64,000 nucleotides of DNA, taken from assembly GCA_022376515.1 (NCBI GenBank), contig WTXI01000110.1, forward strand, positions 50,889-114,888, written 5' to 3'. The DNA comes from Lactifluus volemus (Eukaryota > Basidiomycota > Agaricomycetes > Russulales > Russulaceae). The position numbers and the translations under genes are program-made. Shown here piece after piece: positions 1-64,000 of the stretch; position 1 is the stretch's first letter; the number at the start of each line of letters is the position of its first letter. Below the pieces are notes generated by a model. That model worked only from the letters and a program-made list of their open reading frames with translations, ran no database searches and was not told the origin of the DNA.

Positions 1-267
1 TTTATGACTAGAATACATTATAAGTGCTCTAGGCTACGAAGTGAAAAGTGAGAGAAAACTTACCTCAGCGCGAGAAGATAAAATGCTGAGGTTTGCTGCT
101 GCTCTCGCGACAGGCTTAAATACACAGTATCGGCTATGGAGCCATGTGAAAATAAGACGTGCCCAAGTGCTCCCAAGTGGAGTAGAATCTACCAGAAAAT
201 AGTGAAGAGGGATAGAGGTAGACCAAGTAAGGTATGAAAGGGCAGAAAAAGGCTATAGTAGAGACGA
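1..267. other. Left edge, no supported gene
   Basis: I see no open frame worth calling. On the minus strand a GTAAGT-like donor (acttacc on the plus strand, about 58-64) suggests the interval may hold introns or exon remnants of the decayed minus-strand gene that follows. Nothing else is recognisable. Confidence 0.3.
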
Positions 268-1077
268 TCAGCTACGATGCGTCGATGGTCCATGTGCAGC
301 CACTTTAGGGCTGGTCAATGTCCATACTTTAACAGAAGCATGATTAGATGCTCTCACGACTGGTAGGCTTAAGGAATCCAGCCTAGAATCTATGAGGACG
401 AGAGACACCTGAGATCTACGACAAATATCTGTCTTTGATTCGCGAGATGTTAAAATGCAAAACATACGGAGACATTTGCTCTGACAAGGAACTCAACGTA
501 GTGAGGGCATGGGCAACCAAGGACATGTAAGAGGCGAGGGTGTAACTATTCAACCGCATCAACAGAACGCGGGAATCGTGTGTTGAAGAACTCACAGGTG
601 GGAATTCTCCTGGTCAAGAAAATATGAAGAGAATTCGTGAAGCAGTACAAGACAAGGCGATGCAATCTCTAGTTGAGACGGTGCTGTCTCTGGTTGTGAG
701 ACCCTTAGCATCGAGAGAGCTAACGATGCGTGATGTGGGGTGGATGGTAGCTGGAGCAAGCTTAGTCGATCTGGCATAAGGGAGCGTGAATGAAGAATAC
801 AAACAATACATCCACCCTGGACAAAACTTGAGAGACAGCACCATATCCCCCGCACTCGTTGAGCCAGTCGTCGTTGAGGTCGCGCAAAGCTGTGATAAAA
901 GTTATCTCGGGATGGAGATAAGAGGATGGCTCTTGTGCCTGGTCGGTTCGCGAGGTAAGTCAAGCAAAGATGAATGGGTGCAGAGGCATGATATGGTCCT
1001 TTAAGAAGCAAGGTGGTAAACTCGTGGTAGCGTAGGGCTTGGCAGCGGAAACAACGTCCGGTTTTAGCCTGAGCCAC
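268..1077 (-). pseudogene. Decayed unrecognised protein gene, copy A
   Basis: I do not recognise the product. Conceptual translation in pieces gives a hydrophobic segment around LLLKGPYHASAP, then an AILLSPSRD strand, a LVLLHEFSSYF strand and, further on, VSLVLIDSRLD. This alternation of hydrophobic strands could suit a RecA-like ATPase fold, but the link is weak. The same gene recurs at 40091-40830 with the same orientation and intron positions. Compared with that copy, this one has an extra T in a T run after the SPSRDNF codons (near 897), which shifts the frame. A typical short intron appears to end at CTTGCTCCAG on the minus strand. An arp2 remnant follows on the opposite strand. Both copies look like pseudogenes; the intact parent is not in the window. 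Confidence 0.5.
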
Positions 1078-1298
1078 AGTTTAAGAATCCGCATTTCACA
1101 TCCTTGTCCTCCAACCTCCAGAGTCATCGACTCGAGCCAGTCAAGGCAACATCAAGGTGCTAACCATTCATGCAAGTTGACAATTGAGCCTATCATCGTG
1201 TAACTCCTCCCAAGTCCCACCTCGCCAGTCGCGACCAAAGCTCCCAAAGCTCAACTCGGATATCACTGACCAGGCTATGGAAGATACTCGCGGATAGC

Positions 1299-2472
1299 CT
1301 GACACTCTCTACCCAAGGTGCGCCCCTTTCTCCCCGTCCCACCTATTCCTACCTCGGCCGCGTCACCATGTGCATGTGTAACGGGCTTTCGTCGTCGTCT
1401 TTTCCGCTGCTGCCTCGCTTTCGGCAGAGGCTGTCATGGAGATGCCGGCAGGAGGAGGGCTCGCAAAAAGAAAGGAGAGCAACGTCGATATTGAGGATTA
1501 ACTTCTGCAGGCCTGACGACCGGCGTTGTGGTCGACAGCGTGACGCATATCGTTCCGGTATATGACGGCTTTGCGCTACCTCATCTCATGAGGCGACTCG
1601 ATATTGCCGGGCGGGACGTCACACAGTATCTAATCAAGCTCCTACTCATGCGCGGGTACCCATTCAACCGCACGACCCAACTTTGAGACCGTTCGGGATA
1701 TCAAGGAAAAGCTTTGCTGCGTCAGGTATGTTTTATATTATCCACTTATGGATTACTCGCGTGCGTCGTTGAAACCGGCTTCTAGCTATGACCTCGACAT
1801 GGACACCCAATTGGCACAGGAGTCCACCACGGTGGTGGAGAGCTACATCGTGAGATAGACCCGTGACGTCTTGGCCTTCGATATCTTTGAACCTTCTAAC
1901 TTTGTGATGTCGCATTCGTCAGCTTCCCATGGCCGAACGATCAAGGTCAGCTCTGAACAGTTCGAGGCGCCCGCGTGCCTGTCCCAGCCACACCCAGTCG
2001 ACATCGAGCAACTGGGCGTCGCGGAGATGCTGTCGAGACGATCAAGAGTTTCGCGGTCGACATCTGGGCGAAGCTGTACAAGCACATCGTGCTCTCTAGC
2101 AGATCGAGCATGTACCCCGGCCTCCCTAGCAGCTTCGAAATAGAAATGAAGCAACTGTACGTCACGCGCGTTCTCAATCGCGACCCTTCGCGTCTCGATG
2201 TACGTCCAGTCCTTGTCTCTCGTCATCGTCACCTCTCTGTTCTTTCCCCTTCTCTTTTCATATGGCGCTGACGTGGCGCTACACTTTCTTTTTATCCCTT
2301 CAGAAATTCAAGATTCATATCGAGGATCCTCCGCGCAGGAAGCACATGGTCTTTCGGGGGTGCCATTCTGGCGGACATCATGAAGGCACGAGAAGAGTTT
2401 TAGGTATGAAGAGAAGAGTGGTACGAGCAGGGCGTGCTCTCGTTGGATAAATTGGGTCGTGGTGAAAGTTGA
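1299..2472 (+). pseudogene. arp2: arp2 pseudogene, 5'-truncated (unit 0)
   Basis: Actin-related protein 2 is a core subunit of the Arp2/3 actin-nucleating complex. The match starts at the LTLY-QG segment and runs to the C-terminal end ([14 protein letters not shown], then the LGRGES stop). Exons are separated by still-visible introns, including a long one ending in CTGCAG near 1511 and others ending at about 1783 and 1920. The N-terminal half is missing: the copy joins abruptly at about 1298 to sequence belonging to the upstream unknown gene. The nucleotide-binding loop DSGDG has lost three codons (about 1535), a lesion shared with the copy at 54056. A one-base change near 1680 and another near 2360 shift the frame. 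It cannot encode a working protein. Confidence 0.85.
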
Positions 2473-2872
2473 GCAGCTATGTAGACCGTAGAGGGGATGG
2501 ATGTTCTGGTATCATTACTTAGAGACGCCTTATCGTGGTTTTCAGAGTTACGAGTCAAGATGGCTCCCCATCTGGCAAGGTGTGGTTATCCGCCGAAAGA
2601 ACCAGCTCGAATAATTGTCGTTGTACTATCGATAAAACAATTGCTGTAAACACCACAACGTACGCACCACGTGGCGATTCAATATTCTGCGCAAGCTCTG
2701 GGGAATTGATTGAGCAAAAAGTCTACATACGCACTATTACAGACAGAGAAAGCACAAAACGACAGGGCAATATAAATCAAGAAAGAAGGATTGTAATAAG
2801 AGAAACTGGTACGGGAGTAAAATTGGGAGACAGTGCCGCGTGAGAGAAACATAGAAGTGAGCTAGTGAGAAG
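2473..2872. other. Inter-unit spacer, interrupted at 2873
   Basis: Non-coding spacer that follows every arp2 copy in the window and matches 35300-36090 and 44121-44510 closely. It ends at the TA where the nested insertion begins, and the same spacer resumes at 17044. No gene seen. Confidence 0.6.
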
Positions 2873-3104
2873 TACTAACCCTGCGGGGGCAATGGGCCAG
2901 TCGGGGGCAATGGGCCACTTCGAATTTCTCATCCAATTCTTGCTCAATCACGACAATATTTGACATATGACATCCTGTACCACATGCAAGCATATTCCGT
3001 GTGTTTTTTTGGGTAGAATTGTGTTATATAGAAAAACAAAAAAAATGCAGTTTGTCACACGAGTCACGCCCAAGTGCTGCGGGGTCTGAACTTTGGCTGG
3101 GGAC

Positions 3105-3271
3105 TATAAAGGTTTGGTCCCGTGTCACAGAACTGAATAGGACGATGTGGTACAGGGGTAAGAAGAATTATTATTGTTTGGGGGAAAACCCCAGTTATTT
3201 ATACATGAGTTTATGGATATTGAGATACCAAAACGAGCAGCGTGATGTAACTAGCGGATGCAACTCTTATA
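3105..3271 (-). repeat. 3' LTR of the non-autonomous LTR element
   Basis: Direct repeat of 16819-16986, nearly identical. It is flanked inside by a GAGGGGGAG polypurine tract on the minus strand and outside by the GGGAC target duplication. Confidence 0.7.
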
Positions 3272-4091
3272 CTCCCCCTCAGCACGCAAGCGAAGTGCCT
3301 AAGGTACTGGTAAACGAGAGCAAAAAGGTGTGTGATGAGAAAAAAGGAAGAGTGAATGAGTGAAAACTAAAAAAGGATGCGAAATATTATAGAAAGGGAT
3401 GATGATAGATTATGAAAAAAGGAATGGTAAATGAGAGAAATGAATAAGAGGTGAGAAAAGAGGGGCAATGAGACGTGTGTACAGTGGCACAGAGACTCCC
3501 CCTCACACGGAACGGTGCAAGTAGGGGCAGGGGCCAAGACAGGCAGTGGCACGGCAACAGATGGTGAGGTGGTTGGAGGGGCGGTGGAGGCAATGGTGTG
3601 GCAACAGCTGAAGACAGGGCGAGGACTGATTGAGGCAATGACGGAGGCAAGCACATGACAAATCAGCCTCTCAGCGGAAGGGAGAATGGATGGGAGTGGA
3701 GACAAAGACTGAAAGGGTGGTGGCATAAAGGGGAAAAAAGCTAGAAAGGGCGATGAGAAAGCTCAAGGGGAGAGGAAGAAGCAGTGAGAAAATAAAAATA
3801 CACAATAAAAAATGCCTGGTAGCGTGGCGAGGCAGCAATGGAGAAAGAAAGTAGAAAGGCTAAATGGGTGACAAATGGGCCCGGAAAGGGCGACTACGAG
3901 AGGGCCCGGAGAGGGCGACAAGCAGCCAAGAAGGGGAACAAGTAGGCGGCAACAGAAAGGATGGCAACGATGGGCGAGGATGACATCACGGAATGGGCAA
4001 CGGAAGGGCCCAGAATACCTGGAAAGGGCGAGGGTGACACGGAAGATGGGATGGTGAGGTAACAAGGGAGACTGAGATGGTAAGGGCGACA
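3272..4091. other. Non-coding interior of the LTR element (distal part)
   Basis: Purine-rich low-complexity sequence with many gggcaatg and ggaaagggcga variants. Open frames here are compositional and resemble no protein. Its continuation after the Gypsy insertion is 15112-16150. Confidence 0.6.
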
Positions 4092-4096
4092 GGAGG

Positions 4097-4611
4097 TGTT
4101 ACGGAATGCAGGACACGTTGGACCTTATGCTTTCCTAACCCGCTTACTCATCCTGATGACGTCCCGTCCACATTGTCTCTATTGTGCTGACTGTTCTATT
4201 GTTCTGATTGCGCTATTGTCTGTCCCAGTTAGTCCAGTGTTATTGTTCTGAGTCTCTATTGTTCTCGTGTTCTATTGTCTTAACTCCTTGCTTATTGTTC
4301 ACCCCAGTTTGGTAGAACAATTAGCGTACATTGTATAAGTAGGCCTCAGCTGGTAGCTTGTACCCCAGCTTCGGCTTTGACTCAAATCGACTGGTTTCCC
4401 TCTCCAGAAAGACAGAACTTCTCCTCTCCTCTTTTCCTCTCTTCTCTTACCCTCCTATACGCCCTAGCAGGGTCATCGAAGCTTGGTGGTTGTGCTACAA
4501 CACCACAGGACTCAGCGCGTCGACACTTGGAGTGTCCCTGAGCCCAGGTCTTAGGAGAGACCAGAACAACCAGAACCCTAGTTGGGACCCGGCCCTAGTC
4601 GAGCCGTAACA
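4097..4611 (+). repeat. 5' LTR of the Gypsy element
   Basis: 515 bp, matching 14592-15106. It begins TGTTAC and ends GTAACA, a perfect 6-bp terminal inverted repeat. A TATAAG box at 4334-4339 is the likely core promoter. I found no convincing tRNA primer site right after 4611, so self-priming is possible. Confidence 0.95.
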
Positions 4612-4635
4612 AAAGCCGAAGCTCTTCACCAGTAG

Positions 4636-4941
4636 ATGTCCACCTGGGACTATCTACAACAACCAATCTACCTGCGAATCAAAGAATTGTTGATTGACGC
4701 ACACTTGAACAAGAACGAGGCAATACAGAAACAGTATAACGCCAAACGAAGATCGGAGCAAAAGTGCTGGAAAGAAGTCAGCATTTCCTGCGTACGCACC
4801 ATCGGGCACTTAGAAACAATCTTGGGTGCAGGAACAGAATTGTTCCAATCTGAACAAGGAAACACGTTGATCCTCTATCTACCAGGGGATCATATCGCCT
4901 TTCACACGCAAGGCTGGACAGGAATAACGACGGGTCTTTAA
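4636..4941 (+). pseudogene. gag N-terminal part, out of frame with the rest
   Basis: A 101-codon frame that opens soon after the 5' LTR and is followed two bases later by the main gag frame in a different phase. The main frame stays open upstream of 4944 (reading back through about 4902), so the two were probably one continuous gag whose reading frame was broken by a small indel between about 4900 and 4940. No known motif occurs in this part. Alternatively it is a short leader ORF, but its position and the overlap of open frames favour a broken gag. Confidence 0.55.
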
Positions 4942-4943
4942 TT

Positions 4944-6620
4944 GTGGTCTGGGATACAAACGAAGACGACCTAGGAACTAGAGTCATTCCCAGAGAAGAC
5001 GACGACCTAACCATCGAACAGAAAGGGAGCATCAGATTCTTGGAAGATAGAAGACAAACGCACCAACCCTACCAGAAACCGACAACCTATCACTCCTACC
5101 ACGTAGAGGAAGGGTCAAGAACCAAGTACAGATTCCCCTGCGAATTCATCAACAACCGGTGGTACAACATCTATTGGTCGAGCAGCGAGTATTGGACCGA
5201 TCCTACGATGAAGTTCACCAAGTACGATTACATCCTCAATGAGCTAGCCCTCCCCCCGTCCATGCAAACATCAGAAGCCAGTGAAGATGAGAGCGAAGAT
5301 GGAGATGGAGCAACATCCCCCCAACAGGATTCGGCAGGAGGAAACTCCTCCTCTGATGACAGCCAAAACAGAGAACCCCCGCCCACGCAAGAGAACGAGG
5401 AACCAAGGCTGATCACACCAGTCACCCCCATAGACCACGCCATGAGTGCCCTTAGCATCACTTCGCCAACCCCCATATTTACTCGCTCAGCAACTCTGAC
5501 GCAGCCAACCCAAACCACGGCAATGGCCGGACCAAGCCAGGGTGGTGGAGGCGGTGGAGGTGGAGGCGGTGGAGGTGGTGGCGGTGGCGGCGGCGGTGGC
5601 GGTGGGGGCGGAGGCGCGGCAGCGGCAGCAGTTGGGGCCCAACCAGTTGCCCCTCCAAGAAATGGCTTAAAAGGGATTCCACCTACGCCGTTCAAAGGAG
5701 ACAAGAGTCTGTACGACGTCTTCAAGACCGAATGGAGGATGTACAAAGCCATCAATCGAAACCACGATGACATGCTCGTCCCCTACAATCGCGTCATGAC
5801 GATGCTAGGGATGGTCAAAGGACCTTTGGTGTCAGCATGGGTGCAAGACTACTTGGACACAATCGAGCAAGAAGTGGTCCAGCATGGGGAAAATGCAGAA
5901 ATCCTCTGGATCAATTTCGAAGATGCTTTGGACGATGCCTTCAAAGACACTAACGAAGAAGACGATGCAATCACAAGACTGGAGCACTTAGAGATGAAGA
6001 AAGGAAACCTGGCCCAGTATACGGCCGAATTTAATCGTCTCAGGAAGAAGGCAGGATGGGACGCCGACAGCAATGGCACCATCAGAATGTACAAAAGAGG
6101 ACTAGACCTAGGGCTCCTCACCAGCATGCTCAAACAAGTAGGGGCCAACCCAAACACCCTAAGAGGCTGGCAGGAGCTGGCCACTCAGCACCACGACGCG
6201 TACCAACAATTGAAGCATGAAATCAGCTTCAGGAAGGACGTTCCCCGGTGGGCCAGCCAACTCATGGCCAAGAAGAAGGAAACCCCTCCTCAGAAAGACC
6301 CTTGGGCCATGGACATCGACGCCACTAGAACCGACTCGGCCAAGGCGGATGAGAAGCAGAGGCTGAGGAGGGAGGGGCGGTGTTTCTTCTGCAAAGAGCA
6401 GGGCCACCTCTCCAGGGATTGCCCTAAAAAGAAAGGACAAAACAATCCCAAACCGCCACAGCAGCCCAGGGCTAGAGTCAACAAGAAGGAGGATGACGAA
6501 GCCACACAAGTCGGTGACGACGAAGACCCCATCCAGATGCTCAGAAGCATCAGAGCCAAGATTGGGAAAGGAGCCTTCAACGGCGCCCTGGATGGACTGG
6601 TGGAAGAAGAGGATTTTTGA
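4944..6620 (+). CDS. gag polyprotein (main part) of the Gypsy element
   Basis: Structural protein that packages the element RNA into virus-like particles in the cytoplasm. The frame gives 558 codons but the first is GTG, so the true start lies upstream in the broken 5' part. Residues about 115-190 are acidic and Pro/Ser-rich, then comes a run of about 26 glycines followed by alanines (about residues 200-230). The retrotransposon gag domain (about 250-430) follows, and a C-terminal zinc knuckle of the CX2CX4HX4C form (CFFCKEQGHLSRDC, about 480-493). The stop TGA overlaps the start of the pol frame, which is in the -1 phase, so pol is probably made by ribosomal frameshifting. Confidence 0.9.
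   Translation: MVWDTNEDDLGTRVIPREDDDLTIEQKGSIRFLEDRRQTHQPYQKPTTYHSYHVEEGSRTKYRFPCEFINNRWYNIYWSSSEYWTDPTMKFTKYDYILNELALPPSMQTSEASEDESEDGDGATSPQQDSAGGNSSSDDSQNREPPPTQENEEPRLITPVTPIDHAMSALSITSPTPIFTRSATLTQPTQTTAMAGPSQGGGGGGGGGGGGGGGGGGGGGGGGGAAAAAVGAQPVAPPRNGLKGIPPTPFKGDKSLYDVFKTEWRMYKAINRNHDDMLVPYNRVMTMLGMVKGPLVSAWVQDYLDTIEQEVVQHGENAEILWINFEDALDDAFKDTNEEDDAITRLEHLEMKKGNLAQYTAEFNRLRKKAGWDADSNGTIRMYKRGLDLGLLTSMLKQVGANPNTLRGWQELATQHHDAYQQLKHEISFRKDVPRWASQLMAKKKETPPQKDPWAMDIDATRTDSAKADEKQRLRREGRCFFCKEQGHLSRDCPKKKGQNNPKPPQQPRARVNKKEDDEATQVGDDEDPIQMLRSIRAKIGKGAFNGALDGLVEEEDF
5540..5629 (+). repeat. GGN trinucleotide repeat (poly-Gly/poly-Ala) in gag
   Basis: About 26 consecutive Gly codons (mixed GGT, GGA, GGC) followed by Ala codons. 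The codon mixture is older than a pure slippage tract would be. It forms a flexible linker between the acidic N-terminal part and the capsid-like domain. The antisense frame reads as polyproline and is a shadow. Confidence 0.85.
6611..6620 (+). promoter_or_regulatory. Probable -1 frameshift site between gag and pol
   Basis: The gag frame reads GAT TTT TGA at 6612-6620. A run of five T (6614-6618) directly before the stop lets ribosomes slip back one base into the pol frame, which is open across this point. A downstream RNA structure was not modelled. Confidence 0.45.
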
Positions 6621-9007
6621 ATGGCTCGACCCGTGCAGCCTGGGTGCGAGCCTGTCTTACTCAAATATGTCGTATCTCGAGAACCAATACACTGGACATT
6701 CCCCTATTGTTCACGAGTGCGACCAAGACGGCTGCTGAAAAAGCATTACTCGACAGTGGTGCTACAGAAAACTTCATCGACCCAAGGATGGTGGAAAAAC
6801 TAGGCCTGGGATCCATAGACCTCCAGGAACCACGAACAGTGTTCAACGTAGACGGGACGGAAAATCAAGACGGTAAAATCACCAGCTACTGCCTCCTCAA
6901 CATCCTCAAGGGACGCAGAGAAGCCGCGCAAATCTTTTACATCACAAATTTAGGCGAAGATCGAATTATCTTGGGGTATCCCTGGTTACGGGAGTTCGAC
7001 CCACAGATCAATTGGAAGGAAGGAAAAGTCCGAGGCCCACCCATTAAACTCTCCACCACGGGACGAAGTTGGAAGTTAAAGTGGGCAGCACGAAGAATGA
7101 AAGTATGCAAATCAAGTTTCAGCCAGCAATGGGCACAGCGAGAAGGGAAAGGGCAAAACAAGGTAACGGTCCCAGAGCAATTCCAAAAATATGCCAAAGT
7201 CTTCTCAGAAGAAGAGGCAAAACGTTTTCCCCCTTCGCGCCCGGAGGACCTGGTTATCACCCTGCTGCCGGACGCGCCAAAAACCATCAATTGCAAAACC
7301 TACAAGTTAACGGCGGAAGAGACCAAGTCCATGAGAACGTTCCTTATGGAACAGCAGGCCAAGGGATATGTCACCAGGTCGAAATCCGCGTGGTCCAGCC
7401 CTTTCTTCTACATCAAGAAACAGGACGGGAAGCTACGACCAGTTTACGACTATAGAAAAGTGAACGAATGGACGGTGAAAGATGTGTATCCCCTCCCCCG
7501 CATCGACACAATCTTCGATCAAATGGGAGATGCCAAACTAATGTCCAAATTTGACATTAGGGATGGATACTATAACATTCGAATTCATCCAGATAGCCAA
7601 TGGATCACGGCGGTGAAGACGGATGAGGGGCTATTCGAAGCTAAAGTTATGCCCTTTGGGTTGTGCAATGCACCCGCCGCCTTCCAGAGGATGGCGGATC
7701 GCATCTTTGCTAACCTAAAAAAGAAATACCCCCGCTGGGTCCATTGGTACCTGGACGACTTCCTCATCGTGACCCCCGACAACCCAGAATTACACGATCA
7801 AATCACCAAAGAATATCTGGAAATTCTGGAAAAAGAGTCGCTCTTCCTGAAACCAGAGAAATGCCAGTTCGCCAAAAGAGAAATCGAATTCCTGGGATAC
7901 GTGATCGACCAAGGCACTATTCGCATTGACCCTAGCAAGAAACACGGGCTAGAGGAGTGGCCGCGCCAGCTGAAGTCAGTACGAGAAGTCTGCAGTACGC
8001 TCGGGGTCTTGGGCTACCAACGGCAGTTTATTCCAGGGTTTGCCAATGTCGCTAGACCTCTAACCAACCTATTGAAAAAGACCACCAAGTTCGAGTGGAC
8101 AGAGGAATGTACGCAGGTGGTGGATCAACTAATTAAGGCAGTCACTAGCGATCCAGTCCTACAGAGGCCTAACTTGGCAGAACCATTTGTCTTAGAAGTG
8201 GACGCTTCGCAATACGCCAGTGGAGCGATTCTCCATCAACCCGACAAGGATCAAAAGTTGCGCCCTGTGGGATACTACTCGCGAACATTCAACCAAGCCG
8301 AAAGAAACTACGATATCCATGATCAGGAACTATTAGCCATGATCCGAGGGTTGGAGCATTGGCGACACCTCCTGCTAAGCTCCCCACACGTCATTACAGT
8401 TGTCAGCGATCACGCAAACCTCCAGTACTATTGGGAGGCCCACAAGATTAGTAGACGGGTGGCGCGCTACATCCCAAAGATGGCGGAGTACAACATGAAG
8501 ATCGTACACCGGCCTGGAAAGACTAACAAAGCTGACCCACTGTCGCGGCGACCGGGGTGTGATCAAGGGGAGAGCGATCACGAAGATGTGCTGGTCCTAC
8601 CCCTGGAACTTTTTGTACGACTGTTCACCGAAGAGCAGTCCCTGGAGCAGGAAGTGGAACGAGCCCAAGAACGGCACCAGCAACAGCTAGAAGAATGGAC
8701 AAAGACAGAAGGAGTGCGAAGGCACCAAACACGCTTTGGAACCAAGTGGTACCACCACGACCGGCTGGCGGTTCCAGAAGACCCCACAGTGCACCGAAAC
8801 ATCCTGCAAATGTACCACGACCACAAGATGGCAGGGCACCCAGGGATCATGAGAACTTGGTCCACGATCGCCAAGGACTACTGGTGGCCCACAATGAGAA
8901 CGTTCATCACCAAATACGTGCAAGGGTGTGCAACTTGCCAAAGCACCAAGAGCGGCACGACCAGACCTAAAGTCCCCTTGGTGCCCATACCCCCGAAACA
9001 ACACATA
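6617..9007 (+). pseudogene. pol, N-terminal three quarters: protease, RT, RNase H, integrase zinc domain
   Basis: Polyprotein for reverse transcription and integration. In order: aspartic protease with LLDSGA (about residue 46); reverse transcriptase with MPFGLCNAPAAFQ and the catalytic YLDD (residues 378-381); RNase H starting near EVDAS (about 528); and the integrase HHCC zinc-binding domain (His pair near 733-740, CATC near 774). The natural reading frame ends at 9007 where the palindromic element begins. The remaining eight codons to the stop at 9031 come from the insert. The rest of pol resumes after 12230. The domain order RT, RNase H, integrase is diagnostic of Ty3/Gypsy. The frame has no other lesions, so the break is recent. 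Confidence 0.93.
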
Positions 9008-9179
9008 GTCAAACTACAATGTATCGAATGAATCGCTCAGCGAAGCCATACAATGTATCGACTCAATCGGGGCCAGCGCGCCCGCTAGTCATCCAGCGGA
9101 CATACCATATTAGGAAGAGTGGCAGTGGCCTTTTGGCTTACACATCACTGTTGCCGATGCCACTACCACTGCTACCATT

Positions 9180-9780
9180 GCCAGTCCTACCAACACTGCT
9201 GCTGCCGATGCCTGCCACTGCTGATGTCTGCCATTGCTGGTCCTACCGACACTGCCGCTGCCTATGTCTGCCGATGTCTACCACTGCCGATATCTGCTGC
9301 TGCCGATGTCTGCCATTGCCGGTCCTACTGACACTGCCACTGCCGACTTCTGCTGCTGCCAGTCCTACTGACACTGCTGCTGCCGACACCTGCCGCTGCC
9401 GATGTCTGCTGCTGCTGATATCTGCCATTGCCAGTCCTACCGACACTGCCGCTGCCAACGTCTGCCGCTGCCAACGTCTGCCGCTGCCGACGTCTGCCAC
9501 TGCCGATATCTGCTATTGCCAGTCCTACCGACACTGCTGCTGCCGACTTCTGCTGCTGCCAGTCCTACTGACACTGCCGCCGCCAACATCTGCCACTGCC
9601 GATGTCTGCCGATGTCTGCCACTGCCGATGTCTGCTGCTGCCGATGTCTGCTGCTGCCGATATCTGCCATTGCCGGTCCTACCGACACTGCTGCTGCCGA
9701 TGTCTGCCATTGCCGGTCCTGCCGACACTGCCGACGCTGCTGCCGATGCCGATGGCAAAGTTTCAGATGCTGCTGATGCT
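9180..9780 (+). repeat. Short tandem repeats, left arm
   Basis: Imperfect repeats of about 12 bp of the form TGCCGATGTCTGC with TGCTGC variants, interspersed with a longer block ending in tcctaccgacactgc. The mirror image is at 11480-12060. All frames on this strand are open and give Cys/His/Ser-rich low-complexity peptides. Confidence 0.85.
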
Positions 9781-9847
9781 GCTGCCTATGTGCATGTCAA
9801 TGGCAAATTCATGCTCTCTACATTGTTATTGTACAGATCTGTACTTG

Positions 9848-10483
9848 CCATTTACTTCACAGAATACTAGTGCTTATGCCAATGCCATTGCCGGTCCTAC
9901 CGACACTGCCGATGCCACTGCTGATGCCGATGGCAAAGTTTCAGATGCTGCCAATGCCACTGCATATGTGCATGCTAATGGCAAATCTATGCTCTCTACA
10001 TTATTGTTGTACTTGCCATTTACTTCACAGAATGCTAGTGCTTATGCCAATGCCATTGCCGGTCCTACCGACACTGCCGATGCCGTTGCCAATGCCAATG
10101 GCAAAGTTTCAGATGCTGCCGATGCTTCTGCCTATGTGCATGCCAGTGGCAAATCTACCCCCTCTATATTATCATTGTACTTGCCATTTACTTCACAGAA
10201 TACTAGTGCTTATGCCAATGTCATTGCCGGTCCTACCGACACTGCCGATGCCACTGCCGATGCCGATGGCAAATTTTCAGATGCTGCCAATGCCACTGCC
10301 TATGTGCATGCCAATGGCAAATCTATGCCCTCTACATTATCATTGTACTTGCCATTTACTTCACAGAATACTAGTATTTATGTCGATGCCATTGTCAGTC
10401 CTACTGACACTGCCGATGCTGCTTCTGATGCCGATGGCAAAGTTTTAGATGTTGCCAATGCCAGTGCCAATGGCATTGGCATA
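9848..10483 (+). repeat. 168-bp tandem repeats, left arm
   Basis: The anchor ccatttacttcacagaa occurs at 9848, 10016, 10184 and 10352, exactly 168 bp apart. Because 168 is divisible by three, frames stay open through the array and repeat a 56-residue unit. Confidence 0.95.
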
Positions 10484-11400
10484 CGTACTAGTATTCTGTG
10501 AAGTAAATGGCAAGTATAATGATAATATAGAGAGGGTAGATTTGCCATTGGCATGCACATAGGCAGAAGCATTGGCAGCATCTGAAACTTAGCCATCAGC
10601 ATTGGCAACGGCATCGGCAGTGTCGGTAGGACCAGCAATGACATTGGCATAAGCACTAGTATTCTGTGAAGTAAATGGCAAGTACAATGATAATATAGAG
10701 GGGGTAGATTTGCCACTGGCATGCACATAGGCAGAAGCATCGGCAGCATCTGAAACTTTGCCATCGGCATCGGCAACGGCATCGGCAGTGTCGGTAGAAC
10801 CGGCAATGGCATTGGCATAAGCACTAGCATTCTGTGAAGTAAATGGCAAGTACAATGATAATGTAGAGGGCATAGATTTGCCATTGGCAAGTACAATGAT
10901 AATGTAGAGGGCATAGATTTGCCATTGGCATGCACATAGGCAGTGGCATCGGCAGCATCTGAAAATTTGCCATCGGCATCGGCAGTGGCATCGGCAGTGT
11001 CGGTAGGACCGGCAATGACATTGGCATAAGCACTAGTATTCTGTGAAGTAAATGGCAAGTACAATGATAATATAGAGGGGGTAGATTTGCCACTGGCATG
11101 CACATAGGCAGAAGCATCGGCAGCATCTGAAACTTTGCCATTGGCATTGGCAACGGCATCGGCAGTGTCGGTAGGACCGGCAATGGCATTGGCATAAGCA
11201 CTAGCATTCTGTGAAGTAAATGGCAAGTACAACAATAATGTAGAGAGCATAGATTTGCCATTAGCATGCACATATGCAGTGGCATTGGCAGCATCTGAAA
11301 CTTTGCCATCAGCATCAGCAGTGGCATCGGCAGTGTCGGTAGGACCGGCAATGGCATTGGCATAAGCACTAGTATTCTGTGAAGTAAATGGCAAGTACAG
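10484..11400 (-). repeat. 168-bp tandem repeats, right arm (inverted)
   Basis: The reverse-complement anchor tctgtgaagtaaatgg occurs at 10495, 10663, 10831, 11040, 11208 and 11376. Spacing is 168 bp except 10831-11040, which is 209 bp because a 41-bp stretch near 10870-10920 is duplicated. There are six units here against four in the left arm, so the arms expanded unequally. Confidence 0.95.
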
Positions 11401-11479
11401 ATCTGTACAATAACAATGTAGAGAGCATGAATTTGCCATTGACATGCACATAGGCAGCAGCATCAGCAGCATCTGAAAC

Positions 11480-12060
11480 TTTGCCATCGGCATCGGCAGC
11501 AGCGTCGGCAGTGTCGGCAGGACCGGCAATGGCAGACATCGGCAGCAGCAGTGTCGGTAGGACCGGCAATGGCAGATATCGGCAGCAGCAGACATCGGCA
11601 GCAGCAGACATCGGCAGTGGCAGACATCGGCAGACATCGGCAGTGGCAGATGTTGGCGGCGGCAGTGTCAGTAGGACTGGCAGCAGCAGAAGTCGGCAGC
11701 AGCAGTGTCGGTAGGACTGGCAATAGCAGATATCGGCAGTGGCAGACGTCGGCAGTGGCAGACGTTGGCAGCGGCAGACGTTGGCAGCGGCAGTGTCGGT
11801 AGGACTGGCAATGGCAGATATCAGCAGCAGCAGACATCGGCAGCGGCAGGTGTCGGCAGCAGCAGTGTCAGTAGGACTGGCAGCAGCAGAAGTCGGCAGT
11901 GGCAGTGTCAGTAGGACCGGCAATGGCAGACATCGGCAGCAGCAGATATCGGCAGTGGTAGACATCGGCAGACATAGGCAGCGGCAGTGTCGGTAGGACC
12001 AGCAATGGCAGACATCAGCAGTGGCAGGCATCGGCAGCAGCAGTGTTGGTAGGACTGGCA
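11480..12060 (-). repeat. Short tandem repeats, right arm
   Basis: Inverted counterpart of 9180-9780, with only scattered substitutions between the arms. This shows the palindrome is young or kept uniform. Confidence 0.85.
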
Positions 12061-12230
12061 ATGGTAGCAGTGGTAGTGGCATCGGCAACAGTGATGTGTA
12101 AGCCAAAAGGCCACTGCCGCTCTTCCTAATATGGTATGTCCGCTGGATGACTAGCGGGCGCGCTGGCCCGATCAAGTCGATACATTGTATGGCTTCGCTG
12201 AGCGATTCATTCGATACATTGTAGTTTGAC

Positions 12231-13353
12231 TACCTGGAAACAAAGCTACGCCCCGTATTCGACGATTGCCCTAGACCTGATCACAGACCTCCCAGAATCG
12301 CAAGGCTACGATAGCATTCTGACCATCACCGACCACGATTGTAGCAAGGCAGCATTCTTCATCCCCTGCAACAAAACCATCGACAGCGAAGGGATTGCGA
12401 GATGCTATGCCAGAGAGGTGTTCCCCCATTACGGCCCTCCGAAGCGGGTGATCTCGGATCGCGACCCGCGCTTCGCGTCAAAATGGACAAGAGAGCTGTG
12501 TAGACAATTGGGGATTGACCAGAACATCAGTACGGCATACCACCCCCAGACAGATGGCCAATCGGAACGAACGAACCAATGGCTAGAACAATACCTGCGC
12601 GTCTATGGAAACTTCCAACAGAATGACTGGGTCAGCTGGTTGCCTCTAGCCCAATTCGTACACAACTCGTGGATCAATGAAACAACAAAACAAACCCCAT
12701 TCGACTTACTCATGGGACACACGCCCATGGTGTGGCAAACGGATAAGGAAGGGAAGATGCCAGCAGTGGAACGGCACAAAGATTATCTGATGGAAAAACG
12801 TAACCAAGCGCGCCAAGCGATCCAAAGGGCGCAAGATCTCCTCCAGAAGCGGAACGTGCGGAAGAAGGGCAGACGGGTGTATGTACCTTTCAAGGAGGGA
12901 GACCAAGTTTGGCTAGACGGGAAGAATCTCAAGACGTCACACCCCTTTGCCAAATTAGCCCCAAAACGATATGGTCCCTTCCTGGTGATCCAGGTGATCA
13001 ATCCGGTGGTATTCAAGCTGAAACTCCCGGATCAGTGGCGTCAGAAACGTGTCCACCCCGTCTTCCACGCGTCTCTCCTATCCCCATATAAGGAAACGGA
13101 GGAAAATGGACAAGCCTTCACAGAGCCAGCTCCCGACGTAATGGAAGGAGAAGAAGAATACGAGGTCGAACAGGTATTGGACTCCAGACGCAAAGGGCGT
13201 GGCAAGGGGCGCCTCGAGTACTTCCTAAAATGGGAAGGATACCCACATGCTCATAACACCTGGGAGCCAGCTGATCAAGTGCACGCGGACGATTTGGTGG
13301 AAGAGTTCCACAAACAGAACCCAACAAAAGTGAAAAAGACTATAATAAGATGA
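12231..13353 (+). pseudogene. pol, C-terminal part: integrase core and chromodomain
   Basis: Continuation of pol after the palindromic insert. The integrase catalytic triad is visible as Asp in ALDLI, Asp in SDRDP and Glu in SERTN, with exactly 35 residues between the second Asp and the Glu (DD35E). A GPF/Y-like segment (KRYGPFLVI) follows, and near residues 312-360 a chromodomain (EVEQVLDSR, then YFLKWEGY, then NTWEP) that in related elements directs integration toward marked chromatin. The first codons (from 12226) are inside the insert; there is no start of its own. Simple excision at TA would leave the two halves one base out of phase, so the exact original joint is unclear. Confidence 0.9.
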
Positions 13354-13359
13354 GGAAGG

Positions 13360-14556
13360 ATGGGTAACGGACAATGCAGCTTCGCTCCCTCTTTCAAGAG
13401 CCCAACGAACCCCCTTTCCTCATCCCTCATTTCCACGAGTTCTTTCTCAAACGACAGATCCACATCACCTATTCCCATCATTGCGAACACAAACACTACT
13501 GTCGGGAGGCCATCTGCGCTTCCCATTACTAACTCCCCTGTCACCTCGCTCCCTTACACTTGGGAGGAAATCCAATCCGCAAACCTCGACCTCTCCCTTC
13601 CTCAAATCTTCCAAGCCTCCCGGGCGGACGCCGACTTCTTTGACCCCGAACGAGAACATCGCACTTCCCCGGGCTCCTTCATCGTTGATTATCATCAAGT
13701 CCGTCTTGTGTGTTTGGGGATCCCCTATGACTGGCCAGTGGGGCGCGAAAGCAACTACGAGTGGCCTTACAATCCCTATAAGTACTACGAGAATACCCGA
13801 CAGTGTCTTCACTGCCTTTTTGACTTCAAGTGGAGAAGAGACCACCCCGGAGCTCAAAGACGCACCCGCATCTTCACTGACGGCCGTAGCACCATGGTTG
13901 CCCAAAGGCTGGGTGACTTCGCTAGACCAGAGACCCCTGAAGAAGAATGGTTTGAAGAAGATGACGAAGGCAGGTTGCAGATCAACCTCCTTCGTGCTCC
14001 CACGACCCCCGCTGTCGTGGCGGCGCAGACAGACGGTTGGCTCCCGGATCCGCCCCCTCAGACCCGCAGCGTCGGCACCCAGACGACCCCAGTTAGCACG
14101 CAAGACGAAGCCATTCAAGCGTTCCCCACCTATGGAACCACCGAGTACTGGCTCGACCAGAGGGATGGTAATCCCGGGGGTCCTCAGCAGAGAGATCGGG
14201 ATATGGAACCACGAGCGCGCCTTACTCTTCACCCACACGGACTTGAACACTTGGGACTCGATTCCGGAGGTCTTCAGAGATTCGATTTTCCAAATGACTC
14301 TACACCGCGTAGAGAACTAAAACATTGCCGCTTCCACGACAGAATGATGACCCACAACAGCGACGGCTGCCCCTTTCCTCACTTCTCCTGTATGCCAGGG
14401 CTTGGGGTGTGCCGCGTCCCTGAAGACCACATATGGCACGGTGGGGGATGTCTTTTGGATGGCACAGCGGACGAAATCAAGAAGAAGCGCAAGCAGATGG
14501 AAGTACTAGACACTTGTGTCGCCGGCCCGTCCCAGTCACGACGTAAAACTGACTAA
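13360..14556 (+). CDS. Third ORF of the Gypsy element (unknown function, Cys/His C-terminus)
   Basis: 398 codons between pol and the 3' LTR. It starts six bases after the pol stop and is in the same frame as pol, so readthrough of one TGA would fuse it to the chromodomain. No signal peptide or membrane segment is visible, so it is not an obvious envelope gene. The middle has an acidic stretch and Pro/Thr-rich linkers. The C-terminal 90 residues have ordered Cys and His residues (HCRFHD, GCPFPHFSC, then CRVPEDHIWHGGGC) suggesting metal binding, followed by a basic tail (IKKKRKQ). The CRVP-xx-H...C block recurs with the same Cys-to-Cys length in the ORF at 63365-64000, which also sits just before a 3' LTR. 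I do not know a function. Confidence 0.7.
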   Translation: MGNGQCSFAPSFKSPTNPLSSSLISTSSFSNDRSTSPIPIIANTNTTVGRPSALPITNSPVTSLPYTWEEIQSANLDLSLPQIFQASRADADFFDPEREHRTSPGSFIVDYHQVRLVCLGIPYDWPVGRESNYEWPYNPYKYYENTRQCLHCLFDFKWRRDHPGAQRRTRIFTDGRSTMVAQRLGDFARPETPEEEWFEEDDEGRLQINLLRAPTTPAVVAAQTDGWLPDPPPQTRSVGTQTTPVSTQDEAIQAFPTYGTTEYWLDQRDGNPGGPQQRDRDMEPRARLTLHPHGLEHLGLDSGGLQRFDFPNDSTPRRELKHCRFHDRMMTHNSDGCPFPHFSCMPGLGVCRVPEDHIWHGGGCLLDGTADEIKKKRKQMEVLDTCVAGPSQSRRKTD

Positions 14557-14579
14557 GGTGGCAGGTGGGACTGCCTTCT

Positions 14580-14590
14580 AGAGAGGGGTA
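14580..14590 (+). promoter_or_regulatory. Polypurine tract of the Gypsy element
   Basis: AGAGAGGGG stands two to three bases before the 3' LTR, the expected place for the plus-strand primer of reverse transcription. Confidence 0.7.
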
Positions 14591-14591
14591 T

Positions 14592-15106
14592 TGTTACGGA
14601 ATGCAGGACACGTTGGACCTTATGCTTTCCTAACCCGCTTACTCATCCTGATGACGTCCCGTCCACATTGTCTCTATTGTGCTGACTGTTCTATTGTTCT
14701 GATTGCGCTATTGTCTGTCCCAGTTAGTCCAGTGTTATTGTTCTGAGTCTCTATTGTTCTCGTGTTCTATTGTCTTAACTCCTTGCTTATTGTTCACCCC
14801 AGTTTGGTAGAACAATTAGCGTACATTGTATAAGTAGGCCTCAGCTGGTAGCTTGTACCCCAGCTTCGGCTTTGACTCAAATCGACTGGTTTCCCTCTCC
14901 AGAAAGACAGAACTTCTCCTCTCCTCTTTTCCTCTCTTCTCTTACCCTCCTATACGCCCTAGCAGGGTCATCGAAGCTTGGTGGTTGTGCTACAACACCA
15001 CAGGACTCAGCGCGTCGACACTTGGAGTGTCCCTGAGCCCAGGTCTTAGGAGAGACCAGAACAACCAGAACCCTAGTTGGGACCCGGCCCTAGTCGAGCC
15101 GTAACA
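14592..15106 (+). repeat. 3' LTR of the Gypsy element
   Basis: 515 bp, matching the 5' LTR at a constant offset of 10,495. TATAAG at 14829-14834. It is followed by GGAGG, the target duplication. Confidence 0.95.
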
Positions 15107-15111
15107 GGAGG

Positions 15112-16154
15112 GCCTGGAAAACCCGGAAAGGGCAAGGGCAACATGGAGAGTGGTGAGGCAAGGCAATGAGGATGGAACACCTGGCAAGGGCAATGAGATG
15201 ACACGGGAAGGGCAATGAGACGACCCGGGAAGGGCAACGAGATGACACGGAAGATGGCAAGGCAAGGCAATGAGGGACACTGATACACTCCCCCTCACAC
15301 AGAACAGGACTTGACTGTGATGGGTGGAGCCGAGGAAGAGGCAATGAGAAGAAAGGAAGGAAAAGGAAAAAAGAAAAAAAAAGGCGGCTCGCAGGATGGT
15401 GGCTGACGGTGCTGAAAGAAAGAAAGAAAAAAAGGCTAATAAAAGAGAACAGAAAAAAGGAAAAAAAGTGGCTGACAGGATGGTAGCTGACAGTACCGAG
15501 AGAAAGAAGGGGAAAAGGATGCATGAGAAAGAAAGATAGGGCAATGAAGAGGCAGCGAAGGAAAAGGGAGAACAACAAAAGGAATTATGCCCGAAGAGAG
15601 GCGGTGACAGGCCCAGAAAGGGCGACAAGTCCGAGAAGAGGCAGCGAAGGGATGAGATGATGGATAGGGAAGCGACACAGGAGCCTGCCAGTGAAGGGCC
15701 TATCTGGATGGGTCCAATTTGCAACAATGAGGGAGAGATGATGATGGGATATTGATGACTTGATGAGACATAGGCATGGAAAGAGGTGATGAGGATAAGT
15801 GAGTGAAGGGTGAGTGAATGCGAGAGACGAGAATTGATGGACTGGTGGAATGTGAAAGACGGGAGAAAGGCCACTCGAATCCGGGCCGGTCCGGTCCGTC
15901 GGGCTTGAATCTGAGTCTGAAGCTTAGAAAAGAGTGGGCGAGAGAAAAAAGGTGTAAGAGAGAGGGAAAGAGAAGAGACGTGTGAATGACAGAGAAGTTG
16001 GTCCGTCTGATTGAGTCTGAATTTGGAGTACAATATGGTGACGATGATGAGAGAAAGACAAGGACTGAAAGACTAGAAGTGAGAGTGCAGCATATAACTG
16101 GCAGAGGGTGCCAGGGCCCATAACCTATACTATCCCGACCGCTGGGTTTGAACA
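15112..16154. other. Non-coding interior of the LTR element (proximal part)
   Basis: Purine-rich low-complexity sequence (gaaagaaagg, gggcaatgagatgac repeats) continuing 3272-4091. On the minus strand a GGTTATGGGCCC stretch near 16115-16126 may be part of a primer-binding region, displaced from its LTR by the insert at 16155-16814. Long minus-strand frames here are Ser/Leu/Phe-rich by composition only. Confidence 0.5.
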
Positions 16155-16814
16155 CGAGTAGGTGTTTGAACAGTCAATATTTCTACCACTTCCTGTCCAC
16201 TTCAGCCCTCGGTATTCTTGGGATAAGCAGTTACTGTGATTATCAAACAATGTATAAATTTTATTTCACAGAAGAGAGCCATATCGTTGAGGAATTTCAG
16301 TTTTGAACATCGAAATTTGCCTTGATTTAGAAAGAATGGTGTCTGGATGGTTTTTATGAATTGAAATTTCTAAAACAAATTGATACAAATGGAGTCCACC
16401 TATATGAGAAGCCTCCTAGCAATTTACAGGTACAGTCAACCACAATAGCGAACAGGATGGAGCATTTGCAGCAACCCATATGTTGAGCGTGACAATCTCC
16501 TAAAGCGGAGATTGAAACGCGTATGCCAGCGGAGGCGTTCCACACCTTCGAAAGCTCCAAAAGGAAAGAAATGATTAGAAATCCATGCCAGGAACTGTGA
16601 CTGATGTGACTGAAACTGTTCAAAAGCCTACTTTTTGGTATACCCCCAAACCGGCATCGCTCTGCCAATCGCACAGTTGGCTATACTCGATTTTTTACTA
16701 CATGAAAGTCTAGACAAGAAGCATATATATACTGTAGAGAAAGCCGAAGACCAGTAGTCATCAGCACCCACATTTCCGAGGCACAAATTCAAAATTTGTT
16801 CAAACACCTACTCG
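16155..16814. mobile_element. Candidate 660-bp TIR element
   Basis: An 18-bp inverted repeat (CGAGTAGGTGTTTGAACA) bounds an AT-richer stretch that differs in composition from the purine-rich flanks. It lies right beside the LTR at 16819, where a primer site would normally be. I could not find a convincing target duplication, so the limits are uncertain. No gene inside. Confidence 0.45.
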
Positions 16815-16818
16815 GTGA

Positions 16819-16986
16819 TAGTAAAGGTTTGGTCCCGTGTCACAGAACTGAATAGGACGATGTGGTACAGGGGTAAGAAGAATTATTATTGTTTGGGGGA
16901 AAACCCCAGTTATTTATACATGAGTTTATGGATATTGAGATACCAAAACGAGCAGCGTGATGTAACTAGCGGATGCAACTCTTATA
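16819..16986 (-). repeat. 5' LTR of the non-autonomous LTR element
   Basis: Direct repeat of 3105-3271 with one extra base near its internal edge. Followed outside by GGGAC (16987-16991), the target duplication. Confidence 0.7.
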
Positions 16987-17246
16987 GGGACAAGCGTGAC
17001 TGATCCGTTGCCCCCGACTGGCCCATTGCCCCCGCAGGGTTAGTATTTGTGAATCAAGACAGCCGCGTATGGATACGAAACGGGACACAATACGTAAACA
17101 CGGCCAGAGCTGAGTTCGCTTGCATCACCTGCGGTCAAACTTCAGCGCTTCAGCCTTGACACGGTTCAGAGACAGAACAACTTACCGATTTTGAAATACA
17201 TTTCCGATAGCTTATGACGGCGTCCAACAAAGTGACCATTTCGATC

Positions 17247-19933
17247 TTACTGTGGACGATCAGCGTCGCGAGGGGGTGTTGTGTTGACAAGATGCTCAGG
17301 CTGTGCAAGGTCTGTGGCTGGGGAGTTGTCTTGGGCATCGAACGTTGCATCATTCTCTGGCAAGTTTGATTGCGAATCAGAGGTCACCTGCGAAGGTGTA
17401 AGAGATATTTCCGGAACTGAGCCTAGCGTCAACAATCTTGATCCAGGAGTAGTTAGGTCGATTTGCGATGTGGGAGAGGCTGACTCGGAGGACATCAGGG
17501 GATCAACAGGAAGCATGTCACTGGAGGCTGGTACAGGTGAAGACAATGATGGAATGTCACGGACCATCAAAGGAGGGTCAACATCCGAGTCTGTCTTGTA
17601 CAATCGATCGGCACCACTAGATGGAAGCGATGGAGAGATCCCAGTCGAGGCTACCATGTCAGACTCTGAGCTGTCCATAGGTGAGATGACTGATGTGTCA
17701 GCATGATTTTCTGTTGCAATGGTGAGCGCTGGGTCAGGTAAAGTAGTAGCAAAATCGTTGTTTCCAGCATTGACTGGTGGAGAGAGATGGGAAAATTGGA
17801 TAGTTGGGGTAGCATGAGGTACACCGTGTGGGGATGACTGTTCTGTGAAATTTATGCGGGAATGATCTGGGTTAAATGCGGGTAAGGATGGCGTGATGTT
17901 TTTCAGATCGGCATCGGGAGGGTGAATGGTATCGTCTGTTGTGCTGTCGGAATGATGATTCGGGATGTTACATAATGGGTACGAGGATGGCTGGAGCAGG
18001 ATGGGGTTAGAATGATTGGTGGAAGCCTCAAAGGCGGTCGGGACGGCATCGGTGCCTTGATGTAAGGCGATGAAATGACGCCGATTGGGTTTCAGAATAG
18101 AATAAGATCCGGAATTACAAAATTGGTTCCACAGAGCACAGAAGTCATGCTGCAGTCCAGGAAGAGTATTTCGAATGTCAAATTTGGAAATGATTGATTG
18201 AATCTCCCTCAGCAGGCTAACAAACCCACGAAACTTGTAATAGAACTGTCGAGCAAAGTGGATCCAGTTGGTGAGCAATACGCTGTCACCATGTGCGAGG
18301 TAGTCATCGAGAACATCTTCTGATATCTGTAACTGGTCCATCACCAGTACCTTCCAACGACCATCGCGTTCTCGTACACTTGCAATGATCCCAGCAACTA
18401 ATGCTTGTGAACATCCGGCGATTCCAAGATTGCTACTATGACATTGTCTTCTCAGTACGTGTCCGATTTGAACGGACTGCAACACTCCGTCCATGGGAGG
18501 CGGACCAAAAACCTGTGAGACGAACTTGAAAGACGGAAATGAATGGCCGAGTGTATTGAGAGCCTGCATGCAGAGTATGAACCGCTTTTCTTTGATCCTC
18601 TCAGAGAGCAAACGAGATGAGAGAGTACGGATCAACAATCCTTCGCAACCCGCAGTCAAAACCCAAACATCCAGATTGGCAAACATTCGTCTAGGTTCGT
18701 GGACCACTTGTGAGGTAGAGAACGCAGGGATTGCCTCGAAGAACTGCTCCAGCTCGTGGTCTTCATCCAGAGCCTCAAATGTCCATTTCAAAACATGACC
18801 GTCAATTTCCGCTGACATATTCGAAGCATGTTCTTGGGCTGTCTTCACTATACCCCACGAGGTCTGTTTATGATAAGCTTCCCGCATCGCATGAAAGCGT
18901 TCATAGGTTGTGCCAGTAAAATAATCAAAGGAATATGTGACGAAGGTGAGAATGCGGAAGACTTCGTATCGCACGGCATTAAAAAGGAACCAGGTTGAGA
19001 AAGTGAGAGGCGAATAGTAAGGGCTGTCATGATGGAAGATTGGCACCAACGCGATGCATCCATATATCCCTCCAGAAAGCCCGATCCACCAAGAAACGAT
19101 ACTGAACGTGGTGTGATTGATGTTGAATAAGAAAACAAGAAGGCCGGAAAAGAATAGGAACAGAGAAACGTGCAGCAGCGTCGGCAACATCTCAACTGCC
19201 AAAGGAAGATGAAACTTTTCCACTCCATCTGCGAAGAACGAACGAATTCGTGCTCGCTTGTGTGGACTCAATCGCGGTGGTTGAGTAACTGTGAGGTATC
19301 GACGCGCCCACTGCTGTAACAATGTTGCCAGAAGTGCAGATGTAAGACTGATGACCAAGCTCAGGAACCAGAGTGAATTGACCCAGATTGCATATCTCGG
19401 TGGAGAGAACGGGGGTGGTGTAGCTAGGGTGGAAAGGGTCGATGCAAGAGATATGTTCGGGTCAGCGAGAAGTTGATAGATGTTGGCAAGATAGAACGCA
19501 GCGGTATCCTGTGGATTTGGCCTCAAGTCCTGGATTGACATGGCGAGCAATGCCGCAACTGCAGCAGAGAATAAACCGGTCTATGGTGTTCACGTTTGTC
19601 ACTACTCTCGAGTGCGTGGAGGTAAGATGAAGAACTGACGAAAATAAGGATGCCGTCTGCATCCTTTTGCCAGCGATCGGCCATTTTGTTATCTTCCTCC
19701 TGCGACATTTTCACGTACATGTTGAAAATGGGTTCAGCGCCATCACTAAGGGTGGGCTGGCCCTGTGACGGTTGACGTTGTTCTGAACGAGGGACATTGG
19801 GGTTTCCGGCTGTGACGAGTGATAGAGCTCTGTGAAACTAAGGACACAAAGTAGGGTAGGATGACGTACTTGTGTCTATTCTCTCATCGCCTGTATCCTC
19901 CACTTGAACGATTGGGTGGGCAGGTTGGGACAT
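17247..19933 (-). CDS. DUF6535 membrane protein, copy 1
   Basis: Predicted exons on the minus strand: 19870-19933, 19640-19827 and 17247-19580, separated by 42- and 59-nt GT-AG introns, giving about 861 residues. The start is MSQPAHP. Exon 2 carries MSQEEDNKMADRW and ends in GILIF, which joins TGLFSAAVAALLA to make the first membrane segment. Further segments lie at about 150-172 (WVNSLWFLSLVISL, then LLQQWARRYL), 216-236 and 243-265. These are hallmarks of DUF6535, a family expanded in Agaricomycetes whose function is unknown. A soluble region and a Ser/Pro-rich C-terminal tail of about 250 residues follow. The large exon alone begins at a non-ATG codon, so it is not the whole gene. The divergent neighbour did2 is 7.5 kb away because a LINE sits between them. 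Confidence 0.85.
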
Positions 19934-20233
19934 CAAAGGTTTATATGGATTGAGAGATGGTGCGATGATACAAGGCAGACAAATTGAATGCCCTTGAACC
20001 CGAGCGTCAATCCACGTAAACAAAGCGATCCATTTCCGGCTCCGGACCTCAGCGTCCATCCCTCCTTGACCTCTTACTACCACCATCTCTTCAGAACCCG
20101 CCTGGTATCCTCGCGACCTGAATAGCTGGTACGTCCTCTAGTCACTGTTTTCAATACTCACGGCTGTCTCCCCTTCAATTCTACGTTGTCTCGCCCGCTC
20201 TCCCACTTCCCTCCCTCCCCCCCTCCTCCCTCC

Positions 20234-23200
20234 ATGGACCCCACCGTCCGCCCTGCCTCTCCCCTTCCCCCTTCTCCTCACTTTCCGTCGCTCCCGGAGG
20301 AATACATCCCCAACGTTCCCTCTGTCCCGGTCCCACCTCCCTTTGGCCTCCAACTCGTCCGCCTCGTCACTGGAGAACCCGACTTGACCCACACCACTGA
20401 CACCCTCCCTATCCCTGACTTCTCTTTCTTCGACGAGATCCCCAATGGAGGGACCGCTCGGGACGCCCTCGTCCGCCTCTCCGAATTCTTCAGCCACGGT
20501 TTCGCCACTCCGGATAACCTCGGTGTCCCGCACATCGTTTGGCTCCGAGTTGCAAATAACCTCCTCCTACAGATGCACGCAGGCTTTCGCCGGGTCCTGT
20601 CCCACGTCCACCCCGATCACCTCGCGGACACCTACCCCCTCCGTGCAATGGCGGACTCCGACGAGTCTCATTTCCGCCTCTTTGCCGAGACCCTCTCCAC
20701 CCTCTCCTCTGTCCTCTCCTCGGTTAAAGAACACCCTGGATCCTGGTCCGTCTGCATGCGTTGCCTCGACGACTGTAATGCCACCCTCCCTCCGGATTCC
20801 GATCTCCGAGCCACCCTCATGACTTGCGGAAATGACATCCGCGCGGCCCACACCACGATCTTCAACGCGGCCCATGCACGCCTCGTCCATGAGGCCGATG
20901 ACTGGCAAGTGGACACACTCGCCGACATTGAGTCTACTATGCTCGCACAGCTCCTCGACACCCCCGTTAACTCGGCCACTCCCGCCTTCAACGACTGGGT
21001 CCATCAGATCGCCATGCATGTTAAGGACGTACTCATTCCAGCCCTAACCGAGCCGGAGCGCCACAACACTCTCGATCGCCTTACCCGCGAGGCTTTTGCC
21101 GACCTCCAGCTTCAGGCCGCCGAGGCCCGCGCCGCCGAATGGGAGCGCCTTAAGGCCATAGCTCACTCCGATCTCGAATCCGAATATACCGCATACAAAG
21201 AACAGCTCCGCTCCGATTTTGATGCCGATCTCCTAGCTTACAAGAACCAACTTAAGATTTCAAACCAAGAAGCCAAGGAAGAAGCGCGCCTGCAGGCGGC
21301 CCGGGCCCTGGCGCCCCCGCCTAAGTCGGCGGCTAAGGCTGCTCGCAAACTCCACCGCATCAACCCTCTTGCTCGCCCCGCTTCCCGGGCCGGTTCCGAT
21401 GCCTCTCCGGACCGCACCCCTATGTCTACACCAGCCATCACCACCCTCGATCCTCCTCCTCTCTCCTTGGACGAGTCCTCTCAGCAGTCACAACTCATCC
21501 CTGTTCCCCCTGGCCCCACCACTTCCACACCTGCCCCCCTCCTTCCCCCTCCCACCTCCGATTCCGCTGCCGCCGATCCCCTCGTTGCGAAGGTTAGGCG
21601 CCTCGAGGACACCATCGCTTCTTTCACTTCCGCTCTGAAACAAGTCTCCGATCGCGTCGATTGCCTCGAGGTCGCCTCCCTTTGGGACTTCCCGGAGAAT
21701 TCAGCTGACGACATCCCAATGGCGCCCCCCTCCCTCCCACCGGTACCCCCCGGCCCCCACTCTTCCCTCTGCTCATCCTCCTGTCGCTCAAGCGACCACT
21801 ACCGCTTCCCTCCCACAACAAACGTACCCGGTTTCCCGGCCCCCGGCCCCCACTAACCCGACTCCCACTGCGCGCATCGACGATGCCACCGCGGCCATGC
21901 AACTTGACTATCCGATCCCTGCTGATCCTGCAACCGCGGCGGGCTATGAGACTGCACCCCCTCCCTCCCCTCCCACATGGACAACGGTTCTCACAACCGG
22001 CAAAGGCAAAGGCAGAGCTGGTCCCTCGTATGCCCAAGCCTCCCAACAACGCACTCGCGACACTTCCCCGCCCATCCCCTCCTCCCAGTCCCCTCCCCCG
22101 CCCTCGATTCTTACCAAAGCCGAACTCGCTAAGATGACGCGCCCCCAACTCCTTGCCACATACAAAGCACGCACTGGCCGCCGCATTACAGACCCGAATC
22201 TCACCATCGCTGCCATCATCGACCTGTATCTCACCAAACCTTCTCCTCCCCTACCTAAGACACAGAAACCGCCCCCTCCCACCACCTCCACAAACTTTGT
22301 AATTATCCGTACCACCCCAGTCCAACTTGGGGAGCCACCCCGGGGCGACGCTGGCGCCATCACCCGGGACCTCCAACTTCGTCTCCGCCAATGCGCCCCC
22401 GCCGATCGGAACGCCGTCACCCTTCTTGCTGGCAAATGGGCCGGCCCTAACTCCCACAACTTCATCCTCACTTTCGCGGGGTCCCCCGCTCTCGAAGCCG
22501 TACAGCGCGTGCGCAAGGTCCTTCTCGACCCTTTCCCGAACTGCCGACTCGCCCCCAGAAGGGCACCGCTAACATCCTTATCAACGGAGTCCCAGTCATC
22601 CGCGACGAAAACTGTTCCCTCCCTTCCGAAGAAGCCCTCCTCAATGAAATCACTATGAATCCGACCTTTGAAGGAGTCACACTCCTCGCCCCCCCGCGCT
22701 GGTTACGCCGCGACCATGAAATTGAACTCTTCGCTAGACATGCTTCCATCCTCCTCACTATCCTTGATCCCGACGGCTCTATCGTCCCTCGTCTGATCCG
22801 TTCCCTCCCTGCCTTCTTCGGGGAACATACTAAGGTAGCTCTCTTTAAGTCTCGTCCGTTCCTCCGCCAGTGCGATCGCTGCTGGACCCTCAACCACTCC
22901 ACCGACCGCTGCCCCGTCAAGTCTTCGACCCCCATCTGCCCCTTTGCGGCGGCCCTCACACTCATGCCCAACATGCCCCCCTATGCCCCACACTCGACAA
23001 ACATGCTGTTATTGATGTATGCACATGCGAACCTACCTGTCTCAACTGCGCCCGTCTACGCCGCAAGACCAAAAAAGGACCTGACGGAAAGGGACATTCC
23101 GTCCTCGACCCGTCTTGCCCCTTGCGTGCAGCCTATCGTCTTCCCCCGTCCGTAGACGACGATGCTCAAGCTCCCTCCTCCCCACATCTTGCCTCCGTAC

Positions 23201-23418
23201 ACCCTGCCCCCGGTCCCACTGTCACCGCGATCTCCCGCCCGAAACCCTGGAAGATCGTCAACCGCCCTGTCAACCCTACACCTATTGCATTGGTTACCTC
23301 CCGCGCCCGCGAAATGGCCAGCTGGCCCGAACCCATCCCCTTGGAAGAACTGGAGTCCCTCGCCCCGGAGGACGCCGCGTTTGTCGCCTTTGAACGGTCG
23401 GTTGCCAAACTCCCATGA
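20234..23418 (+). pseudogene. LINE ORF1 (nucleic-acid-binding gag-like protein), frameshifted
   Basis: Reading starts at an ATG in good context (CCATGG, 20234). The frame is open to 21856, continues in another frame from about 21760 to 22560, in a third to about 22940, and in a fourth to the stop at 23416-23418: at least three frameshifts. The first part is Pro-rich with a helical, coiled-coil-like stretch (about 21090-21310). The last part holds zinc knuckles, including CX2CX4HX4C (CDRCWTLNHSTDRC, about 22870-22911) and further Cys/His pairs to about 23030. In intact elements this protein coats the element RNA. Its stop overlaps the ORF2 start in the form ATGA, an arrangement used for coupled reinitiation in some LINEs. 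Confidence 0.8.
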
Positions 23419-26400
23419 ATTTAGACGCCCTCAAGATTTTGTCGGTAAACATGCGACGCCGCAACGAAATGACGCATGTACTCCTTCATGATTCCAATGC
23501 TCACATCATCGCCGTACAGGAACCCTGGTTTGGTCCTGTCTCCACCGCTCTTTCTGATTCTGACCCCTCCGGTTCGCCTGTTCTTGGCGGTGCCCTCAAC
23601 GATCTTTGGCTCTGCATTCAACCCTCCCTCGGCCGCTCGGAAGTGGCCAAGGTTCTGGTATATGTCCGCCACTCTCTTCTTTCTTTCTGCTCTCCTGTCC
23701 CCAAGTCCTCCCTCCCCTCTCTTCAGCTACGCGTATGGCCGTCGACTTCGACCTTGGCCCGGGCCACCGTTTCCGCCTCATCAATGTCTACCACCAGGTC
23801 CCTGAAAAAGGGCACTCTCTCCACGGCCTCTTAGACTCCTCTCTGGACTCTACTATCCCCACTCTGGTAGTCGGGGACTTCAACACTCATAGCTCTCTCT
23901 GGTCTCCGCCCCGTCTCACTCGATCTCCCTGGGCGGATGCCCTGGAGTCTTGGCTCCTCGATCAACACCTCTCTTGCCGCAATCCCGCTGGTGTCGTCAC
24001 GTGGAGAGGTCTCCCGGGCCAGACCCCCTCTACGCTGGATCTCCTTTTTCTCAACCCTCTCGCTCTCTCTAGTGATCGCTTCTCTGACCCGCTCGTTTCT
24101 TTTGATCTTTCGCTCGGCTCCGACCATGCCGCTCTCTTCACCACTTTCTCTTTCCCATCTCCCCTGGCTCCTTCCCCTCTACCTTCGCTCCCGGGCTTTC
24201 GGATCGACGATGACTTCGAAGACCCCTGGAAGGCAGCCTTCGCCCGCCTCCCCTACCCCTCCACCCTCGCCACCCCCCTCTCTGTCCGCGACGAAGCAAC
24301 GGCGCTCCTCCGGGACATCGACTCCATCTCCGACACCTTCTTTAAACCTCGTCGGCCCCCTGACCCCCGCGGGGCCCGTTGGTGGAATGACGACTGTTCA
24401 GGGGCCCTCGCCCTCTGGAAGCAGGCCCCTGCTGACAGCCGTCCCCACCTCTATCAGGCGCTCCGCCTCACCATCCGAGATGCGAAGCGCCAGTTCGCCT
24501 CCGACTTCCTCCACCGTTGTGACTCCTCTGATCTTTGGCGGGCTGCCCGCTGGCGGAAGGGCCGCTCTATCACCCGCATACCCACTCTTTCTCACGAGGG
24601 TACCCTTACCCATCACCCGCCCGCCATGGCTACAGCTCTTTCCACTCGCTTCTTTCCACCGAATCCTCCCCCTGTCCCCTCTTCCCATCCTTCTGACCCC
24701 GCGCCCTTACCGGTCCGATCCCATGGCCCGGTTACGGCTCTCGAAATCTCCGCCTGCCTCAACTCCACTTCCAACAGCTCAGCGCCTGGACCCAGCGGCA
24801 TTGGCTACAAATTATTGAAGTGGGCCTTTTCCTCCTTACCTTCCCGTTTTACTTCTCTCTTTTCCGCCTGTCTCTCGCTTGGTATACACCCTTGGACTGG
24901 TGCCCGGGTTGTCGTCATCCCTAAGCCCAATAAGCCGGACTACTCCGCCCCTAAAGCGTACAGACCCATTAGCCTCCTGGAGTGTGCCGGCAAGCTCCTC
25001 GAAAAGATTGTGGCCAAACGCATCATGTCCGACCTCAACCGCTTCCGTATCCTCCCCCCGCTCCAATTCAGCAGCAGAGACTTCAGCAGCGCCGTTGACG
25101 GAGCGGGACACCTGCACCACCTTGTCCACTCCTGCATCGCTTCAGACTGCGTAGCCGCTACGATATTCTTCGACATTCAAGGCTTCTTCGACAACCTTTG
25201 CCCCACCCGCCTCGTCCATCTCTTCCGACTCTTTGGCTTTCCACCCAGCCTCGTCAATTGGGTCGCTTCCTTCCTCTCTTCTCGCTCTGCCTCCCTCTCC
25301 TTCAACAACTACACCCACGACCCTGCTGATCTCTCCTTTGGCACCCCGCAGGGCTCCCCTCTTTCCCCCATCCTCTCCGCTCTTTACACTGCGCCCCTCC
25401 TTTCACTTCTAAACGACTCAGACCCCTCCCCCTTCACCTCTTTCCAACTCTACGTCGACGACAGCTGCATTACCGCTAGTGGTGAAACATACCGCTCTGC
25501 AGCCGGAAAAGCCGCCGCGGCCTACGAACGTGCCGCCACATGGCTCTTCGAAAACGGCCTCAAACTTGATCGCGACAAGACCGACTTCATGTGCTTCCGT
25601 GGCCGACATTCCGAGGCCCGGTTTGGCCCGATACTCTCCCGCATCGCCCTCCGCGACCCCTTCAACGGTGAGTTCCCCGTCACAGCTTCCCCTGTTGTCC
25701 GCTACCTAGGGGTCTTCTTCACACCGACACTTGACTGGCGCAAGCATGTTACCATCATGGCCTCTAGAGCGCGATCTACCTTGGTCGCCCTGGGGGTCCT
25801 AGGTAACTCTGTTCGTGGCCTCGATTTTGCCAACTGGCGTAAGGTCTTCCACGCCATCATTCTTCCCATTCTCACCTACGGTTCGTCCGTCTGGTTCACT
25901 GACATTAAACAGAAAGGCCTCGTCGGCATCCTTCAGGTTGCGCAGAACGAGGCCTGCCGCAAGATCAGCGGCTGCTTCCGTACTACACCTACAGACCCCC
26001 TTCATCACTTATTAGGCATTCCCCCCATACTTTACACTCTTCGCAAATACAGGCTTCACTACACCGATCGCCTTTCCACCTTACCGCCGTCATCTCCTTT
26101 ACGTACCGTGGTCACTGCCAACCCTCTGACGCGCTGGCACCACACTTTCTTTCCTCCCACTAATCTTACACGTCTGGTCGAGTCTCTGAACCCCAGCGCA
26201 CCCCCCTTCCTTTTTCCACTCCCTCTGCGCACGCCGCCGTGGTCCCACCCTTGTTACTTTAACCTGACCCTTGTCGCGGGCTCTTCCCGCTCCTCCCGTG
26301 CTCTCATCAGCTTGCCCCCTCCCTTCTCCCACTCCCTCTTTTTACATACTCTCCCCGTACCGTCCCCGTCCTTTGCATCCGCTTTCTTACTATACAGTGG

Positions 26401-27253
26401 GGAGAGGCTGTTAAAGTCGTCGGTTGTTGTTGACACCGATCAGCGTTCGTCGCTGTTTGGCGCCCTCATCGCGGGGCTAAAAATTTTTTCCACTGACCCC
26501 TCGGGGTCTTCACTCCGTCTCTTTCTACCCAACAGATCCCTGCTTCCCTCCCTGGCTGATTTATGTACGAAGTCTCGTCTCCTTCCCTTAGCTTTCTCTT
26601 TTACTTCTTTACTTGACTCTTTTCTTGACGCTGACTTCACTCGCCGCGCCGAACTTCGGCTCTTCAAGGCGTCTTGGTCTGTGGTCCCTGGCAGGGACAC
26701 CCTCACTCACCTCTTGGAGAACATCCAGCCGGAGCTGGTCGTCGACCCCCCTACTCCTCGTAAACAACTTGCCTTCCACCTCTGGCACCAGGATATCCTC
26801 CTGGGACTCGCCACCAGAAAACCCGGCCACCACGCTTGGGTCGCCTGTCCCCCCTCCCCTTCCTCAGACCCGCCGCCTTTCGTCCAAGGCCTTCTGTCCC
26901 ACAACAACCGCGCCCTCTTCTCTAATGGCCTCCAACTCCTCTCCCGCCACGGCTTTATTGCGGACTACAGTGACCGCTTCCGGCCCGACGCCGGGGACAA
27001 CACTTGCTGCCCTTGCAACTACGTGGACCTCTCTTCACCGCCTCCCAGCCCGGGGATTTCCCGTCGCACCACCCTATCACACATACTCTTTGATTGCCCC
27101 CTTTACTCTGAACAGCGGTCGTCCACCATCTCTCACTACTCCTCCGCCTCTATCTTCTCCACTGAACTAGGCGGCCGTAACCTGGCCCAGTTCACCTTCC
27201 TCACACAAGCCACTCTCCGCCCCTGCCTCCCAGACCAGACCCCCCTTGAATGA
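23415..27253 (+). pseudogene. LINE ORF2: endonuclease and reverse transcriptase, one frameshift
   Basis: Begins MNLDALKILSVNM at 23415 in frame with the first endonuclease motif (QEPWFG). The frame shifts by one base near 23735, after which the rest is open from 23606 to 27253. The endonuclease continues with LINVYH, GDFNTH and GSDHAAL, placing it in the AP-endonuclease-like group that nicks target DNA. The reverse transcriptase has YRPISLL, GTPQGSPLSPILS (about residue 579 of the long frame) and the catalytic YVDD (616-619). After the thumb region there is a domain with the layout of an RNase H but without an evident set of catalytic acids. The C-terminal end has CCPC and HILFDC, a zinc-knuckle-like motif common in Tad-group elements. 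Confidence 0.9.
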
Positions 27254-27463
27254 CGCCGTTGGACAGCGGCTGATGTAAGTCCTTTTATGTCTCCTCTGCC
27301 TCGTTCGCCTCCTTATGTACTCCTCACCATATCACCTTCGTCGACACCTCCCTTATATTATGTCTCTTACGGTATCTTCCTCGTGTCGTTACTTGTCTTG
27401 TAGGCTATGTCTTGTTGCTTGTAGCAGGGACAATAAATCCCAATTCAAAAAAAAAAAAAAAAA
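27254..27463 (+). other. LINE 3' UTR and A tail
   Basis: About 190 bp after the ORF2 stop, with AATAAA at 27432-27437 a few bases before the A run. The same 3' end occurs at 29740-29946 and 59440-59497, showing that this end primes reverse transcription. Confidence 0.85.
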
Positions 27464-27503
27464 GACCTCAGCGTCAGTCAGTGATTGACCTTTCTTCATA
27501 TCA

Positions 27504-28334
27504 ATGAGCAACCTCGAGAGTGAGTAACATCTCTGAAATGATACCTTATTGTTCTTAGAGACACCTTTTCAACTCAAGGTACTCCTTCTCTCTACCATAA
27601 TCTCTTTCCAAACACCAAAACTGATCATCTCCGCAGTTCACGGCAAAGTCACTCCATCGCCAAGCAAAGAAGGCGCAAAAGGATGAGAATGTGGAGGAGA
27701 AGATACGACTGAAAAAGTTATGTATGGTAATTTGAAGGGCCTACTCACAACTGAATTCTTAATTTATTTGGACGCAGGCGTTGCAGCAGGGCAACAATGA
27801 TGGCGCGCGGATATACAGTACGCCTCGAACGCAATCCGAAAGAAGATCGAGTCGCTCAACCTGCTCCGCCTTGCGAGTCAGTAGCTTGCAGGGTCGAGAT
27901 GACTGTGACGATGCGACACGTCACGGGTAACATGATGAGCGTAGTGAAAGGCATGGACAAAGCGATGGAAACCATGAACCTCGAGCGTGTGCGTCCCTTT
28001 CCCTTCCCCTCCCCCCTTCCTCCCTCTTATCTATATATCTCCTTCCCATTAGATCTCCCTCGTGATGGATGAATTCGAGGCTCAATTTTCAGACTTGGAC
28101 GTACAGACGTCGTACATGGAAGATGCGATGTGTTCCACTACGGCGGTATCGACGCCTCAGGACCAAGTGGACTCGCTCATGCGTGAAATGGCGGAAGAAG
28201 CCAATATTGAATTGCAGTAAGACCACGCGGACAAGGAGGTGCGGAGCCTCGCGCCTCCCGAACGTAGCGCCGTGATCGGAGTGGAGGACAGCACCATCGC
28301 CGATCGGTTGCGCGCGCTGTGGCCTGCCACGTAG
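27504..28334 (+). pseudogene. did2: did2 (CHMP1-type ESCRT-III) pseudogene, unit 1
   Basis: Did2/CHMP1 recruits the Vps4 ATPase to ESCRT-III at endosomes. The exons can be followed: MSNLE, then TPFQLK, then [14 protein letters not shown], then [19 protein letters not shown], then the final exon ending LRALxPAT. Lesions: the donor after the FTAKS exon is changed from GTATGT to TTATGT; a small deletion in the ASRVDAVAS segment leaves a TAG (about 27880); and CAA to TAA near 28218 stops the last exon. The C-terminal Vps4-binding (MIM1-like) motif LADRLRAL has a frame of its own but is unreachable. It lies immediately upstream of an arp2 fragment. Confidence 0.85.
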
Positions 28335-28360
28335 GGCGCCATCTCGGTGCGGTGGTTCCC

Positions 28361-29133
28361 CAGTGCTGACGCTTTATGCGCAAGGTGGTTCTACTACCTC
28401 TTTCTCCCCGTCCCCCCATTCCTACCTCGGCCGCGTCACCATTCGCATATAACACGGGCTTTCGTCGTCGTCTTTTCCGCTGCTGCCTCGCTTTCGGCAG
28501 AGGCTGTCAGCGGGAGGAGGGCTCGCAAATAGAAAGGAAGAGCAGCCCCGATGTTAACTTCTGCAGGCCTCACGACCGGCGCTGTGCTTTGACTCTGGTT
28601 CGAGGATGATCACGCGCTCTGCAATACTTTTCGCGAGGCGCCCGAGTGCATATTTCAGCCACACCTGGTCGACATCGAGCAACCGGGCGTTGCGGAGATG
28701 CTCTCCAAGACGATCCAGAGCGCGGCGGTCGACGTCCCTGCGGAGCTGTACAAGCACATCGCGCTCTACTGCGGATCGAGCATGTACCCCACCTCGAAAA
28801 AGAAATGAAGCAACTGTACTTTACGCGCGTGCTCAATCGCGACCCTTCGCGTCTGAATGTACGTCCGGCCCTTGTTTCTCGTCACCGTCACCTCTCTGTT
28901 CTCCCCCCCCCCCCCCCCCCCCTTCATTTCCATAAGGCGCTGACGTGATTTTTTTCTTTTCAGATATTCATGATTCGTATCGAGGACCCGCAACACAGGA
29001 AGCACATGGTCTTCCTTGGGGGGTGCCATTTTGGCGGACATCATGAAGGCACGAGAAGAGTTCTTGGTATCAAAGAGGAGTGGTACGAGGAGGGCATGCG
29101 CTCGTTCGATATATTAGGTCGTGGGGAAAGTTG
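28361..29133 (+). pseudogene. arp2: arp2 pseudogene fragment, unit 1
   Basis: Starts 27 bp after the did2 stop, at the exon end LTLYAQG, and runs to LGRGES stop. The central third of arp2 (from the DSGDG loop to just before FEAPEC) is missing. A 60-bp stretch including gatgatcacgcgctctgc lies at the junction, shared with unit 4. The frame is also broken near KHMVFLG by an extra G. A run of about 20 C residues (28902-28922) lies in the last intron. Confidence 0.85.
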
Positions 29134-29271
29134 AGCAGCTACGTAGACTGTAGATGGGATGGATGTGTACCTGTATCATTACTTAGAGACGCCTTATCGT
29201 GCTTTTCAGAGTTACGTGACGAGATGGGTCCCCAGCTGCCGAAAGAACCAGCTCGAAACATTGTCGTTGTC

Positions 29272-29946
29272 GGCACCAGGACATCCTCCATGGCATCGTT
29301 ACCCGAAAGCCCGGCCACCACGCCTGGATTGCTTGCCCTCCCACCCCGTCCTCTGACCCTCCTCCTTTTGTCCAAGGCCTTCTCTCACATGGCAATCGCA
29401 CTCTCTTCTCTAACGGCCTCCAACTTCTCTCCCGTCACGGTTTTATTGCGGACTACAGCGATCGCTTCCGCCCCGACGCAGGGGACAACACCTGCTGCCC
29501 GTGCAACTACGTCGACCTCTCTTCACCACCTCCGAGCCCCGGTGTGACCCACCGCACCACTCTCTCACACATCCTTTTCTCTTGCCCTTTGTATCGAGAA
29601 CAAAGGGCCTCCACCCTCTCCCACTACTCCTCTGCCTCCATCTTCTCCTCCGAACCGGGAGGCCGCAACTTAGCCCAGTTCGCCTTCCTCACTCAAGCCA
29701 CCCTCCGTCCCCTGCCCCCCAGACCAGACCCCCCTTGAATGACGCCGTTGGACAGCGGCTGATGTAAGTCACTTCTGTCTTCTCTGCTTCCTCGCCTCTC
29801 TATGCACTCCTTACCATACCACCTTCGATTACTCCTCCCTTTATTATGTCTCTTACTCTACCTTCTCTGTGTCAGTACTTGTCTTGTAGGCTATGTCTTG
29901 TTGCTCGTTGCAGGGACAATAAACCCCAATTTAAAAAAAAAAAAAA
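29272..29946 (+). mobile_element. 5'-truncated LINE copy in unit 1 spacer
   Basis: Corresponds to 26784-27447 of the LINE above: the last 160 or so codons of ORF2, the 3' UTR and an A tail. It is flanked by a 13-bp duplication, cattgtcgttgtc (29259-29271 and 29947-29959). The empty site is readable at about 35418-35435 and 61218-61235. Truncation at the 5' end is the usual result of incomplete reverse transcription. Confidence 0.93.
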
Positions 29947-29959
29947 CATTGTCGTTGTC

Positions 29960-30845
29960 ACGGTACTATCGATCACAATCACGGCAAACGCCACAACGTA
30001 CGCACTTGTGTGTGTTGAAGGATTACGAGGACGCGGGAAGAAGGCTGGCGGCCGAGGACGGCGCCCAGCGTTAAGGGATGCCAAGGACGGGATAGCCAGC
30101 GTCCACGGCACCTTGAGGACCCGCCGGCGTGGACAACGATCGCTCCCCGTTGGGGGCGATCGCCCACAGCCGTTATCTAAGATACCAATTCTTTTTCACC
30201 CGAACCTTCTTTTATTTAGTTAGAACACCCGTTTCGCGCAGAGAACTTAGTCCCGCGCCCACACTCACATCGAGCGGCCATTCTCGAGGCCAAGATCGAG
30301 ACTACTTCTAGTCCACTAGTCCCCCTCTAAATTAGCACCTTTAGTCCAATCTAGAATACATAAATAATAACCAGACGAGACTCGAAGGTGTCCGTCCAGT
30401 TGTCGCCCCGCTTCCCCTCCGTGTACGCGTGTGCGTACCCACTCCCGCTCGTTTGCCTTCATTTTCGCGCACAAGCGTGGATTCTGCGCAAAATCTGAGC
30501 GATTGATTGAGTAAAAAGTCTACATACGCACTATTACAGACAGAGAAAGCACAAAACGACAAAGAAGAATTGTACAAGAGAAACTGATACGGGAGGGAAA
30601 TTGGGAGACCATGCCGCGTGAGAGAAACATAGAGATGAGCTAGTGAGAAGTATTTGTGAATCAAGACAGCCGCGTATGGATACGAAACGCAACACAATAA
30701 TTAAACACGCCTAGAGCTGAGCTCGCTTTCATCACCTGCAGTCACACTTCAGTCTTGACACGGCTCAGAGACAAAACAGCTTACCGATTTCGAAATACAT
30801 TCCTGACAACGTATGACTGCGTTCAACTAATTGACCATTTCGATC
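29960..30845. other. Inter-unit spacer, unit 1 to unit 2
   Basis: Non-coding. It matches 35420-36282 and, in part, 61230-61500 and 44260-44712. On the minus strand, sequences after the DUF6535 stop include GTAAGA, GTAAGC and CTGCAG splice-like signals that could belong to the 3' end of that gene. No independent gene seen. Confidence 0.55.
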
Positions 30846-33567
30846 TTACTGTGGACGATCAGCGTCGCGAGCAGGTGTTGTGTCGACGAGATGTTCAGGC
30901 TGTGCAAGGTCTGTAGCCAGGGAGTTGTCAATCGTTGCATCATTCTCCGACAAATTTGCCAGTGATTGCGAATCGGAGGTCACTTGTGGGGATGTGAAAC
31001 AGATTTCCGGAATTGAGCCTAGCGTCAACAGTCTTGAACTAGGAGCAATTAGCTCGATTTGCGATGTCGGAGATCTGGCCGAGGACATCAGGGGATCCGA
31101 AGGAAGCATGTCACTGAAGACTGGTACAGGTGAAGACGATGGTGGAATGCCAGGTACCACCGAAGGAGGATCACCTATCTTGTACAGCCGATCGACGGCA
31201 CCACTAGATGAGAACGACGGAGAGATCGCTGTCGAGGCTGCCATGGCAGGTCGAGTATCAGATTCCGAGTTGTCCATGGGCGAGATAGCTGGTGCGGCAG
31301 CGTGAGTTTCTGTCGCAATGCTGAGGGCTGGGTCAGGCAAAGTAGTGACAAAATCGTTGTTTCCAATATCGACTGGTGGAGACTGGATGATTGGGGTAGC
31401 ATGAGGTCCACCATGGAGAGACACCTGTTCTGTGAGGTGTATGCGGCTATGAGCTGGGTTGAATGCGGGTAAGGATGGTACGTCAGGCGCTGCAAGGGCG
31501 ATGCTGTCCAGATTTGGACTGGGAGGGTGAATGAGTGAATGAGTGGTGTCGTCTATTGCGCCATCGGAATGATGACCCGGCACGTTACACAATGGGTACG
31601 AGGGTGACCAGCGCAGGATGGGGTCAGAATCATCGGTGGAAGCATCGAAAGCGGTCGGGACAGCATCGGTGCCTTGATGTAAAGCGATGAAAAGATGCCG
31701 ATTGGGTCTCAGAATATCATTAGTGACGTAAGGAGATTCTTTATTACGCAATTTGTTCCACAAAGCACAGAAGTCATGCTGCAGTCCAGGAAGAGTATTT
31801 CGAATGTCGAATTTGGAAATGATCGATTGAATCTTCTCCAGCAGGTCAGGAATCCAATGAAACTGGTAATAGAAGCGAAAGAACTGGCGAGTGATGTGGA
31901 TCCAGTTGGCGAGCAATACGCTGTCACCATGTGCGAGGTAGTCTTCGAGAACATCTTCTGATATCTGTAACTGGTCCATCACGAGCACCTTCCAACGACC
32001 ATCGCGTTCTCGTACACTTGCAATGATCCCAGCAACTAATGCTTGTGCAGATACGGGGATTTTAAGATCGCTACTATGGAATTGTCTTCTCAGTACGTGT
32101 CCGATTTGAACGGACTGCAACACTCCGTCTATGGCAGGCGGACCAAAAACCTGTGAGAGGAACTGGAAAGACGGAAATGAACGGCCGAGTGTATTGAGAG
32201 CCTGCATGCAGAGTATGAACCGCTTTTCTTTCATCCTCTCAGAGAGCAAACGAGACGAGAGAGTACGGATCAAGAATCCTTCGCAAGCCGCAGTCAAAAC
32301 ATCCAGATTGGCAAGCATTCGTCTGGGTTCGTGGACCACTTGTGAGGTACAGAACGCAGGGATTGCCTCGAAGAACTGCTCCAGCTCGTGGTCTTCGTCC
32401 AGAGCCTCAAATGTCCATTTCAAAACGTGACCGTCGATTTCCGCTGACATTTTCGAAGTACCTTCTTGGGCTGTCTTCACTATACCCCACGAGCTCCGTT
32501 CGCGATAAGCTTCCCGCATCGCATCAAAGCGTTCGTAGGTTGTGCTGGTAAAATAATCAAAGGAAAGTGTGACGAAGGTGAGAATGCGGAAGACTTCGTA
32601 TCGCACGCCATTAAGAAGGAACCAGGTTGAGAAAGTGAGAGGCGCATAGTAAGGGCTGTCATGATGGAAGATTGGCAGCAACGCGATGCATCCATATATC
32701 CCTCCAGAAAGCCCGATCCACCAAGCAACGATACTGAATGTGGTGTGATTGATGTTGAACAAGAAAACAAGAAGGCCGGAAAAGAATAGGAACAGGGAAA
32801 TGTGCAGCAAGGTTGGCAATGCCTCAACTGCCAAAGGAAGATGAAACTTTTCCACACCATCTGCGAAGAACGAACGGATTCGTGCCCGCTTGTGTGGACT
32901 CAATCGTGGTGGTTGAGTAACTGTGAGGTATCGACGCGCCCACTGCTGTAACAGTGTTGCCAAAAGTGCACCTGTAAGACTGATGACCAAGCTCAGGAAC
33001 CATAATGAATTGACCCAGATTGCGTATCTCGGTGGAGAGAACGGGGGTGGTGTAGCTGGGGTGGCAAGGGTCGATGCTAGAGATATGTTCGGGTTGGCGA
33101 GAAGTTGATAGATGTTGGCAAGATAGAATGCAGCGGTATCCTGTGGATTTGGCCTCAAGTCTTGGATTGACACCGCGAGCAATGCTGCAACTGCAGCAGA
33201 GAATAAACCGGTCTACGGTGCTCAAGTTTGTCAGTACTCTCGATTGCGTGGAGGTAAGATGAAGAACTGACGAAAATGAGGATGCCGTCTGCATCCTTTT
33301 GCCAACGATCGGCCATTTTATTATCTTCCTCTTGAGACATTTTCACGTACATGTTGAAAATGGGTTCAGCGCCATCACTAAGGGTGGGCTGGCCCTGCGA
33401 CAGTTGACGTTGTTCTGAACGAGGGATATTGGAGTTTCCGGCTGTAACGAGTGATAGAGCTCTGTCAAGCTAAGGATATAAAGTAGGGTAGAGGATGACG
33501 TACTTGTGTCTATTCTCTCATCGCCCGTATCCTCCACTTGAACGATTGGGTGGGCAGGTTGAGACAT
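30846..33567 (-). CDS. DUF6535 membrane protein, copy 2
   Basis: Predicted exons 33504-33567, 33272-33459 and 30846-33212 with introns of 44 and 59 nt; about 872 residues. Exon lengths of the first two (64 and 188 nt) equal those of copy 1. Four membrane segments in the N-terminal 265 residues as in the other copies. The central region carries the QSVQIGHVLRRQ variant shared with copies 1 and 5. The tail (HPPSPNLDSIALAAPDVPSL) is closest to copy 6. The start codon is 141 bp from the start of the divergent did2 pseudogene. Function unknown; integrity is good. Confidence 0.88.
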
Positions 33568-33708
33568 CAAAGGTTTATATAGATTGAGAGATGGTGCGAA
33601 CAAGGCAGACAAGTACCCTTGAGCCTGAGCGTCAATCCACGTAAACAAAGCGATCCATTCCGGCTCCGGACCTCAGCGTCAGTCAGTGATTGACCTTTCT
33701 TCATATCA
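33568..33708. promoter_or_regulatory. Divergent promoter region between DUF6535 copy 2 and did2
   Basis: 141 bp separate the two start codons. On the DUF6535 side a TATATAAAC sequence lies only about 14-20 nt upstream of the exon-1 ATG, too close for a normal 5' UTR. Either the TATA is not used or transcription starts further down. The region is conserved in all units. Confidence 0.4.
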
Positions 33709-34530
33709 ATGAGCAACCTCGAGAGTGAGTAACTAGTTTCCATCTCTGAAATGATACCTTATTGTTCCTAGAGACACCTTTTCAACTCAAGGTACTCCTT
33801 CTCTCTACCATAATCTCTTTTCAAATACCAAAACTGAATATCTCCGCAGTTCACAGCAAAGTCACTCAATCGCCAAGCAAAGAAGGCGCAAAAGGATGAG
33901 AATGTGGACGACTGAAAAAGTTATGTATGTATTTTGAAGGGCCCACTCACAACTGAATTCTTAATTTATTTGGACGCAGGCGTTGCAGCAGGGCAACAAT
34001 GATGGCGCGCGGATATACGCCTCGAACGTAATCCGAAAGAAGAGCGAGTCGCTCAACCTGCTCCGCCTTGCGAGTCAGTAGCAAGCAGGGTCGAGACGGC
34101 CGAGACGATGCGACACGTCACGGGTAAACATGACGAGCGTAGTGAAAGGCATGCACAAAGCGATGGAAACCATGAACCTCGAGCGTGTGCGTCCCTTTCC
34201 CCCCCCTTCCCCCCTTCCTTCCTCTTATCTATATCTCCTTCCCATTAGATCTCCCTCGTGATGGATAAATTCGAGGCTCAATTTTCAGACTTGGACGTAC
34301 AGACGTCGTACATGGAAGATGCGATGGGTTCCACTACGGCGGTATCGATGCCTCAAGACCAAGTGGACTCGCTCATGCGTCAAATGGTGGAAGAAGCCAA
34401 TATTGAATTGCAGCAAGACCTTGCGGACAAGGGGGTGTCGAGCCTCGCCCCTCCTGAACGTAGAGCCGTGATCGGAGTGGAGGATAGCACCATCGCCGAT
34501 CGGTTGCGCGCGCTGCAGCCTGCCACGTAG
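33709..34530 (+). pseudogene. did2: did2 pseudogene, unit 2
   Basis: Same exon series as in unit 1. Specific lesions: a 7-bp deletion in the exon after FTAKS (gtggacgactg near 33903-33913) that shifts the frame into a stop, the TTATGT donor mutation shared with units 1 and 4, and the deletion leaving TAG in the ASRVDA segment. The last exon (34261-34530, 90 codons) is open, with [14 protein letters not shown] and the C-terminal helix, but has no intact upstream part. Confidence 0.85.
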
Positions 34531-34558
34531 GGCGCCGTCTCTGTGCGGTGGCTCCCCG

Positions 34559-35299
34559 GTGCTGACGCTTTATGCGCAAGGTGCGTTCCACTACCTCTTT
34601 CTCTCCGTCCTCCCCATTCCTACCTCGGCCGCGTCACCATGTGCATATAGAACGGGCTTTCGTCGGAGTCTTTTCCGCTGCTGCCTCGCTTTCGCCAGAG
34701 GCTGTCATGAAGATCCCGGTGGGAGGAGGGCTCGCAAAATGAAATGGGAGTAGCCCGAAGATGTTGAGGGTTAACTTCTGCAGGCCTCACGACCGGCGTT
34801 GTGCTTTGACTCTGGTTCGAGGCGCCCAAGTGCATATTTCAGCTACACCTGGACGACATCGAGCAACCGGGCGTCGCGGAGATGCTCTTTAAGACGACCC
34901 AGAGCGCGGCGGTCGACGTCCGCGCGGAGCTGTACAAACATATCGTGCTCTCCGGCGGATCGAGCATGTACCCCGCCTCGAAAAGAAATGAAGCAACTGT
35001 ACTTTACGCGTGTACTCAACCGCGACCCTTCGCGTCTGAATGTACGTCCGGCCCTTGTCTCTCGTCACCGTTACCTCTCTGTCCTCCCCCTTTTTCCATA
35101 TGGCGCTGACGTAGTTTTTTTCTTTTCAGAAATTCAAGATTCGTATCGAGGACCCGCCACGCAGGAAGCACATGGTCTTCCCTGTGGGTGCCGTTTTGGC
35201 GGACATCATGAAGGCACGAGAAGAGTTTTGGGTATCAAGAGAGGAGTGGTACGAGGAGGGCATTCGCTCGTTCGATATATTGGGTCGTGGGGAAAGTTG
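34559..35299 (+). pseudogene. arp2: arp2 pseudogene fragment, unit 2
   Basis: Joined to the did2 end as in unit 1. The middle of the gene is deleted exactly at a short shared word: ...gactctggttcgaggcgcc fuses the DSG codons to the FEAP codons, in a different phase. The 3' exon is in frame to its normal stop, including [14 protein letters not shown] and [12 protein letters not shown]. It is most like the unit 6 copy. Confidence 0.85.
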
Positions 35300-36282
35300 A
35301 GCAGCTACGTAGACTGTAGACGGGATGGATGTACATGTATCATTACTTAGAGACGCCTTTTCAGAGTTACGTGACGAGATGGGTCCCCAACTGTCTTTAC
35401 TATCTGCCGAAAGAACCAGCTCGAAAAATTGTCGTTGTACTATCGATCACAATCGCGGCAAACGCCACAACGTACGCACTTGCGTGTGTTGAGGGATTAT
35501 GAGGACGCGGGAAGAAGGCTGGCGGCCCAGCGTTAAGGGATGCCAAGGGCAGGGACAAAGATCGCTCCCCGTTGGGGCGATCCCATAGCCGTTATCTATG
35601 ATACCAATTCATTTTCACCTGAACCTTCTTTTATTTAGTCAGAACACCCTTTTCGCGCAGAGGACTTAGTCCCGCGCCTACACTCACATCGAGCGGCCGT
35701 TCTCGAGGCCAAGATCGAGACTACTTCTAGTCCACTAGTAGTCCCACCTTTAGTCCAATCTAGAATACATAAATAATAACCAGACGAGACTCGAAGGTGT
35801 CCGTCCAGTTGTCGCCCCGCTTCCCCTCCGTGTACGCGCGTCCGTGCCCACTCCCGCTCGTTTGCCTTCATTTTTGCGCACAAGCGTGGCGATCCAATAT
35901 TCTGCGCAAGATCTGAGCGATTGATTGAGTAAAAAGTCTACATACGCACTATCACAAACAGAGAAAACATAAAACGACAGGGCAATATAAATCAAGAAAG
36001 AAGAATTGTACTAAGAGAAACTGATACGGGAGTAAAATCGGGAGACCATGCCGCGTGAGAGAAACATAGAGATGAGACAGTGAGAAGTATTTGTGAATCA
36101 AGACAGCCACGTATGGATACGAAACGTAACACAATAATTAAACACGCCTACAGCTCAGTTCGCTTTCATCACCTGCAGTCACACTTCAGTCTTGACACGG
36201 CTCAGAGACAAAACAGCTTACCGATTTCGAAATATATTCCTGACAACGTATGACGGCGTCCAACTAATTGACCACATCGATC
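35300..36282. other. Inter-unit spacer, unit 2 to unit 3
   Basis: Non-coding and homologous to the other spacers. It contains uninterrupted counterparts of two insertion sites: the LINE site at about 35418-35435 and the MITE site at about 36090. No gene seen. Confidence 0.6.
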
Positions 36283-39002
36283 TTACTGTGGACGATCAGC
36301 GTCGCGAGGGGGTGTTGTGTCGACGAGATGCTCAGGCTGTGCAAGGTCTGTGGCCGGGGAGTTGTCATGGGTGTCGAACGTTGCATCATTCTCTGGCAAG
36401 TTTGATTGCGAATCGGAGGTCACCTGCGGAGGTGAATAAGATATTTCCGGAACTGAGGCTAGCGTCAACAATCTTGATCCAGGAGTAGTTAGGTCGATTT
36501 GCGATGTGGGAGAGGCCGATTCGGAGGACATCAGGGGATCAACAGGAAGCGTGTCACTGGTAGCTGGTACAGGTGAAGACAATGATGGAATGTCACGGAC
36601 CATCGAAGGAGGGTCAACATCCGAGTCTGTCTTGTACAATCGATCGGCACCACTAGACGGAAGCGATGGAGAGATCGCAGTCCAGGCTACCATGGCAGGA
36701 CGAGTATCAGACTCTGAGCTGTCCATAGGCGAGATGACTGGTATGTCAGCGTGACTTTCTGTTACAATGGCGAGCGCTGGGTCAGGTAATGTAGTGGCAT
36801 AGTCGTTGTTTCCAGCATTGACTGGTGGAGAGAGGTGGAAAGATTGGATGATTGGGGGAGCATGAGCTACACCATGTGACGACGGCTGTTCTGTGAAATG
36901 TACGCGGCTATGATCTGGGTTTAATGCGGGTAAGGATGGCGCGACGTTGTTCAGATCGGCATTGGGAGGGTGAATGAGCAAATGAGTGATGTAATCTGTT
37001 GCGCTGTCGGAATGATGACCCGGGACGTTACACAATGGATACGAGGATAACTGGCGCAGGATGGGGTCAGAATCATCTGTGGAAGCATCGAAAGCGGTCG
37101 GGACAGCATCGGCGCCTTGATGTAAAGCGATGAAATGATGCCGATTGAATCTCAGAATACTAGAATAAGATCCGGAATTACGCGCTTCTCGAGTGAATTT
37201 GTTCCAGAAAGCACAGAAGTCGTGCTGCAGTCCAGGAAGAGTATTTCGAATGTCGAATTTGGAAATGATCGATTGAATCTTCTCCAGCAGTATTCCAGGC
37301 CAATAACGCTCATAATAGCAGCGAAACATTTGGCGGGTGATGTGGATCCAGTTGGCGAGCAATACGCTGTCACCATGCGCGAGGTAGTCTTCGAGAACAT
37401 CTTCTGATATCTGTAACTGATCCATCACAAGTACCTTCCAACGATCATCGCGTTCTGCACTTGCAATGATCCCAGCAACTAACATTTGTGCAAATAGAGT
37501 GGTTACGCCTTTCATACTATGGCATCGGCTTCTGATTAAGTTTCCCATTTGAACGGACTGAAACACTCCGCCCATGGCAAAAGCTTGTGAGAGGAAGTCG
37601 AAAGACGGAAATGGATAGTTGAGTGCATCGAAAGCCTGCATGCAGAGTATAAACCGCCTTTCTTTGATCGTCTCAGAGAGCAAACGAGATGCGAAAGTAC
37701 GGATCAAGAATCCATCGCAAGCCGTAGTCAAAACCCAAACATTCAGATTGGCAAGCATTCGTCTGGGTTCGTGGACCACTTGTGAGGTACAGAAGGCAGG
37801 GATTGCCTCGAAGAACTGCTCCAGCTCGTGGTCTTCGTCCAGAGCCTCAAATGTCCATTTCAAAACATGATAGTCGATTTCCGCTGACATATTCGAAGCA
37901 CGTTCTTGGGCTGTCTTCACTATACCCCACGAGGTCCGTTTGTGATAAGCTTCCCGCATCGCATCAAAGCGAAGATAGGTTGGGATGGTAAAATAACCAA
38001 AGGAATATGTGACGAAGGTGAGAATGCGGAAGACTTCGTATGGCACGCCATTAAGAAGGAACCAGGCTGAGAAAGTAAGAGGCGCATAGTAAGGGCTGTC
38101 ATGACGGAAGATTGGCAGCAACGCGATGCATCCATATATCCCTCCAGAAAGCCCGATCCACCAAGCAACGATACTGAACGTGGTGTGATTGATGTTGAAT
38201 AAGAAAACAAGAAGGCCGGAAAAGAATAGGAACAGGGAAGCGTGTAACAAGGTCGGCAACGTCTCAACCGCCAAAGGAAGATGAAACTTTTCCACTCCAT
38301 CTGCGAAAAACGAACGGATTCGTGCTCGCTTGTGTGGACTCAGACGCGGTGGTTGAGTGACCGTGAGGTATCGACGGGCCCACTGCTGTAACAATGTTGC
38401 CAGAAGTGCAGATGTAAGACTGATGACCAAGCTCAGGAACCACAGTGAATTGACCCAGATTGCGTATCTCGGTGGAGAGAATGGGGGCGGAGTAGCTGGA
38501 GTGGCAAGGGTCGATGCGCGAGATATGTTCGGGTCAGCGAGAAGTTGATAGATGTTGGCAAGATAGAATGCAACGGTGTCCTGTGGATTTGGCCTCAAGT
38601 CTTGGATTGACACTGCTAGCAATGCCGCAACTGCAGCAGAGAATAAACCGGTCTACGGTGTTCACGTTGGTCACTACGCTCAAATGTATGGCATGAAGAA
38701 CTGACGAAAATGAGGATGCTGTCTGCGTCCTTTTGCCAGCGATCGGCCATTTTATTATCTTCCTCTTGGGACATTTTCACGTACATGTTGAAAATGGGTT
38801 CAGACCCATCACTAAAGGTGGACTGGCCCTGTGAGGATTGATGTTGTTCTGACCGAGGGACATCGGGATTTCCGGCTGTAACGAGTGACAGAGCTCTTGT
38901 GAAGCTGAGGATATAAAGGAGGGTAGAGGATGACGTACTTGTGTCTATTCTCTCATCGCCTGTATCCCCCACTGGGATGATTGGGTGAGCAGATTGGGAC
39001 AT
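36283..39002 (-). CDS. DUF6535 membrane protein, copy 3
   Basis: Predicted exons 38939-39002, 38706-38893 and 36283-38652 with introns of 45 and 53 nt; about 873 residues. The second intron is shorter than elsewhere, but its donor (GTCAGT) and acceptor (TAG) are kept. The central block is the other variant (QSVQMGNLIRSRCHSMKG), shared with copy 4. The tail with LNNVAPSLPALNPDHSRVHF is also like copy 4. No did2 copy follows; the upstream flank diverges about 110 bp before the start. Confidence 0.88.
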
Positions 39003-40090
39003 CAAAGGTTTATATGGATTGAGAGATGGTGCGATGAGACAAGGCAGACAGATGCCCTTGCGCCTGAGCGTCAATCCACGGATGCATTCCGGCTCCGGAC
39101 CGTGACATTTACCTTTCTTCACACCAACTTGAGAGTTCGAAACCTCGCGCTGCAAGTCGCGTCGCTGATGCTGCATCCGCCCCCGTCGCTGCCTACAGCG
39201 CCTCCGCTTCACGAACTCCTTGGCGGGACACTGCTCATCTCACTGTGAGTACAGTTCGGCACGGGCGCGCCATCCGTACGCGTGTAACGACACAGGGAAC
39301 GTCGGCGCATGTGCCAGCTGTTCGCGTATGGCGTCCAACATTGGATCACACCGGCGCTGCAGCACCACCTCGAGGGATTCGGGCCTCGTGGTTGGCCCCG
39401 AGCGCGTCTTCGCTAGGGTGCTTTTCACGGCGGGCGCGCACGAGGTACTCCATCGATCAGATCCGCCGCCGCCGCGAGCACCAAGGTCGGCATCGAGAAT
39501 ATGACGCCTGCCTGGTGGATGCATGAGGGTTTCATGGATGTGTTTGAGTCTCGGAGAGGCGAGAGAGGGAACTACTATCAGCTTGAAGCTTGTCGTGTCG
39601 TGGATGTCGGAGACACAAGCTGTGAAAGGTATATAGTCCGACGTCACGGTATGGCGTAGCTTGTGCGACGGAAGTGTTGTAATAAAAAGAGTACTGTAAT
39701 TTGGGTCTCGAAAAAAATCTCGTTACAAAAGTCATTCCTGTCAGGTGGTTCCACCGGGTGTTGGTCAGATTGTACAGAGTCACTGCCATGTATAAACCAC
39801 GCCAGGACGGTCATTGAATACCCGAGGCTGTCCCTCAACTCGTCCCCACCTCCAAACAAGCTTAGCCCTCTCATCTTCCCGAGTTGTCTCGTATAAACGC
39901 AAGGAGTATGTGAATGATCCCGACTGTGAAGGCGACAACTCCACTTCTCATATGAGCACGTGACCGTATGAAATAAACCAGGTTGCTCTTGAACGCACTA
40001 CTCTCAAAAGTACCAACCCATTCAAAATATTGGTGTATCGACAATGCCACGGGGTAGGATGGGTCGTGCTGGCCCCCCATATCCAAGTCT
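39003..40090. other. Unit-3-specific region, no recognised gene
   Basis: The DUF6535 upstream flank is shared with other units to about 39105 and then changes to sequence seen nowhere else in the window. A minus-strand frame of 135 codons (39240-39647) and overlapping plus-strand frames exist, but none has a motif I recognise or an evident exon structure. Confidence 0.4.
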
Positions 40091-40830
40091 GAAGCATCAT
40101 TAGATGCTCTCACGACTGGTAGGCTTCAGGAATCCAGCCTGGAACCCATGAGGACGAGAGACACCTGAGATCTACGGCAAATATCTGTCTTTGATCCAAG
40201 AGATGTTATAATGCAAACATATGGAGACATTTTTTCTGACAAGGAACTCAACGTAGTGAGGGCATGGGCAACCAAGGACATGTATGAGGTGGGGGTGTAA
40301 CTATTCAACCGCATCAACAAAACGAGGGAATCGTGTGTTGAAGAACTTACAGGTGGGAATTCTCCTGGTCAAGAGAATTCATGAAGCAGTAAAAGACAAG
40401 GCGATGCAATCTCTAGTTGAGACGGTGCTGTCTCAGGTTGTGAGACACTTAGCATTGAGAGAGCTGATGAAGCGTGATGTGGGGTGGATGGGTAGCTGGA
40501 GCAAGCTTAGTCGATCTGGCATAAGGTAGCGTGAATGAGGAATACAAACAACACATCCACCCTGGACAAAACTTGAGAGACAACACCATATCCCCCGCAC
40601 TTGTTGAGCCAATCGTCATTGATGTCGCGCAAAGCTGCGATAAAGTTATCTCGGGATGGTGATAAAAGGATGGCTCTTGTGCCTGGACGGTTCGCGAGGT
40701 GAGTCAAGCAAAGGTGAATGGGTGCAGAGGCATGATATGGTCCTTTAAGAAGTAATGTGGTAAACTCGGGTAGCGCAGGACTTGGCAGCGGGGACACCGT
40801 CGTCATCGGGTCCGGTTTCGCCTGAGCCAC
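40091..40830 (-). pseudogene. Decayed unrecognised protein gene, copy B
   Basis: Direct repeat of 335-1298 in the same orientation. Here the first exon frame is intact through SRDNFIAALRDINDDWLNKCGGYG, followed by a short intron ending CTTGCTCCAG. The exon after it has lost about 11 bp near LLLHEFS compared with copy A (around 40371), shifting the frame. The two copies therefore carry different lesions. A later exon (MSLVAHALTTLSSLSEK, then VSLVLMGSRLDS) reads at 40126-40290. Product unknown. Confidence 0.5.
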
Positions 40831-41034
40831 AATTTAGGATTCCGCATTTCACATCCTTGCCTCCAACCTCCAGAGTCATCGGCTCGAGCCTGTCAAGGCA
40901 ACATTTTGCTAGTCATCCATGCAAGTTGACGATTGAACCTATCATCGCGTAACTCCCCCCAAGTCCCACCTCGCTAGTCGCGACAAGCTCAACTCGGATA
41001 TCCACTGACCAGGTTATGGAAGATACTCGCGAAA

Positions 41035-41617
41035 GCCATGGGCACAATATATACTCTGATGGCGATGACCCCATGGTATTCAAACACGCTCGATTTACGG
41101 TCCACAAAGTCCTCTTCGAGAACATGACATGTGAGCGGAACTTTTGCTTTCAAGCACATGTTGAGCAAGAAAGAGGGCAACAATTGATCGATTTGCTATA
41201 TGGAGTGTAAAAACGCATCAAGTCATCTATTTGAAAAATATACACCTCCTTTGACCTGATGTGCTCACATTTTCTGTGTCCAGAGGTCGCGGTAAGACCA
41301 ATCCAACAAGGCACCTAACATTCGAGGCTGGAAGTCTCCCATCGCAATGAAAGGTGCGCAGTGATATCAAAGCCGCTGTATGTTTATTGATCGTCCTGAT
41401 GACGGCTACAGTACTTCCGTGGAGTTCGATATGGGAGCGTGGTAAACCCATCTGGAGCTAGAAATTCTCCTGTGGTGGAAGTGGGGACCAAAATTTGTAC
41501 GTCGCTGCAACTACGGAATCCCACAGGCTACACTGGCAGCGCTTATAGGTGAACCTCATGGTCACGTGACACTATTGCAGTTGGATTCCGAATTTATCCG
41601 AATCTCCCCTCAGCATG
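41035..41617. other. Intergenic, no supported gene
   Basis: Short frames only. One plus-strand frame (41016-41210) has FTVHKVLFENM, faintly like the start of a BTB domain, but it is too short to call. Confidence 0.3.
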
Positions 41618-41624
41618 TATATAA
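41618..41624 (+). promoter_or_regulatory. TATA box candidate
   Basis: TATATAA followed by a pyrimidine-rich stretch (tctttctttcatcccc), about 195 bp before the ATG of the small ORF at 41813. This is a typical fungal core-promoter arrangement. Confidence 0.4.
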
Positions 41625-41812
41625 TCCCGTCTTTCTTTCATCCCCATTCATTGTTCATTCTGTCAATCGTCTTCCCTTGTTCACTCTGTCAACTGTTTTC
41701 TCTTGCCACGCCGTTGTCATTCACTCTCTCGCTCAGCTGAACCAATCTTCACTTTACTGTTCCTCATTATACTTCTCCCTCCTCGCCTCCGTCACAGTCT
41801 TCGGCCATAGTC

Positions 41813-42076
41813 ATGCCCGGCTTCTCACCAAGAGACGTTCCCCTTAGGAAACGTAACGACAAACGTTTCACGCCAGACCCCTCCTGGCCTACCTCTCTTA
41901 TATCGGACCGTCGTAAATCGCACTGGGCTGACTGGCACCGGCGCCTGGAACGATTGGCCAATAGGCAACGGCTGGACCCCTGGCTGGAGAGCACACTATT
42001 CTCGCCATCAAAGGGTTCGGAACCCATGTGTCTTTGCTGTTGCAGTGGGCGCCATTCGTGTCCCCATCATCATTAG
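41813..42076 (+). CDS. Small hypothetical protein (87 codons)
   Basis: I do not recognise this protein. It is basic in its first half (RKRNDKRF, then RRKSHWADWHRRLERL) and ends in a Cys/His cluster (MCLCCCSGRHSCPHHH) that could bind metal. Support comes from the TATA candidate upstream and the polypyrimidine leader. No intron is needed. It belongs to the stretch found only in unit 3, so it cannot be checked against a sister copy here. It may be a chance frame. Confidence 0.3.
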   Translation: MPGFSPRDVPLRKRNDKRFTPDPSWPTSLISDRRKSHWADWHRRLERLANRQRLDPWLESTLFSPSKGSEPMCLCCCSGRHSCPHHH

Positions 42077-42443
42077 GCATGTTTACGCAATTTGAATATC
42101 CTGTTTACATGAGGAAAAGGGGGGAGGCACCAAAGGACACGCCCTGGTAGATAGACTAGCTGATACGGGAGTAGAATTGGCAGTGTGTTCGAGTTGACGT
42201 GGTTATGGGACTTTGCTACAGTACATGTGTTAGTTTTCTCTCGGCGCACACCTAGAATTGAATTTGTCGTTTCATAATCTGCAGTCACAATGAGCATAGT
42301 GAGTCACCCATGCAGGAACAGCGTCTTCATCGTTGCGAAATAAAAAATGCAGATTTATTATTAAAAACTAAACCCGATTAGAAAATAATTATATCTACTT
42401 ATCGGGCCTCAAAGTGTCAATACAACTGCACCCCGACAGTATC
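42077..42443. other. Intergenic upstream of the longest arp2 copy
   Basis: AT-rich sequence with no supported gene. It probably includes the former arp2 promoter, since the arp2 N-terminus starts right after. Confidence 0.4.
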
Positions 42444-44120
42444 ATGGACAGTGCATATAGTGGTAGGCATCCACTCTCGAGCGATAGCGTTAACCTACAT
42501 ATGATTTTTTACGTCCCAAAGTTCATCAAAGTCGGATATGCTGGCTCTAATTGTCCTGAGCACGGTGAGTGGGTCCGCACGAGATTTTTTTCTGTTTCTT
42601 TCACTGATGAAAAATTTATCGCAGTATTTCCATCTGTGATAGGACGACCGATTCTGCGTGCCGAAGAGCGCGTCGGGGACGCAGTCATCAAAGATATCAT
42701 GGTGGGAGACGAGGCGGCCGCGCTTCCCAACTATCTGCAAGTCACGCGCCGATGGAACATGGCATCGTTCGCAACTGGGAGGATATGAAGTACCTCTGAG
42801 ACTACACGTTCTTCCAGAAACTTAAAGTTCGCGTCGACCCTGCGGGGCGCAAGGACCTCACCGAGCCACCGATGAACCCGAGAGCGAACAGGCAGCGCAT
42901 GTGTCAATTTATGTTTGAGGAGTATGGTTTTCATGGGGTGTACGTCGGGCAGTGCTGACACTCTATCCGCAAGGTGCGCTCTACTATCCCCTTTCTCCCC
43001 GTCCTCCCCATTCCTACCTCGGCCACGTCATCATGTGCATGTGTAACGGGCAGTCGTCGGAGTCGTTTCCGCTGCTGCCTTGCTTTCGGCAGAGGCTGTC
43101 ATGGAGATGCTGGCGGGAGGAGCCGGGCTCGCAAAAGGAAAGGAGAGCAGCGCTGATGTTGAGGGTTAAGTCCTGCAGGCCTGACGACCGGCGTTGTGGT
43201 CGACTCTGGCGACGGCGTGACGCATATCGTTCCGGTATTTGACGGCTTTGCGCCATCTCACGAGGCGACTCGATATCGCCTGGTGGGACGTCACGCGGTA
43301 TCTAGTCAAGCTCCTGCTCATGCGCGGGTACGCATTCAACCGCACGGCCCTTTCAGACCGTTCGGGAGATCAAGGTTAGGTATGTCTTATATTATGCATT
43401 ACTCGCGTGCGTCGTTGAAACCGGCTTCTAGCTATGACCTCGACATGGACACCCAATTAGCAGAGGAGACCACCACGGTGGTGGAGAGCTACATCGTGAG
43501 ATAGACCCGTGACGTCTTGGCTTCCGATATGTTTGAACCTTCTAACTTTGTGATATCGCATTCGTCAGCTTCCCGATGGCCGAACAATCAAGGTCAGCTC
43601 TGAACAGGTCGAGGCGCCCGAGTGCCTGTCCCAGCCACACCCAGTCGACATTGAGCAACTGGGCGTCGCGGAGATGCTCTCGAGAAGTTCCAGAGTGCGG
43701 CGGTCGACATCTGCGCGGAGCTGTACAAGCACATCGTGTTCTCTAGCAGATCGAGCATGTACCCTGGCCTCCCTAGCCTCCTCGAAAAAGAAATGAAGCA
43801 ACTGTACGTCACGCGCGTTCTCAATCGCGACCCTTGGCATCTGATTGTACGTCCGGCCCTTGTCTCTCGTCATCGTCAACTCTCTGTTCTTCCCCCCTCC
43901 TCTTTTCATATGGCGCTGACGTGGCGGTACCCTTTCTTTTTATCTTTTCGGAAATTCAAGATTCGTATCGAGGACCCTCCGCGCAGGAAGCACATGGTCT
44001 TCCGGGGTTGCCATTTTGGCGGACATCATGAAGGCACGAGAAGAGTTTTGGGTATGAAGAGAAGAGTGGTATGAGCAGGGCGTGCGCTCGTTGGATAAAT
44101 TGGGTCGTGGTGAAAGTTGA
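42444..44120 (+). pseudogene. arp2: arp2 pseudogene, nearly full length (unit 3)
   Basis: The only copy with the N-terminal half: MDSA, an intron, [10 protein letters not shown], an intron, [24 protein letters not shown], then [13 protein letters not shown] and GVYV before the LTLYPQG exon. The phosphate loop [10 protein letters not shown] is intact here. Lesions: a one-base shift before the [10 protein letters not shown] codons (about 42752), a Trp to stop change in KYLWDY (about 42800), another shift in the NRTADFETV segment (about 43345) and near the MVFLGG segment. Intron positions match the shorter copies, so these are genomic duplicates, not processed copies. This copy is the best guide to the ancestral gene. 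Confidence 0.9.
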
Positions 44121-44712
44121 GCAGCTACGTAGACCGTAGAGGGGATGGATGATTACTTAGAGACGCCTTATCGTGCTTTTCAGAGTTACGAGTCAAGATG
44201 GGTCCCCATCTGGCAAGCTGTGGTTATCCGCCGAAAGAAGCAGCTCGAAAAATTGTCATTGTACTATCGATAAAACAATTGCGGTAAACACCACAACGTA
44301 CGCACCCGCGTGGCGATTCAATATTCTGCACAAGCTCTGGGGAATTGATTGAGTAAAAAGTCTACATACGCACTATTACAGACAGAGAAAGCACAAAACG
44401 ACAGGGCAATATAAATCAAGAAAGAATAATTGTAATAAGAGAAACTGGTACGGGAGTAAAATTGGGGGACAGTGCCAGGTGAGAGAAACATAGAGATGAG
44501 ATAGTGAGAAGTATTTGTGAATCAAGACAGCCGCGTATGGATACGAAACGGAACACAATACGTAAACACGGCCAGAGCTGAGTTCGCTTGCATCACCTGC
44601 AGTCAAACTTCAGCTTCAGCCTTGACACGGCTCAGAGACAGAACAACTTACCGATTTTGAAATACATTTCCGACAGCTTATGACGGTGTCCAACAAAGTG
44701 ACCATTTCGATC
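44121..44712. other. Inter-unit spacer, unit 3 to unit 4
   Basis: Non-coding and matches 2473-2872 plus 17044-17246 as one uninterrupted sequence, giving the empty site for the MITE at about 44510. Confidence 0.6.
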
Positions 44713-47420
44713 TTACTGTGGACGATCAGCGTCACGAGCGGGTGTTGTGTCGACGAGATGCTCAGGCTGAGCAAGGTCTGTGGCCGGGGAGTTGTCTTGG
44801 CCATCGAACGTTGCATCATTCTCTGGCAAGTTTGATTGCGAATCGGAGGTCACCTGCGAAGGTGTAAAAGATATTTCCGGAACTGAGCCTAGCGTCAACA
44901 ATCTTGATCCAGGAGTAGTTAGGTCGATTTGCGATGTGGGAGAGGCCGACTCGGAGGACATCACGGGACCCACAGGAAGCGTGTCACTGGAGGCTGGTAC
45001 AGGTGAAGACAATGATGGAATGTAAGGTACCATCGAAGGAGGGTCAACATCCGAGTCTGTCTTGTACAATCGATCGGCACCACTAGACGGAAGCGATGGA
45101 GAGATCGCAGTCGAGACTACCATGGCGGGCCGAGTATCAGACTCTGAGCTGTCCATAGGCGAGATGGCTGATGTGTCAGCATGACTTTCTGTTGCAATGG
45201 CGAGCGCTGGGTCAGGTAAAGTAGTGGCATAGTCGTTGCTTCCAGCATTGACTGGTGGAGAGAGGTGGGAAGACTGGATGATTGGGGAAGCATGAGCTAC
45301 ACCATGTAAAGACGGCTGTTCTGTGAAATGTACTCGGCTATGATCTGGGTTTAATGCGGTTAAGGATGGGGCGACGTTGTTCAGATCAGCATCGGGAAGG
45401 TGAACAGGGGATGAGTGAATGGGTGAATGAGTGGGATGATGACCCGGGACGTTACACAATGGATACGAGGATAACCGGTCCAGGATGGGGTCAGAATCAT
45501 CGGTGGAAGCATCGAAACGGGTCGGGAGAGAATTGGTGCCTTGATGTAAAGCGATGAAATGATGCCGATTGGGTCTCAGAACATGTCTAGGCAAATAAGA
45601 CCCGGAATTATGCGCTCCTAGGTTGATTTGGTTCCAGAAAGCACAGAAGTCGTGCTGCAATCCAGGAAGAGTATTTCGAATGTCGAATTTGGAAATGATT
45701 GATTGAATCTTCTCCAGCAGTATTACAGTCGGCCAATAAAGCCTGTAATCCGAGTCGACGCGAAACATTTGGCTAGTGAAGTGAATCAAGTTGGCGAGCA
45801 ATACGCTGTCACCATGTGCGAGGTAGTCTTCGAGAACATCTTCTGATATCTGTAACTGATCCATCACAAGTACCTTCCAACGATCATCGCGTTCTGCACT
45901 TGCAATGATCCCAGCAACTAACGTTTGTGCAAATAAAGCGTTTTGGCCTTTCATACTATGGCATCGGCTTCTGATTAAGTGTCCCATTTGAACGGACTGA
46001 AACACTCCGCCCTTGGCAAAAGCTTCTGAGAGAAGGTTTAAAGACGGAAATGAGCAGAGGAGTGTATCGAAAGCCTGAATGCAGAGTGTGAACCGCCTTT
46101 CTTTCATCTTCTCAGAGAGCAAACGAGATGCGAAGGTACGGATCAAGAATCCATCGCAAGCCCCAGTCACATTCAGATAGGCAAGCATTCGTCTGGGTTC
46201 GTGGACCACTTGTGAGGTAGAGAACGCAGGGATTGCCTCGAAGAACTGCTCCAGCTCGTGGTCTTCGTCCAGAGCCTCAAATGTCCATTTCAAAACATGA
46301 CCGTCGATTTCCGCTGACATTTTCGAAGCACGTTCTTGCGCTGTCTTCACAATACCCCACGAGGTCCGTTTGTGATAAGCTTCCCGCATCGCATAAAAGC
46401 GTTCATAGGTTGTGCCGGTAAAGGAAAGTGTGACGAAGATGAGAATGCGGAAGACCTCGTATCGCACGCCATTAAGAAGGAACCAGGTTGAGAAAGTGAG
46501 AGGCGCATAGTAAGGGCTGTCATGATGGAAGATTGGCAGCAACGCGATGCATCCATATATCCCTCCAGAAAGACCGATCCACCAAGAAACGATACTGAAC
46601 GTGGTGTGATTGATGTTGAACAAGAAAACAAGAAGGCCGGAAAAGAATAGGAACAGGGAAACGTGCAGCAGCGTCGGCAAAGTCTCAACTGCCAAAGGAA
46701 GATGAAACTTTTCCACTCCATCTGCGAAAAACGAACGGATTCGTGCTCGCTTGTGTGGACTCAATCGCGGTGGTTGAGTAGCTGTGAGGTATCGACGCGC
46801 CCACTGCTGTAACAGTGTTGCTAGAAGTGCACCTGTAAGACTGATGACCAAGCTCAGGAACCATAATGAATTGACCCAGATTGCGTATCTCGGTGGAGAG
46901 AACGGGGGTGGCGTAGCTGGGGTGGAAAGGGTCGATGCAAGAGATATGTTCGGGTCGGCGAGAAGTTGATATATGTTGGCAAGATAGAACGCAGCGGTAT
47001 CCTGTGGATTTGGCCTCAAGTCTTGGATTGACACCGCGAGCAATGCCGCAACTGCAGCAGAGAATAAACCGGTCTACGGTGTTCACGTTTGTCACTACTC
47101 TCGAGTGCGTGGAGGTAATATGAAGAACTGACGAAAATGAGGATGCCGTCTGCATCCTTTTGCCAGCGATCGGCCATTTTGTTGTCTTCCTCTTGGGACA
47201 TTTTCACGTACATGTTGAAAATGGGTTCAGCGCCATCACTAAGGGTGGGCTGGCCCTGTGACGGTTGACGTTGTTCTGAACGAGGGTTTCCGGCTGTAAC
47301 GAGTGATAGAGCTCTTGTGAAGTTAAGGATATAAAGTAGGGTAGAGGATGACGTACTTGTGTCTATTCTGTCATCGCCTGTATCCTCCACTTGAACGATT
47401 GGGTCAGCAGGTTGAGACAT
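44713..47420 (-). CDS. DUF6535 membrane protein, copy 4
   Basis: Predicted exons 47357-47420, 47133-47311 and 44713-47073 with introns of 45 and 59 nt; about 867 residues. Exon 2 is nine bases shorter than in other copies (three codons lost before RSEQRQ), an in-frame change that supports exon 2 being translated. The central block is the QSVQMGHLIRSRCHSMKG variant as in copy 3. After the fourth membrane segment it lacks four residues found in other copies (VTLSFTGTTYERF). Start 145 bp from the did2 start. Confidence 0.88.
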
Positions 47421-47565
47421 CAAAGGTTTATATAGATTGAGAGATGGTGCGATGATACGAGACAGCCAAATACCCTTGAACCTGAGCGTCAATTCACGTA
47501 AACAAAGCGATCCATTCCGGCTCCGGACCTCAGCGTCAGTCGGTCATTGACCTTTCTTCACATCA
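47421..47565. promoter_or_regulatory. Divergent promoter region between DUF6535 copy 4 and did2
   Basis: 145 bp between start codons with the same TATATAAAC sequence close to the DUF6535 start as in unit 2. The LINE target word gacctcagcgtc is present once, uninterrupted. Confidence 0.4.
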
Positions 47566-48394
47566 ATGAGCAACCTCGAGAGTGAGTAACTAGTTTCCAT
47601 CTCTGAAATGATACCTTATTGTTCCTAGAGACACCTTTTCAACTCAAGGTACTCCTTCTCACTACCATAATCTCTTTCCAAACACCAAAACTGATCATCT
47701 CCGCAGTTCACGGCAAAGTCACTCAATCGCCAAGCAAAGAAGGCGCAAAAGGATGAGAATGTGGAGAAGACACGACTGAACAAGTTATGTATGTATTTTG
47801 AAGGGCCCACTCACAACTGAATTCTTAATTTATTTGGACGCAGGCGTTGCAGCAGGGCAACAATGATGGCGCGCGGATATACGCCTCGAACACAATCCGA
47901 AAGAAGATCGAGTCGCTCAACCTGCTCCGCCTTGCGAGCCAGTAGCAAGCAGGATCGAGACGGCCATGACGATGCGACACGTCACGGGTAAACATGATGA
48001 GCATAGTCAAAGGCATGCACAGAGCGATGGAAACCATGAACCTCGAGCATGTGCGTCCCTTTCCCTCCCCCTCCCCCCTTCCTTCCTCTTATCTATATCC
48101 CCTTCCCATTATATCTCCCTCGTGATGGATAAATTCGAGGCTCAATTCTCAGACTTGGACGTACAGACGTCGTACATGGAAGATGCGATGGGTTCCACTA
48201 CGGCGGTATCGACGCCTCAGGACCAAGTGGACTCGCTCATGCATCAAATGGCGGAAGAAGCCAACATTGAATTGCAGCAAGACCTCGCGGACAAGGAAGT
48301 GCCGAGCCTCCCCCCTCCCGAACGTAGCGCCATGATCGGAGAGGAGGATAGCACCCTCGCCGATCGATTGCGCGCGCTGCGGCCTGCCACGTAG
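47566..48394 (+). pseudogene. did2: did2 pseudogene, unit 4
   Basis: Exon series as elsewhere. The exon before the broken donor reads ENVEKTRLNK, with no internal indel. The donor carries the TTATGT change of units 1 and 2, and the ASRVDA deletion leaves TAG. The last exon (48125-48394) is open. Confidence 0.85.
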
Positions 48395-48420
48395 GGCGCC
48401 GTCTCGGTGCGGTGGTTCCC

Positions 48421-49196
48421 CAATGCTGACGCTTTATGCGCAAGGTGGGTTCTACTACCTCTTTCTCCCCATCCTCCCCATTCCTACCTCGGCCGCGTCA
48501 CCATGTGCATATAGAGCGGGCTTTCGTCGTCGTCTTTTCCGCTGCTGCCTCGCTTTCGGCAGAGGCTGTCATGGAGATGCCAGCGGGAGGAGGGCTCGCA
48601 AATAGAAAGGAGAGCAGCCCCGATGTTAACTTCTGCAGGCCTCACGACCGGCGCTGTGCTTTGACTCTGGTTCGAGGATGATCACGCGCTCTGCAATACA
48701 TTTCGCGAGGCGCCCGAGTGCATATTTCAGCCACACCTGGTCGACATCGAGCAACCGGGCGTTGCGGAGATGCTCTCCAAGACGATCCAGAGCGCGGCGG
48801 TCGACGTCCGTGCGGAGCTGTACAAGCACATCGTGCTCTACTGCGGATCGAGCATGTACCCGCCTCGAAAAAGAAATGAAGCAACTGTACTTTACGCGCG
48901 TGCTCGATCGCGACCCTTCGCGTCTCAATGTGCGTCCGGCCCTTGTCTCTCGTTACCGTCACCTCTCTGTTCTCCCCCCCCCCTTCATTTCCATATGGTG
49001 CTGACGTGATTTTTTTCTTTTCAAAAATCCAAGATTCGTATCGAGGACCCGCAACGCAGGAAGCACATGGTCTTCCTTGCGGGGTGCCATTTTGGTGGAC
49101 ATCATGAAGGCACAAGAAGAGTTTTGGGTATCAGGAGAGGAGTGGTACGAGCAGGGCGTGCGCTCGTTGGATAAAATGAGTTGTGGAGAAAGTTGA
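48421..49196 (+). pseudogene. arp2: arp2 pseudogene fragment, unit 4
   Basis: Same truncated form as unit 1, including the extra gatgatcacgcgctctgc piece at the deletion junction, so units 1 and 4 share a more recent ancestor. An additional base near the MVFLGG segment (about 49080) breaks the frame. Confidence 0.85.
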
Positions 49197-49245
49197 GCAG
49201 CAACGTAGATCGTAGACGGGATGGATGTATCTGGGTGATTACTGA

Positions 49246-50117
49246 TGTAGGGTCAGCCTCGCGGCTGGCCGCGAAACCTCCATTCGTGTATCGTTGTACG
49301 CCCAACTCGTACCTCCTCTTCTCGTCTCGTCTCGTGCCACTTTCCCCGTTTCCCTCGGCTGGTTTTCAAGCTTTAGACCTCCTTCTCGCGGTCTCGATCT
49401 CGATAGATAGGGCCACGATCGCCCTCGGCCACGACGCACTTACGCCTCGGCCATAGACCCGCTCACTGCGGCCTCGCGCTGCACAGTGTTTTCTCTATTT
49501 TCTCTTTGTTTTCTTTCATGCCTCGTGCTTCCTGTGTTTCCCGTTTCGATCTAGTTTACCTCGCGTTCCATTGTCTGCTTGTTTTGGTGTTAACTTGTCT
49601 CCTCGTGCCTACCCTTCTGTCTGTCGTTTCAGGCTACGTTCCCCTTCTCCCCCCCTACCTATAGACCCCCTTTTCCTCTCCCTTTCATCCCCATCTCACT
49701 TCCGACGTTTCGTACTTACCTTCTTGCCCGTAGTCTTCGTTCCGTTTACTTCGAAAATTACTTGATTCCCCGTTCTCGACGTGCTTCTGAGTTTAGATTA
49801 CACGGCTCAAATGTACTTAAATACGGCCTTCGAATGTACAAACGAGCCAGCGAAATCTCGCCGCTCACTCCTGTTCTCGAAATCTCGTTTGATTCTAAGT
49901 TTTTCCTCAAGTACCTTTGACTTCTTCTCCCTCAAAAAAATCTCGTCTATTCTCCCTCTCGCCTCCGCTTATCTCGCTTAGATCCCTCGACTTGGGACTT
50001 CTACGCGTTCTTCATACTGCTTGCCGCTACTCTCTTCCTTTTCTTCCCTTTGCCCCTCTGATCCCCTCTCCTCAAACTTCATTTGAACTCACAAGCAGGG
50101 AGAGTTCCCCGCTTTCA
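49246..50117. mobile_element. Probable solo LTR, 872 bp
   Basis: Extra sequence absent from the other units at this point of the spacer. It begins TGTAGGGTC and ends CTTTCA (TG...CA) and is flanked by CTGA on both sides (49242-49245 and 50118-50121), extended by a matching A. Size and ends suit a Gypsy-type LTR left after recombination. It has no gene. The strand is not determined. Confidence 0.55.
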
Positions 50118-50121
50118 CTGA

Positions 50122-50508
50122 GAAACACCTTATCGTGCTTTTGAAAGTCATGAGACAAGACAGCTCCCCCATTCGGCAAGCTGTATTTATTCGTGGAAAG
50201 AACCAGCTCGAAAATTTGTCATTTTTGTATCATCGATAACACAATCGCGATAAATGCACGGGCGCGGCGATTCAATATTCAGCGCAACCTCCGAGCGATT
50301 GATTGAGCAAAGCCTATATACACACTATGAGGGGGAGAGAACGCGCGAAACGTAACATAATACTTAAACACGCCTGGAGCTGAGTTCGCTTTCATCACCT
50401 GTAATCACGCTTCAGTCTTGACACAGCTCATAGACAAAACAGCTTACCGAGCTCAAAATACATTTCCGACAACATATGACGGCATCCAACTAATTGATCA
50501 TTTTGATC
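50122..50508. other. Inter-unit spacer, unit 4 to unit 5
   Basis: Shorter and more diverged than the other spacers. No gene seen. Confidence 0.5.
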
Positions 50509-53189
50509 TTACAGTGGACGATCAACGTCGCGATGGGGTGTTGTATCGACGAGATGCTCGCGCTGTGCAAGGTCTGTGGCCGGGGAGTTGTCATGGGTGT
50601 CGAACGTTGCATCCTTCTTTGGCATGTTTGATTGTGAATCGGAGGTCATCTGCGGGGATGTGAAAGATATTTCTGGGACTGAGCCTTGCGTCAACAATCT
50701 TGAACCAGGAGTAGTTAGCTTGATTTGTGATGTGGGAGAGGCCGCGTCGGAGGACATCAGGGGATCAACAGGAAGCGTCTCACTGGAGGCTGGTACAGGT
50801 GAAGGCGATGATGGAATGTCAGGTACCATCGAAGGAGGGACAACCTGCAAGCTTGTGATGTTGACGGAACTGCCAGAAGGCAGCGACGGAGAGATCACAG
50901 TCGAGGCTACCATTGCAGGTTGAGTATCGGATTCCGAGTTGTCCATGGGGGAGATAACTGGTGTGTCAGCGTGACTTTCTGTCGCAATGGTGAGTGCTGG
51001 GTCAGGTAAAGGAGTGGCAAAGTCGTTGTTTCCAACATTGACTGGTGGAGAGAGGTGGGAAGACTGGATGGTTGGGGTAGCATGAGCTACACCACCATGT
51101 GGGGATGACTGTTCTGTGAAATTTATGCGGCTATGATCTGGAATAAATGCGGGTAAGGATGGCGCGATGTTGTTCAGATCGGCATCGGGAGGGTGAATAG
51201 TATCGTCTGTTGTGCCGTCGGAATGATGATTCGGAATGTTACATAATGGGTACGAGGATGGCTGGAGCAGGATATCATCGGTGGAAGCATCGAAAGCGGT
51301 CGGGACAGCATCGGTGCCTTGATGTAAAGCAATGAAATGATGCCGATTGAATCTCAGAATATAATAAGATTCTTTATTACGCAATTGGTTCCACAAAGCA
51401 CAGAAGTCGTGTTGCAGTCCAGGAAGAGTATTTCGAATGTCGAATTTGGAAATGATCGATTGAATCTCGTCCAGCATGTCAGGATATTCGTAACAGAGCT
51501 GGTGAGTGATGTGGTTCCAGTTGGCGAGCAATACGCTGTCACCATGTGCAAGGTAGTCTTCGAGAACATCTTCTGATATCTGTAACTGATCCATCACGAG
51601 CACCTTCCAACGACCATCGCGTTCTCGTACACTTGCAATGATCCCGGCAACTAACATTTGTGCAGGTAAAGCGGTTAGATGTGAGCTATCATGGCATTGT
51701 CTTCTCAGTACGTGTCCGATTTGAACGGACTGCAACACTCCGTCCATGGCAGGCGAACTAGAAACCTCTACGAGGAAGTCGAAAGACGGAAATGAACAGC
51801 CGAGTGTATTGAGAGCCTGCATGCAGAGTATGAACCGCTTTTCTTTGATCCTCTCAGAGAGCAAACGAGACGAGAGAGTACGGATCAACAATCCTTCGCA
51901 TGCCACAGTCAAAACCCAATCACCCAGATTGGCAAGCATTCGTCTGGGTTCGTGGACCACTTGTGAGGTACAGAACGCAGGGATTGCCTCGATGAACTGC
52001 TCCAGTTCGTGGTCTTCGTCCAGAGCCTCAAATGTCCATTCCAAAACATGACCGTCGATTTCCGCTGACATTTTCGAAGCACGTTCTTGAGCTGTCTTCA
52101 CCATACCCCACGAGGTCCGTTCGCGATAAGCTTCCCGCGTCACATAAAAGCGTTGATAGGTTGTGGCGGTAAAATAATCAAAGGAATATGTGACGAAGGT
52201 GAGAATGCGGAAGACTTCGTATCCCACAGCATTAAGAAGGAACCAGGTTGAGAAAGTGAGAGGCGCATAGTAAGGGGTGTCATGACGGAAGATTGGCAGC
52301 AACGCGATGCATCCATATATCCCTCCAGAAAACCCAATCCACCAAGAAACGATACTGAACGTGGTGTGATTGATGTTGAACAAGAAAACAAGAAGGCCGG
52401 AAAAGAATAGGAACAGGGAAACGTGCAGCAGCGTTGGCAACGTCTCAACTGCCAAAGGAAGATGAAACTTTTCCACACCATCTGCGAAGAACCAACGGAT
52501 TCGTGCTCGCTTGTGTGGACTCAATCGCGGTGGTTGAGTAGCTGTGAGGTATCGACGTGCCCACTGCTGTAACAGTGTTGCCAGAAGTGCACTTGTAAGA
52601 CTGATGACCAAGCTCAGGAACCAGAGTGAATTGACCCAGATTGCGTATCTCGGTGGAGAGAACGGGGGTGGCGTAGCTGGGGTGGCAAGGATCGATGCAA
52701 GAGACATGTTCGGGTTGGCGAGAAGTTGATAGATGTTGGCAAGATAGAACGCGGAGGTGTCCTGTGGATTTGGCCTCAAGTCCTGGATTGACACCGCGAG
52801 CAATGCTGCAACTGCAGCTGAGAATAAACCGGTCTACGGTGTTAATGTTGGTCGCTACTCTCGAGTGCGTGGAGGTGACATGAGGAACTGACGAAAATGA
52901 GGATACCATCTGCATCCTTTTGCCAGCGATCGGCCATTTTATTGTCTTCCTCTTGGGACATTTTCACGTACATGTTGAAAATGGGTTCAGCGCCATCACT
53001 AAGGGTGGGCTGGCCCTGTGACTGTTGACGTTGTTCTGATCGAGGGACATTAGAGTTTCCGGCTGTGACGAGTGATAGAGCTCTTGTGAAGCTAAGGTCA
53101 TAAAATAGGGTAGAGGATGACGTACTTGTGTCTATTCTCTCATCGCCTGTATCCTCCACTTGAACGATTGGGTGAGCAGGTTGGGACAT
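50509..53189 (-). CDS. DUF6535 membrane protein, copy 5
   Basis: Predicted exons 53126-53189, 52893-53080 and 50509-52833 with introns of 45 and 59 nt; about 858 residues, the shortest of the six. Central block of the QSVQIGHVLRRQ type. The tail has several in-frame deletions relative to the others, including loss of the NxSDPI residues near the middle, and a different SVNITSLQVV segment where others have DRLYKTDSD. All indels keep the frame. Start 145 bp from the divergent did2 start. Confidence 0.88.
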
Positions 53190-53334
53190 CAAAGGTTTAT
53201 ATGGATTGAGAAATGGTGCGATGATACAAGGTAGACAAATACCCTTGAGCCTGAGCGTCAATCCACGTAAATAAAATGATGCACTCCGGCACCGGACCAC
53301 AGGCTCAGTCGGTCATTGACCTTTCTTCACATCA
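53190..53334. promoter_or_regulatory. Divergent promoter region between DUF6535 copy 5 and did2
   Basis: 145 bp between start codons, homologous to the intervals in units 2 and 4 but more diverged. Confidence 0.35.
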
Positions 53335-54031
53335 ATGAGCAATCTCGAGAGTGAGTAACAGATTTCTATCTCTGCAATGGCAACTTGAGACACTTTTTCA
53401 TTTCAAGATACTCCTTCTCTTTACCATCATCCCTTTTCAAAGCCCAACAGATAATCCCCGCAGTTCACAGCAAAGTCATTGAATCGCCAAGCAAAGAAGG
53501 CACAAAAGGACGCCTCGGACGCAATCCGAAAGAAGACCGAGTCGCTCAACCTGCTCCGCCTCGCGAGCCGCATCGATGCGTAGCGAGCAGATTCGAGACG
53601 GCTGTGACGATGCGACAAGTGACGGGCAACATGACGAACATAGTCAAAGGCATGCACAAAGCAATGGAAACCATGAACCTCGAACGTGTGCGTCCCTTTC
53701 CCTTCCCCTCCCCCCTTCCTTTCTCTTATCTATACCCCCTTCCCATTAGATCTCCCTCGTGATGGATAGATTCGAGGCTCAATTTTCAGACTTGGACGTA
53801 CAGATGTTGTACACGGAAGATGCGATGGGTTCCACTACGGCGACATCGACGCCTCAGGACCAAGTGGACTCGGTCATGCGTCAAATGGCGGAAGAAGCCA
53901 ATATTGAATTTCAGCAAGACCTCGCGGACAAGGAGGTGCCCAGCCTCGCCCCTCCCGAACGTAGCTCCGTGATCGGAGAGGAGGACAGCACCCTCGCCGA
54001 TCTCTTGCGCGCGCTGCGGCCTGCCACGTAG
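53335..54031 (+). pseudogene. did2: did2 pseudogene, unit 5
   Basis: The most decayed copy. The exon from KDENVEK to RIYAS and its intron have been deleted (gcacaaaaggacgcctcgg near 53508). The first acceptor and second donor are lost. In contrast to the others, the ASRIDA segment is nearly complete, missing only one base (TAG at about 53580). The last exon (53762-54031) is open with changes such as [13 protein letters not shown]. This copy therefore branches separately from units 1, 2, 4 and 6. Confidence 0.85.
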
Positions 54032-54055
54032 GGCACCGTCTCTGCGGTGGTTCCC

Positions 54056-55218
54056 CAGTGCTGACGCTTTATGCGCAAGGTGCGTTCGACTACCTTTTTC
54101 TCCCCGTCCTCCCCACTCCTACCTCGGCCGCGTCACCACGTCCATATAGAACGGGCTTTCGTCGTCGTCTTTTCCGCTATTGCCTCACTTTCGGCGGAGG
54201 CTGTCATGGAGATGCCGGCGGGAGGAGGGCTCGCAAAATGAAAGGAGAGCAACCCCGATGTTGAGGATTAACTTCTGCAGGCCTGACGACCGGCGTTGTC
54301 GTCGACAGCGTGACGCATATCGTTCCGGTATATGACGGCTTTGCGCTACCCCATCTCATGAGGGGACTCGATATCGCCGGGGAGACGTCACGCAGTATCT
54401 AATCAAGCTCCTGCTCATGCGCGGGTACGCATTCAACCGCACGGCCCTTTGAGACCGTTCGGGAGATTAAGGAGAAGCTTTGCTATGTCAGGTATGTTTA
54501 TATTAGCCACTTATGGATTACTCGCGTGCGTCGCTGAAACCGGCTTCAGGCTATGACCTCGACATGGACACCCGATTGGCAGAAGGGACCACCACGGTGG
54601 TGGAGAGCTACATCGTGAGATAGACTCGTGACGTCTTAGCTTCCGATATCTTTCAACCTTCTAACTTGTACTATTCCAATCGTCAGTTGCTCGATGGCCA
54701 GTCAGTTCTAAGCGGTTCGAGGCGCCCGAGTGCATGTTCCAGCCACACCTGGTCGACATCGAGTAACCGGGCGTTGCGGAGATGCCCTCGAGGCGACCCA
54801 GAGTGCTGTGACCGACGTCCGCGCTGAGCTGTACAAACACATCGTGCTCTCTGGCGGATCGAGCATGTACCCCGGCCTCCCTAGCGACCTCGAAAAAGAA
54901 ATGAAGCAACTGTACTTCACGCGCGTGCTCAATCGCGACCCTTCGCGTCTCGATGTACGTCCAGCTATTGTCTCTTGTCACCCTCTTGTCACCGTCACCC
55001 CTCTGTTCTCTCCCCCCTTCTTTTTTCATATGGCACTGACGCCTCAGACATTCAAGATTCGTATCGAGGACCCTCCGCACAGGAAGCACATGGTCTTCCT
55101 TGGAGCTGCCGTTTTGGCGGACATCATGAAGACAAGAGAAGAGTCTTGGGTATCAAGAGAGGAGTGGTACGAGCAGGGCGTGCGCTCCTTGGATAATTTG
55201 GGTCGTGGGGAAAGTTGA
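54056..55218 (+). pseudogene. arp2: arp2 pseudogene, long 3' form (unit 5)
   Basis: Retains the middle exons that units 1, 2, 4 and 6 lack ([14 protein letters not shown], then YDLDMDTRLA, then VVESYIV). The DSGDG loop has the same three-codon loss as the copy at 1299. Other lesions: a frame break after CGCACGGCC (about 54445) and a stop (gagtaacc) in the VDIEQPG segment near 54762. The last exon to LGRGES is in frame. Confidence 0.85.
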
Positions 55219-55761
55219 GTAGCTACGTAGACCGAAGACGGGATGGATGTACCTGTATAATTACATAGAGACGTCTTATCAGCGTTACGAGACAAGACGG
55301 GTCCCCCATCTGGCAAGCTGTACTTATCCATGGAAGCAACCAGCTCGAAATCTGCCATTGTATTTGGATAATACAATCGTAATAAATGCCACAATGTACG
55401 CATCTGCGTGGCGGTTCAATAATCAGCGAGTGATTGATTGAGCAAATTCTACATACGCACTACCACAGGCCGAGAAAGGCACAAAACGACAGAGCAAGAT
55501 AAATGAGGAAAGAGGAACTGTACTAAAAAGAAACGGGTACGGGAGTAGGATTGGGAGACCGTTCCATGTGTGAGAAACATAGAGATGAGCTAGTGAGAAC
55601 TAGTTGTTGATCACGAAGAGCCGCGTATGTATGTACAAGACTTAAACACGCCTAGTGGAGCTGAGTTCGCTTTCATCATCTGCAGTCACGCTTCAGCCTT
55701 GAGACGGCTCAGAGACAAGCCAGCTTACCGATATCCAAATACATTCACGACCATTTCGATC
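55219..55761. other. Inter-unit spacer, unit 5 to unit 6
   Basis: Diverged version of the common spacer. No gene seen. Confidence 0.5.
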
Positions 55762-58483
55762 TTACTGTGCATGATCAACGTCGCGAGGCGGTGTTGTGTC
55801 GACGAGATGCTCAGGCTGTGCAAGGTCTGTAGCCAGGGAGTTGTCAAACGTTGCATCATTCTCTGACAAATTTGCCAGTGATTGTGAATCGGAGGTCACT
55901 TGTGGGGATGTGAAAGAGATTTCCGGAATTGAGCCTAGCGTCAACAATCTTGAACCAGGAGCAATTAGCTCGATTTGCGATGTGGGAGATCTGGCCGAGG
56001 ACATCAGGGGATCCGCAGGAAGCATGTCACCGGAGACTGGTACAGGTGAAGACAATGGTGGAATGCCAGGTACCATCGAAGGAGGGTCACCATCCAACCC
56101 TATCTTGTACAGCCGATCGACGGCACCACTAGATGAGAATGACGGAGAGATCGCTGTCGAGGCTACCATGGCGGGTCGAGTATAAGATTCCGAGTCGTCC
56201 ATGGGCGAGATAACTGGTGCGGCAGCGTGACTTTCTGTCGCAATGTTGAGGGCTGGGTCAGATAAAGTCGTGACAAAGTCGTTGTTTCCAACATCGACTG
56301 GTGGAGAGTGGGAAGACTGGATGATTGGGGTAGCATGGGGTACACCATGAAGAGACGACTGTTCTGTGAGATGTATGCGGCTATGAGCTGGGTTGAATGC
56401 GGGTAAGGATGGTACGTCAGGCTGTGCAAGGGCGATGGTGTTCAGATTTGGACCGGGAGGGTGAATATGTGAATGTGTGGTGTCGTTTATTGCGCCATCG
56501 GAATGATGACCTGGGACGTTACACAATGGATACGATGATCGCTGGAGCAGGATGGGGTCAGAATCATCGGTGGAAGCATCGAAAGCGGTCGGGACAGCAT
56601 CGGTGCCTTGATGTAAAGCGATGAAAAGATGCCGATTGGGTCCCAGAATATAAGTAGTTGTGGTATTACGCCGCAAATGGTTCCACAAAGCACAGAAGTC
56701 GTGCTGTAGTCCAGGAAGAGTATTTCGAATGTCGAATTTGGAAATGACCGATTGAATCTTCCATAGCAGTAATGTGGCCGACAACCCAAACTGGTAATAG
56801 AAGGGAAACGTTTGACGAGTGATGTGGATCCAGTTGGCGAGCAATACGCTGTCACCATGTGCGAGGTAGGTTTGGAGAACATCTTCTGATATTTGTAACT
56901 GATCCATCACAAGTACCTTCCAACGATCATCGCGTTCTGCATTTGCAATGATCCCAGCAACTAACGCTTGTGCAGATAAAGTGTTTTCGTCTTCCATACT
57001 ATGGCGTTGGGTTCTGAGTAACAGTCCTATTTGAACAGACTGAAACACTCCCTCCATGGCAAAAGCTTGTGAGAGCAGGCTTAAAGACGGAAATGGGGAG
57101 TGGAGTGCATCGAAAGCCTGCATGCAGAGTATAAACCGCCTTTCTTTGATCCTCTCAGAGAGCAAACGAGACGAGAGAGTACGGATCAACAATCCATCGC
57201 AAGCCGCAGTCAAAACCCGAACATCCAGATTGGCAAGAATTTGTCTGGGTTCGTGGACCACTTGTGAGGTAGAGAACGCAGGGATTGCCTCGAAGAACTG
57301 CTCTAGCTCGTGGTCTTCGTCCAGAGCCTCAACTGTCCATTTCAAAACATGACCGTCGATTTCCGCTGACATATTCGAAGCACGTTCTTGGGCTGTCTTC
57401 ACTATACCCCACGAGGTCCGTTTGCGATGAGCTTCCCGCATCGCATAAAAGCGTCTATAGGTTGTCCTGGTGAAATAATAACCAAAGGAATGTGTGACGA
57501 AGGTGAGAATGCGGAAGACTTCGTATCGCACGCCATTAAGAAGGAACCAGGTTGAGAAAGTGAGAGGCGCATAGTAAGGGCTGTCATGATGGAAGATTGG
57601 CAGCAACGCGATGCATCCATATATCCCTCCAGAAAGCCCGATCCACCAAGCAACGATACTGAACGTGGTGTGATTGATGTTGAACAAGAAAACAAGAAGG
57701 CCGGAAAAGAATAGGAACAGGGAAACGTGCAGCAGCGTCGGCAACGTCTCAACTGCCAAAGGAAGATGAAACTTTTCCACTCCATTTGCGAAGAACGAAC
57801 GGATTCGTGCTCGCTTGTGTGGACTCAATCGCGGTGGTTGAGTAGCTGTGAGGTATCGACGTGCCCACTGCTGTAACAATGTTGCCAGAAGCGCAGATGT
57901 AAGACTGATGACCAAGCTCAGGAACCATAATGAATTGACCCAGATTGCGTATCTCGGTGGAGAGAACGGGGGTGGTGTAGCTGGAGTAGCAAGGACAGAT
58001 AAACGTGATATGTTCGGGTCGGCGAGAAGTTGATAGATGTTAGCAAGATAGAATGCGGCGGTATCCTGTGGATTTGGCCTCAAGTCCTGGATTGACACCG
58101 CGAGCAATGCCGCAACGGCAGCGGAGAATAAACCGGTCTACAGTGTTCATGTTGGTCACTACTCTCGTGTGGGTGGAGGTAACATGAAGAACTGACAAAA
58201 ATGAGGATACCATCTGCATCCTTTTGCCAGCGATCGGCCATTTTATTATCTTCCTCTTGGGACATTTTCACGTACATGTTGAAAATGGGTTCAGCGCCAT
58301 CACTAAGGGTGGGCTGGCCCTGTGACGGTTGACGTTGTTCTGACCGAGGGGTATTGGGGTTTCCGGCTGTAACGAGTGATAGAGCTCTGTGAAGCTATGG
58401 ATTTAAAGTAGGGTAGAGGATGACGTACTTGTGTCTATTCTCTCATCCTCCATTTGAACGATTGGGTGAGCAGGTTGGGACAT
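55762..58483 (-). CDS. DUF6535 membrane protein, copy 6
   Basis: Predicted exons 58429-58483, 58197-58384 and 55762-58137 with introns of 44 and 59 nt; about 872 residues. Exon 1 is nine bases shorter (three codons lost after QMED), again in frame. The protein is a mosaic: the central block (FAMEGVFQSVQIGLLLRTQRHSME) resembles copies 3 and 4, but the tail (PPGPNLNTIALAQPDVPSLPAF) resembles copy 2. It ends DVDHAQ rather than DADRPQ. The divergent did2 start is 134 bp away. Confidence 0.88.
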
Positions 58484-58617
58484 CAAAGGTTTATATGGAT
58501 TGAGAGATGGTGGGATGATACAAGGCAGACAAATGCCCTTGAGCCTGAACGTCAATCCACGTAAATATAGTGCTCCAGACCGCAGCATCAGCCAGCCATT
58601 GACCTTTCTTCACATCA

Positions 58618-60326
58618 ATGAGCAATATCGAGTGTCACCCGTCGCCTTATGCGGCGACCCCCTCCCCTCCTTCACTTACTTTACGTTCACCACTTGTCCG
58701 TCCCCTTACCCTCGCATGCTCACGCGTTCCTCTTGTATAGTGGGGAGAGGCTGTTGGAGCAGTCGGTCGTGGTGACGACGAACAGGAGGTCCGGTACCCT
58801 TTTGCAGGGCCTGGGTCGCTCTTTACTTATCCTATTACCTAACCGCTCGTTAGTCCCTTCTCTTACGGACCTTGCTTTGAAGTCCCCCCTCATATCTCAT
58901 ACTCATACATTTACCCGCTCCATTTCCATATTCCTTGACACTGACCCTGCGCGCACAGTCGAACTCCGGCTCTTCAAGCGGTCTCTCGGGTCCCTGGTTC
59001 CGACGTGCTCGCGTATCTCTTGAATGGGGTCCAACCTCGTCTTGTCACTCTCCCCCCTGTGCCCCCTAAGCTCCTCACCTTTCACCTTTGGCACTCTGAC
59101 CTCCTCGCAGGCTGCCTCGAGCATAAGCCTGGACACCATGCGTGGCTTGCCTGCCCCCCACCCCTTCACCTAACGACCGCTTCCGTCCTACCGCAGATGA
59201 CAACACCTGCTGCCCGTGCAACTACGTCTCGCCACCCTTCCCCACCTTATCACCTCTCCCTTCGCCCTCACCGGCCACTCACCACCGCCCCTGATTGAGC
59301 CGGCCGACCGTGGCCGCGTCAGTCCCGTCCCCCTTTACTCCGTCTTCTTTCTCTCTCGCAGCTGGTGTCACCTTCGCATACCGCCTCCTTACCTCTTTTT
59401 ATCTCTTACAAATGACCCACTACAACTGGGAATGTATCGTAGATTACATGTCTTGTCGCTTTCGCAGGGACAATAAACTCCAATTCAAAAAAAAAAACCT
59501 CAAGAGTGAGTAACTAGTTTCCAACTCTGCAATGGTAACTTATTGTTCCTAGAGACACTTTTTCAACTTAAGGTACTCCTTCTCTCTACCATCATCCCTT
59601 TTCAAAAGCCCAACTGATTATCTCCGCAGTTCACAGCAAAGTCACTCAATCGCCAAGCAAAGAAGGCGCAAAAGGATGAGAATGTGGAGAAGACACGACT
59701 GAAAAGGGTATGTATGTATTTTGAAGGGCCCACTCACAACTGAATTCTTAATTTATTTGGACGCAGGCGTTGCAGCAGGGCAATAATGATGGCGCGCGAA
59801 TATACGCCTCGAACGCAATCCGAAAGAAGATCGAGTCGCTCAACCTGCTCCGCCTTGCGAGTCAGTAGCAAGCAGGGTCGAGACGGCCGTGACGATGCGA
59901 CACGTCACGGGTAAACATGACGAGCGTAGTGAAAGGCATGGACAAAGCGATGGAAACCATGAACCTCGAACGTGTGCGTCCCTTTCCCCCCTTCCCCCCT
60001 TCCCCCTTCCTTCCTTCCTCTTATCTATATCTCCTTCCCATTAGATCTCCCTCCTGATGGATAAATTCGAGGCTCAATTTTCAGACTTGGGCGTACAGAC
60101 GTCGTACATGGAAGTTGCGATGGGTTCCACTACGGCGGTATCGATGCCTCAGGACCAAGTGGACTCGCCCATGCGTCAAATGGCGGAAGAGGCCAATATT
60201 GAATTTCAGCAAGACCTCGTGGACAAGGGGGTGTTGAGCCTCGCCCCTCCTGAACGTAGAGCCGTGATCGGAGTGGAGGATAGCACCATCGCCGATCGGT
60301 TGCGCGCGCTGCGGCCTGCCACGTAG
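58618..60326 (+). pseudogene. did2: did2 pseudogene, unit 6, split by a LINE
   Basis: Exon 1 begins ATGAGCAATATCGAG and is interrupted by LINE sequence (58633-59497). The rest resumes with cctcaagagtgagt. This copy keeps the ancestral GTATGT donor after the FTAKS exon (about 59707), which units 1, 2 and 4 have lost, but shares the ASRVDA deletion and its TAG. The last exon (60057-60326) is open. Confidence 0.85.
58633..59497 (+). mobile_element. 5'-truncated LINE copy inserted in did2 exon 1
   Basis: Matches the LINE from about 26340 onward (SGERLL segment) with a large internal deletion within the C-terminal ORF2 region (around 59165-59200) and ends in gacaataaactccaattc plus an A run. More diverged from the 20-kb copy than the 29-kb copy is. 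The target duplication is blurred (tcgag against tcaag). Confidence 0.85.
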
Positions 60327-60351
60327 GGCGCCGCCTCGGTGCGGTGGTTCC

Positions 60352-61093
60352 CCAATGCTGACGCTTTATGCGCAAGGTGGGTTCGACTACCTCTTTCTCC
60401 CCGTCCTCCCCATTCCTACCTCGGCCGCGTCACCATGTGCATATAGAACGGGCTTTCGTCGTCGTCTTTTCCGCTGCTGCCTCGCTTTCGCCAGAGGCTG
60501 TCATGAAGATCCCGGTGGGAGGAGGGCTCGCAAAATGAAATGGGAGTAGCCCGATGTTGAGGGTTAACTTCTGCAGGCCTCACGACCGGTGTCGTGCTTT
60601 GACTCTGGTTCGAGGCGCCCAAGTGCATATCTCAGCTACACCTGGACGACATCGAGCAACCGGGCGTCGCGTAGATGCTCTTCGAGACGACCCAGAGCGC
60701 GGCGGTCGGCGTCCGCGCGGAGCTGCACAAGTACATCGTGCTCTCCGGCGGATCGAGCATGTACCCCGCCTCGAAAAGAAATGAAGCAACTGTACTTTAA
60801 GCGTGTACTCAACCGCGACCCTTCGCGTCTGAATGTACGTCCGGCCCTTGTCTCTTGTCACCGTTACCTCTCTGTCCTCCCCCTTTTTCCATATGGCGCT
60901 GACGTAGTTTTTTTCTTTTCAGAAATTCAAGATTCGTATCGAGGACCCGCCACTCAGGAAGCACATGGTCTTCCCTGGGGGTGCCGTTTTGGCGGTCATC
61001 ATGAAGGCACGAGAAGAGTTTTGGGTATCAAGAGAGGAGTGGTACGAGGAGGGCATTCGCTCGTTCGATGTATTGGGTCGTGGGGAAAGTTGA
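60352..61093 (+). pseudogene. arp2: arp2 pseudogene fragment, unit 6
   Basis: Same short form and same direct DSG-to-FEAP fusion as unit 2, to which it is nearly identical. An extra stop (gcgtagatg, about 60671) lies in the GVAEML segment. The 3' exon is in frame. Confidence 0.85.
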
Positions 61094-61518
61094 GCAGCTA
61101 CGTAGACTGTAGACGGGATGGATATACATGTATCATTACTTAGAGACGCCTTTTCAGAGTTACGTGACGAGATGGGTCTCCAACTGTCTTTACTATCTGT
61201 CGAAAGAACCAGCTCGAAAAATTGTCGTTGTACTATCGATCACAATCGCGGCAAACGCCACAACGTACGCACTTGCGTGTGTTGAGGGATTACGAGGATG
61301 CGGGAAGAAGGGCTGGCGGCCCAGCGTTAAGGGATGCCAAGGACGGGATAGCCAGCGTCCACGGCACCCCTGAGGCCTGAGGCCTGAGGACCCGCCGGCG
61401 TGGACAACGATCGCTCCCCGTTGGGGGCGATCGCCCACAGCCGTTATCTACGATACCAATTCATTTTCACCCGAACCTTCTTTTATTTAGTTAGAACACC
61501 CTTACCGCGGAGAGGACT
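61094..61518. other. Spacer after unit 6
   Basis: Homologous to 35300-35660, with a small ggcctgag triplication near 61372-61388. It is cut at the TA where the TIR element begins. Confidence 0.55.
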
Positions 61519-61520
61519 TA

Positions 61521-62237
61521 CTATCGCTTACATAGAAATGATAAATTTTTGGGGCCTCGTGAATAAAAAGAGAATAACAAGCGATCTGTGTCGAATCAAT
61601 CCAAAACAAGTACTGGAGGTGATAGCCAGGCATCTATTCTAGTAGTTTACACACTTTTTATGAGCAAAATCGGGGGGAATCTCTTGCCTGAGGCCTGCCG
61701 GTGTGCAAGTGCAAAGTCACCCAGATATGATAAACCGGGAAGCGGTCCGGTCACGCTTTTCAATTGGTTTGTCACTAATTGTCACCGCGCAAGTTTGCAA
61801 TTTTTTAAGCTCCGATACGTCGAGTACCCACCGAGCCGGTACACAAACGCGTCGCGTCAAGTGCCTGAAGCGGAGCTTGAATTTCCCCAAATCGGTTTTG
61901 TCACACTTTGCTCAATCTCATTGTACTACCCTCACACAGGGTGAAATACCCACCAGACTTTTGTCCACATATGCATTTAGTTTGAGTTTTTGTACACCAG
62001 CAATTTTTCCAAATTGTGTTGAGTTCTTGACTTTTGTCTCAATTATCACATTTTACACATATGTTTCAAAAATCGCCATCAACTGAGGACATAAAATTGC
62101 AGAGACACTCTGGGGGTATATTATTAGAGTAATGTCAAGTCCAGATTGCACAAAGATCAGTGTTATCAGAAAGTAGAAAAGAAGTAAAATCACAATTATC
62201 ATTTCCCAGGGATTTATCATCTCTATGTAAGCGATAG
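61521..62237. mobile_element. 717-bp non-autonomous TIR element
   Basis: A 26-bp terminal inverted repeat (CTATCGCTTACATAGA and onward, one mismatch) flanked by TA on both sides (61519-61520 and 62238-62239). The interior is AT-rich, unlike the surrounding spacer, and has no transposase. Compared with the unit 1 spacer, about 80 bp of host sequence between two tagtccc words is missing on the right side. Confidence 0.75.
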
Positions 62238-62289
62238 TAGTCCCCTTAAATTAGCACCTCTAGAATACATAAATAATAACCAGACAAGA

Positions 62290-62737
62290 CTCTTCAAGGA
62301 AAATTGGGCTTGTGTCCCCGGGTCGGTGGAGCTGGACCGCCTCCTCCAAGAACTACAACCTACCCTGGTTATCGAACCCCCCGTCCCACCCTCTGACCTC
62401 GCTTTCGACCTGTGGGCACGGGCACTCGCCTCTGGTGAACTCCCTCGCACGCCAGGCCACAAGGCCTGGTGCGCCTGTCCCAACACCCCGTCAAACCAAC
62501 CTCCGCCATTCGTACAGGGACTTCTCTCCCACAAAAATAGGCATCTCTTCACATCGGGCCTACAACTCCTCAGCCAACATGCCTTCTTTGCGGACTACAG
62601 TGACCAGTTCAGGCCACTCGCAGGAGACAACACCTTCTGCCCTTGCAACGACGTCCCCTTCACACCCACTCTCTCACCGTTACACTCAGGCCCGCCCACA
62701 CCGGCCCCCGTTCACCGTTATTCCATCAACCACATCC
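62290..62737 (+). mobile_element. Diverged LINE ORF2 fragment
   Basis: Encodes PPPFVQGLLSHKNRHLF and FADYSDQFRPLAGDNTFCPCN, matching the C-terminal end of the LINE ORF2 above but with many substitutions, so from an older or different subfamily. The left joint is in the spacer at about 62289 (gactc). The right end is cut by the LTR that begins at 62738, so no A tail is present. Confidence 0.8.
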
Positions 62738-63330
62738 TGTTAAGGTTCCAAGTGGGACCTTTGTACGAAGTGTACGTTCGTTCGTGAAGTCAAGAGCTAG
62801 ACTTGCAAGACGTGCAAGTCAAGATCAACGGTTCGATAAAGATGAGACTTAGTAAACGACTAAGTCAAGAGCGTTTCAGAGGTCAAGGGCTTTGGGCTTA
62901 GGGATAAGACCAAAGTGTCAAGAAGTCGAAGAGCGTGATGTCAAGAGGGTTCTCTCAGGTCTGATGCTTCTAGGCAAGCAAGGTTCTAATAGATAGAAGA
63001 CTTGGATTGCGAAACAAAACTGAGACTTAAGGTCTCTAGGGCAGAAAGTACAGGGTTTATATAGAGAAGAACGAGGCTATGTACACAGCCATAGGGGCTG
63101 TGACCTTTGTACAGCTTTCAGGGTTTGAAACATGTTTCAGGAATCAGCGAGTCATCCTGTACATGTGGCTGTTACTTGCGGCTGTACAGTGCTGTGTGAG
63201 GCTGTATCGTGAGAAAATAAGTAGGCGATCTGAAACAAAGCGATCGGCAGTCCATTCACATAAGCAAGAAATGAGTCAGCAGTCCGAAAATGTATAGTAT
63301 GAGTCAGCAAGCACGTGTTAGTCCATAACA
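62738..63330 (-). repeat. 3' LTR of a second LTR retrotransposon entering from the right
   Basis: 593 bp, TGTTA...TAACA at its ends. On the minus strand a GACGGGGGATGG purine tract directly precedes it (63331-63342) and a TATATAAAC box lies at about 63055-63063. It has inserted in the LINE fragment. The other LTR is outside the window, so the target duplication cannot be seen. Confidence 0.7.
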
Positions 63331-63364
63331 CCATCCCCCGTCTAAGGCGCAGTCCCACCTGCGT

Positions 63365-64000
63365 TCACTCACGGTCAGCAGCGTAGTCCCAGTCACTCAT
63401 CTCCGTGTTGATCCAGCCAGACGTGGAGCGATCGACACCGTGGCCGTACCATAGGTAAGCTTTCTTGTCGTCAGTGTAGGGGCACGACCAATGCCAGTGA
63501 GGGTGTTCTAAGGGGACTCTACAAGAGTCTCCGAACTTGCATTGCTGGTGGGGTTCATGACACGAAGGGCCTGGATGGCCGTAGTCAGCACACCACTCAC
63601 ACCAGTCGTGGAGGGGGCACTCGATGTAGAGGTGCCCGGGGTTTCGTCGCTTGCATCGACCACAATAGGGTGTGTGCGTGATCCGGGCTGCGGCGGAATC
63701 AGCGGCGGTTCCACTGCTACTATTGACGACCCGTTCCATGCAAGTCTTGCAGTGAAGGGGACTCTCGCCGTCATGAATTGTACCCCCCTGGCCACTGGTC
63801 GTTGTTAGCGTCGTTGTCATTATCAAATGCCCATCCGAGTTCGTCGTCCTGGATAGGGGAGACAGATGAGGCGGGCGAGTCGCAGACGTTAGAGGTCGGT
63901 GAGCTTGGTAGGGATGGTAGTTGGTTGTTTGGCGGGGAGGGGGCGGCGTCACTCCGCGGGAGTCCACCAAAATCGGGGAGGTCCTCGTTCCACGAGGGTG
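63365..64000 (-). CDS. ORF before the 3' LTR of the second element: Cys/His-rich protein, 5' end may lie outside
   Basis: At least 201 codons on the minus strand, ending 34 bp before the LTR. The frame is still open at the window edge and begins at a GTG, so the true start is probably beyond 64000. The Pro/Thr-rich first half is followed by Cys/His groups: CKTC, CGRCKRRNPGH, CPLHDWCEWC, HQQC, then CRVPLEHPHWHWSC. The last block has the same layout and Cys-to-Cys length as CRVPEDHIWHGGGC in the third ORF of the Gypsy element at 13360. The repeated zinc-knuckle look suggests RNA or DNA binding. It could be a gag C-terminus, but its place directly before the 3' LTR argues for an accessory ORF. 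Confidence 0.65.
   Translation of the reverse strand, partial: HPRGTRTSPILVDSRGVTPPPPRQTTNYHPYQAHRPLTSATRPPHLSPLSRTTNSDGHLIMTTTLTTTSGQGGTIHDGESPLHCKTCMERVVNSSSGTAADSAAARITHTPYCGRCKRRNPGHLYIECPLHDWCEWCADYGHPGPSCHEPHQQCKFGDSCRVPLEHPHWHWSCPYTDDKKAYLWYGHGVDRSTSGWINTEMSDWDYAADRE

What the first reader, a model, noticed from the sequence alone, without database searches (positions are those of the whole stretch)
17247..61093. Six-unit amplicon in which only the DUF6535 gene stays intact
Units of about 5.3-5.6 kb (DUF6535 stop codons at 17247, 30846, 36283, 44713, 50509, 55762) carry DUF6535, did2 and arp2. All six DUF6535 genes are open over about 858-873 codons and every indel between them is a multiple of three, while all did2 and arp2 copies carry frameshifts, stops or deletions. 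Genes duplicated together have met different fates, which suggests selection keeps DUF6535, a family of unknown function. It could be dosage-dependent, diversifying, or itself selfish.
Basis: partly seen in the sequence, partly recalled or inferred. Interest (0 to 1): 0.75.

Follow-up and report, generated by a model that had tools for sequence, protein, structure and literature searches.

The report
Mushroom gene array with hypervariable protein
In a milkcap mushroom, a repeated gene of unknown function is kept open in six tandem copies, with a near-constant membrane part and a fast-changing helical part that looks like a recognition surface, which makes this large unnamed family a candidate for a mushroom self/non-self or immune-like receptor.

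Summary
The array is real. Six DUF6535 (PF20153) genes lie on the minus strand in the last 64 kb of contig C14 of Lactifluus volemus, each with three exons and open for 852-867 codons. For a near copy the same model equals the public annotation residue for residue. They alternate with debris of did2 (CHMP1) and arp2; no complete did2 or arp2 copy was found in the window.

Pooled dN/dS is about 0.6, but hides two regimes. The four-helix membrane domain is tightly conserved (omega 0.2). The helical solenoid behind it carries sites with omega 5-6: 2dlnL 180 and 198 for its two halves, 0.5 for the membrane domain. Neutral simulations with heavy recombination reach at most 52 and 22. With strict gap filtering the second half (21.6) is no longer outside that range. 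The same residues vary most among 106 more distant homologues.

So "selection keeps it" holds, and diversifying selection is favoured. Two corrections: did2 and arp2 were probably debris before amplification, and 7 of 27 close DUF6535 copies are broken or cut.

Best mechanism (inferred): a membrane-anchored cytosolic recognition receptor, working like fungal NLR repeat domains but with no NOD domain detected. Binding, expression and phenotype are untested.

The parts
17247..19933 (-). DUF6535 copy D1 (exon 1 19870-19933, exon 2 19640-19809, exon 3 17247-19580), 855 aa
30846..33567 (-). DUF6535 copy D2 (exon 1 33504-33567, exon 2 33272-33441, exon 3 30846-33212), 866 aa
36283..39002 (-). DUF6535 copy D3 (exon 1 38939-39002, exon 2 38706-38875, exon 3 36283-38652), 867 aa
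44713..47420 (-). DUF6535 copy D4 (exon 1 47357-47420, exon 2 47133-47293, exon 3 44713-47073), 861 aa
50509..53189 (-). DUF6535 copy D5 (exon 1 53126-53189, exon 2 52893-53062, exon 3 50509-52833), 852 aa
55762..58483 (-). DUF6535 copy D6 (exon 1 58429-58483, exon 2 58197-58366, exon 3 55762-58137), 866 aa
28053..28331 (+). did2 (CHMP1) terminal exon piece, one internal stop
34249..34527 (+). did2 terminal exon piece, open over 93 codons
48113..48391 (+). did2 terminal exon piece, open
53750..54028 (+). did2 terminal exon piece, open
60045..60323 (+). did2 terminal exon piece, open
1501..2491 (+). arp2 3' part, broken
28634..29153 (+). arp2 3' part, broken
34816..35326 (+). arp2 3' part, frame break in one exon
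42459..44139 (+). arp2, nearly gene-length, with stops and frame breaks
48706..49222 (+). arp2 3' part, broken
54254..55254 (+). arp2 3' part, broken
60609..61119 (+). arp2 3' part, truncated; internal stop in one exon
37018..38076 (-). D3: stretch coding for the helical solenoid that holds the hypervariable sites (modelled alone)

Best explanation
The array is a birth-and-death cluster of a giant DUF6535 family, spread as units that drag along dead pieces of did2 and arp2. Each gene encodes a four-helix membrane anchor (the DUF6535 domain), then an all-helical solenoid predicted to face the cytosol, then a disordered Ser/Thr/Pro-rich tail. Shown here: the frames are open; the anchor is under strong purifying selection; defined sites in the solenoid are under diversifying selection (firm for the first half, less so for the second); copies are mosaics of one another. 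Inferred: the solenoid binds variable partners and the anchor passes a common signal at a membrane, so the set of copies works as a diversifying intracellular recognition repertoire (allorecognition or defence), as the repeat domains of fungal NLRs do, but without a NOD domain. Confidence in the evolutionary part is about 0.85; the figure below is for the whole statement, mechanism included.
For: Retention: 6 of 6 window copies open with a consistent three-exon model; 183 of 238 coding gap runs are triplets against 70 of 314 in flanks. Two regimes, in the 20 open last exons from C14, C176, C212 and C303: M0 omega 0.21 in the membrane part, 1.35 and 1.09 in the two solenoid halves, 0.88 in the tail; M1a/M2a 2dlnL 0.5, 180, 198 and 12. 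Robustness in the same order: six window copies alone 2.0, 63.9, 60.1, 0.2; codons near any gap removed 0.6, 129, 21.6, 2.1. Neutral simulations: 8 of 8 without recombination at or below 2.4; with tip labels reshuffled every 35 codons, maxima are 52 for the first half (12 sets), 21.7 for the second half (12 sets) and 9.7 for six copies in the first half (12 sets). Yardstick: mean flank divergence 0.106, membrane dN 0.028 (below it in 15 of 15 pairs), solenoid dN 0.130 (above it in 10 of 15). The D2 / C176:14445 pair: 7 nonsynonymous and 27 synonymous changes in the membrane part, 28 and 6 in the solenoid (Fisher 5.5e-7). Independent check: selected residues are the most variable in 106 aligned homologues under 65% identity (entropy 3.0 v 1.7 bits; Spearman 0.54, n=339). 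Structure: solenoid pLDDT 88.5 modelled alone, tail disordered. Topology: four hydropathy peaks and a loop 2-3 with 8 K+R, 2 D+E. Family size: 150 matching places over the Pfam cut-off among the 150 of 776 candidates scored.
Confidence: 0.45

Rival explanations
1. Relaxed constraint: the solenoid is simply weakly constrained and drifts while the membrane part is kept, so no recognition role is needed.
For: M0 omega for solenoid and tail is near 1 (1.35, 1.09, 0.88); mean solenoid dN about equals dS; the tail behaves like this, with 2dlnL 12 for all copies, 2.1 strict and 0.2 in the six window copies.
Against: Solenoid codons divide into a strongly conserved class (omega 0.12-0.14) and a fast class (omega 5-6); 12 of 12 recombining neutral sets stay below the observed value in each of three settings; the same sites vary in more distant homologues.
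Confidence: 0.2
2. Dosage or housekeeping: many copies are kept because more of one membrane protein is useful; variation in the solenoid is subfunctionalisation.
For: The membrane domain is nearly invariant between copies (omega 0.2); the family is large.
Against: Dosage predicts conservation of the whole protein; the solenoid instead has accelerated sites and many in-frame length changes.
Confidence: 0.1
3. Selfish element: DUF6535 genes are killer or drive genes (compare the multi-membrane-helix wtf spore killers of fission yeast, recalled, not looked up) and spread by segregation distortion.
For: Tandem multi-copy arrays with birth and death, and a unit difference between two largely collinear contigs; membrane protein with fast evolution.
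Against: A large folded solenoid behind the anchor; at least 150 matching places in the genome; relatives named from Lactifluus, Lactarius, Russula and Multifurca. None of this is decisive.
Confidence: 0.12
4. The array is an assembly artefact or collapsed repeat.
For: The window ends at the contig end and arrays are broken over several contigs; the assembly holds pairs of contigs with matching DUF6535 hits of equal score, such as C235 and C604.
Against: The six last exons differ by 8-13% in nucleotides, unlike collapsed or duplicated reads; two contigs agree over 17 kb at 94%; C176:14445 is a separately annotated public protein, and a protein from the contig of C303's length is too.
Confidence: 0.05

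Closest known systems
PF20153 / DUF6535 family (function unknown)
   Same: All six proteins match the profile over the membrane domain.
   Different: The profile covers only the membrane part (P0002 residues 52-231); the solenoid and its diversifying sites lie outside it. One paper in the held library names the family, as a row of an expression table in Flammulina (passage seen).
het-d / het-e (HNWD) allorecognition genes of Podospora anserina (PMC1805685, abstract and section list seen)
   Same: Gene family with exchange between members and positive selection at defined residues of a superstructure-forming domain, which sets recognition specificity there.
   Different: Those genes carry WD repeats that undergo concerted evolution, and are NLRs; here no NACHT or NB-ARC was found and the variable domain is a helical solenoid behind membrane helices.
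Fungal NLRs with TPR, ANK or HEAT repeats (PMC4986451, passages seen)
   Same: Positive selection in helical repeat domains of large variable families.
   Different: No NOD domain detected; membrane anchor instead; in that paper the TPR sites, and the ANK sites with one exception, map to the concave face, whereas a single face is not shown here.
wtf meiotic drivers of Schizosaccharomyces pombe (recalled)
   Same: Multi-copy, multi-membrane-helix, fast-evolving gene family.
   Different: No sequence link was tested; I recall no long solenoid in wtf proteins; drive is untested here.

Membership tests
PF20153 DUF6535 | Match to the Pfam profile above its cut-off | tested here: met
   Six of six window frames, 145.8-149.3 bits against 23.9; P0002 full length 189.7 bits
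Fungal NLR (STAND) receptors | Central NACHT or NB-ARC nucleotide-binding domain | tested here: not met
   Pfam scan of P0002 at E up to 10 lists only DUF6535 and a sub-threshold CbtA; six window last exons at E 0.001 list only DUF6535
Fungal NLR (STAND) receptors | C-terminal superstructure-forming domain with sites under positive selection | tested here: met
   Helical solenoid model; M2a over M1a 2dlnL 180 and 198, above the simulated recombination null in both halves but not for the strictly filtered second half. This supports 'works like', not membership
HEAT/ARM repeat proteins | Solenoid of paired helices matching known HEAT/ARM structures | tested here: inconclusive
Heterokaryon incompatibility (het) genes | Allelic difference triggers cell death or barrage on fusion | not testable with these tools
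   Needs pairings of isolates
Meiotic drivers (wtf-like) | Segregation distortion with poison and antidote products | not testable with these tools
   Needs progeny and transcript data

The most novel reading that the evidence does not exclude
DUF6535 proteins are a separate, non-NLR class of mushroom receptors: a conserved four-helix membrane anchor that displays a hypervariable cytosolic solenoid, expanded to 150 or more matching places in this one genome and present across Russulaceae, and used for self/non-self or virus/parasite recognition.
Probability: 0.35. Interest if true: 0.85.

Novelty: new variant of a known kind. Interest (0 to 1): 0.62.

Why it matters
Known fungal recognition repertoires are mostly NLRs and het genes; a review gives basidiomycetes a mean of 83 NLR genes per genome (PMC10197012, passages). 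If this reading holds, some mushrooms carry a second, membrane-anchored repertoire of comparable or larger size that annotation calls only 'unknown function'. The residues to test are named, so the function becomes open to direct experiment. Even if the mechanism is wrong, a family with a near-frozen membrane module and hypervariable sites in the attached domain is a clear evolutionary puzzle.

Tried and rejected
Dosage-only retention: rejected as main cause, since the solenoid is accelerated. Simple relaxation: disfavoured by two site classes and by simulations, not excluded for the second solenoid half. Single interaction face by helical wheel: 0 of 8 helices at p < 0.05. Fold-based function: no significant match, so no function is claimed from fold; a family absent from those lists is not excluded. 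Selection on did2: terminal-exon omega 0.58, 2dlnL 4.9 against omega 1 over 11 in-frame copies with stops masked; five frame-broken or partial copies were left out. Weak, and the missing 5' part argues for debris. Looking for a parental did2-arp2-DUF6535 locus: the 6 kb around the apparently intact arp2 on C190 shows neither did2 nor the D3 last exon by tblastn; the did2 piece at C212:153 kb lies beside a DUF6535 tail, so the parental did2 was not found. IQ-TREE codon runs gave no printed omega, so I wrote my own M0/M1a/M2a code and checked it by simulation. Three context searches of the paper library held 1, 0 and 12 papers; none of the titles or abstract starts listed names this family, and none of these papers was opened. 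No tRNA and no Rfam family was found in the window. Generality in a second DUF6535 array (C257) could not be tested at DNA level; the 8 kb fetched there were not used.

Full report
What is there. The window is the last 64 kb of a 114,888-base contig (C14) of a 62.4 Mb fungal assembly. Six long minus-strand frames end at the six stated stops and all match PF20153. A three-exon model fits all six: exon 1 of 64 nt (55 in D6), exon 2 of 170 nt (161 in D4), a last exon of 774-791 codons, conserved donors (the D5 end was set 3 bases short and corrected). The same model applied to the near copy C176:14445 equals public protein P0002 letter for letter.

The debris. Between the genes, on the plus strand, lie pieces of did2 (best solved relative CHMP1B, E 5e-15) and arp2 (Arp2, E 1e-18). 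The window holds five did2 terminal exons, four without a stop, and no N-terminal part was found on C14 with the Snf7 profile. Of seven arp2 pieces only 42459-44139 approaches gene length, and it has stops and frame breaks; four start at the same point of the gene. An apparently intact arp2 lies on contig C190 (profile positions 23-404 of 410 in two pieces, not spliced here), with a similar stretch on C472. The pieces align with arp2 DNA across an intron, which points to DNA-level copying. In the lists the other did2/arp2 pieces outside C14 lie within a few kilobases of a related DUF6535 match, except those on C334 and C133; on C548 this was not checked.

The copies are not all alive. On the five contigs I could read (C14, C176 and C303 whole, C314:1-20000, C212:54501-78500) I counted 27 close copies: 20 with an open last exon and 7 broken, truncated or cut by a contig end. 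All 20 went into the codon analysis. Sixteen of the 20 also have a frame-consistent exon 1+2; four (C14:28677, C176:537, C176:19228, C176:35431) do not in that search, and C176:537 has an exon 2 five bases short. The family in this genome is large: all 150 of the 776 first-look candidates that were scored exceed the Pfam cut-off; places, not genes, and near-duplicate contigs count twice.

Selection. Pairwise dN/dS among the six window copies is 0.48-0.72. This is an average over unlike parts. Site models fitted by segment, each with its own tree, give M0 omega 0.21 (membrane), 1.35 and 1.09 (two solenoid halves) and 0.88 (tail), and 2dlnL of 0.5, 180, 198 and 12 for M2a over M1a. With codons near any gap removed the values are 0.6, 129, 21.6 and 2.1; with the six window copies alone 2.0, 63.9, 60.1 and 0.2. 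Of 17 fifty-codon windows, strictly filtered and with their own trees, the four over columns 200-400 give 35.6, 30.2, 16.9 and 42.3, one membrane window gives 7.9 and the other twelve 3.0 or less, among them the windows over the second solenoid half, which keep only 22-32 codons at columns 400-550. Copies are mosaics: the nearest neighbour changes along the gene in 5 of 6 window copies. I therefore simulated neutral data. Without recombination 8 of 8 sets gave 2.4 or less. With labels reshuffled every 35 codons, 12 first-half sets gave 2.9-52, 9 of them above the nominal 5.99; 12 second-half sets gave 0-21.7 and 12 six-copy first-half sets 0-9.7. The first half (180; 129 strict; 63.9 with six copies) is outside these ranges. 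The second half is outside with all columns (198) and at the edge when strictly filtered (21.6), where its loops, which carry much of the change, are removed.

Yardsticks. Flank divergence between units averages 0.106; membrane dN is below it in 15 of 15 pairs and solenoid dN above it in 10 of 15. Mean dS (0.155 membrane, 0.136 solenoid, 0.245 tail) is higher than the flank value, so the flanks may understate the neutral rate, and solenoid dN (0.130) is about equal to its dS overall. In 106 rows of the homologue alignment under 65% identity to P0002, selected residues have mean entropy 3.0 bits against 1.7 for the rest of residues 279-620; some of these rows are L. volemus paralogues, the named others are Russulaceae, and most bear no species name. 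The 43 selected residues fall mainly in clusters near 282-308, 382-389, 421-431, 459-469, 522-541, 569-581 and 612-614 of P0002.

Array variation. C14:81573-98509 is collinear with C176:16944-1 at 94% over 17 kb, and further blocks keep the order; between the anchors C176 holds two units, one broken, where C14 holds one. Out-of-order matches between units also exist. This looks like two haplotypes that differ in unit number, but a duplicated array cannot be excluded. In the D2 / C176:14445 pair the membrane part has 7 nonsynonymous and 27 synonymous changes and the solenoid 28 and 6; pN/pS for membrane and solenoid is 0.29 and 1.24 in D4 / C176:537, 0.21 and 0.80 in C14:40257 / C176:35431, and 0.12 and 0.48 in D3 / C176:8989.

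Reading. A conserved anchor with hypervariable sites in the domain it carries, kept over many mosaic copies, is what recognition repertoires look like. In Podospora four WD-repeat residues of het-d/het-e family members are under diversifying selection (PMC1805685, abstract), and in other fungal NLRs selected TPR and ANK sites lie on the concave face, with one ANK exception (PMC4986451, passages). DUF6535 proteins have no detected NOD domain, so they are not NLR members; they may work alike. Literature: 'DUF6535' occurs in 1 paper of the held library, as an expression-table row in Flammulina where the transcript falls from FPKM 81 to 0 at high carbon dioxide (passage); I found no functional study, within that library and that one search term only.

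Noticed in passing
window 4097-15106: A Ty3-type LTR retroelement (gag, RT, RNase H and integrase-type matches) lies between two 515-base direct repeats that are 100% identical, suggesting a recent insertion; described only.
   Followed up: partly
window 9006-12232: A large inverted repeat, arms about 1.35 kb at 99.5% identity, built of tandem 168-base and related units, lies inside the same element.
   Followed up: no
window 20126-27253: A LINE-like element: a 1229-codon frame with endonuclease and RT domains, preceded by a 576-codon frame without a Pfam match; it stretches the D1-D2 interval.
   Followed up: no
C14:37417-98509 and C176:1-40662: Collinear blocks at 90-94% identity with one more unit on C176 between the anchors: possible copy-number difference between haplotypes.
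   Followed up: partly
window 34249-34527 and four other did2 pieces: The did2 terminal exon, with the CHMP1-like C-terminus, stays open in 7 of 11 in-frame copies tested (4 of 5 in the window) with omega 0.58; a faint hint of constraint.
   Followed up: partly
L007 (C605:103494-107075): A second DUF6535 subfamily, shorter and without the long tail, with neighbouring matches on C605 and C499 and 639 homologues at E <= 0.001 among 7,995 scored.
   Followed up: partly
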